The notes under the pieces: generated by a model | The model's database searches: none | What the model saw: only the letters and a program-made list of their open reading frames with translations | What the model was told of the DNA's origin: nothing | DNA from: Halocafeteria seosinensis | Lineage: Eukaryota > Sar > Bigyra > Bicosoecida | Assembly: GCA_001687465.1 (NCBI GenBank) | Contig: LVLI01000287.1 | Span: 1-47,063 of the forward strand | Reading direction: 5' to 3' | Length of the DNA: 47,063 bases | Shown: in pieces, positions 1-47,063 of the stretch | Numbering within the stretch: position 1 is the first letter of the stretch | Layout: each line of letters starts with the position of its first letter | Translations under genes and position numbers: made by a program

Positions 1-627
1 GGATTCGTCGAAGGCACGCGTCGCCACTGGTCTGTTTTTGTTGGGTACTGTTCGGAGCAGGTAGTTAATCGCGGGGATACAAGTCAACCGCAGGAGCAAG
101 TATCTATATTGAAGCGGGATTGTTTCTTCCGTCTGTACGGTGATTAGGTTCTGCAATTCCGTGATTTTCTTGAGACAAATATCATCCTCATAGGAGGGCT
201 TCCCTATGGGAGCACCCAGGACGACGATGCCCTCCGCCGTATAGTTCCATTCCAAGTCTTGCGTGTGGTGTGGGTCCGTTCCTGTGGGGATGCACATAAC
301 GGATTTTGCCTTGTTCAGGGTTAGGCCCGAGTTTAGAATTTCCGTCTGCAATCCGAGTGCAGCTTGGTTTACTGCTCCAATTTCCCCGGTTATGTAGATG
401 TCGTCCAGGTAGGCGTATGCCGTGATGTCTGGGTGCTGTTGGTGAAGCTGTTGTAGGGTCCAGTGCAGGCCTATGGCGAAGAATGCTGAGCTTAGTGGGT
501 CTCCTTGCCTGGTACCCTCTTTCGAATGGACTATGGTCTCTCCCAAGAACAGACACGGTGCTTTACCACCTTGCCTCTCAGAGAGTGTGTATTCAACTTC
601 AACTATAGCCTGATCAGGCTGAGCCTA
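1..627 (-). mobile_element. LINE reverse transcriptase fragment (partial, cut by window edge)
   Basis: Read on the minus strand, one frame stays open from about 627 to the window edge and carries two hallmark reverse transcriptase motifs: GTRQGDPL and, about 40 residues later, YLDD. Downstream is a segment (IVVLGAPIGKP, then LLLRLTCIPAINYLLRTVP) that aligns by eye with the LINE at 44.4-46.9 kb (IVVLGTPIGVP, LLRESIIPALNHLLRTVP), so both belong to one broad clade of non-LTR retrotransposons but are clearly diverged. Upstream of about 627 the same frame meets TAG stops, so the 5' part is missing or decayed. The 3' part, including any endonuclease domain, lies outside the window. No first methionine is expected, because this is an internal piece of an ORF. 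Confidence 0.85.
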
Positions 628-1068
628 ATACTAGTATAAAGCCTCCTTGAAGGACCCACAGAAACCACTGAAATCAGTTACAACACGCATGGGGGACGGT
701 AGACCCGGACTACAGGTATCTTCCGGAGATGATCCCCCCTCAAGGTTCTTGAGCAAAGTTCATTGCATTTGCGTCAATCGACAGAACATACGGACATAAG
801 AGAACGCCGGCGTCGTGTCTTAATGCAAGCAATTTTCGGTCTGGTATTCCGTATAATCGGCTGCCCACAAACCTGAGCAGCAGAAACGAAGTGATGCCAG
901 GAATCTAACTAGCAAAACAGCATTCAAACAAACGGGGACAATAAGAATACATCGTCTCTTTTGTTAAACATGGAAATCAGCTTTCTTCTTCAGCTCCCTC
1001 AATACTGGCCCTTCCCACACGACTTACAGCGGTTACATCGGGAATAGCAACGATAGCTTCTTGGCCGA
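628..1068. other. Intergenic, no gene seen
   Basis: Lies between the LINE fragment and the 3' end of the helical-repeat gene. The first part may be decayed upstream LINE sequence, since stop codons interrupt the RT frame here. No coding sequence or RNA gene is supported. Confidence 0.5.
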
Positions 1069-4000
1069 TCATGCTCGATCTCTCCTCTTAAAGGCAGGCA
1101 GCCCAAGGTCGGCAGACTGAACATTCCTTTGTAGCACTGGGTCGTTTTCCTCTATTTCTGTCAATCGGCCCTGAACCTCCTCAGAATAGAAACTGAAATG
1201 TTGTTCCGTATTATCACTTTGTATACTAATATTCTGGATAGGAAACCCTGACTGCGCTTGTCCATCGTTCTCAGTATTGGCTCTACAGTGTTCCATTTCT
1301 TCGAAAAAGTGTGGAAATGGACTGTCCGATTTTATCCAATGTTTCAATCGAGCCAACATAACTTCATCAGACTCTAGGGGAGAGCTAATCAACGCAAGAT
1401 CCTCCCTTGCGTGCTCAAACACAAACGTACTCGTATCCAACGACTCGACTATATCTTTTTCCTCCGACCTTGATTCCTCGTTGGCACGTTCCACCGTGTG
1501 TTGGTCACTCTCGTAGTGTTTAGTGCCCTTATACGAAGGAGTTGCATTAAAAAGTAGCTCCAGTGTATTTGCATGTTGCCCTGGATCATATGTGCGCCTG
1601 AAGTCACTGTATGGCTTATTGCGGGCTTTCCGATTCAGATAACCGGCGTCGGGCTTGCCGCTGTCTGATTTTTGTTGTATGTCCTTCGCCTCTGTCCTCT
1701 CACTGGTAGCCGGACCCATTGTCCATCCCATGAAGGGGTTATCCAAATCATCATCGCTGTCATTCTTGTCGCCTCCAGCGGAGGGTGTGCTTGAAGAATA
1801 ATGCCGAGAAGATACGTTTCCCGTTACTCTTGAGTTGTCCCCACTTCGAGGTACACCCATAGAATACATAGCTTCTTTTAAATTGTAGCCAGTGGCGGAA
1901 AGCTTAAGGGATACCCTGGTATTCGACGGCTGAGTCTCTAAAGAAGAAGACGCAACCTCAGAACTTCTGCTGCCGTATCCTGTGTTCTTGATTTCACCTT
2001 CAGATGAGATGGCTACAAGTTCGTGCTGGGAACCACTGCGATGATTGACTCCCTCTGTTTTCGAATTGAACCGGACTACGATTTCATTCGACGCGGTCTT
2101 GCGTATGTTCGTTTGTACCAAGGGCCACAGCGAACTGAAGACAGTTTCATCCCATATTCCGCACGCCGCCATGCTGTAAAGGAGAGTGAGAGCTTGTACA
2201 GGACCAAACAAGTGTGCTCCAGATTCGTTGCTCTTATTGGAGACACCCGGACGAATGTTTTCCAAACTCACATTACTTGAGTTCTCCACGTCACTTTTCA
2301 ACAGGGGGTTTTCTAAATCAGATTCATTGGCAAACACTTCAGAGTCGCTGGAAGATACGGCGACATCTTCTTTATCGGATGCAGGAATATCTTCTTCGTG
2401 GGGCCAAGCTGCAGCTATTGAAGAGGGTAGGTCCGCAGCGTATAGATCTTGGATACCGTTTGTGCGGTCATTGGACATGCTGCTTGCTGCAGTGTTATCT
2501 GCGTTGAACTTTTGAGTGACAAAATCCCGTATATGCCACGCAAGCTCGACAATAATATCTCGCTCCTTAGCCGAGATCCATAAGGGAGTTCCCTCCCGAT
2601 ACACATTTTTTTCAGTGTGCTCCCTGCGCATACCGAAGGGGAGATCGTGTTTGTCTCCTCTAGCTAAAGCGTCCCTAAACAATGCTCCCTCTGCCAAACC
2701 ATAAGCCAACCGGGTAACATGTATGCTCGGATGCATCACCGAAGCACGCTCTCGAAACTGGAGAGAATCCGGTAATCTGCAGTATGTCGATCTAACGAGG
2801 GCATCGAAGTATGGCATTCTGATCCTGGATGGATGTAATAAATAGTCATTCAATGGCTGGCTAGAAATCGCCTTGTCAATCCCATTGGACCACTTCTGAA
2901 TATCTGATAACGGTGCAAACAAGCGCAGACGAGCAGATGAGTAAAACAGAGCTGCGAGCTCGTGAGCTCTAGAAAAGAACGCTACGCCTCGTCCCTGGAC
3001 GAAATGTTTGCTCCGGCAATTGCGTAGGAACTTCTCAACTGACGTCTGGTCTTCAGAAGTTGGTTGATAAAATAAATCATGCGCTCCGGTTACTTCTCCA
3101 ACCCCACCTATTGGAGTTGCTGTTGTACCAATCAAGCGTTTGTCATTTACACCAGAAGGTTCTGATATCTTTCTTTGTTGAAGTTCCTCATGATGAGCCT
3201 GAAGCACGGTTCGTCTAATTGTTTGGGTGCGTTCTGCAAGTAGATCCATCCCCGCGGTTTCACTATCTTCCCCAGAAACCCGATTCTCGGCACTCTCTGC
3301 ACTGCCTTTCCAGCGATCGACCAAAGTTGTGCGGTTTTTCTGGGACCCTACATCAGTAAGTTGATAAAGCAATATGGAGCATAGCTCAAGGTCTGGAGTG
3401 TCCGTAAGAGAAGCTGCCGTGAGAATACTGGCGAAATCTAACGGTTTAGTCTGGTTTTTCAGTAGAGCTGCTTGGCTCAACAGAAGCTGTATTGCAGTAT
3501 CAGAGTCCACACCAGTATGCCGGACTGAAGCAAACGCCAAAGCGAGAGTTGACAACTCTCGCGCTCTCATGTGCTTTACTAGCGTTGCTGTCCTCTGAGC
3601 TATCGCTTGGAAAAAGCTCCCATAATGGATGCCCAGTCGGGCTGAGCTCCAAGTGAGATTCGCCAACGATATTGCTTGGAACTCACCGAGTCTCGACATG
3701 GCTTCATTAGCAATTTGCCACGCGAATAAAGCATCTGGTCGCTGCCTTGTCCGAGCGAACGACCACAATAATAGCGCTAATCCTTGAGCCGAGCAGTCCT
3801 GGAGTAGCGACGCCGCATGGCGCGTGACAGCATCAAAAAAATCCGCATGAGCATAGCGAGCCCTTCCGTAAGCATAAAGAGCTAAGACGAGTCCTTGAGG
3901 GGTAAGTTGATGCAATCTTGGCATCAGGAAATCAGCACACGACTCGAAAAGGGGGTGGTATGCCCAATACCATTGTCCGAAAGCATACAGTGCATTCACT

Positions 4001-4740
4001 ACAGCCCGAGGATCGACCTTACCGGGATTGTGTGTAATAGAAGAGACGATCAAGTCGGCACCTTTTAGCATCAGCCCGCTCACCCGATCGGCTGGTTTCG
4101 GAACTATTCGCCCAACTGCATGGAGTATCAAACTACTTGCTCGCGGAGGGAACTCATTCGGGACGCTGGACATTAAATCTTGGGCATAATCTGTAAGCTC
4201 AAAGAATCGTGGATCCTGCGCAACCACAACGTGAAGCCAAGAGTCATAAAAAGTTTCTTCGATAATGATGTGAACCGATTGGGCACAACGTACCTCTGCA
4301 GCAGCTTGCCGATTCTGGCCTTTGACCATATAGTTAAATGAAGCCGCTACTACAATAGGGTTGAACAGTTCCGTGTCCTTGTACTGTTTGAATCGGGCGA
4401 GGACTACTTTGTGGGCTGGCTCGGGCGACTTGTGCACTTCGGTCTTGAGCAAAGCCACCAACTGCCGTGGGTCTGAAAGCTCCCTCCTGGGTAATGGTTG
4501 ATATCGTCCATCATCGCGGAAGTGACCTGTGGCGGCCGATAAGTTTCGCTTCTGTATTTCTGTCCTCTCCTCAATCCAGCTATCCACTGTCCACCGCAGA
4601 CTTGACGAGGGTCTCCCTCCTCCTGATGGCGACGAAAATCGCCGTATAGAGAACGTATAAGGGTGGAAAATGGAGGAAAATGAATAGCGACCCCGTCGTC
4701 GCAGGAGGAGTCCCGGACGGGAGCCTCCTACTAGTGCCAT
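1069..4740 (-). CDS. Organelle-targeted FASTK/OPR-like helical-repeat protein
   Basis: A single uninterrupted frame of 1223 residues. I start it at the ATG at 4740 rather than the in-frame ATG at 4902, because the shorter start gives an Arg/Ser-rich, acid-free presequence (GLLLRRRGRYSFS, then SIRRFSS) typical of mitochondrial or plastid import; the upstream extension holds an unrelated hydrophobic stretch. From about residue 210 to 460 there are repeated helical units of roughly 35-40 residues with cores such as VNALYAFGQW, LVLALYAYGRAR, LALLLWSFARTR and LANLTWSSARLG. This pattern is typical of FASTK/RAP and octotricopeptide proteins that bind organellar RNA. I did not find a clear C-terminal RAP domain; the C-terminal half is Ser/Asp/Glu-rich and probably disordered. 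It is divergently arranged with the gene at 5018, which has a similar helical tail. Organellar RNA processing is inferred from fold and targeting only. Confidence 0.75.
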   Translation of the reverse strand: MALVGGSRPGLLLRRRGRYSFSSIFHPYTFSIRRFSSPSGGGRPSSSLRWTVDSWIEERTEIQKRNLSAATGHFRDDGRYQPLPRRELSDPRQLVALLKTEVHKSPEPAHKVVLARFKQYKDTELFNPIVVAASFNYMVKGQNRQAAAEVRCAQSVHIIIEETFYDSWLHVVVAQDPRFFELTDYAQDLMSSVPNEFPPRASSLILHAVGRIVPKPADRVSGLMLKGADLIVSSITHNPGKVDPRAVVNALYAFGQWYWAYHPLFESCADFLMPRLHQLTPQGLVLALYAYGRARYAHADFFDAVTRHAASLLQDCSAQGLALLLWSFARTRQRPDALFAWQIANEAMSRLGEFQAISLANLTWSSARLGIHYGSFFQAIAQRTATLVKHMRARELSTLALAFASVRHTGVDSDTAIQLLLSQAALLKNQTKPLDFASILTAASLTDTPDLELCSILLYQLTDVGSQKNRTTLVDRWKGSAESAENRVSGEDSETAGMDLLAERTQTIRRTVLQAHHEELQQRKISEPSGVNDKRLIGTTATPIGGVGEVTGAHDLFYQPTSEDQTSVEKFLRNCRSKHFVQGRGVAFFSRAHELAALFYSSARLRLFAPLSDIQKWSNGIDKAISSQPLNDYLLHPSRIRMPYFDALVRSTYCRLPDSLQFRERASVMHPSIHVTRLAYGLAEGALFRDALARGDKHDLPFGMRREHTEKNVYREGTPLWISAKERDIIVELAWHIRDFVTQKFNADNTAASSMSNDRTNGIQDLYAADLPSSIAAAWPHEEDIPASDKEDVAVSSSDSEVFANESDLENPLLKSDVENSSNVSLENIRPGVSNKSNESGAHLFGPVQALTLLYSMAACGIWDETVFSSLWPLVQTNIRKTASNEIVVRFNSKTEGVNHRSGSQHELVAISSEGEIKNTGYGSRSSEVASSSLETQPSNTRVSLKLSATGYNLKEAMYSMGVPRSGDNSRVTGNVSSRHYSSSTPSAGGDKNDSDDDLDNPFMGWTMGPATSERTEAKDIQQKSDSGKPDAGYLNRKARNKPYSDFRRTYDPGQHANTLELLFNATPSYKGTKHYESDQHTVERANEESRSEEKDIVESLDTSTFVFEHAREDLALISSPLESDEVMLARLKHWIKSDSPFPHFFEEMEHCRANTENDGQAQSGFPIQNISIQSDNTEQHFSFYSEEVQGRLTEIEENDPVLQRNVQSADLGLPAFKRRDRA

Positions 4741-5017
4741 TATCTCCCTCCAGACACTCTGTTTTCCAGAGACAACTTCACTAAAGAGGCAACAACGTTT
4801 CAGGGTCAATAAAACAAACACTGTAATATACAGGGAAGCTAAGCCACAAAGGCGGTTGGTGTCAGCGCCAACTTCAACTTGAGCCCCATTTCGTCCATTC
4901 ACTCCAGTTTCGTGTTTGTATAGTCTAACATGAGATAGTATATGTTGTTTGGATTGATCGTTGGTGTAGATGCTTAGAGTAATTGGGATAATAAAGGGGA
5001 AAACAGCAAACGTGAAG
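4741..5017. promoter_or_regulatory. Divergent intergenic region between two organelle-targeted genes
   Basis: The two genes start 277 bp apart on opposite strands, so this interval must hold both promoters and 5' leaders. In-frame upstream ATGs exist for both genes (4902 minus, 4970 plus), so the precise starts are not certain. No TATA-like or other element is convincing. Confidence 0.4.
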
Positions 5018-5750
5018 ATGGCAGGACTAGCACGGGGCTATGCACAGTGGTTAATACCTCGATTGTTTGCTCCACAGCTCGTTTTCAGGGTACCCACGGC
5101 TTCATTTAGGACGCTAGCAACTACTCGCAGCCTAGTTCGTGTGGGACAGAGATACTTCTCCAATACAGAGAATCAACCAGAGGAGAGTACCAGTCACCAG
5201 CCTGGACACCAGGAAGATGCTACTGGAGCTACAGCTGAAGAAGCGGCAGCATCAACAACAGACGCGAACAGTGACGGACGCCCGGATGAGAACGAACTAG
5301 CATCCATGTATGGATATCATGAGGTATGTCGATTGTCCCCGGTCTCTCCGCATGGTCCACGAACCCTTTCATCTTTGTTGCTGGCAGGCGCTTGTGTATC
5401 ACTGGAGGCAAGAAGGTGCTTTGAGATGGGAATGGATAAATCGAATTACAGGGCAGGATCAGCTGGTTTCTTTAGTTAACCGCTTCGCAGTTATGTCTAC
5501 GCCTTGCCCCGAACTGTATGAAGGTCTCCAAGATAAATTCAAACCCATGCTTGGTGAAATGGAAGGTCCATATTTATCAACAGTTGCATACGCTTTCGGT
5601 GCTCAGAAGTCGGGTGACGATAAGTTCTGGACGACTCTTATAGAACGAGCCAATGCTCTAAAAGGGCATTTAGCAGAGCATGAACAGAATAACATAGTTA
5701 AGGCTCTGGAACACATAGGGAAGACCCAAGAAGCTTCTCAGTTAAAATAA
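5018..5750 (+). CDS. Small mitochondrial/plastid-targeted helical-repeat protein, two exons
   Basis: Exon 1 is 5018-5323 and exon 2 5388-5750, with a 64 bp intron (GTATGT...GGCAG) in phase 0; the join reads ...GYHE|ALVYHWRQEG and gives 222 residues. The start at 5018 is preferred over the in-frame ATG at 4970 because it begins a presequence rich in Arg, Ser and Thr (ARGYAQW..., FRTLATTRSLVRVGQRYFS). An acidic linker (residues 55-95) follows. The C-terminal 90 residues form helical units (LSTVAYAFGAQKSGDDKFW; NNIVKALEHIGK) resembling those of the divergent neighbour and of FASTK/OPR proteins. The function is unknown; a role beside the neighbour in organellar RNA metabolism is only a suggestion from shared promoter region and shared fold. 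Confidence 0.75.
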
Positions 5751-6040
5751 CAATCCAAATTTCTCTCTGGTTACGACAATACCTACGAACACAAAAATGA
5801 GCTGAGCTTACAACTCTATTGACTATAGTAGAGCAAATAGACGCGAAGGGACAGTATCTTGTATCTTTCCGGTTGGGGGTGGCCGAAAAACTTCTTGAAC
5901 TGTTGTGTCAGATCACTTCTCCCTAGCATTCTCCATGATTTCCACGTGTTGGTAAGGTTGGTCTGGGTTCACGTGCACGTATACAAGTGCGTGTTTGTGT
6001 TTGCATCATTGTGTATCTACCTGGCGCTACATAGACCAAA

Positions 6041-7982
6041 ATGGAGAGTGGAATGGGTAGCTCGGGGCCTCATCGGGAACATTTCCGAGGCCATGGACGC
6101 TTATTTCGTTGGGATCCCCAGCGTAATCACTGGAGTATATTAGGCTCAGGCGCTGTTCTCGTAACCGAGAACCCCTCCAATGGGCACTGTAAACTCCTCA
6201 TTCGGAAGACGAAAAAGGGCAAAGAGATCCTCATGTATCATCCGATTGATCCTCAATGCCGTCTGGTATGTTCTATCCTTCTAATGCGCTTTTCCCCGTG
6301 GATAAGGCTTACAAATGCATCCCTGTGACTTTAAAATGTTGATATGCAGGGCTCAACGCAAGAACCCCGTGAATGGACCTTCCAAGCCCCTCTGTACAAC
6401 CCAGAAGATGGGACAATATCCCAGGACCTACACATGTTTGGTCTTCGTCTGTCAAGTGCTGATGAAGCGCAAGACTTCCAACGACGGTATGATGAGGCTC
6501 GACAGCGTATGGAAGACATTGGAGGTAGCCAAGGGCAGTTCAAGCAGGCTGCTTCACCCACCCAAATGCCTCAAATCCCGGAAGAAGGGGATGAGGAAGA
6601 AGACCAGCACAGTCGGGAGTTCCAAAAATTCCTTGACTCTAACCAGTACACACTGGAAGGTGTTTTGAAATACGAAAAAGTGTTTGGTCACGGCTACGTT
6701 TCCACCGGGGGATACGAAACGACCAAGGCATTCCTCCCATTGATGAAGTTGCAGCGGGGAGAGCATGTGTTTGACTTGGGATGCGGCGTTGGCGGTGGAG
6801 ACTTTGAGATGGCTCGGAAATACAAAGGTTAGTCGTGATAGAAGCCGTGCTGCTTCACTAGAGCACTGGTGTACTAATGCTTGTTAATTTCAATCCACAG
6901 TGTCCGTTCTTGCGATTGACCTCTCTGCCAACATGTTAAGAGTTGCGGCCGACCGAGCACGAGAAGCCATGGCTGACGGGGAAGACATTGACGTAGAATT
7001 CAAAGAAATGGATGCAACAACAGCCCAATTTGGTGATGAGAGTTTTGACGTCATTTACTCTAGGGATACTATCTTGCACATTGAGGATAAGCACGATTTG
7101 TTCCGCAAGTGCTACCGCTGGTTGCGTCCTGGTGGACGAATCCTCATCAGTGACTACTGTCGAGGCGAAAACAGTGATGAAGAATTTCGCGAATATGTTA
7201 AGCAACGAGGATATCATCTTCTCACAGTGCCGCAATATGGAAAGGTATTGGCAGAATCTGGATTCCAGTACGTGGATGCGAGAAACGTCACCGATCTATT
7301 CACTGAGAGTTTGCGTAGGGAACTCAACAAAACCGAAAAACTGGAGGACCAGTACATAAGGTAAGATCACCGATTTCGATGTGCATAATGCTTCTTACTG
7401 ATGGGATAGTCTTTTATTTTTTTCCTCCGGTGACTTCGGTGAGGAAAGCTTCAAGAGCATCACTGACGGGTGGAAACGAAACCTCCAACGCTATGAAAAC
7501 ACACACACACATATGTGACAGACTGCGAAAAACGTTTCCAACAGTGGGGACTCTTCTTCGGATACAAGCTTCCTTCACCGAAAAAAACACATTGGGACAT
7601 CCCAAATTCCAAACTGCCAGGTAAACGGGAAACTGTCGGCCATCCAAACACTGGAAGATGGGTAAAATCTTATTTCTGCTGCAATGAGGAGATTCGGCGC
7701 CAGGCCATAGTACGAGGAGCAATCGCAGGCCTAGGAGTGCTCACACTAACTGTAAGCCTAATGAAGGACGAATCGGGTCAGAGTCTCAGAGGCGTGGAAT
7801 CTGTGGAGGGTTCAAACACTTAGGCCGCTCAATTACCAAATTCCCGGCCGGTGGGCTATCTGTCACATTTGTGTGTGTGTACCAAAGGTAAGAGTTTATT
7901 CACGGGCTCATCTGCTTCTTCTGGACCAAGCAGTGGTAGTCCACGTATGCCTCCTCGTGGCGGTGCCCGCCAGTACCGTTAG
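6041..7982 (+). CDS. RanBD-like/phosphoethanolamine N-methyltransferase fusion, copy 1, damaged last exon
   Basis: Exons 6041-6265, 6350-6827 and 6901-7360 join in phase (introns 84 and 73 bp). Residues 20-120 look like a RanBP1/EVH1-type PH-fold domain ([43 protein letters not shown]). The rest is a single-domain SAM-dependent PEAMT, which makes phosphocholine from phosphoethanolamine: [18 protein letters not shown], the SAM loop [30 protein letters not shown], and RGYHLL. The last exon is broken. Its acceptor reads CCTCCGG where copy 2 has CCTCCAG, a 23 bp insertion plus 9 bp duplication (7500-7531) shifts the frame, an 8 bp insertion lies near 7781, and a 39 bp element sits at 7841. Without splicing the protein ends QYIR at 7364; a cryptic AG near 7448 would keep frame but stop at 7518. 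Either way the conserved WGLFIGYK end and the C-terminal membrane segment are lost. Whether exons 1-3 give an active enzyme is unknown. Confidence 0.85.
7500..7522 (-). mobile_element. 23 bp copy of the TG-tailed mini-element
   Basis: The insertion is bounded by imperfect 9 bp repeats, CTATGAAAA (7491-7499) and CTGCGAAAA (7523-7531). Paralogous copy 2 has a single CTGTGAAAA here, from which each flank differs by one base. On the minus strand the element reads TCTGTCACATATG followed by TG repeats, the shared 3' end of the family. The total gain of 32 bp shifts the PEAMT reading frame. Confidence 0.8.
7841..7879 (+). mobile_element. 39 bp copy of the TG-tailed mini-element
   Basis: Flanked by perfect 7 bp repeats TACCAAA (7834-7840 and 7880-7886). 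It reads TTCCCGGCC, then GGTGGGCTATCTGTCACATT and TG repeats. Copy 2 lacks the element; it also lacks 9 bp (CCAAAGGTA) of the target, an in-frame difference that removes three codons. The insertion falls in the C-terminal coding part of the PEAMT last exon. Confidence 0.85.
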
Positions 7983-8026
7983 ACGCGTTTTGGCAAGTCA
8001 AGTTGGTTTGTTTCATGTCTAACTTG

Positions 8027-8325
8027 TACTTTAATACACAATAAGCACCAAAACACTAGATTTGACCAGCAGACATGTACAGTTGGATCTTCAAGCCTGA
8101 TTCACAAGGGGTGTGTGTGTGAAAATTAATTTTTTCTTTCATGGACCATGGTATTGTTCATTTCAACAAAAGGATTGACTACTTTAATATACAATAAGCA
8201 CCAAAACACTAGATTTGACCAGCAGACATGTAGTTGGATCTTCAAGCCTGATTCACAAGGGATGTGTGTGTATGGGGTCTTTCTTCCATGGACCATGGTA
8301 TTGTTCATTTCAACAAAAGTATTGT
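8027..8325 (+). repeat. Two tandem units of about 150 bp upstream of the LRR start
   Basis: Units 8027-8179 and 8180-8325 both run from TACTTTAATA through CACTAGATTTGACCAGCAG and GATTCACAAGGG to TTTCAACAAAAG. The partner copy has one unit (about 16544-16690). The duplication lies in the presumed promoter or leader of the truncated LRR copy and must have followed the larger duplication, or been lost from the other copy. Confidence 0.85.
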
Positions 8326-8354
8326 CGTCGCGTACATGAAGAGCAGAGTGAACA

Positions 8355-8480
8355 ATGAGTAGCGCTGTTAGTACCACCCAGCTGGGGGAGGAGTGGCTCA
8401 CTTTCTTGGCATGGTGGAGTGAGTTTTGTGAAGACGATGTTGCACAGATGTTGCAATCTGGTTTAGGAGCCGTATGCAAG
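8355..8480 (+). pseudogene. Truncated 5' end of the LRR gene (first 42 codons)
   Basis: ATG at 8355 begins MSSAVSTTQLGEEWLTFLAW and matches the N-terminus of the complete LRR protein at 16719 to ...GLGAVCK. After GCAAG (8480) the sequences differ completely and the frame soon ends (AARNETGLRFA, then stop). The junction leads into retroelement debris. Confidence 0.85.
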
Positions 8481-8596
8481 GCTGCTCGGAATGAAACTGG
8501 TCTTCGATTCGCTTGACGCATCCCAAGTCAGCTGCCAAGTGCGCCACCAGCACCGGCTGCGTCTGCATGGAAGTCGACTCACAAATGATAGTGGGT

Positions 8597-8717
8597 CACA
8601 TACGTGACAGATAGCCCACAGGCCGGGGAGTTGACCGCATCCTCTTAACGAGGAGCGGTATGCGCCCGCAACACTGGGTTTGCTCAAGAGGCATCGCGGT
8701 GCCGCCATGCCTGCGAC
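8597..8717 (-). mobile_element. Internally deleted, older copy of the TG-tailed mini-element
   Basis: On the minus strand this matches the 179 bp element at 32244 from its 5' start (GTCGCAGGCATGGC against GGCGCAGGCATGGC) through the hairpin CCTCGTTAAGAGG to TGTGGGCTATCTGTCAC. About 58 bp are missing internally, at a CAT microhomology. The TG tail is eroded and I see no convincing target duplication, so this is probably an old insertion. Sharing a 5' start with the 32244 copy suggests that the 179 bp form is close to full length. Confidence 0.7.
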
Positions 8718-9340
8718 AACTATGTCAGGATACCTACAACGCTCAGCCTGGGAAGAGACGGCCCTGTGTCCGCCACAGCGACGCTAGGACCGGTTGCAGC
8801 AGCGCAGTTAGGATTAAACGTTGGTCCAGACGAGCAGTTGTCGGCCATTGACATGCCGCCACCTGACGTGGGAAGGTGCCGCCCCAGGAGTTCCGTCCAC
8901 CTCTGTTTCGTCAACATGGCCCATGTTGTAGTACATCTCCTGCTCGAGGTCAAAGAAGATGCAGCTACCCAGGTCCTTTTGAAGCCACGAAACCGGTTCC
9001 CACGTCCGTGCTGACTTTGGGTAGCCCTTTGAGTGGACGACAATCCGCTTGTGGATCCTGAAGTCGATAAACCTCTCGACATAATCTACCGTGTGTGTAG
9101 CTCTAGGCGGCCAGTCTAGGCAAGAAAAACCATTTCCCATTCGGTTGTTTGACGCGGTCTTCGCCAAGTGGTCGGCAGTCGTGTTTGAAGCCTGCGTCAT
9201 GGTTGCGTATTAACCTATTCTCAGCGCTCCTCACCATTGGGAGGTTCGAAAAGTGGTCCGAGCCCTGTGGGATGAGCTTGTCCTTGAGACACTGGGCTTC
9301 GCCACTCATGTGTCTGTGTACATTAGAACGGTGTAACAAG
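8718..9340 (-). mobile_element. Decayed retroelement with chromodomain-like segment
   Basis: On the minus strand, 9083-8970 encodes a chromodomain-like stretch: YVERFIDFRIHKR, then KGYPKSARTWEPVSWL, matching the usual Y-V-E-x-I-L-D-x-R ... K-G-Y-x-x-x-x-x-T-W-E-P pattern. About 25 residues upstream is NTTADHLAKTA, like the last motif of an RNase H domain. Chromodomains of this kind usually end the integrase of Ty3/gypsy chromoviruses, but I see no integrase core, LTRs or reverse transcriptase here, and the surrounding frames are broken. I call it retroelement debris; the family is uncertain. Confidence 0.4.
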
Positions 9341-10241
9341 AAGATTTGCCTCCAATATCACATCAAACAAACCGAAAATTCTAAAACAAGAAAGGACAAA
9401 ACCAGGGGAGTCAATCCTTGGTAGGGTCCAAATTTTGTAGCGCATGGGCAAAATGGACGCAAAATTACCTGTGCATGACCTCCCTATTTGTGTGCATCCT
9501 CGAGTTTCTGTAGCATTGATATGAGTCGATGTTTATGACTTAGGATCATCATATGTACAGTATTGGCTGTTGAACTGGGAAGTCACGTCACATTTGTCTC
9601 AATTCATTTACTTGCTCCGCCCACAATACAAACAGAGGGAACGGACTGTATCAACCAATTGTTGCAAAGTGCTTATAAGGAAATGTCCCGTCAGCGAAGC
9701 GAGAAAATGTACGATTTGGCATTGAGAGTCAGGAAACGTGGCCATAGTTTTACCGAGAACGTGTTACGATACACAACCATGAAACCCTATTTTTGCTGGC
9801 CATGGCTAGGACTATGACCATGGGACACATACGAAACAAATTCACGAGAATTTCTTTGCCGACAACGACAACGGCGCGGGTAAACATGGTAACAACGAAG
9901 TCAGATTATGATTCTAATGATTCACGAATTGTGTTGGAATTTCGATTTATACGTACGTTTGCTCCGAAAGATTACCGATGGATCTTGGAATTTGCTCGTT
10001 GTCCATTGTTGGCACAATGCTTGCGCCCCTCGGGGACTGGGGACCGCTTGGAATAGGCCGAACAGAAAGAGTCCCATCTATTCGACGAGTAGTAAATGGG
10101 CAATCATTCTTGGAGTTGGTGAACCCCATCATGGAATGCTAAATGACATAGTTCAGCAAATGTTGCCGAAATACACCATTTCAAGCAAACCCAAACCATA
10201 AGCTAAGCCAAAGTGACAGTTCAGGAACGAGTTCAATGGTC
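9341..10241. other. Gene-poor stretch inside block X
   Basis: Only short ORFs without recognisable features. Ends at the stop codon of the large minus-strand gene. No repeat or RNA gene seen. Confidence 0.4.
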
Positions 10242-13200
10242 TCAGTCGTTCGTTGAACGAAGCCACTCTCGTACAACAGGTTCGGCAAGAAACCCGTCGT
10301 TTCTAGCGCCCAAGTATCTCCACTGTGAAACTACAGTTTTCTTCAATTCTTGCAGACCATTGGGGCGGAGACAAGGGCAAATGTCGTCCAACCACTGCGC
10401 AGTGAATGTATCAGACGACGTCGAACGTCTACTATTCCGTGGTAGAACCTGTCCATTGACGTTATGTTTCTCAAAGTAAGAATCAACTAGTATCTCCTCC
10501 TCACTCTCAAACCAGGAACGCAGAACCTCGGCTTGCTGCTTTCGAAGTTCCAGCTGGTTGTGAACTACCTGGGTATATGCTGGGCCTAAGAACGGTAACG
10601 TATTTATGTCTTGGCACAGCGTGTTGATGAGTTTTTTCGCTACCTCCACGACCAAATTATCTGTTGCTGCCACATAGCACATACAAAGTCCTACGTAACA
10701 GAAATGGAAGAAAGTTTTCTCGTCTTGTTCTCCACCGGCATCGTGCGCGGGGCGATACGCATGATATAACAAACAGAGTTTATCGATAGACGCACTGAAT
10801 TCTTCCGACGCAAGAAGAATAAGTTTGCTAAGTTGCACACACAAGACTCCCGTCGGTTGCTGGAGAGTTTGATTCGTGCGGATCGCGAGATCAAGTAGCT
10901 CGTAAGCTCCATTCATATCTCGATGGAACAGAATCTCAATCAAATGAGACAATTTATCGTCATAACGAGCCTTATACCGTATCAGCAATCTATCCGTAAT
11001 TATCGGAAACTGGATGAGGAAACGAGTAACAGCCTGTGTCAACCTCTTCCAACATACATGTCTCAAGATACCCATTGTTCCGACGGGATGAAGAAACGGA
11101 TGAATGCGTCTTGCCCAATCATTCCGAACAAGAAGTCCCATGCCCAGGCGTCCGTAACTTCCAAGATCCGACCTTAACTCCTTTATCAAAGTTTGTGTAG
11201 ATGAAAAACCGTGACTTGAATGGTCAAATCCCCCCATGAACAACTCAATGATCGATAATCGTTCGACAAAGAGAACAAATTTATCTTCGCCGTCGCATAG
11301 ATGTTGGATGACCGGCTGTAAAAGGCAACAACGACCACGCAAAGCGGTGAGCACCGCTGAATAGTTCGTACGCAGCCATGGGTCAGACCGATTCGAGTCT
11401 ATCTCGCGCTGCAAGACGGACAATGCGTCCGTGGAGGATGGAAACCATGCACGAAGGACTGATAGCATATTTGACATTTCATCAATGGATAAGACAGGAG
11501 TAAATACAGCATCATCGTCCCTGAAAGGAGCATCATTGAGGGATACCAGTAGCACACGTGCTTCTGAAGGAAGCCTTGCTGTCAATTTCGCTCGTGCCTC
11601 ATGAAATAGCATCTTCTGACACAGAAAAACGTACGCATGCGCTTCCTTATATTGTATCGCCAGGATATCATTTATCTCAGTTCGTTTGTTAACGTGTCGA
11701 ACAGTAACCTGAAGAAAATAGTCCGACAAAGTTCCTCGAATAGTCGTGTCTAGCGCTCGCATGACAGCTGTACGCAGTCCACAACGCATAACAATTCTTG
11801 ACAAGTGCATTTCACCGTATTTACACTGACGTTGTTGCATGCTCACAAGTCGATTCGAAAAGAGCTCGCATAACGTGCTCGTAACTGTCCTATCAACGTC
11901 AACACGATCTTGTCGGCCCAAGAGTTGCGCGGTCAGCGGCGTTTCGCCGCTGAGAAATCGGAAGATATCACCGATCATGTGATCCTCTACGACTGGCTTG
12001 TCCAAGTATTCAAACGTAGGAACGTTGGAAACCTGTACTTCGTCGCTCTGCATGCACTCTGCATTTCCCCCCTTTTTTACTCCTTGTGGAGTAAACGTCA
12101 CTTTATCCTCGTCAAAAACAATGGCAGTCGAGAGGGTATGAGAGTTGTTCAAGCTTGATAGAGGAAATATAAACAAAAGCATATTGGTAAAACCCAACAA
12201 GGCTTCGTACTGACTCTTAGCAAACACTGGATCATCTGTAAACACCATAACTGTTGTCTGAGGACTTCTATCAAGTTCGAGTGTCTCATACAACTCCTGA
12301 ATTCGCCGACATAGCGGAGCTCTTGTCGCACGATGTCTGCTCGAATGTGTCACTACCAGGCAGCATGGTAGTAGTCTTGCTGGAGACACCCCATCATCAA
12401 AAAAAAGACCAACATGAGTTTGATCAATCATATTCCACGTCTCATTCCATTGCATTTTATCAAGTAACGGCATAGAGACAGACGAACCAACTGCGAGAAT
12501 TCTATACCGCTCGGGTCCGCAAAAATGTCGGAGAGTTGCAAACATATGCCTCTCACCATAGAGGAGCAGTAAATCCCAAAACTCCCGATACTCCCAAGGG
12601 CGAAGGCTGGAGCGAATTGTTTTGGCTCGGATAAGTTTTTGTTCCACAAACAGACCCGAACAATGCGGTAACGTGATAGAAACACAACAATGTTCAAAAT
12701 TGATACCAAATTCACTCTCATCTACTTCCGCCTCCCCATTGTTCACACATTCCTCAATTAGGTTCCAAGACTCTCGATTCCGACGTACATCCATCGGTAT
12801 ACCAAATTTTAACCCCTCAATTCTCGGTATTACACTCATTTGTTGTATACTTTGCTCAGCTCGCAATGCTAAGAGCGATCTATTTTTCTCCTTTAGCTTT
12901 CTTAAAATGCGTTTGGCAACGTTTGAGTCAAAGACAGTCAACTCCTGTACCCATCTTGTACTCGGTCCACAAGAAATATCCTCCTCCTCAATTTTGACGG
13001 TGTTAACCACTGCCCTTAGCTCCGATACGTCACGCTGTTTCAACTGCGGGAACATGTTCGAAAGCGCTTCCTGTACCCACTCTTTCACCAACTCCTTCAA
13101 TTCCTCTGGATTTGCAGGGAACGGAAGCAACGATAGGTTATCCGCAACGCCTATACAAATTTCCGTCTTTTGCCCAGTTGACAACAGCTGTGGTATGTAC

Positions 13201-13934
13201 TCTCTAAAAATGTTCTTAATAAAATTCCCATCGGTGTTATCTGGCTCATACCACGGGAAGAACTTGAATTCCTGTGCACTTGATTCGGGAGTGTACTCTT
13301 CACCCAGTCTCAGAGAGTCGTACACAATTTGTGCATTGATGCTACGGGACCAGCCATGCAACGGTTCAGTCTCCAAACAGGTCACAAGTTTGTCTGGTTG
13401 ATATTCCACGGAGAAAGCTCCTGAGCGTACAGACACACGCTCCAACGGTGGTCGTCTCGTCCCCTCTACGCCAATCGCCGCGAAGAACTGCATTGTACCA
13501 TCAACACTTGTTTTGAGGATTTTCATAATGTAGTCTTCCTGGGGGTCGTCTCCAATTGTCTCCCTTTCAAACATACGTAGCTTGGTCATTATATCCCGAA
13601 TTTTGGCTTGAAGACTTTGTTCGCTCTCATAGCCATTATTTGTGTCGGCATTTTTCCACAGAGGCTGAAGCTTGAGTTGATTTGCACGTTCCAAATATTT
13701 TACGCCGATCACAATGACACCGCCACCAGAATAAATGATGGCTTCTACCAGTTTGCTTAAGTCCTCTTTGGCTGGACCGGCGTTAAGCGTTGTAGCCCCA
13801 GAATCACGTGGCCACCAAAACCATTTCTCTTGCTCTGTCGCCAATGTCGTTGCATTGGAAGAGAAAACACCGTTCTCAGCTTTAGTGTTCTCAATATATT
13901 GCAGACAGGTTTGGACTGCATTCGGAACATCCAT
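10242..13934 (-). CDS. 1230-aa protein, possible Schlafen AlbA-like domain, otherwise unrecognised
   Basis: A long intronless frame, notable in a window where most genes are spliced. Residues 55-80 contain a glycine-rich strand, SGGGVIVIGVKYLE. Residues 210-265 read LGEEYTPESSAQEFKFF, then IFREYIPQLLSTGQKTEICIGV; this resembles the Schlafen AlbA_2 pattern (G-E-x-x-P-E-S-x-x-x-E-F-K followed by a helix and G-x-x-I-x-I-G-V). The remaining 900 residues are mainly helical, with no P-loop or other motif I can name. AlbA-type Schlafen domains bind or cleave nucleic acids and occur in antiviral proteins, but that role is not shown here. The gene is the only long coding sequence inside the 6.8 kb block lying between the PEAMT/LRR direct repeats. 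Confidence 0.7.
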   Translation of the reverse strand: MDVPNAVQTCLQYIENTKAENGVFSSNATTLATEQEKWFWWPRDSGATTLNAGPAKEDLSKLVEAIIYSGGGVIVIGVKYLERANQLKLQPLWKNADTNNGYESEQSLQAKIRDIMTKLRMFERETIGDDPQEDYIMKILKTSVDGTMQFFAAIGVEGTRRPPLERVSVRSGAFSVEYQPDKLVTCLETEPLHGWSRSINAQIVYDSLRLGEEYTPESSAQEFKFFPWYEPDNTDGNFIKNIFREYIPQLLSTGQKTEICIGVADNLSLLPFPANPEELKELVKEWVQEALSNMFPQLKQRDVSELRAVVNTVKIEEEDISCGPSTRWVQELTVFDSNVAKRILRKLKEKNRSLLALRAEQSIQQMSVIPRIEGLKFGIPMDVRRNRESWNLIEECVNNGEAEVDESEFGINFEHCCVSITLPHCSGLFVEQKLIRAKTIRSSLRPWEYREFWDLLLLYGERHMFATLRHFCGPERYRILAVGSSVSMPLLDKMQWNETWNMIDQTHVGLFFDDGVSPARLLPCCLVVTHSSRHRATRAPLCRRIQELYETLELDRSPQTTVMVFTDDPVFAKSQYEALLGFTNMLLFIFPLSSLNNSHTLSTAIVFDEDKVTFTPQGVKKGGNAECMQSDEVQVSNVPTFEYLDKPVVEDHMIGDIFRFLSGETPLTAQLLGRQDRVDVDRTVTSTLCELFSNRLVSMQQRQCKYGEMHLSRIVMRCGLRTAVMRALDTTIRGTLSDYFLQVTVRHVNKRTEINDILAIQYKEAHAYVFLCQKMLFHEARAKLTARLPSEARVLLVSLNDAPFRDDDAVFTPVLSIDEMSNMLSVLRAWFPSSTDALSVLQREIDSNRSDPWLRTNYSAVLTALRGRCCLLQPVIQHLCDGEDKFVLFVERLSIIELFMGGFDHSSHGFSSTQTLIKELRSDLGSYGRLGMGLLVRNDWARRIHPFLHPVGTMGILRHVCWKRLTQAVTRFLIQFPIITDRLLIRYKARYDDKLSHLIEILFHRDMNGAYELLDLAIRTNQTLQQPTGVLCVQLSKLILLASEEFSASIDKLCLLYHAYRPAHDAGGEQDEKTFFHFCYVGLCMCYVAATDNLVVEVAKKLINTLCQDINTLPFLGPAYTQVVHNQLELRKQQAEVLRSWFESEEEILVDSYFEKHNVNGQVLPRNSRRSTSSDTFTAQWLDDICPCLRPNGLQELKKTVVSQWRYLGARNDGFLAEPVVREWLRSTND

Positions 13935-14535
13935 CGTGCTCTCGACTAGAGTACAAGTAGCACTGTTTTGGCTTGAAGTAATAAAGACTCTGTGTGACGA
14001 GAAATACCTCTGTATTTCGTAATATTCACGTTAGTTCAATACCTTGTACAGTATTGTAGTGTATGTTAAAATGACATAAGTATTCAATATATTACGCTTC
14101 AAGCACGGCCATCAATGCAACGATAGCCCTACAACACTGTATCCACCTTCCCCCCAAAGCCTTTTTGTTTGCTGTCCCTTACCGTCGGAAGTTACCGATG
14201 CCACAACATGAAGATGCTGGACCGGTTCCGGGTAGGGTTCACCCCTCACACAGCGTACACGTCTTCCGGTAAGAGCAATACCAATACACACATACATATG
14301 GTTGCCAACGACGACGCGGTTATCACTACGATGGATTCCATCGGATGGAAGCACGAATTATAATTCGAGTACGTTATATCCGAGGGACAAATATGTAGCA
14401 ACTCTTGTTTCTTTTTTTCTTTTTTTTGGCGCAAGAATATCGACTGTAGAAACCGCGAAATGTCAGGGAGACTATCGTACATTCGTGGCGGACTGATGCT
14501 GATCGTTGTGCCCACTGTAGACAACCTAATATGTA
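13935..14535. other. Upstream region of the 1230-aa gene, no gene seen
   Basis: Must contain the promoter of the minus-strand gene ending at 10242. Otherwise only short ORFs. A T-rich tract near 14405-14428 is the one visible compositional feature. Confidence 0.4.
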
Positions 14536-14544
14536 ACATAGTAG

Positions 14545-14665
14545 CACACACACACATATGTGACAGATAGCCCACTGGCATACACCAGCTGCGAAGCGGA
14601 CGACGCTAGATAAGTAAGCGCTGAGCAGCCTGGCAGCCCTTGGCCATGGACATATGTGTGTATTC
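14545..14665 (-). mobile_element. TG-tailed mini-element with a different 5' body (121 bp)
   Basis: On the minus strand the last 30 bases are the family 3' end (GTGGGCTATCTGTCACATAT and TG repeats), but the upstream 90 bp (including GCTGCTCAGCGCTTACTTAT) do not match the 179 bp element. Possible 9 bp flanks are ACATAGTAG (14536-14544) and AACTAGTAG (14666-14674), identical at 7 of 9 positions. This may be a second subfamily sharing only the tail. Confidence 0.55.
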
Positions 14666-14674
14666 AACTAGTAG

Positions 14675-15267
14675 ACAACTACCTGCGGTCTATCAACCTG
14701 GAAACTCATTGTTGTAACGACGCACATTGGGACGCACATCCGGATCGTGCCGGTTTTGACTGGGACCTATTGATGAAGCAACCGTTCTACGACACCCGCG
14801 TGAGCCACAGCTGAACTACAGTACTGCGTGGTTTATTGTTTTGGTTTGGGAGACATCTTGACTTCCTCATCCTTGCGAAACACTTTGGCCACACACACAA
14901 ATGTGACAGATAGCCCACCGGCCGGGAAGTTGACCACTTTGGCCTGCGTTGGCTACGGAGCGCACCTCTGCCGCCTCATGCTTAGTAGTATTTATGGCCT
15001 ACCGGCTAAGTGGAAATGTAGTCATGCTTTGCTGTTAGCGAACCGTAGCTTAAATATGAGTAGCACGGACTTATACGTCCTTGCACTAGCGATGATGAAA
15101 TCAACTGCGTTGGCCTGCGGTCTACATTTGCGTCCAGCTAGTGCAACAAGCAACAGGCGTGGCTGCGTCATACTGTGGAAGCCTTGTCCAAAACACGCAT
15201 AGCAACCCGATTCATACTTTCTCGAATTGTTCTAGCTCAAAACGTGACCGATGAGGTTTTGGCAAGA
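14675..15267 (+). other. Unassigned stretch with protein-like ORF pieces and a mini-element insertion
   Basis: The plus frame from 14675 reads DNYLRSINLETHCCNDAHWD and on to a stop near 14814; another open frame runs 14828-15202. The latter is interrupted by the 45 bp mini-element plus 9 bp duplication, which adds exactly 54 bp and so keeps it open. Neither piece is recognisable; both may be remains of an older mobile element. Confidence 0.3.
14890..14934 (-). mobile_element. 45 bp copy of the TG-tailed mini-element with perfect 9 bp target duplication
   Basis: The flanks are identical: CACTTTGGC at 14881-14889 and 14935-14943. On the minus strand the element reads GTCAACTTCCCGGCC, then GGTGGGCTATCTGTCACATT and TG repeats. 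The 5' end lies six bases upstream of that of the 39 bp copy and seven bases short of that of the 52 bp copy, consistent with variable 5' truncation. Confidence 0.9.
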
Positions 15268-16497
15268 ACTGGAAGGTGTTTTGAAATACGAAAAACTGTT
15301 TGGCTATGTTTCCACCGGGGATACGAAACGACCAAGGCATTCCTCCCATTGATGAAGTTGCAACGAGGGGCATGTGTTTGACTTGGGATGCGGCGTTGGC
15401 GGTGGAGACTTTGAAATGGCTCGGAAATACAAAGTTTAGTCGTAATAGAAAGTTGTGCTATTTCACTGGAGCACTGATGTACTACAATGTTTGTTGATTT
15501 CAATCCACAGTGTCCGTTCTTGCGATTGACCTCTCTGCCAACACGTTAAAGGTTGCGGCCAGCCGAGCACGAGAAGCCATGGCTGACGGGGAAGACATTG
15601 ACGTAGAATTCAAAGAAATGGATGCAACAACAACCCAATTTGGTGATGAGAGTTTTGACGTCATTTACTCTAGGGATACTATCTTGCACATTGAGGATAA
15701 GCACGATTTGTTCCGCAAGTGCTACCGCTGGTTGCGTCCTGGTGGACGAATCCTCATCAGTGACTACTGTCGAGGCGAAAACAGTGATGAAGAATTTCGC
15801 GAATATGTTAAGCAACGAGGATATCATCTTCTCACAGTGCCGCAATATGGAAAGGTATTGGCAGAATCTGGATTCCAGTACGTGGATGCGAGAAACGTCA
15901 CCGATCTATTCACTGAGAGTTTGCGTCGGGAACTCAACAAAACCGAACAACTGAAGGACCAGTACATAAGGTAAGATCACCGATTTCGATGTGCATAATG
16001 CTTCTTACTAATGGGATAATCGTTTATTTTTTTCCTCCAGTGACTTCGGTGAGGAAGGCTTCAAGAGCATCACTGACGGGTGGAAACGAAAGCTCCAACG
16101 CTGTGAAAAACATTTCCAACAGTGGGGACTCTTCATCGGATACAAACCTCCTTTACCGAAAGAAACACATTGGGACATCCCAGATTCCAAACTGCCAGGT
16201 AAACGGGAAACTGTCGACCATCCAAACGCTGGAAGACCAGTAAAATCTTATTTCTGCTGCAACGAGGAGATTCGACGCCAGGCCATAGTAGGAGGAGCAA
16301 TCGCAGGCCTTGGAGTGCTCACACTAACTGTAAGCCTAATGAAGGACGAATCGGGTCAGAGGCGTGGAATCTGTGGAGGGTTCAAACACTTAGGCCGCTC
16401 AATTAAGAGCTTATTCACGGGCTCATCTGCCCCTTCTGGACCAAGCAATGGTAGTCCACGTATGCCTCCTCGTGGCGGTACCCGTCAGTACCGTTAG
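15268..16497 (+). pseudogene. PEAMT copy 2: 5' exon decayed, 3' exons intact
   Basis: The first exon-like piece (15268-15434) starts abruptly inside the PEAMT domain and contains several small deletions (GGTCACGGCTACG to GGCTATG, loss of one G in the CCGGGGG run, a 2 bp loss near 15365). Its splice donor has changed from AAAGGTTAG to AAAGTTTAG. In contrast the next exon (15511-15970) and the last exon (16041-16497) are open, correctly phased and have normal splice sites. The last exon gives the expected C-terminus: [29 protein letters not shown], then a tail with a hydrophobic segment ([20 protein letters not shown]) that could be a membrane anchor. Without start codon and RanBD part this copy cannot make a full enzyme, unless the intact exons are joined to another promoter or to copy 1 transcripts. 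Confidence 0.85.
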
Positions 16498-16844
16498 ACG
16501 CGTTTTGGCAAGTCAAGTTGGTTTGTTTCATGTCTAAACTACTTTAATACACAATAAGCACCAAAACACTAGATTTGACCAGCAGACATGTAGTTGGATC
16601 TTCAAGCCTGATTCACAAGGGGTGTGTGTGTGAAAATTAATTTTTTCTTTCATGGACCATGGTATTGTTCATTTCAACAAAAGGATTGTCGTCGAGTACA
16701 TGAAGAGCAGAGTGAACAATGAGTAACGCTGTTAGTACCACCCAGCTGGGGGAGGAGTGGCTCACTTTCTTGGCATGGTGGAGTGAGTTTTGTGAAGACG
16801 ATGTTGCACAGATGTTGCAATCTGGTTTAGGAGCCGTATGCAAG
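15268..16844 (+). repeat. Large direct repeat, copy B' (partner 6652-8480)
   Basis: Same segment as 6652-8480 but without the mini-element insertions and with a single spacer unit. It ends at GTATGCAAG inside codon 42 of the LRR gene, after which the complete LRR gene continues. Together with copy B it brackets the 6.8 kb block 8481-15267. Confidence 0.9.
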
Positions 16845-18293
16845 CCGATCCGGCAGGCGATCCTCGGTTTATACTGGCCCAAGACGCGATTCCGTGTGTT
16901 TCACAAGTCGACGAAGCAGATCAAATGGCACCGCCTTAAAATTTTACGAGACCTCATGCCACACTTCCAGGGGACAGTTGTTATTAATGGAATAATACCG
17001 AGTGCGGACGCGGCGCAGTGCCTCGAGTATGCACGGAAAGTATGTTTCGATCACAGCCTGAAGTTTCACAGGCCGATGATACATCTTGAAGGATGCCAGT
17101 ACTTATCCAACGTGGAAGTCCTTTCGGCCGAACGGGTATCTCTCCCGCAGGGAGGATTTGCCTACCTGGAGAACCTCAAAGAGGCTAACCTTCGTTCATG
17201 CAAAACTGGTTTGGACGATAATGCGTTTCCTTCATTCAAAGGAGTGGCCAAACTCAACATATCCGATTGCAATCAGGAGAATATAACCAGTGACGGATTC
17301 TGCCATTTGTCGTCCCTAACTTCCCTCTCCATGATGTCCTGCGATCAAACAACCATTGATGACTCGGCGTTTGCACACCTTCCACAACTAGTGGAACTGC
17401 GAATGAATGGCTGCAAGCAAGAAACAATTACCGATGCTTTGTTTGAGCACCTTCGGAGCCTAACCTATCTATCGATTAGAGGGTGCACACAAGTGACACT
17501 AACTGACGGTGCGTTCGAGCACTTTGGACAGCTACTTGTTTTAGAGATGGACCTGTGCAGACAACCGCAAATCACCCAGGAGGCATTCATTTACTTGTCG
17601 AATTTAACTAAGCTAAGCATGAGTGGATGTAATCAAGAGGGTATCACGGATGTTGCATTCAAACACCTGAGATCTTTGAAAGACTTAAACATTAGCTCAT
17701 GCCCACAGTTGTCTGAAAACGCTTTTCAGTGGCTGAGTAATCTCACTCGGTTGGAAATGCGAAACCTTCGCCAAAATGGTATATCCGATAGATGCTTCGA
17801 ACACCTCAAGAATGTGCGATCTTTGGACCTAGGCTTTTGCTCCCAGGATGCCATCACGGATCAGGCGTTTGAGCACTTGACGACACTGGATACTTTGTCG
17901 ATTCGTGGTTGCAAGCAGAATACCATAACGGACAATGGATTCCGGCATCTATCAAAGTTGCAGGCATTAAACATGAGTGGATGTAACCAACGCACTATCG
18001 GCAACGAAGCATTTCATTATTTGAGTCAGCTGAAAGAGCTGGATATGTCTGAATGCAACCAGGGAGGCATTACAGACACTGCGTTTACCCACTTACATAA
18101 CTTAACAAAACTCGAAATGAAGAGTTGCACCCAAAGCACTATTACAGACGCTGGACTTGAGGAGCTCGCAAGAAATGCCATCTCTCTCCGACACCTCGAT
18201 GCAAGCGGGTGTCTCCAGAGCAGTGTTACTCGAGAGGGCTTTTCGCGCTTCCGTAACCTCATAACATTTCGAGTCCCAGTAACTAAGAAGTAA
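16719..18293 (+). CDS. Leucine-rich repeat protein, Cys-containing LRR type
   Basis: An intronless 524-residue frame. The N-terminal 120 residues (LGEEWLTFLAWWSEFCEDDV...) are not recognised. From about residue 125 to 515 there are roughly 15 repeats of 24-27 residues with the consensus F-x-H-L-x-x-L-x-x-L-x-M-x-x-C-x-Q-x-x-I-T-D-x-A, for example LTKLSMSGCNQEGITDVAF and LTKLEMKSCTQSTITDAGL. This is the cysteine-containing LRR class, which forms a solenoid for protein binding. There is no signal peptide, membrane segment or kinase domain, so a cytosolic or nuclear adaptor role is likely; no partner can be named. Neighbouring repeats are very alike, which favours expansion by unequal exchange. 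A truncated copy of its first 42 codons lies at 8355. Confidence 0.85.
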   Translation: MSNAVSTTQLGEEWLTFLAWWSEFCEDDVAQMLQSGLGAVCKPIRQAILGLYWPKTRFRVFHKSTKQIKWHRLKILRDLMPHFQGTVVINGIIPSADAAQCLEYARKVCFDHSLKFHRPMIHLEGCQYLSNVEVLSAERVSLPQGGFAYLENLKEANLRSCKTGLDDNAFPSFKGVAKLNISDCNQENITSDGFCHLSSLTSLSMMSCDQTTIDDSAFAHLPQLVELRMNGCKQETITDALFEHLRSLTYLSIRGCTQVTLTDGAFEHFGQLLVLEMDLCRQPQITQEAFIYLSNLTKLSMSGCNQEGITDVAFKHLRSLKDLNISSCPQLSENAFQWLSNLTRLEMRNLRQNGISDRCFEHLKNVRSLDLGFCSQDAITDQAFEHLTTLDTLSIRGCKQNTITDNGFRHLSKLQALNMSGCNQRTIGNEAFHYLSQLKELDMSECNQGGITDTAFTHLHNLTKLEMKSCTQSTITDAGLEELARNAISLRHLDASGCLQSSVTREGFSRFRNLITFRVPVTKK

Positions 18294-18959
18294 GAATCTA
18301 CGAGTTGACAGTCTCGGTAATGGAATCAAAGCATCATGTATCTTCTTTAGAATAATGTCCGCCAAAGATCCTCGACGAAGTCTGTTGGAATACTGAGTGT
18401 GACGGCAGTGACATTCCTAGCAGTACTCCATCAACTGGTAATAAACTACTACCTAGTAATCATGCCACAATCGCAGACCCCTTTCCGACGATAGTTTCCG
18501 TCTTCCCCAGTCAAACCATCAGTTAGCGGTGTTTTTGTAGGAACATCGGAAATTTAGCCACCACGCATCACTTTTTGACAGTTAGTTGTCCATAAGTGGG
18601 ACCCTTACTTAGTGGGTCCGGTTGCCAACTTGCCATTTGCAGCAAATGGTTTGCTGATTCCTGAACTTCACGGCATCCTGCTTCACAAAGTGCAAATGTC
18701 TTCGCTTGGGCACGTTAACGACAATTCCCCCACGATTGCCAACATGGCATACTTGTATCCCTCAATCTATCCAAGAGGAAGCGATTGTGTCTTACCACTT
18801 CACTAGTGTGATAGGAAAGTAGTTTGATCCCTTACTGGGAGGCTGGTGTTAACGGCCTTCCATTTGCGACCGCCCACGCTACATGGTTAACCGCCAGTTC
18901 CAAAGCAACCCTTTAAGATAATCTCGCAGGTTGCTTACGTCGCCACCAACTAGTTGAAC
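18294..18959. other. Intergenic, no gene seen
   Basis: Separates the LRR gene from the coiled-coil gene. A short ORF at 18612-18806 has no supporting feature. Confidence 0.4.
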
Positions 18960-20715
18960 ATGTCAATGAGCTCGCGATCGTCTACGGGCGACAGTCGCCG
19001 TGGTAGCCGGACAAGAAGGACATCAACACACTCCTCTCCTGCTAGGAAGTCCAATCTGAAGACTAGCAGCCAAAGGGCAACACAATCGGGACCGTCGTCG
19101 TCTTCCATACACGGTGGCCTTCCCGAAGAACTATGGACCTCACCGACCATTGGCAACAGGAGTCGTTCGGCGTCCCAGAAAGTCCCCAGAGCTGAGAAAC
19201 ACCGAGGTAATTCAAACAGTTTTTCGACTACGTTTTCTGCAAGAAGTGGGGACATCACGTATACTGGATCTACGTCAGCAGAAGGCGCTGTATTCACCTA
19301 CACCAAAACCGCCGCTGCTGACAGGTATTCCTCTTCTGCAGCTCGTCCTCCTAGAGAACCTCACCGATCGGTAAGCGCCGTTCGGCCAGGAACTTCCCAA
19401 GCGGCCAGCTATTATACGTCCGATCAGCAGCCTTCCAAAGAATCAGAATTCACTCAAGAGCGTCTGAAATCAATGAGTGATAACGATATAGACAACATTG
19501 TCTCCAAAGTTACAGAAATGTTTTCTGGGGCAGGACCGGCGAGGACCTCTCTGCAATCCGGCGAGAGCTCCCGGCAGTATAACGAAGAAAGCAAGGGCTA
19601 TGAGCATACGAGAGATAGTGATAGACATGCAACCTCGGCAAAACACAAAGTAGAATTTGCTCCGGGTAGCTTTAAGGAGCATCACTCGTCTACGGCCAAC
19701 GTCGGAAGAAGCCGCAGAACAGAGCCCTCCGGAATGGAAGCGTCCCCTCCTTACACGTACAAAGATATTTCACCAGAATCGTCCGTTACGGACAGTCAAT
19801 CTGAACTAAGTGCAGAACCGAATGACCACGGAAGTAGCGACGAGCGTGAGAATTTTTCTCACGGTCTTCCCGCTCGCTCACAGAGGACCCGTCCTGACAC
19901 TCGACAAGTACGCTCCGGTGGTAGCACGTCTAAACGTCCCTTCAATACGAAACGAAAGAGCGGAAAGAAAAAGCCGAAACAGGATGTAACCCCTGTTACT
20001 GATGCTTATGCTCCTAGTGGAGTCGATACCGACCGTGACCCGAACGAACAAATGTACCGTTTAATGAAGCTGCACAGCACAGAGGTAAAGAATTTGAAGT
20101 CGAAACACAAGTCTGAAGTGAATCGAATCAAAAGTTAGTATATTGTTAGCGAAACCTAGAACCGATATTACTAAGCGTGTTTCCTTGTTCTTCGCAGAAT
20201 ACTACAAGGAAAAACTTAGGTCTCTCCAGGAGCGGCAGAAAGAAGTTGATGAAATGAACGCGTCGTACTTTGCACGGATGCAGACAAAATACGAGCAGCA
20301 AATCCAACGGTTGAAAAAGCTGCTGGAAAATGAGACGGAAAGATTGAATCAAGCAAGAGCTGCACTTGTCCAGACAGCTCAGATTCAAACTGGAGAAGAC
20401 CATGATACCGGCGAAGCAGAAGAATGGACAACTGCCAAGAGCCGCGCAACGCCTAGTGTCAGTGCGGAGCATTTGATTCAGGAACTTACAAAGAAAGTAA
20501 CTAGTCTACAGCGAGCTGTAAAACGAAAAGACAGTGAGCTGTCACAGATGCAACGGAAACTTGCTGACAATCACAAGAGAGTCAAGTCGCTCTCCGAAGA
20601 AAACCAGCAGTTAAAGCAACCGTCACTAAGAGAACGTCAGTATCAACACGAGCTTTCAGAGATGAAAGAGCAATTGGCGAATTTGCGAAGAATTGTTTAT
20701 GGTAAATCCTTCTAA
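18960..20715 (+). CDS. Ser-rich protein with C-terminal coiled coil, two exons
   Basis: Exon 1 is 18960-20133, exon 2 20198-20715; the 64 bp intron (GTTAGT...TTCGCAG) is phase 1 and the join reads NRIK|KYYKEKLRSLQERQ, continuing the heptad pattern. The total is 563 residues. The first 330 are Ser/Thr/Arg-rich and probably disordered. From about 350 to the end the sequence is a long coiled coil (MKLHSTEVKNLKSKHKSEV, FARMQTKYEQQIQRLKKLL, LTKKVTSLQRAVKRKDSEL). The architecture resembles cytoskeletal or centrosomal scaffolds, but no specific family is recognised. Confidence 0.8.
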
Positions 20716-21159
20716 GCCCCAATTTCGCGGAAGTGAAGCCCCATGCTGACGGAAGGCACCGCCGTCTAAATGACGGCGGAATCGTAGGTGTAACAGGTTC
20801 ATAGAACTTACGGATAGGAATTAAAGCTGGTAAGTTAAGAGTCGTGCTACAACTGGCTGTAGAAGAATCTGAGTAGATAAATTGCCACAATGGATATTTT
20901 GAAATTCCGTGTTTGATACGTACTTATAAAATCAGAACATGAGAAAACCACTACTAGGTGACCACAAATTCTTTCCAACTTGAACTTTTTTTTTCGAACT
21001 AGTTGTGAAGCAGTCTCTGTCTTGACGTACAGAACCCCACGAGCCTCAGGATCGGCGGCTGCTCGGAACTCAATAGATACACAGACATCTAGCAGACCCG
21101 CTTCAGGCACACAGAGGTGATTCTGTCAAGCAAGGAGAAGCAGTAGAAAGTCGTGCATA
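20716..21159. other. Intergenic, no gene seen
   Basis: Holds the 3' end of the coiled-coil gene and the promoter of the FAM241-like gene. An inverted pair GACGGAAGGCACCGCCGTC near 20748-20766 may be a small hairpin just downstream of the stop codon. Confidence 0.35.
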
Positions 21160-21714
21160 ATGGTGTATGTGACGGCGAGTGGGGACGGTACGTGCTTGTT
21201 TCATGGCTTACAAAGGTACAGACTTCATAATGTTGTTACCATGGGAGTATGCAGTGATCCCAGATAATGACCCTCGTGCCAAACAAAGGCGGCAACCAGG
21301 GGGCTCGTCGCCCCAGCAGAGCTCACGAGGCTTCATGAGCTCGTCCAACATGTTCCACGGAGGAGCTTCGGGAAGCGGCGGTACAGGGACTAATACACAA
21401 GCACCCGCTCCACGGGGACAAGGAGGCGCAGGCGGAGCGGGAGGGGAAGGCTTTGTAGATAAAATAGCCCGCATGATTGGAGTGCATGGCATGGCGATAA
21501 CGTCTCCAGCAAGTACGTACGGGGTTCTGACTGGTACCCAACGACCTACGTGTATTTTATTGTATTGTTTGGTGCAGTGTTTGGACTGCCCCAAACGGAG
21601 ATTCCTTTGATATACTTCATTTTTATTGGTATTGGACTCTTATTTTTCGGCTGGAAAGCACTCCTCATTGGAGTGCTATTTTTGTTCTTCTTCATTTCCA
21701 ACCAAGCTCATTGA
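21160..21714 (+). CDS. FAM241-family small membrane protein, three exons
   Basis: Exons 21160-21187, 21255-21512 and 21578-21714 (introns 67 and 65 bp, both phase 1) give 140 residues. The N-terminus MVYVTASGDVIPDNDPRAK matches the conserved start of animal FAM241B (MVRILANGEIVQDDDPRV, from memory of that family). A Gly/Ser/Gln-rich linker follows, then GFVDKIARMIG and a C-terminal hydrophobic hairpin (EIPLIYFIFIGIGLLFFGW, KALLIGVLFLFFFIS). The human proteins are small ER/endosome-associated membrane proteins of poorly known function. The gene is easily missed, since its first exon is only 28 bp and no single frame covers it. Confidence 0.85.
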
Positions 21715-21828
21715 CGGTACAGAAAACGCTATATTAGCGGGCTACGATAATGTTGTGGTGTGAAGGTACCAGAGATACATTACACTTGCGTTTTCGGGAG
21801 AGATATTTTGTTATGCGTGAACGGACGT

Positions 21829-23349
21829 TTATTGATCAACTTCATGGTGCCTAAACGCTCCCCAGTAACTCGAGCACACTAACGAAGGGGGGTGCCATTG
21901 TAGCCAAGCCAACATCGTATTAAATTCGAACATCCGATTATCCTCCCATACTTTTTCACTATTCAATGCGATATCTCGGACATAATCTTGAAACCATTTT
22001 CGCGGAAACAACACTGGATTATTCGTCCAGTTGGTGTCCTGTGATGTATAACAGTAACTCTTTGGGTCCTCGGTACCTGCATCGTGGTAACAGGCGAATG
22101 TGAATGGTGTCATCAAAGGAGCATCGATATCAAAGCAAATGCTTTACATTGGACCACTCTGCCTTTGGCATGTTTAATAATATCTGGATCGCAGTAAATA
22201 AAGAGCCAGTTCATGTGGTCGCCAAACCCACCGCTTGACCTCCAATTCGAATTGTAAGGGCATGTTCTCTCGGGATTTTGGCAACAATCAGGCATACCCT
22301 CCGTTGGATGATCGCGTTTTCCCCGTAGTCTGTATTTCGCCAGCAGGTATATTCAAGATGATACCATGCCTTTTTCGGTCGTAATGCTGTGTACTCCACC
22401 TACCTGTATACATCTACCCCATGCACAAGGTGTTCGAACGCTGTCCATAATTCATCAAGCAGTACGCTTTGGGAGGTCATTACTTCGAAATCTTTCTCCA
22501 AGAATAGAATGTAATCGGAAGTGCTGCCAGACGAGCAAAATATAATGGCGTCAGTGACCATCATCGAACACACACCACACGTACCTGTTGCCCACTAAAT
22601 ATGCCAGACTCGGCCCTGCCATGATGTTGCCACCCCGCTCTGAAGTAGTGAAGATAGTGAATCCGTAAGTATTTGCCAAGTTGACATCCTCCTGAAATAG
22701 ACAAGCAATTAGCAAAAATAACTGTGTACGTTGCCACGGTAAGGTAACTCCCCTCATTGCTTCTCGCTCTTACCTGAGACGGGCTGTTGATGAAGATGAA
22801 CTTTTCTTCCGCCACTTCGAGCAACCCTGTTTTGTGCCATGTTTTCAATGAATGCGCTAAAGATTTGGGCGCTTTATACGTCACCACCGCCAAGGCCAAG
22901 GATTTGGAAGCCACTTCATCCAAGGTCACATTGGCTGTATGCCCACACAAGTAGTGGTCCGTAAACGAGTGCAGTTTAAGGTTACTCTCCCCCATCGCCC
23001 GCGCTAATTTGGACCTCTTGGCACGAGGGAGAGACATATCTTTGGACGTCCCCAGCGCCGTCCTGGCTGAGCGTAGAACCTGACTTTCAGCGTTCTCAAT
23101 GGCACTTTGTATAGCTGCTTCATCCTTTTGCGCGATATAGAACACCAGTCCCAAAAACGCCATTACTATGACCAACAGCTTGCCACACGATAAAGCGGCG
23201 TCGCAGTGCCAAGAGACACGTAAACGCCTCTTTGGGGGATCGATGGAGCCATCGGCTTTGGGCGCCGAAGGGGTCTTCGCGATCCAAATACCATTGCGCA
23301 GCTCTCCACCACCACTACTAGGGCTATTGGTAAACGATGGACGGCTCAT
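21829..23349 (-). CDS. Type II membrane glycosyltransferase-like protein, five exons
   Basis: Exons (minus strand) 23349-22774, 22691-22585, 22523-22404, 22329-22148 and 22076-21829; introns 82, 61, 74 and 71 bp, all GT-AG and in phase, giving 410 residues. There is a short cytosolic tail, one membrane segment (LLVIVMAFLGLVFYIA, about residues 60-75), then a lumenal domain: LALAVVTYKAPKSLAHSLK, FIFINSPSQEDVNLANTYGF, SDYILFLEKDFEVM, YRLRGKRDHP, and DTNWTNNPVLFPRKWF. The layout (nucleotide-sugar-like Rossmann start, acidic F-L-E-K-D-F-E motif, N-W-x-N-N-P near the end) fits a Golgi glycosyltransferase-like family, but the substrate and CAZy family are unknown. The final two introns remove apparent frame breaks, so there is no sign of decay. 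Confidence 0.75.
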
Positions 23350-23576
23350 ATTATACTACAACTACTTAAATATTGATGTTTTTTTCCTTTATCATTAACA
23401 ATAACAATTGACACGGACTGGGGAACTGCCAAGCCTGGCTGTATGGACCCATCTAGTCTATCTAGATTTCACAGTATATCCTCTGAAATTTTCCACAAAA
23501 AATGGTAGCAACAGCTACCACGAGATGCCCTCTTATAAATCGCAACTATTCAGTATAGACAGTGAGATGGTAAAAG

Positions 23577-25718
23577 TCAAGCAAATTCTGAATTGGCTTC
23601 TTGTTGGTCCTTACTCTGTAACTCTTTCAGCTGCTCTTCGACAGCCTTGAAACTATTACCATCTGCCAGAATGCGTTCGGCAACGCGCAATGCTTCATTG
23701 GCATTCCTTTTGATAGCATAGAGTCCAAGATCTTGAATTTCACCCTCATGCTTGATCACTGTGCGATAAAAGGAAGCCCTCCCTGCACCCCCGGATATAC
23801 TATGAACCCCCGATTTCTTCGGCAATGGCAACGTCGATGAGTTCTTCCCACTTTTGGGTGATGAAGCTTTCGCTCCCTTCTTCTGTTGGGAAGACCCGCC
23901 CACAACAGCATGATTATTAGCCTTTGTACCGGCAGAACGTCCCTGTTTGCGGGGACGAGTACTCTCTTTCGGTTCAACAGTTGAAGGGGCACCGTGTCTC
24001 CTCACTCGCCGACCGAATAGCCCTCCACAGACCGGTAATCTGGACCCCACCATGGCAGCAGCGCGACTATTACCCGATAAGACTCTCCGCGACTTATATA
24101 AAACAGAGGTACAATCTTCCACTTCTATTCTTTTACCCAGTAAAGCAGATATAATTGTTGCCAATCCAGTTTCAAAAATCAGTCGTGCTTCATCATAGCT
24201 CCGATAAGCACCCAAATGGAACATCCATCCTCTGTACTCCAGAGAGACTTCCCATCTCAGTAAAAATTTAGAGTCTGTGTGTAAAATGGCAAATGGGGAG
24301 ATAACGCCTTCATTTTGAGCCTTCTGCACCGCTGTTTCTTCTGTATCGTTGAACTCAGCCGAACCCCCTTCAGTGCCAAACCCGTTGTAAAGTGCGACGC
24401 ACTCTTCTTCTCGATCGTTCATTGACGCCGACGTTTTTTGCTGAGCGGAACCCCCTTTGCTATCCTTGTTAGTCGGAGCATACTGACTGTAGAGCGGAGG
24501 CCATGCAGTGCTAGCCCCTGTAGCACGTGAATATCGATCGTGGTTTTCCGGTGCTTTTTGAGGCCCAACTTTAACACTCCTAGAAGAATGATAGGCGGAA
24601 AGAGATTCTAAGATACGTTGCTGGAGCGAGTCTTGCAAAGAATGGACGTCCTTCAAGGTTGCATCCAATAAGAAAGCCGGCGGGTTTGTCAAATTGTAAG
24701 GACGGAAATAAAACCTTCTCGAAGTGTGAAAGTTGCTTCTCTGGCTGCCATCGTGATTATCACTACCCATGGTAGCACTACCATGGGTATTCTGCGGGGA
24801 GCTGCTGCTTGTTTGTATAGACGACTGAATAGGGGATGAATCCGCAGGATAGGAAGCAGAATAAGCCGTGGCATATACGGATACCACTTTGTCTTGGTGA
24901 TCTGCACTAGGTATGTCTCCAGCATTCATAGCTTGTCCCTCCTTTTCCAGTTCTACATTTCTGACAACTTTCAATTGAGGATCGTCCTTGTAGTCGTTCA
25001 AAGACAGAACATGCGAAGAAACTGCCACCTGTGGTGCTTGAGACGCCCAGCTAGGTTGCATTGAGGGTGGCATTGGAGGATGCCAGCCAGGGGCAATTTT
25101 CCGATGAGATTGCTGAGCTAACCCTTGCGCTTGTCGATAATCATTTTTCAATTGAGCCCCTTGTGGCTGTGCATAGGCAGCTTTTCCCGCTGCGTTGGAG
25201 GCAGTCTGCACTAACGCTGGCGGAGAGGTATTTGTAGCATGAGCCTTTTGCGCTGCAGCTTGAGCCGATGGTTGCCATGCATTACCTCCAGGCTGGCGCT
25301 GTTGCTGAATTTGTACATGTTGATCGTCTTCTTCCGTATCTGATTCTGTTTCAGACCCTGAAGAGCTGTCCCCAGAGCCTGATTGAGTTGAGGACCCACT
25401 GCTGGAGTCCTCTCGAGGCCTTTTCCCGTTGTTTACCGGTCTATTTAGCGCAGCACTGTTGGTTGTAGTTGGCCGATGCACAGACTGAGTTGTTTGGGAC
25501 TTATCAACTGAATGTTGTTGCTGAGAGGAATTTGCCGTTCTTGAGGCATTCTGCGGCGTCTGTTGCTCCTCATTGTCCGATGAATACGCTGTCGACGAAC
25601 CATCAGATGATGTCCGCGATGATGACGAGCCGACACTCTCTCTGTCATCCTCTTTTGACTTCGTATGGGCGTCATTATCATTAGGACCTGCTGGTGTCCC
25701 AGAAGCTGAAGAGGACAT
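23577..25718 (-). CDS. Ser/Gln-rich protein of unknown function (713 aa)
   Basis: A single open frame with start MSSSASGTPAGPNDND. The first 330 residues are low complexity (Ser, Gln, Asp/Glu, Pro), as in regulatory or RNA-binding proteins. A folded part is likely at about residues 450-545 (SPFAILHTDSKFLLRWEVSL, YRGWMFHLGAYRSYDEARLI). The phrase Y-R-G-W-x-F-x-L-G-x-Y-x-S-Y-D-E-A-R loosely recalls AP2/ERF DNA-binding domains, but the match is weak. A second short domain ends the protein (GLYAIKRNANEALRVAERIL). A basic Lys/Ser region around 590-640 could be a nuclear signal. No function is assigned. Confidence 0.7.
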   Translation of the reverse strand: MSSSASGTPAGPNDNDAHTKSKEDDRESVGSSSSRTSSDGSSTAYSSDNEEQQTPQNASRTANSSQQQHSVDKSQTTQSVHRPTTTNSAALNRPVNNGKRPREDSSSGSSTQSGSGDSSSGSETESDTEEDDQHVQIQQQRQPGGNAWQPSAQAAAQKAHATNTSPPALVQTASNAAGKAAYAQPQGAQLKNDYRQAQGLAQQSHRKIAPGWHPPMPPSMQPSWASQAPQVAVSSHVLSLNDYKDDPQLKVVRNVELEKEGQAMNAGDIPSADHQDKVVSVYATAYSASYPADSSPIQSSIQTSSSSPQNTHGSATMGSDNHDGSQRSNFHTSRRFYFRPYNLTNPPAFLLDATLKDVHSLQDSLQQRILESLSAYHSSRSVKVGPQKAPENHDRYSRATGASTAWPPLYSQYAPTNKDSKGGSAQQKTSASMNDREEECVALYNGFGTEGGSAEFNDTEETAVQKAQNEGVISPFAILHTDSKFLLRWEVSLEYRGWMFHLGAYRSYDEARLIFETGLATIISALLGKRIEVEDCTSVLYKSRRVLSGNSRAAAMVGSRLPVCGGLFGRRVRRHGAPSTVEPKESTRPRKQGRSAGTKANNHAVVGGSSQQKKGAKASSPKSGKNSSTLPLPKKSGVHSISGGAGRASFYRTVIKHEGEIQDLGLYAIKRNANEALRVAERILADGNSFKAVEEQLKELQSKDQQEANSEFA

Positions 25719-26692
25719 GATTCACGCTCTACTGATGGCTTCCGGTTTATGTATGGGCCCATACGACCCAACAAATGCAATGGATCATAATGGACGCGAA
25801 ATTGTGGACAACACTGCATTATACGCACTGTAAACCCTTTGTAATGTAATAGAACGGCAGGTGAGCGAAATGATTGACACCTTTGAAGAAACATCATGAA
25901 CTTCAGTTCAGACGGTCCTGTCAGAAACACATCTGGGACCTCCCACTCCCATCCTGAAGGGGTTATGCCTATTGGGGAGTCACTAGGAGCCTTTGATGGC
26001 AATGCAACATATCCGAATGGGAACAAGAATGTGAAATGTGTATAAACCAACTTGGCTTGATTTGTGCTACCAACAAGTTGCCGACAATATCTAACTTCTA
26101 CCTACACAGAAGCAAAGTATCGAGAGAACACAGTGGCCATAGTATGCAATGTCTGTTGTTGTAAGTGTCATTCTATCATTCCGTGTTCTTCTGAGTGAAG
26201 TGCTGTATTTCTACGAGACGTAGAGACTTCAGGAGGCAGGGCCACTCCCATCTCGTACGAGGGAAATCCCAGATACATGCGCTGCCATAACAATACATGA
26301 TGCGACCACCAATACCGGTTTCGGTGGTATGATTGATATCTCATGGAAATGTATATGGAAATATCGATTGTATAGACCAATGCATATACTTCTTTTTCAT
26401 ACCATATACATGGTAGCTTCCCCTCCTGTGGCGACATTGGAAAGCGGCGCAATGGCTTCAAAAATGAGAGTCCATTTCCCTTGTCGAGTCTCCGTTTCCT
26501 GGAAATTCGAAGAGACCATCGCACATACCAACACTGAATAGTCTCGTTGATATGCAAATTTTTGACTTACCTGGGATACCGGAACCCAAATGGACATACT
26601 GAGACACTTATAACACTTAGTGGCTAGAAATGATCTTATTTATCGAGAGATTGTTTGGTATCGGCTTGCATTGGGCGTCGACAGTTAGAGTA
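25719..26692. other. Intergenic about 1 kb, no gene seen
   Basis: Contains the promoter of the Ser/Gln-rich gene and the 3' flank of the PAP2 gene. Several 60-130 codon ORFs on both strands lack any recognisable feature or plausible splice structure. Confidence 0.4.
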
Positions 26693-28420
26693 TTACAGCT
26701 TCACTGTCTTGCTTCGGCCGCTGACTCGGGCCACCACGTCGCCAGAACTTGCGTGGTTCGGCCGCTTCCCCGCTCCGTCGTATTCACGGGACAAACGTGG
26801 CCACTGAATTGATCCTATGAATATTACGACAAGCATTGTAATGAGGCTATGGGAGAGCGCGGAACCACAAATGCTATTTGCTAACCATTCAACAAGACAC
26901 GTCTTCCTGTAGGAGCAGTACCAATACTCATTCAACAAGTGTCCACTGACCTGTCATCTGGGTAACCGACAAGCAAACGTTCTGGAAACCGACTGTATAG
27001 CAGCCGCGAGAACCCACTGACGTTTGTTTGATCTGTTGGCGCTGCCATGCCTATATGGAAGTCTTTATTGAGAATCCATGCATTAAAAAAGGATATCGAT
27101 ATCGTACTTCCAAGGACAGCGCCCAACGATACATCGACAACACGGTGTCGGTTATCCCAAACTCGAGTCGCCGCGACCCACGTTGCCAACAACAGTGGTA
27201 ACACAGACAAACAGGCTCTAATGAGAACTCTAGAAAACCAGCTAAAGGGGGAAAACTGATAGTCTGTTCTGTCAGTATTGCTTGCCACCATGCTCCCATC
27301 TTGGTTCCTGGAACTTAGAGACAACGCAAAAGACAGGAAATGGTACAGCCAAAGAGCAAGAAAGGACATCCCTGCAAAACTAGAAGATGAATGTCCAGAG
27401 ACGAACGATTTCATTCCATTGTGAACATCCTCGGTGGACCCTCGGCATTTGTCTATACTACCCAGACTGAGCGGGTCCGTCTCGCTGATATATTCGCTGA
27501 AATCTCCTTCCTGCTAACAAGCATCATCTAGCGAGCTGCATATCTTAACAAATAAAACATGTACTGTTCAATACGAAAGCTTACGTTGAATGCCTTCCGA
27601 AATCCTTCATAGTCGCATCTGGAAGGCAAACGCAATACTCATATGACTTCAGTGACGGTTTCTGCTTCACGGCCTTATACCCATACAAATAGAAAAAGCA
27701 CGGACGCTTTGACCCTATCATATCCTTTAGGATTGCTGTTGCAATGTTGTTAACCAAGTCTGTAAGCGCATTGTAACAACTGACTGAAGCACCGTTATTA
27801 GCCGAAACTCGGTTGGTGCTTACAAGCAGTGACCAACGTGCTCAGAATGGGGAGAACCGGCCTTAACCGCAGTGCATAGCAGATCCCCTTGCCATTGACG
27901 CAGTACGAATGAGCAAATAAGATGCTCGAAAAGATTACGAGCGCTGGAACTACCAGTGAGAGGAAAACCATGAGGCCTGACGAAATAGTTTCGCGTGCTT
28001 CAAAGCTCAATCCAGGGTCCCTCTCATAAAAGTCGTTTTCTACGGGAGATATTTGCCCATGATGAAGGCCCTGTCAGACACGGCATTTAGGAGTAAAAAT
28101 AAGCAGAAATTCACCTTTGGCTAATTATGGCAGCACAGGAAGATATAAAGCACTCCCGTTAGCTGCGCACCTACCTGCTGAAGCGGCAGTAAGAGCAGTG
28201 GAGCCACCACGTAGGTCCATCTAGTGTACAATGTCCTCGACTGACTCGATTCTGAATATCTTGTATGGGAAGATTCAGCTGGAGTGGACTCTACATCATG
28301 TGCATGCCCGATAAGGTTCTCATGGTCCTCACATGAAGTGGTGGTTACACCGGTGTGAGACATTGTTTGCGATTTCATGGCTACTACAGGGAATGAATAC
28401 CGCTCTTTCAGTGTAACCAA
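26693..28420 (-). CDS. PAP2-type lipid phosphate phosphatase, five exons
   Basis: Proposed exons (minus) 28420-28175, 28070-27824, 27783-27585, 27496-26951, 26906-26693; all join in frame to 483 residues. The three PAP2 signature motifs are present: KDMIGSKRP (about 184-192), SGHS (about 264) and TRVWDNRHRVVD (about 340-351, with Thr for the usual Ser). About six membrane segments flank them (for example SGLMVFLSLVVPALVIFSS, VLIRACLSVLPLLLATWVAA). ENDFYERDPGLSF before the second segment is also typical of the family. Such enzymes dephosphorylate phosphatidic acid and related lipid phosphates in membranes. Introns 2 and 4 would be only 40 and 44 bp, shorter than the rest; the last exon is the least certain, and without it the protein ends at 26932. 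ATG at 28378 is an alternative start. Confidence 0.85.
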
Positions 28421-28561
28421 AGGTACCGATACCCAAGATATCTATTCAAACCTATCTGATCCCTCTTTTTCTACGAGCTCCAGCGACTAGAACTTCAACC
28501 TACGTCCTCAGCGATGTGAATGAGCAAAAGCGAGGATCAAACGCTAATGCAGAGCCATATT

Positions 28562-30446
28562 TTACTGTTTTGCACGGGGAGAAAACTTGCGAGCTTCCGT
28601 AAGAACATGCTCACTAGCAGCAACCAGGGATTGTACACGATCGCGATCAGACGAGTAACTGGATGTCGTACTCGTGGTCTGTGGTTTGGAAGCATGAGAA
28701 TCCATGCCATGAGTGTGTGGGGATGGTATGCGATCAAAATCGAAACGGTCGTGGGCTGGAACAGGTGCACCATTCCTGACATCTCGGATGCTCGTCTCTT
28801 CACCCGAAGCATTACTGTTTGACGCCCGTAGCTTGCGTTGAAATGTCCGCAGCGACTGCGGCGAAACCACAGGCGCAGATGACTCTCCGGGGTGCTCGTC
28901 TCCTTGGATTGGCCCGTGCTTATCATCTTCCCAAGAAACATTTTGAGATGATAGAACATGGCTAGATGTAGAGTGTGTGGTTTGGGTCGGTGTCGAATCT
29001 GTGGTCATTGCAGTATAGCGCGAGGCCGATAGTCCAGTCGATGTTGTAGATCCATTGCCACTACTGTGAGATTCGCCATATGCGCCACCATACGGGTGAG
29101 AAGCACTTTCAGTGACGCTACTGAGAGCTGTGGCAAGATCTTCTAACGCATGGTTACTCGAGAATTGAACCACGCCTCCTGCGTTCTCGTACTCTTTGGA
29201 TAGTTGGACAAGTTCTTGAGTGGCTTTCACTAGCTTTGCTAGCTTCTGCCGTGCTTCTAGCAACTCGAGATCTCGCTGTGTAACCCGTTCATTCGCGACA
29301 TTCAGGTTGTGCGATAGCTCGAGGATACGGTTATATAAATTATGCAACTCATCTCGCTTTGCTTGTATTGATTCCCTTTCTGCATTTGGTACACAACGCT
29401 CTTCTCAATGTCATCCGGACAGAAGTTGGAGGAGCTAAGCAAAACTCACTTTGCCTGAGCACATTATCTAAGTGCTCTGCCATCTGTTTGGCGGTAGCTT
29501 CCGTATGCTTCCGTTGCTGCAGTCACCGGGTACCGACACAATGAGCCAAGAAAGCACTAGCTTCTCAAATAACAGCACTCACCTGCACTTCCCGAGAGGC
29601 TTGATAAAGCACCCAGTGAGAGTGGGCAAGAGGGTCCATCTCTTTCCGTTCTGGGGAAACAGAATGCGCAACGGGACGTGTTATGTTTGGAGATCCCGCA
29701 TCATTTCCAAGTTTCTCCAGGGAATCCAGAGAATGCTGGAACTCAGCACGAGATGGTAGTTCCAGAGGCGCAACTTCCGCGTCGAGAGATTGTCGTGCAG
29801 AGCCTGGAGTAGACTGGAGTTCTCTGTTAGGAACAAAACCACGCAAGCGACATGTTTTCAAAAGAGTTAATAAATATATCCTGAGTAAATTCCATCACCT
29901 ACGATGCTCTAGATCTATCCAAAGCTTGATAGCGGAGGAATTCACCTGTGCCAAACAAACCGGGTCTTAGTGTGCGGGTCCACGATATGATGGGAAAACT
30001 GCACGCAACGTACGCTCTCTCTCGGTGCGTAACCTGGAGACGGAATGGAGTTGTTCTTGAAGCATCTGTCGGCGTTGGACTAATTGCTGTCGTAATTCCT
30101 TCATCAGCTTCCTCTCGCGTGGAGTTAACCGTTGGCCCTGTTGGAGCTTGTTTCTCAAGTGTTCGGCGTAGTTGTCAGGAGCGATGCTTGAGCTAACTGG
30201 CACCGAATTCCGTTGTTGTCCTCCTGCATCTTCGGTTAAGTCTTCCCTGGGAGGTGTATGTGGTCTGTCAGATGGCGGGGGAGGAGGAGGAGGCTTCAGA
30301 ACGCCATCTTGGTGGACGTGCGTTCCGAAATCTAAGTACTCTGGACGCTTTCCCGAGTGCTGAGAGCCCTCTGTTTGCTCATTCAGGTCATTCTCATCAT
30401 AATAACCTTTCAGCAGACGGTCGAGTTGCTGCTGTAGGGACATCAC
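28562..30446 (-). CDS. Coiled-coil protein with poly-proline segment, five exons
   Basis: Exons (minus) 30446-30014, 29945-29903, 29823-29583, 29516-29450 and 29379-28562, separated by introns of 68, 79, 66 and 70 bp, give a continuous 533-residue frame. The N-terminal region has LKPPPPPPPSDRP near residue 50. Coiled coil runs from about 100 to 160 (LTPRERKLMKELRQQLVQRR) and again from about 235 to 320 (KRDELHNLYNRILELSHNLN, RDLELLEARQKLAKLVKATQ). The C-terminal third is Ser/Thr-rich. The 43 bp and 67 bp exons extend the coil in phase, which supports the model. No family is recognised. Its end is only 141 bp from the PAP2 start on the same strand. Confidence 0.75.
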
Positions 30447-31342
30447 GGCGTATGTAATGGCTTGAACAACACCCCGGCTAGGACGTTGACCAGTCGCATG
30501 CAGTCGTCCACTGTGATAATCTATTCACACCGCTGAATTACGCATTGATACCTTCCAACGAATGTTGATGAATTCCATTCTTTGCATCATATTAACACAC
30601 CTAACCATTCATGTACTAAAGGTATTGGTATATCATCAGTCTGGAATGCACAAACTCCACTTCAAGCCCAACTTGGCTAACTTTGCCATTGGCAATTGCC
30701 TTCCGACTGGAAGTTCCAAGGTTGAATACAGCTGTGATCATTCTTCGCGAAGACCGTCGACGCCCACTTGCCCTTCGTTCTTTTCTTTAGCTTGTGCTGG
30801 ATGTGACAAGACTTAGCCGCTAGCCAACGACGTCACAGTGTGCATGGTTCAACAGGTAGGATACTGTAGATGAGACGAGTAATTGGAACGGGAAACAATT
30901 CACAAAATTTGTAACACAAATACAATTTGGAAACGAGTCCCGCTCTATTTCAGTCCAGTTTGGCATACATAGGACAAACTAACGGAATACGGACCATACC
31001 AGTCGATGCATATTTATATGGTCTCAATAGTATCATTGGAGTGTTGTGGAAATGTACATTCATGCTGATCTCCGCGAGAAAGTAGCCTCGACGTAACTGT
31101 ACAATACAAATGTAAATTGCACCAGAATGGACCACTGTTATCCTTCAGTACAATCGGCATTGACAGTGCATTCACCATGTCAACACTCACTCAGCGTATC
31201 GCTCATCGTTCGAAGTTTGATGTCGCCTCAGCGAAGCAACGTTTCCCGAAGCGAACATAATGGAATCTTGACTAGACGTCTTCCGGGAAGCATTTCCACA
31301 AGCTCCCTGCAGTAGGACCCTCCTCCTGGATTGCCACTCATC
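30447..31342. other. Intergenic about 0.9 kb, no gene seen
   Basis: Upstream region of the coiled-coil gene. Short ORFs only; no repeat, RNA gene or mobile element recognised. Confidence 0.4.
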
Positions 31343-31578
31343 ATGAACAGCAAACTTCCTCGCGCCTCAACTTGCCCTCAAGACAGGAAGTTGTGGATGC
31401 AAGGAGAGTGGGAGGTAAGTACATCACATACTGCATAGGACTTTTTTTTTAAATAAGGAGTAAAGCTGCGTATTTAGACCCGCAGGAGCTCGGGAAACTT
31501 TCTTCTTGTATAGAGTGGAAGAGCGCAAACATGGCTGGAGGACTGAAACCGCAGACAAAGCAAAACGCGGAAGACTAA
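31343..31578 (+). CDS. Possible small two-exon gene (54 aa)
   Basis: ATG at 31343 opens 24 codons ending GEWE, followed by a good donor (GTAAGT), a 71 bp intron with a T tract and acceptor CCCGCAG, then 31486-31578 continuing in phase to TAA (ELGKLSSCIEWKSANMAGG...). Intron length and splice sites match the other genes here. The protein is not recognised and there is no other support, so it may be chance or part of a longer transcript. Confidence 0.3.
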
Positions 31579-31787
31579 GCGGAAAGCTATTTCAAAGTGG
31601 TGGAAATGCGCAACCTAGATGGAACGCATTAAGCATGATGCAAGTACACAAGCCTGATGCGAGTAGGAAGGCAAATACAGCCCTTTGGAATTGTGGCGAA
31701 GCATTGTTTCATACTCAAGGTGATGGACACAATACACTAAAAGACGAATCGACGGCATTTCATATAGAAAATGAAAAAGCTACTTAA

Positions 31788-32213
31788 AAATTGTTTTGCG
31801 GAACCAAGGGTGTTGATAAACCCTTAGAGGAAGCAGGCTGGGTTGTTACATCTCTCGATAATGATCCAAAAACTAATCCAACAATTATGGAAGACATTCT
31901 CAAACTTGACTACAGAAGTCGCTGGCAACCAAGAGAATTTGAGGTAGTTTGGGCATCTCCGCCTTGTACAGAATACAGTCAGATGAGAAACATTTCTATC
32001 GCTCATGGCGTCCGATCGGAATCTAGAGTTTGCCAACAGTATCGTCGCAAGAACGTTAGACTTGGGACACTACCTTCGGCCCAAGTTCTGGTTCTTAGAA
32101 AACCCTGACACTGATTACTTAAATTTCAAGAGCTGGTGAAGGATATTCCTTTTGTTGGAGCGTTGTAAATATGGCTATCCTTATCGGAAAAGAACTAGGT
32201 TCTGGAAGGGTTA
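31788..32213 (+). pseudogene. Decayed DNA cytosine-C5 methyltransferase fragment
   Basis: It starts with KLFCGTKGVDKPLEEAGWVV, the SAM-binding motif I (F-C-G-T-x-G/S) of the family, then SLDNDPKTNPTIMEDILKLD and the catalytic loop WASPPCTEYSQ with the nucleophilic Cys. After about 32010 the reading continues in another frame (RNLEFANSIVARTLDL, LRPKFWFLENPDTDYLNFKS), meets TGA, and resumes with ERCKYGYPYRKRTRFWKG. There is no start codon (TAA lies immediately upstream). So at least one frameshift and one nonsense mutation are present. The F-W-F-L-E-N-P-D-T and K-Y-G-Y-P-Y-R-K-R-T phrases suggest the compact methyltransferases of phages and large DNA viruses of algae rather than eukaryotic DNMT1/3; this family assignment is from memory. 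Confidence 0.8.
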
Positions 32214-32243
32214 GACCTGAAGATGTGCGAATACGACTGACTA

Positions 32244-32422
32244 GGCGCAGGCATGGCTCCTCCTCCGATGCCTCCTGAACAAAACCAGTGTTGTGTTCCC
32301 TCACGGCGCATGTCAGCAAGACTGCAGGAACAGCGGGCTCGTCGCTGCNTAACATACCGCTCCTCATTAAGAGGATGTGGTCAACTCCTCGGCCGGTGGG
32401 CTATCTGTCACATATGTGTGTG
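32244..32422 (+). mobile_element. 179 bp, possibly full-length TG-tailed mini-element with perfect 10 bp target duplication
   Basis: Flanked by CGACTGACTA at 32234-32243 and 32423-32432, identical over 10 bp. It starts GGCGCAGGCATGGCTCC, contains a small hairpin (CCTCATTAAGAGG) and the palindrome CGGCCG, and ends GGTGGGCTATCTGTCACATA plus TG repeats. A frame from the ATG at 32253 stays open to a TGA in the right flank (58 codons); one base (32348) is N. The sequence has no clear tRNA-type A and B boxes; GGTCAACTCC is the only B-box-like string. It lies just downstream of the decayed methyltransferase. Confidence 0.85.
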
Positions 32423-32432
32423 CGACTGACTA

Positions 32433-33014
32433 TACCTCGGGAAAAACCTTCCGAAGAAGACACCTAGCAGTAGTTACTGGAACTCGAAACGATGATTCGA
32501 TGGGGTATCCATGGGTATCGCCCTTTCACAACCACTTTGAATCAACGGCATTCAACCTCTCCCGAGCTACCTATGTTAAGAGTACACACACACAGCACGC
32601 GCGCGCGCGCGTGTGTGTGTGTGTGTGTGTACGTATGTATGTAGCCTTGACACCACAGTCACTGAACTTCTCGCTGAAGTACTTCCAGTGGCCACGTACT
32701 TCCACTCAGCCAACTTCACAAACGTATCCCCTTTGTATTTGTCCTCTAGCATTACGCGTGTCTAGGTACAAGCGTATGAGCCTTCTTATTGCTATTCTCT
32801 TTTACTAGATGAACTAGATATTGTGGTAGGTGTAGTGTATAGCGTTTGTGGTGGGCTCTGTCGCCACACTGGATTTGAAGTACAACTTCACGATCATTCA
32901 GTGTTGTTATGCGCATTGCTAGACGATGCTATAATGTCAATACGTGAATAATTTGTAATTTTTTGTTCCTATTGACTTCTTCTTGGCGTCAAAGGGTCAA
33001 ATTACTGATATACG
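32433..33014. other. Intergenic with microsatellite, no gene seen
   Basis: Apart from the quasi-palindrome at 32583-32644 only short ORFs are present. The distal part must hold the promoter of the RadA gene. Confidence 0.4.
32583..32644. repeat. Alternating purine-pyrimidine quasi-palindrome, (AC)n-(GC)n-(GT)n
   Basis: The tract goes from TACACACACACA through eight or so CG/GC steps into a (GT) run and ACGTATGTATG. The two arms are complementary, so it can form a hairpin or cruciform, and alternating purine-pyrimidine DNA of this length is prone to Z-form. Confidence 0.85.
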
Positions 33015-35324
33015 ATGTATAAAATCCACAAAAACTTCAAGGCGCAGCCTTGCATTGGCTTCATCCAAGGTGCTATAAGAGCCCCAGGAGCCATAACGAC
33101 CATTCCCAGAGTGTTCGGTAAGGGTGCCTTGGCCACGCCCCACAAAGTGTTTTACCGTAGGTCGGCACCCGTGGAAGCAGCCTCATCAGCGTTTGGCCGC
33201 CGCAAACCGCGAACTTCCTCCTCCTCGGATAGTGGTACGTCGGCCTTCTTATGTACAGAGTGTGGCTTTACATCCCCAAAAGTGAGTCCTTTGTACACTG
33301 AACACCGCTTCAAGTGAGGCGCGCATTCTTAAACTGTTATTCCGCAGTGGTACGGACAATGCCCTTCTTGTAAAGAATGGGACTCGTTCAAGTTGCATAC
33401 GATTCCAAAAGAGAAGAAGAATAAGGGAAGCAGTGTGCGAAGACCTGACCAAGAAACCGCAGCTCGATTGAGTGGAACTGGAAAATCATTGGTGCAAGAG
33501 AACACAGGATTGCAGTCTATTCAATCGGTGTCGAAAAGGACGAGGGCACAGCGTCGCCAGTTATTCGCACCAGAAATTGTAAGAAGTTAAACACCAGGTC
33601 GTGAGATTGTTGCTGACTAAAAGTCTTCATGCAACACAGGATCGGGTCCTTGGAGGGGGATTAATGCCGGGAAGGTATGTTTATCCCACCGTGTATCTTC
33701 ATTTTCTCGTAACCTAATGCTAGCGTATGCATCCTTGCAGCGTTAATCTTGTCGCTGGAGCTCCCGGGATCGGCAAATCTACTTTGCTTATGCAATTAGC
33801 GGTAGCTTTATCTGGAGGCACTACATCCACCGGCCCGGAAAGCTTGGATGATCAGGACGATATTGTTGCTGCTGCTGCTCGAAACCGTCCATCCGACTAT
33901 GAAACGCGACCAGTTGTGTACATTTCTGGAGAGGAAAGCGTCGAGCAACTGAAAGACAGAGCAGATAGGCTAAACAATGTCGCACCGAATTTGTTTGTTC
34001 TTAACCAAACCAATGTTGATGATACACTAGCTGACATAACCGAAATGACTGGAGAAAGCGGTGGTCTTGGTGCTCTAATTGTGGATTCAATCCAGGCAAT
34101 GTATATGAATGATGTGCCTTCAGCTGCCGGTACCGTCAGTCAAGTAAGTAAATTGTTACCAAGTGGAGTGCTGAACCCTGCTTAGCACTACCAAAATTTT
34201 GCTACGCTGAAATGGATACAGGTCAGAGAGTGTGCATTACAATTCTTGCACTATTCCAAATCTACGGGCGTCCCCGTTTTCCTAGTTGGCCATGTGACCA
34301 AGTCTGGTGATATTGCTGGTCCCAAGATTCTAGAGCACATGGTTGACACAGTACTGTCTCTGGAAGGGGACTCGCATTACAACCATCGGATATTGAGAAG
34401 TGTAAAGAACAGGTCAGTGCTGCTTGTGTGACATCATCCATCGGTGAGTTTTCCACATGCACCCGGTCAAAGCAAGCATCCACTATTTCCAGGTTTGGAT
34501 CTACTTCCGAAATGGCGTTCTTGGACATGGCTGACAACGGCTTACGGGAAATTTCGAATCCCGGGGAACTCTTTCTTTCGTTTGATCCATCCAACTTGGA
34601 TTCCTTATGGGAAACACCTTCGGGAGCGGCTGTTACCTGCTCGTTGGAGGGAAGTAGACCACTCTGCGTTGAAATCCAGGTAGGCACAGTTGTTAGTGTA
34701 CATAAAGCAATAATGGCATAGCATAACGTTTCATAACTCCAGGCGCTGGCTACGCCTACCGTGTTTGAGTTCCCAAAGCATCGATCCTCTGGAATTGGAC
34801 TGGACCGTTTGCACATGCTTCTGGCTGTGCTTAGCAAGCATGCTCGCGTAAGACCTGGTAAATCCGATGTCTTCCTAAATGCGGTTGGGGGACTTCGCCT
34901 GGCTGATCCATCTAGTAAGGCTCCTTGTGAAGCTGCTACCTTGAACTACATCACACATCGTAATTCTGTCGGTTTGCAGTCGACCTGGCCGCTGCCATGG
35001 CAGTTGCCAGCAGTATTTCGCAGAGGCCGTTACCAATGGATACCGTCTTCATAGGTAGGTGGCAGTAGGCATGCCCATATGCGTTTGGAATAAATGTTGA
35101 CACATTGGTTGGCTCGGTTTTAACTACCAGGCGAAGTAGGGCTTGGCGGAGAACTACGCCCTGTGCCACAAATGGAGGCTCGGCTAAAGACTGTGCAGCA
35201 ACTTGGATTCCGCAAAGCAATCGTCGCTGAATCGAGAGCAAAACTACGATTACCTGACGTCAAGAGTCCCGAAATAATTCCAATGAAGAGTATTGCACAA
35301 ACTTTGAAATTTATGGGATACTAA
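33015..35324 (+). CDS. radA: Nucleus-encoded bacterial-type RadA (Sms) DNA repair ATPase, nine exons
   Basis: Exons 33015-33281, 33348-33578, 33640-33674, 33741-34143, 34222-34412, 34493-34679, 34743-34914, 34980-35054, 35131-35324 (introns 61-80 bp) give 584 residues. After a basic presequence (about 1-60) comes the zinc finger C80-x2-C83 ... C94-x2-C97 (FLCTECGFTSPKWYGQCPSC). The RecA-like core has Walker A GAPGIGKST (K190), LIVDSIQAM as Walker B, LVGHVTKSG, and the RadA-specific KNRFG motif (about 374-378). The Lon-protease-like C-terminus (VFLNAVGGLRLADPS, FIGEVGLGGELRPVPQ) is complete and ends SIAQTLKFMGY. In bacteria RadA processes recombination intermediates and drives branch migration; nuclear copies in plants and algae act in organelles. 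The long targeting sequence fits import, but plastid or mitochondrion cannot be decided. It converges with the next gene, the stop codons lying 11 bp apart. Confidence 0.95.
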
Positions 35325-35335
35325 TCAGCGGGACG

Positions 35336-38300
35336 TTAACATAGACGGGATCTTTGCAAATAGTTGCTGCTCAGTTGGGAGCAGAACTGATGGGATATGC
35401 CCTTCTCGACGCAACATTGTGCCCGCTTCAAAGCATCCAATTCTTCATTGAATTCGTTGGAAATCTCTTCTACAAATTCTTCATGTTTCCCTAGAAGTAT
35501 CATGACGGTCTCGCGACACTCCAAGTACGGAAATCCTGTGGTCAATGCAAGTGTAGGACGGTCCTTCCATCGAGCCGCGTAGTATTGAAGCCAGAATTCC
35601 AACAAGTTGCAAAAGCTCTGAAGCGTTTCTCTTTTATCCTCAACTTCTTCCGAAGGGGTGCCATGTTCTGAGTCTGTCCGATCCAAAGAGTTATACCATG
35701 CTTTCGTGAAAGGGACCGGAGGATATGCCGACGAGGCGTATGTCTGAAGCTGTTGCACAAACATAGGCAATTTGCCCTGCTTGTGAGCAATTATAAAATG
35801 CAGGATTGCAGTATTCAAGCAGCATATGTTTTCTTGGTTGATGCTCTCCACGTCGTGTATAACATCCATTACGTTCATCAACATAGGTACGGCCCAAAAA
35901 TGCAGAAACGAACATATTTCCGATTGGAACAATCGTTGCCCATTTGCTGGGGGTAAGCGAGACACGGCAGGTTCAAGTTGTTCCACATCAACAATGAACT
36001 CCCCACGTGCGTTGTAAGTCTGCGGTAATTCATGGGAAGTGCCAGCAATCGGAACAGTGAACGTCGTCCACTGAGGAAAGTCTTCAGCCTTCGCCGTGGG
36101 CTGAGCATTATATACTTCATGAGCCCATCTGCCATTGTTAGAAAACGTGTTCACCATGTCGCGAACCAACGGTATCCCTGTGCTCACCGAAAACAATTGA
36201 GGGGTTTCCGTGGATGTCGAGTCTTGCAATCTACACCAGTGCATTGTAAGCAGAATACTCCGCAGGAATACAGTCGAATCAACTGGACGTTGACACAGCG
36301 TCCTAAGAAACCGGTTGACTTCAACCTTCGACAGTTTATTCAAACCGATGTCGACGTCTTCCAGCGCACATGGGTTCATCTTTACAGTTTCTGCAAGCAA
36401 ATCGAACGCGCTTTGGAATGTTCTTAGTTCCAAATTTTTGTCGGGACTGCAAGAAGAGTGACCATGAGGACTCGAGTTATTCACGTCCCCACCTTGCTCT
36501 GTGTCAGGATCCAACGACCTTGAGTCGAGGAACTCGTCGAAGACGCTGAAACCAGATGAAACATATGCGCTGGCATCGCCATTTTCCAGATTCTCATTTT
36601 CGGACTTTCCGCGATGCCGGGAACGACGCCGCATATCCAAGTACTCTATTGATCGCATCAGATACTTAAGCAGTCCGTACCTTGCTGCCCACTTACGGAC
36701 GCTCACTGGGCTGTTACGGAGCAATGATTCGATACAAGAACTAAGCCAAAATCTGTAGGGACTCTTGAAAGAGCACCCAACAAGTAAACTAAGGGCTTGC
36801 GAAGCAACGCTTGCTTCAGCATCCAACCCACTTTGCCGGTATGAATCACAATCATAATGCAACAGTGCTTGAGCTATATTGTCACCGTTCGGGATATCCC
36901 TTTCTGATTTGCACAGATTCGCAAATTGACTCAACACTGTAATCGATTCAGACAGCTTGTCATCCGTTACATCATGACAGCTTAGATCTAAACCACAATC
37001 AGCACTCGTTACTAGGGGGCAGTATACAGAACGGAGAGGTTGGTTGACTGCTGGTTGGGGCATACTTCCCGGTGATTGACGAGGAAGGCCTTTGTCATAG
37101 GCCATATTCGCGACATCCAAGGAGTCTTTGTCTAAGGAAAGCGCTCCCGGACCTAAATTACTCTCTAATAACTCATCCAGGCTTTCTTCCCATAGTCCGG
37201 GCCGATTTGCAAAAAATGTTACTAGTGGGTTACTGCTGAGAGGAAGAACTCCGTGAGCTCCATATCCAACAGGCACCGACAAAGCTCTAGTCGTTCTTGG
37301 GGGAGCAGGGCCACCAGTATCAGTCAAGTCGCGAGTACTAAAACTGGCTTCTCCGTCGTATGCTTCCCGAGTGTCATGAGAGAGCTCCCATGGCCGCAGC
37401 AGAATTTCCAGGAACACTGCCAAAGCACTATCTACAGCCATCCTTTTCCCTCGCTCTGTTCTGATTGAGAGGGCCAAACTCTGGTCAAAACAGGGGCGGT
37501 TAAGATGCTGCGACATTGATTCGAGGAGCCTACTGGTCACGTTAGTCGAAAGCGAGCGAAACATCTGAGATGCACAATCCAGCAGTTTCGTATGCCATTC
37601 GGACACCTGGTGCTCTTCCATCTCAAAGAATGCTAATTCTTCAACACTGAAAGCGCGCCTTCGAGTTATCCACCTCTGCACAAACAATAAAAGAAAGGAC
37701 AATAAGTACATGTAGTCCACCTGTAAGGCCATCGTATAATGGGAGTATCCACGAGGTGCAGATGGTGAACACCATCTTGCAGATTAGAACTTTGCTATGG
37801 CACACTTCATGAACCTGTCCCTAGTGACAGTTCTAGAAGCAGGCCTTCGAGTGTGCCGCTACCGGTCGCAGCCAAAGCAGAACTTACCTCCAATGCAGTT
37901 CTTGATTCCCCTCGGTCCACAATGCTATGGAGTAACCGGAGAACTTGAATCTTATTGGAACTTTCCGGATCACATGTACAGCTGCAAACAAAGCCAGAAC
38001 GCAATGTAAGGATCCTAGTTACCCATAGCATGACTAACAACAAGCAAACAGCTTTGAAAATCCTCGTTCTATACGGCACATGGTAGACCGGAACAACGCA
38101 CAAAACAGCATTTCCCAGTACAAGAAAGTGCCGAGCCGATATATCTAGACCAAGAAACTTACCTCTCCCCGTGAAGTCGCGGAGGTTCCCAGTCAGCAGG
38201 CTTCTCTGTCCAGCTAAATGAGGTATGTTTTAGCAGCGTAGTTGTGGCTTGCATGATTCCATAGTCGGCCAAACAATCTTGGAGTGTTTTCCGATTGCGA

Positions 38301-41300
38301 GAGTTTAAAAGCCCACACAAGGTTACTATAACCTCTACCTGGTGAGCCGCTATAGCACTTTCGAGAACTTCATTCAAAATCCGGATAGCCTCTTTCACCC
38401 CGTACGGACCGTCGGGGCATAATCGTCGAAAAATATAAGACAGTGAAAAAGTGTGACTCCTATTTCTATCCTGAGACAAGGGGTCACCGCGAAGCTGCAC
38501 ACCTCGAAGACCCACCCTTCGCCTACCATCAGTCTCTTCATCCGATTCGTAGTCGGAGTCGAACGCACTCTCTTCCGCTGGAATTCGAGAAAACCGGTTT
38601 CTTCCAGAAGGGCTCTGTAAACCTTCATCCAATTTGACGAACGTGTCACCCTCTGTGTTGGCCTCTCTCATTTGCGAGCGGAAATGTAATCTTCTCAACC
38701 TTCTATCTATTTGATGTTCAAACCTATGTCGCGCATCTTCAGACTCATCGATAGCTCTACGCTCCGATCCTCTGGTAGAAGCAGAGATCGTGGTATTGCG
38801 TAGCATCGGCGCACAGTCTGAGACGGAGAAAATTGCCTTCTCGTCACAGGAAATCTCAGAGCCTTCGAAAGAGTCTAAAGAGTCTTCTTCACGTTTATCA
38901 GCTTGCTCGTATTGTTCTCGGTTGAAGAGCTGTTCCATCAGCAGCCAAGGTTGACATGAACCCAACAGCTCCCTAGAATTTCGGCGATGACTAAACGCGA
39001 AGGTGCTCAAGCTCTTTGCACTATGCAGAGAATGCGATGTCATCCCAAATGCACTACACAGACGGAAATTCCTTTCATTAACAAGTTCTGTGTAGTCTAT
39101 TGTGCCCGCTCCTACGGTAGCAAGTAAATGTCGCAATCGATATGCTTGATGCCATCCCTCGGACTCCGTTGCCGGGAGTTGTACTGTCTCCTTCAGGTCC
39201 ACTACTGGTCGTTGTTGCTCTCTTGAAGTATGCTTGGCATTGTCCTGTTCGGAGCAATCAATCAAGTTTACCCGTGTACGATGCAATCGTGAAGGAACGA
39301 AATAACCACATAAGTCCTTTACCGGAGCTAAACCGACAGCCTCCGCAACATCCGCAGTATTTTGAACGTTGTATTCAGTACCTACCAACGCTAGCAGCCT
39401 TCTTAGCGCTTTGTACTGGCCCGTTCTTCTCCAGTTTGTGTATCCCATAGGCCCTCGTCCTCGACTACCCGAAAGAAGCCCAGTTACCAGTAAGGACAAA
39501 CTCGTTCCCTTTGAGTCATTACAGCATACAACACGCAATATCTTGCGAATAACAGCGTCTCTATCAGAAGAATCTAATGCACAAAGTATGGATATACATA
39601 TGTTTAGCTCATGGATCCTGGCAGTGCGAACCAGGTCAGAAGAAGGACGAAAAAGCAGCTCTTCCTGGTCCTCAATGGGTCGTCCATAAGAAAGCGATTC
39701 GTAAAAGCACGAGGGTAACCCGCACATTTCACCAGGTGGTCTGGGGTGTTGCTTTGTGTGCTCCGATATGTTCCTGCGATTATTATAAGATAGAGGAGGG
39801 AATTCTTCGAAGATTCCGGGGACTAAAACATTTGCTTCTATTACTTTCCGATGGTCACGATCCGCCAGGGGCGCAGCACTAGCATGCGCTCCGGTTGGTC
39901 CAGGACGAATGAATGCCGGATGTCTGAATAGTCCAGCCAGATTAAGTGCACCCTCTTTTGAGCTACATTGAATAGGCTTGTGATACTCGGAGGCGACTTC
40001 CCATGAAGAAGAAACGTCGCTTGCCGCAATCTCTGCTGAACACCCGCTTATTTCTGCAACGATATTGAGTGCTTCGCGCTGAGAATCCGCGACGTCCCGA
40101 CCATCATCCGCCAGTTGTGTTACCATTGTATTGATCAATGCATGGAGATCATCGCCATACGAAGGAGTGAATTGGTCCAAGAACTGATCGATCATTGATG
40201 GCTCAGCGCTCTCTCCTTCCTCGCAGCCCGAGAACCTTGGCCGTAAGCGAAGCATTGATACTAGTCTGCTCAGCAGGTTTTCCTGCATCAGTAGCCCTCG
40301 CTGATTCTCTTGTATGATTCGTCGTATATATAATTCATCGTTTCCTCCTTTTTTCTTTCGATCTTCTTGATACCTGTCGCGTGTATTTGCTACGGGTGTT
40401 TTTTGGGTATTCTTACTGTCCTTAGACGACTTCCTTTTGCCACTAAGTCCAACGTAGCGTTCATTGTTTAATGCTTTCCAGGCGCATGGAGGTATGGCCC
40501 CTTTCTGCTCTTCGAGTTGCTCTCGTCTCCAACGATTAAGAACATCCAGTGCAGGTAGTGGATCTGTGAAATTCAACATGTTGATACAATGCTTGCAAAC
40601 CAATACCTGATACACGTGCCGAACAGAGGCCACCTACCGTCGATATCATGGACCTCAGGTTCAAATATCAACAGTGCCAGGACTCTACAAATCTTCGCCA
40701 AGCGCCTTGGCTCCAATGACTCGATAATTTGCCGAAACTCATCCAACTCCAAGAAACGAGGAACACCATGAGGTCCGCATGCAGCAACTGCTTCTTCCAA
40801 ACAAATAACAGCTGAGTCGAAGACGTCTGGGTACCTCAGGAAACTAACTATCAAAGACAGTATCTTATGATGGTACATCCATCGGTGATTAATTATTTTC
40901 CTCAAGAATGAGAGCTCCCTGAGCAAAGTAAGCAAATCTGTGACATAAAAAACATTGATTCAATCGGACCCCGCTATCCATCTACCGCACATATAAATCA
41001 CTACGCACCACTGGCCGTGCCACACAGCAATATCACCTTGTCCGGCTCAAGCTGTGTAACATTCTGTAGAATCCAATCGATCTTGTTCAACGATTCCAAT
41101 ATGAAGGCGGGACCTCTCAAGGAAGAAAAATGGGTGGTGAGGTTGTTGACGTCTTCGTCCGTCATTTTCTGGGCAAAAACTTTTTGAAGTGCCTGACCGA
41201 ATTAAGGGAAAACTCTTCATACTGTTATAAAGTAAACAGAATATGCGAATAGTGACTTACTAAAGCCGCTTTCCGTATTCCTTTCTGGATATTAAGGTCG

Positions 41301-41887
41301 GGAGACTTCACGAACTCCTCCAATACCCTCAGTGATGAAAAGCAGATGTTCACAACTTGTTCGATGCGTTCCAAAGATAACTTTTGTGGGAGAGGTGAAT
41401 CTTCTAGATCATCCATATCTTCCTCATCATCACCACCAGCATCCTCTTCTGTCGTAGCCGTATCTCCTGTCCGCTGCTCGGTCTCTTGTGTTGTATCGCC
41501 ACCTTGAGCACGTGCGGTGCGACGTTGACGGGTCTGTCTGCCACCGTTGTGTCTCCTTCGTTGACCCACACGCCGTCTTCTGCCAGTGTTCCCCGGTCGT
41601 TCTCTGGCTTCTTCCATCACTGTATCATATTGACGCTGTTGGGTACTATCAATGGCTTGTACAAGATGCTTGCGATGCCTTTCTCTGAACATCGGGCAAT
41701 TGGGGTCAGCGAATGACGCGTGCGGTGGCAATGCTGCAGGTGTCCGCGGAGGACACCCTCCACAGCACCTTTGATACCAGACTAAATTGACGACATTTAC
41801 CACTGGGGATATATTACGCGTAGTATCGCGCTGTGCCGTCGTAACTGGTGGTCTTGGGTGGCTGGAATTGCTTTCTCGAGAAGCCAT
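35336..41887 (-). CDS. TRPC4AP: TRPC4AP (TRUSS) homologue, very large, at least six exons
   Basis: Exons (minus) 41887-41261, 41192-41009, 40937-40638, 40563-38163, 37981-37888 and about 37720-35336 give about 1787 residues, roughly twice human TRPC4AP (797). Recognisable blocks are in order: LLTLLRELSFLRKIINHRWM, FDSAVICLEEAVAACG, FCRVLA-like KICRVLALLIFEPE, DPLPALDVLNRWRREQ with IPPCAWKALNNERYVG, CTCDPESSNKIQVLRLLHS, FWLSSCIESLLRNSPVSVRK, FQSAFDLLAETVKMNP, VDSTVFLRSILLTM, INQENICCLNTAILHFIIAH and FCNLLEFWLQYYAARWKDRP. Animal TRPC4AP is a CUL4-DDB1 ubiquitin ligase receptor. The extra length is acidic or Ser/Arg-rich inserts (for example the Arg/Asp-rich N-terminus and 39.9-38.4 kb). Intron 4 (181 bp) and the exon 5-6 boundary (37,675-37,888) are not firmly resolved. 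Confidence 0.85.
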
Positions 41888-42633
41888 TTTTTTCCCTCTC
41901 TTATCGCCCCTGTAGCGTCCGATTCAGGGTCCTCAATTTCGTGGATGTCTCTTATAGAGAAATCTGTGGAAATTAAACAACCGTAAGTGTCGGTATAAAC
42001 GTGCATACAGCATTTGTTTCAAAAAAGCCATCCGGTGTTCCCACCCATCCACCCACACACACACACACAGAAACACGTTATTTGAGCAAATCCACAACAA
42101 TACGTACATAAATGGTACCACAATCTCCCATACAGAAATCGAGCCGTACCATCCCAATGGAGATATGAGCTTGCAAGGATGCATGCAGCTCGATAAACGA
42201 CCGAATTTGTCCCGGTTTGTACCTAGAAGAAATGTTTGACAGCTTACAAGTCCTTCAGGACGACTCCTTAGTCACTCCTAGCTGTAGGAAGTCTTCGTGA
42301 CACAAGTTGGTGTATCAGAATCTGATACTGTTGAGTTTGTGAAATTGTTTGTGGTTGAGTAATGTATTAGCCCACGGTAACTGAGTAGTTACTTACTGGC
42401 CACGCAGGCGTAAATTTGCTATCATCCCTGACACATGTGATACGGGCAAAATGCTCGATACACTCACTGGGAGTTATGGAAGGACTGGAGGGTTATCGTT
42501 AAACTGGTATTGTGGACGCGCTTTTCCCAAGTACTCAACAATCCAATTTGCTCCAATAGACGAGCAATTTTCACAACAGAAGAAAACTCCTAACATTTTC
42601 GCTGAGCATTGTGAACAACTCTTAGAAGCCAGC
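41888..42633. other. Intergenic with (CA)n microsatellite, no gene seen
   Basis: Upstream of the TRPC4AP start. A pure CA run lies at about 42053-42069; it lacks the TGACAGATAGCC core, so it is not counted as a mini-element. A short plus-strand ORF (42451-42654) has no supporting feature. Confidence 0.4.
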
Positions 42634-43917
42634 TTAAAAGCTCCCCAAGCTTAAGAAGCCGCCATGTCCTGGACACCACGTATAGCAGTTCGGCACTTGC
42701 TTATATTTCTCTATCCACATTGTATACGCAACACTGTCCAGCATAGTCATCATTTGGAAAGTCAAACGATCATGAGAAGAGTAAGCTTCAGGGTTCCACG
42801 ACCCATAGAATGGAGAATCCCCTTGAGCACATGACGGTACAATTTTGCGCACCTCCTCCTTTGTGAAACTCTTGTCCTTGGAAATAACTGTAAGAACGGT
42901 GGTAGCCTTTTTCATGGACGGATTCAATTGCACCCGCGTCTGCCAATCTGTAAAAACATTGCATCCTCTTATTGGAATAAAGCTGACGTGGTAACCTTCC
43001 CGAATCGCGGGTAGTATAAACTCGTACGTCACGCTGCTTGAGCTGGATGGGGCGTCACCAATGAAAATGACATGGCGAGGAAGTTTCTTTCGAAAGAGAC
43101 TTTCAAACTGGTCGCTACTACGAGGTGGCACCCAGCTAATAAAGATGGTGTCAGGAGTTCCGTCATAATCCTCGAAGAGACGGTTTTTCATGTCGTCGAT
43201 GCTATAAGGAACATCGGCTCCCATATTCCAGTTTACTCGAGTATCATCAACGCCTCTCCCATCTTGAGAGTGTTGGCTAGCGGAGTAAGGCGGATTGCTT
43301 GCGGTAAATCTCAGTTTCTTATACTTTTCACTGCCATAACGCGCACTGTATCGCCGTAAAGCTAAGGTGAAGAGACCCTGCCCGGCCCCCATTTCTTCGA
43401 CATCAGTTGCTCCAAGCGACAGGAGCACACGACACAATACTTGCATAACCTCTTGAGTAGGTAGTTCGTATACACCACACCCGATCTCACTCATTGCTAT
43501 CCTCCAGTAGACACGCTGGTATTTTGACATGAGCTCAGGCAGTGAAGTAGAACAAAGGTCATCCACAACTGCTTCCCAATTTTGTTCCCGAGCATTTGCC
43601 AACAAGGGATACTTCGCTTGCGTAACCTCTCGATCATTTAAATGCACGATAGGCACATCAATCTTCCCACTTTGGTACAAAGAATCGTATTCTTGTATGG
43701 ACCCCTTCAGACGGCTTAAAAAGTTACGGATCTTTCCAAGTGTCTCATGGCAACGCAGTTGGTAGAGCTCCAAAGGAATCCGTACACGGACGCTATCCAC
43801 GGCGGTCTCCTGATAGAGTGTCCCCTTGGGATTAATTCGAGCTGCAGTAGCAGCTTCTGCCTCGGTCAATCCGGCTTCACTAGCCACTGTGCTGGTGCTG
43901 TATTCAATTGTAGACAT
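42634..43917 (-). CDS. Putative SAM-dependent methyltransferase-like protein (427 aa)
   Basis: Intronless. Central part: SKYQRVYWRIAMSEIGCGVY, then LLSLGATDVEEMGAGQGLFT, a Rossmann motif I (E-x-G-A-G-x-G) typical of class I SAM enzymes, then FTASNPPYSAS, PDTIFISWVPPRSSDQFESL and HVIFIGDAPSSSSSVTYEF. The pattern motif I, then W-P-P or W-V-P-P, then a I-x-I-G-E/D strand occurs in uncharacterised eukaryotic and giant-virus proteins; substrate unknown. The N-P-P-Y string recalls the N6-adenine catalytic motif but stands too close to motif I context to be sure of that use. The N-terminal 100 residues are helical. It is oriented head-to-tail with the TRPC4AP gene. Confidence 0.65.
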   Translation of the reverse strand: MSTIEYSTSTVASEAGLTEAEAATAARINPKGTLYQETAVDSVRVRIPLELYQLRCHETLGKIRNFLSRLKGSIQEYDSLYQSGKIDVPIVHLNDREVTQAKYPLLANAREQNWEAVVDDLCSTSLPELMSKYQRVYWRIAMSEIGCGVYELPTQEVMQVLCRVLLSLGATDVEEMGAGQGLFTLALRRYSARYGSEKYKKLRFTASNPPYSASQHSQDGRGVDDTRVNWNMGADVPYSIDDMKNRLFEDYDGTPDTIFISWVPPRSSDQFESLFRKKLPRHVIFIGDAPSSSSSVTYEFILPAIREGYHVSFIPIRGCNVFTDWQTRVQLNPSMKKATTVLTVISKDKSFTKEEVRKIVPSCAQGDSPFYGSWNPEAYSSHDRLTFQMMTMLDSVAYTMWIEKYKQVPNCYTWCPGHGGFLSLGSF

Positions 43918-44423
43918 TGCGAGTTCAACTCACGCGCCACACTACTGCACAGCACCCTTGCACACTGTTCCTCTATCTCCACTTCTACAAGCCGTGCCCA
44001 TCTGTGTAGAAAGTAGAATCCGCTCTCGCGTACTAGGACAAATCCGCTTTGGGCTCCCTGCTTAAAGCCACAATCGTTCTTTGCCGCAACTTGAAGTTGG
44101 AAGCTCTCTCTGGTTGGCTTCGATATAGTCACCAAACCCTGTGTGTAGTATAACCTTAATAGATGACAAAAAATAATTCTATCAATCGTTTGGGATGAAC
44201 CAACCCACTTGCATCTTATTTCTCTTGTAATTTCACTACCAGTGCCATCACAGTATCGGGGTTTCCGCACTGAAGTGTACTGTAGGTTGTACAATTGTAC
44301 CAAGCAATTATATAAGTGTTTCTTCCCCGCGGCGGTACAGAACAGGGTCAAGCACTGGAGCAATCACACATCCACCAGCTTCCTCGAGGTAAGGAAGAGC
44401 ACCAATAGCGCCGCTAATCGGGA
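43918..44423 (-). other. Upstream region with a possible orphan exon next to the LINE tail
   Basis: On the minus strand 44423-44316 reads ISGAIGALPYLEEAGGCV then IAPVLDPVLYRRGEETLI and TAA. It looks protein-like and directly abuts the LINE poly(A) end, so it could be the 3' part of a gene split by the LINE. On the plus strand a good donor (GAGGTAAGG) lies at 44388. Neither reading is established. The remainder should hold the promoter of the methyltransferase-like gene. Confidence 0.25.
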
Positions 44424-46893
44424 TTTTTTTTTTTTTTTTTCGCTGCATCATGTACCATGGTAGTGTGTATTGTTGATGATCTTGGAATATTACTGATCAA
44501 AGGTAGAAGCATAAACAGCTACACCACCTCTCTCTCTCTGGGTAAGACTAACTGAAGCCATCTGCAGAGTAAGTTGACATTGGACCGCATAAGCCGACAA
44601 GACAACCCTTCACGAAGACATTCCACATGCATGTACCATTTCTTAGGGTGAGATACATGAAGAGAAGCGGGCCGATGTTTAAGCTGAGATAGGAAATCTA
44701 CCGCATCCTCTCCTATACCACCATATGATTGAAACGCAAAGGGGGTTAACTTCTTTCCAAGTTCTTGACAGACTGCCCCATATTTATGAACTTTCATCCG
44801 TTCCACCACTCGAGTAGCTGCGGCAGTACGAAGGTTTTGTTGGATACTCACCGCAGAAGGTTGAGTGACAGATACGTCCACTATAACAGGACAATCTGAC
44901 TGGATTACTTCAAGATCTCCCCTATGTCGACTCCCGGTTTGAATCAGCGGTTCCTTCTCCACAGGAAAACCCCATGAAACCAAACCCCCAATAAGGGTAT
45001 CCCGGAGCTGATTATGCCGTTCGACTCGCGCCCTTTGGATGTCAGCATAAGCACACTTAAAAGCATGAGAACCAACACCGTCAATCAAATGATCACAGAG
45101 AGGGCACAAAACCGGAATTGGCTGTCTCGTAAGCGGCAATCCAAGTCTCAATCTCACCCCAATTCTCCATTGCAAGTCCGAAAATTTCTTAGCAGAAGAA
45201 GTAGGCGAAGCCCGAAGCCAATCATGCGCCCCAACCTGTTGTACTGCCTTCACTCTCGCTTTTACATACTCCGGTTGCTCTCGAAGAAACCGATTCAATG
45301 ATCCTCGAACAGTTTGGTCCACCATAGATTTCTGCTGTTTACGGGTAGGAGCTTTTTCCCTCGGATCATCTTTTGAAATATCCACATCCTGTCTCCGAAG
45401 ATCCTGAACAAGCGAACTTCGCTCTTCCCCCTCAAAACCAACCCCTGATTCCCATACCGATGCCACATAGGCAGGGGGAGATGTCATAGACACCTTCGTG
45501 AGTCCTAATCCACCGTAACGAAGTGGTAACCGCCACTGAAGGCAGCTGCCAAACACCTGATCATCCTGGAAATAATCCGTCCCAAGCAGCGAGCGAGCAA
45601 CTTCCAACACCGAATTATCAAATTCCACAGTTGCAGCTTTCCTATGCCATGGCGGAACTGTACGTAGCAGATGATTCAGCGCCGGAATTATCGATTCCCT
45701 GAGGAGGATATACCGGCACTGTACAGGAACTGCAGTTTCAGTCCTCGCCATGATCAACTTTCGCAACTCTTGAACCTTAGACAGACACCACCTTTCTTCA
45801 AAATCAGGGACACCAATCGGAGTACCTAAGACCACAATACCATCCCTCTTCCTGAGGAACTGACTCCCCCACCGGAAGCAAGAGCTCCGATTTGGAAGTG
45901 TTTACTCTTAGTCCACTAAATTCAGCCAAGTCGCTGAATCTACGGGCAAAAGCCACCAAATCTTCTGCGGGGCCTGCCGCCGACACATCATCCAAGTAAG
46001 CATTGACTTGCACAGCTGGAAACTCCTGCCCAAGCTGTTCCAACACACCCTGAATACCAGCGGCGAATAACGCTGGCCCAAGGGGATCTCCCTGTCGGAC
46101 TCCTTCTTTCGAGAAGGCCAAAAAATCTTCGTGGAAATACAAAGGAGAAGCATACCAATAAGCCCATTCAAAGTAAGGCAACATTCCGGGCAGCCTCTCC
46201 TTAATCACTTGCCTGACCTTCTCCCTGCTGATAGAGTTAAATGCATTTTGGATATCCAGAGTGAGGACCGCGTGTCCCTTGTGGAATTGCTTGCGGATAG
46301 CATGCGCAATTTTTTCCGTCGCTCCGGGCTCCTTTACACCTAATTGTAAGGGTTTAAGGAAATCGGGTAGCTCTCTCTTCTGGTGTTGTAGAAGGACTTT
46401 TGCCGCCAAACGGGAAATCGTTTCCCCTATAGCAATCGGTCTCACTTTCCACCGAGTCTTAACCAACGGAACAAGGCGGGCGGCTGTAAGTCTCTTCCAA
46501 TTTGGCTCCTTGCCATTCAGGATCCTATTGACAATGGTGGAGAGGGCCTGTATACCTTCCTCAGTAGCAGACAATTTTTTCAAATCTTGGACTGTAATTC
46601 CCGAGCACACACACAAATGTGACAGATAGCCCACCGGCCGGGAAGTTGACCACATCCTCCCGAGGGGCCGGGAGCAGTGTCATGATGCATCTCAAAGAGC
46701 TCTTTTTTGATCCGAGAGAGGGGAACATCCCACTCATCCATAGTCACATCCTCTGATTCCCCAAAAGGTTCCATGGGTTCGGGATTCATATCTCGTAGCT
46801 GTTTCCTGACAGACGGCTTATCCGGTGCCATTCCCCACGAGGTAAGCTCATTCGACGCCTTACGAATAGAGCCACCCTCAAGTTCAGCCTGAG
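44424..46893 (-). mobile_element. Non-LTR retrotransposon with restriction-like endonuclease, disabled
   Basis: Minus strand, 3' end at a run of 17 A (plus T, 44424-44440). The ORF reads TAPGPSGITVQDLKKL (after removal of an insert), LTLDIQNAFNSISREKV, GVRQGDPLGPALFAAG and NAYLDDVSAAG, the RT palm with the catalytic Y-L-D-D. C-terminal parts: CPLCDHLIDGVGSHAFKC (zinc knuckle) followed by RHRGDLEVI and PVIVDVSVTQ, a PD-(D/E)XK-type restriction-like endonuclease, so this is an early-branching, RLE-bearing LINE (R2/CRE/NeSL grade). Two defects break it: a 52 bp mini-element plus 7 bp duplication at 46599-46664 and a 1-base frame shift near 45830 between QEEG and GIVVLG. The 5' end is cut where the inverted copy begins (46894). 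No target duplication could be identified. Confidence 0.9.
46606..46657 (-). mobile_element. 52 bp copy of the TG-tailed mini-element inside the LINE RT ORF
   Basis: Flanks TCCCGAG at 46599-46605 and 46658-46664. On the minus strand it reads GGATGTGGTCAACTTCCC, GGCCGGTGGGCTATCTGTC, ACATT and TG repeats. Removing the element and one flank restores DTAPGPSGITVQDL, a conserved RT segment, so the LINE was intact here before the insertion. Confidence 0.9.
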
Positions 46894-47063
46894 CAGATTG
46901 TCCTGTTATAGTGGACATATCTGTCACTCAACCTTCTGCGGTGAGTACCCAACAAAACCTTCGTACTGCCGCAGCTACTCGAGTGGTGGAACGGATGAAA
47001 GTTCATAAATATGGGGCAGTCTGTCAAGAACTTGGAAAGAAGTTAATCCCCTTTGCGTTTCAA
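46894..47063 (+). mobile_element. Inverted LINE endonuclease fragment (partial, cut by window edge)
   Basis: Plus-strand frame VDISVTQPSAVSTQQ to KKLIPFAFQ matches the endonuclease domain of the minus-strand LINE (44.73-44.90 kb) with only 3 base differences in 170. It starts at CAGATTGTCCTG, in the middle of the domain, so it is 5'-truncated or recombined. It lies head-to-head with the other LINE. Confidence 0.9.

Follow-up and report, generated by a model that had tools for sequence, protein, structure and literature searches.

Short (TG)n-tailed inserts in the Halocafeteria seosinensis genome as probable 5'-truncated copies of one LINE family

The short (TG)n-tailed inserts found in a 47,063-nucleotide stretch of the Halocafeteria seosinensis genome (hereafter, the window) very probably (about 0.92) arose by target-primed reverse transcription (TPRT) as 5'-truncated copies of a single family of LINEs (non-LTR retrotransposons). 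They are the short end of the truncation range of that family and form no separate element class. TPRT had been proposed in an earlier note on this DNA, and the reading was borne out: the TG-tailed 3' end is constant and the 5' ends are nested, target duplications greatly exceed those in a mismatched-pair control, and one insert has an empty site.

Inserts in the window

Six exact copies of the core GTGGGCTATCTGTCAC were present in the window (100 shuffles: mean 0.30, maximum 1), and no others were detected there within 3 mismatches. A common 3' end had been claimed for seven loci; six carry the exact core, while the locus at 7500 shares only TCTGTCACATATG(TG)n. The loci are listed below.

7500..7526, minus strand: 27-bp insert, the shortest copy in the window; TCTGTCACATATG(TG)n with 4 non-family bases before it; 5-bp duplication GAAAA (7495-7499 / 7527-7531), from comparison of the filled and empty sites
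7841..7879, plus strand: 39-bp truncated LINE 3' end; duplication TACCAAA (7834-7840 / 7880-7886)
8481..9312, mixed strand: single rearranged LINE copy of ~830 bp
14545..14579, minus strand: ~35-bp copy, GCCAGTGGGCTATCTGTCACATATG(TG)n, delimited by genome recurrence of the last ~35 bases
14890..14934, minus strand: 45-bp copy; duplication CACTTTGGC (14881-14889 / 14935-14943)
32244..32422, plus strand: 179-bp copy, long enough to include some of the C-terminal coding end of the LINE; duplication CGACTGACTA (32234-32243 / 32423-32432)
46606..46657, minus strand: 52-bp copy; duplication TCCCGAG (46599-46605 / 46658-46664)

The four exact flanking repeats reported earlier (TACCAAA, CACTTTGGC, CGACTGACTA, and TCCCGAG) were all present and were also recovered by an independent duplication search. 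The insert lengths of 39, 45, 52, and 179 bp were retained, whereas the 121 bp given for the loci at 14545 and 8597 had to be abandoned. When the region of 14545 was used as a 146-base genome query, only its last ~35 bases (14545-14579) recurred in 38 of the 39 other matches, the remaining match beginning 13 bases earlier at 85% identity. No exact duplication of at least 4 bp was found in its flanks. The supposed 121-bp copy at 8597 is actually the 3' end of the rearranged copy at 8481-9312, which has an RNase H piece (8481-8601) on the plus strand and its remainder (8604-9312) inverted on the minus strand. The 3' end of this copy (core at 8604-8619) sits in the inverted part, as does the tail, and twin priming was set aside for that reason.

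The insert at 7500 was 27 bp long when aligned to its empty site, the paralogue at 16087-16150 within a segmental duplication, and this length replaces the earlier one. For the insert at 7841, the paralogue at 16380-16425 lacked the insert and also a further 9 bp adjoining the site. The copy at 46606 interrupts the RT (reverse transcriptase) reading frame of a different LINE.

Genome copies and target duplications

Genome-wide, 415 exact cores were counted in 30.6 Mb (reversed control, 0). In the fetched copies the 3' end was constant and the 5' end variable, as described earlier for the window, with 5' ends lying from 18 to more than 1000 nt before the core end. The exact word count, 415 at the 3' end, had fallen to 20 by ~780 nt upstream; truncation is therefore severe. 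The assembly breaks inside the LINE repeat, so that long copies are probably under-represented in it.

Target duplications were scored in 70 genome copies with a visible 5' end, and mismatched flank pairs served as the control (Fisher test). Runs of T and G only were left out of the count by design. Exact duplications of at least 7 bp were found in 26/70 copies and 25/1381 control pairs, and those of at least 8 bp in 20/70 and 5/1381, respectively. An earlier, cruder placing of the 5' ends had given duplications in 23/70 copies vs 5/412. For 19 of the 70 copies, no exact duplication of at least 4 bp was found. The 26 copies with duplications had 26 different target sequences, none of them a TG run (T/G-only sequences being excluded by design). 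The genome-wide tabulation of cores, duplications, and 5' breakpoints suggested in the earlier note thus came out in favor of TPRT. As a side observation, 14/26 duplicated sites had G as their second base, a feature spotted among many positions looked at.

The parent LINE

The earlier note had also called for a full-length partner with the common 3' end. It was found as a LINE assembled from broken copies that overlap. None of the copies seen was intact or ran without interruption from the N-terminus to the tail, and reading frames were broken in the LINE copies translated. The reconstructed element comprises RT, CCHC/RLE (restriction-like endonuclease), archaeal-type RNase H, and chromodomain regions, followed by a 42-nt 3' UTR and (TG)n. 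The same 3' end is found on longer copies, which extend into the RNase H and endonuclease coding sequence. One of them, on C166, starts at the end of the endonuclease region, spans the RNase H and the chromodomain, and finishes with the TG tail; it overlaps at 95% with C78, which carries the RT and RLE. For the RT (RVT_1, 8.3e-15 in L046), the link to the TG tail is made by copies that overlap, not by a single continuous one.

Two other candidates for the partner were rejected: the window's own RT element, because its 3' end is poly(A), and contig C13, which has an RT match and a core, because the core there is part of another copy, ~114 nt long.

With profiles, the best solved matches of the RT were R2 proteins (2.8e-8) and the best solved match of the RLE was R2 (3.6e-4); only the profiles found R2, which was not retrieved when the RT-RLE piece was searched as a single sequence against solved structures. 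No Pfam family matched the RLE region, where the alignment showed the conserved columns C, H, C, R-H, R-D, E, D, D, and K. The RNase H, positioned after the RLE, matched RVT_3 at 4.1e-9, above the cut-off of that family, and the archaeal-type residues D-E-D-R-D occurred in order in the copies and their relatives. The chromodomain (PF00385) was detected in 4/4 cut-out domains (best 1.8e-7) and matched solved chromodomains at 1e-7; in the whole relatives it stayed below the Pfam cut-off. Near what we take to be the first cage position of the chromodomain, the alignment reads Y in the relatives and D in the copies analyzed here.

Two database proteins with 49-50% identity have the same domain order within one frame. 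A search of viral_contigs gave 34 pattern matches, none of them a relative, and an RLE LINE with a C-terminal RNase H and chromodomain was not found in a literature search. A search with a DUF3689 protein gave no hit, and one with an LRR protein pointed to no particular organism. For the 3' UTR, a hairpin was predicted in two copies, but shuffles folded as well or better in 11/200 and 12/200 cases.

Alternative origins

In one alternative, LINE RNA or cDNA would have been captured as patches when double-strand breaks were repaired, and the short pieces would owe nothing to endonuclease-started TPRT. The 19/70 copies without an exact duplication of at least 4 bp, the one at 14545 among them, would fit such an origin. 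Capture would be expected to take pieces from anywhere in the element, although the copies were themselves found by their 3' end. The fixed join between 3' end and TG tail, together with the excess of duplications, argues for TPRT for a large part of the copies at least, and capture is considered very unlikely. A SINE family, mobilized by the enzymes of another LINE and having a 5' end of its own that stems from a small RNA, was suggested by the 179-bp window copy, many of whose matches begin at one query position. This common start is explained by the 5' end of the query itself, as similarity runs further upstream in most of these copies, and the SINE reading was dropped. The 5' ends are spread and nested with no fixed 5' end, the upstream part codes for LINE protein, no Rfam match was obtained for 32200-32480, and no tRNA was found in the window; we give a SINE origin hardly any credence.

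Spread by unequal crossing-over or gene conversion, as in a satellite or microsatellite-associated family, would agree with the (TG)n tails and with a local tandem arrangement on contig C263, where the 3' flank is shared. Against it, the exact cores lie on both strands (217 plus, 198 minus) and on many contigs, with unrelated flanks, target duplications, and an empty site. This origin can be practically dismissed.

Comparison with known elements

LINE ends of this type, truncated and with a short UTR and a microsatellite tail flanked by target duplications, were known before from RTE elements. In Lepidoptera (PMC2887409), 5'-truncated RTE ends with a short simple-repeat 3' UTR and target duplications of 6-12 bp had been taken for microsatellite families. 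The likeness to the present family lies in that 3' UTR, the many truncated 3' ends, and the duplications. The RTE endonuclease, in contrast, is of the apurinic type (exonuclease/endonuclease/phosphatase), whereas here it is an RLE followed by RNase H and a chromodomain.

Among RLE elements, the similarity to R2 is in the RT and RLE profiles (solved structures 9nl2, 9nl3, 9dou, and 8gh6); R2 differs in inserting into rDNA. Oomycete Utopia (PMC4640811) shares the RLE, zinc fingers, and an archaeal-type RNase H with R replacing H. It differs in having the RNase H upstream of the RT, where the present LINE has RNase H and chromodomain after the RLE, and in targeting U2 snRNA genes, unlike the 26 duplicated sites, all different. 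Fish Togen is (TG)n-specific and inserts into TG microsatellites (PMC4640811). It shares the TG association, but the duplicated targets here are not TG runs (T/G-only excluded by design).

A C-terminal chromodomain on a retroelement polyprotein is shared with chromoviruses, Chronos, and CoDi-I, and an archaeal-type RNase H with Chronos. All three are LTR elements with an integrase (PMC5348765), whereas the present element is a LINE with an RLE.

Proposed mechanism and significance

Strict site choice is usual for RLE LINEs. In the mechanism proposed here, the RLE of the LINE would nick chromosomal DNA at many different sites, and the 3' end freed in this way would serve as the primer for copying the LINE RNA from its (TG)n tail. 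The reverse transcriptase would mostly stop in the first few hundred bases. Once a staggered second cut has been made, the short cDNA would be joined, with a duplication of 5-12 bp as the result.

A broader reading is tentative, and the odds lean against it: an RLE LINE lineage with post-endonuclease RNase H and chromodomain may have dropped strict site choice and may pick target chromatin through a histone-mark reader, with TPRT mostly aborting within a few hundred nt and seeding TG microsatellites on inserts of ~25-200 bp.

Very short copies of this kind also have a practical side: they would be mistaken for microsatellites or small indels and could lead to errors in marker design and in the calling of indels. 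With an RLE LINE protein that ends in RNase H and a chromodomain, LINEs would join LTR elements as retroelements that have captured a chromodomain, and such a LINE would allow asking whether a chromatin reader can replace DNA-sequence specificity in an RLE element. If the chromatin-picking reading is true, this would be the LINE counterpart of chromovirus targeting by integrase and chromodomain.

Core copies and inserts within the window

The core, a 16-nt word near the 3′ end of the TG-tailed LINE family (GTGGGCTATCTGTCAC), was present in six exact copies in the window, against an average of 0.30 in shuffled windows, and nothing beyond these six was found there within three mismatches. The assembly searched (30.59 Mb, 605 contigs, one of which, C204, is the entire window), whose genes point to a eukaryote, held 415 exact cores (217 on the plus and 198 on the minus strand; reversed control, 0). 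A shorter word, TGTCACATWTGTGTGTG, occurred 422 times (control, 0); among the first 100 places listed, an exact core lay alongside in 67 and was absent in 33, and core-internal truncation or an altered core is therefore common among the copies. Two adjacent copies with a common 3′ flank (L078/L020, C263:1–4634) represent a local tandem duplication, which inflates copy counts.

Window loci are named by their start positions. The lengths and exact duplications given in the earlier note for four inserts of 39, 45, 52, and 179 bp were borne out. Its two 121-bp forms were read differently: locus 14545 is a copy of about 35 bp, and locus 8597 is not a separate copy but the 3′ end of a rearranged LINE copy. 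The 7500 insert (27 bp) was missing from the paralogous stretch 16087–16150, which is thus an empty site. The paralogue of the 7841 insert also lacked it, but another 9 bp differed next to the site. The 46606 copy lies inside the reading frame of another LINE, which has a restriction-like endonuclease (RLE).

Features of the window
8481–8601, plus strand: rearranged copy, first piece, RNase H sequence match
8604–9312, minus strand: rearranged copy, second piece, match to the remainder of the element
44441–46895, minus strand: different RLE LINE with a poly(A) 3′ end (RVT_1, 1.7e-18), broken into two frames, host of the 46606 insert
44729–44898 and 46894–47063: two arms of an inverted repeat located at the contig end (170 bp, 98% complementary)

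The window also contains a segmental duplication (6652–8480 and 15268–16844), and the 7500 and 7841 inserts are present only in its first copy. The rearranged copy (8481–9312) starts exactly where the similarity of 6652–8480 to the LRR-gene paralogue ends. The inverted repeat is possibly a second, inverted copy of the 44441–46895 LINE, or an assembly fold-back.

5′ truncation, 3′ ends, and target duplications

The median distance from the 5′ end to the core end was 66 nt in a sample of 35 copies that leans short (at most 60 nt in 15, at most 130 nt in 29, and over 500 nt in one). Independently of this sample, exact 16-mers with start positions measured on the C117 copy were counted in the whole genome, giving, at distances of 16, 51, 111, and 781 nt upstream of the core end, 415, 262, 177, and 20 occurrences. 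These counts show a trend rather than exact lengths, because they also drop with mutation and subfamily differences and because contigs often break inside the repeat. Many contigs start or stop within the LINE repeat; C102, C119, C147, and others start at one repeat coordinate, the words lying at 26 and 86 as counted from the contig's first base, as if the assembly had broken there.

From the retrieved loci, 86 matches to the core, each with no more than two mismatches, were collected. The bases after TGTCACA were TTTG in 54 and TATG in 18 of them, and the TG tail had 4–6 units in 54 (longest run, 23). Three matches were dropped and 5′ ends were set for 83; 13 of these reached the edge of the retrieved stretch, and duplications were scored on the other 70 as exact repeats between the sequences following the tail and preceding the 5′ end, at fixed offsets, with T/G-only repeats ignored. 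For the control, 3′ flanks were reassigned to wrong copies. Duplications of at least 7 bp were found in 26/70 copies and 25/1381 mismatched flank pairs, and those of at least 8 bp in 20/70 and 5/1381 (Fisher p ~4e-23 and ~1e-23, respectively; rough values, as the same flanks were reused many times). A first version with cruder 5′-end placement gave 23/70 against 5/412. Nineteen of the 70 copies had no exact duplication of 4 bp or more.

The parent LINE and its domains

Several copies shared over 1 kb of upstream similarity. In four of the five copies translated, the 3′-most frame ended in ...RRMSARLQEQRARRCLTRAHTAPR or similar, with the stop 43–45 nt before the core end, which leaves a 42-nt 3′ UTR ahead of the TG tail. 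A chromodomain and an RNase H lie upstream of this C-terminus. Apart from small indels, one copy on contig C166 (L029/L076) spans everything between the end of the endonuclease region and the TG tail, RNase H and chromodomain included, and over its first 381 bases it matches contig C78 (L068) at 95%. C78 extends upstream into the CCHC/RLE region and then the reverse transcriptase (RT), and C206 (L043), 98–99% identical to C78 over their overlap, carries in addition what reads by eye as a C2H2-like finger at the N-terminus. None of the retrieved copies extended without a break from the finger to the tail, and frames were interrupted in places.

The RT matched RVT_1 (8.3e-15). A profile of the RT piece, two related database proteins (P0001 and P0002), and the C215 element had R2 proteins as its top solved-structure matches (2.8e-8); the RT-RLE piece as a single sequence found no R2 protein among solved structures. 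A five-sequence RLE profile, two members of which are other elements of the same genome, matched R2 proteins in their RLE part (3.6e-4) and no Pfam family. The RNase H matched RVT_3 (4.1e-9), with RNase_H under its cut-off, and copies carry the residues D, E, D, R, and D in the order given for archaeal-type RNase H in PMC4640811. PF00385 was detected in all four cut-out chromodomains (two relatives, two copies; best 1.8e-7) and fell under the Pfam cut-off in the whole relatives; solved chromodomains of MPP8, CDYL, SUV39H1, and HP1 were matched at 1e-7 to 5e-6. Copies (L010, L017, L029, L048, L060–L063, L073) have VDD where the two relatives have VYE, at a position which we take to be close to where known chromodomains have their first cage residue.

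Relatives

The RT-RLE piece had four matches among ~5.8 billion proteins (7999 candidates scored); no relative was found in the viral contigs searched. Two of the four matches, P0001 (969 aa) and P0002 (938 aa), 49–50% identical to the piece over 85–86%, combine in a single frame a partial RT with CCHC/RLE, RNase H, and chromodomain and end in a similar C-terminus, and a C139 stretch matches P0002 from residue 722 through the last, 938. The domain order is thus no accident of the rearranged copies of this genome. Another RLE LINE (L042, C215:11311–14678) has one open frame across the whole retrieved stretch; its RNase H-like domain precedes the RT, as has been described for oomycete Utopia.

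Mechanism and comparison with known elements

The inserts fit target-primed reverse transcription that the RLE begins on the TG tail and that ends early; the products, the duplications, one empty site, and the coding content are what is directly observed. Reverse transcription would be primed on the TG tail, and its early end could reflect low processivity, a short-lived template, or early second-strand capture. RNase H and the chromodomain may also take part in insertion.

For lepidopteran RTE, truncated LINE ends that combine a short UTR with a simple-repeat tail are described, and these were mistaken for microsatellite families (PMC2887409); oomycete Utopia is an RLE LINE whose archaeal-type RNase H precedes RT and which targets U2 (PMC4640811); and chromodomains had, as of 2017, been demonstrated in LTR groups only (PMC5348765). 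Beyond these papers, the portion of the open-licence PMC literature covered held no report of an RLE LINE, or of any other non-LTR element, that carries a chromodomain or RNase H. Given this comparison with published elements, the short inserts have an ordinary mechanism and stand out mainly for their shortness.
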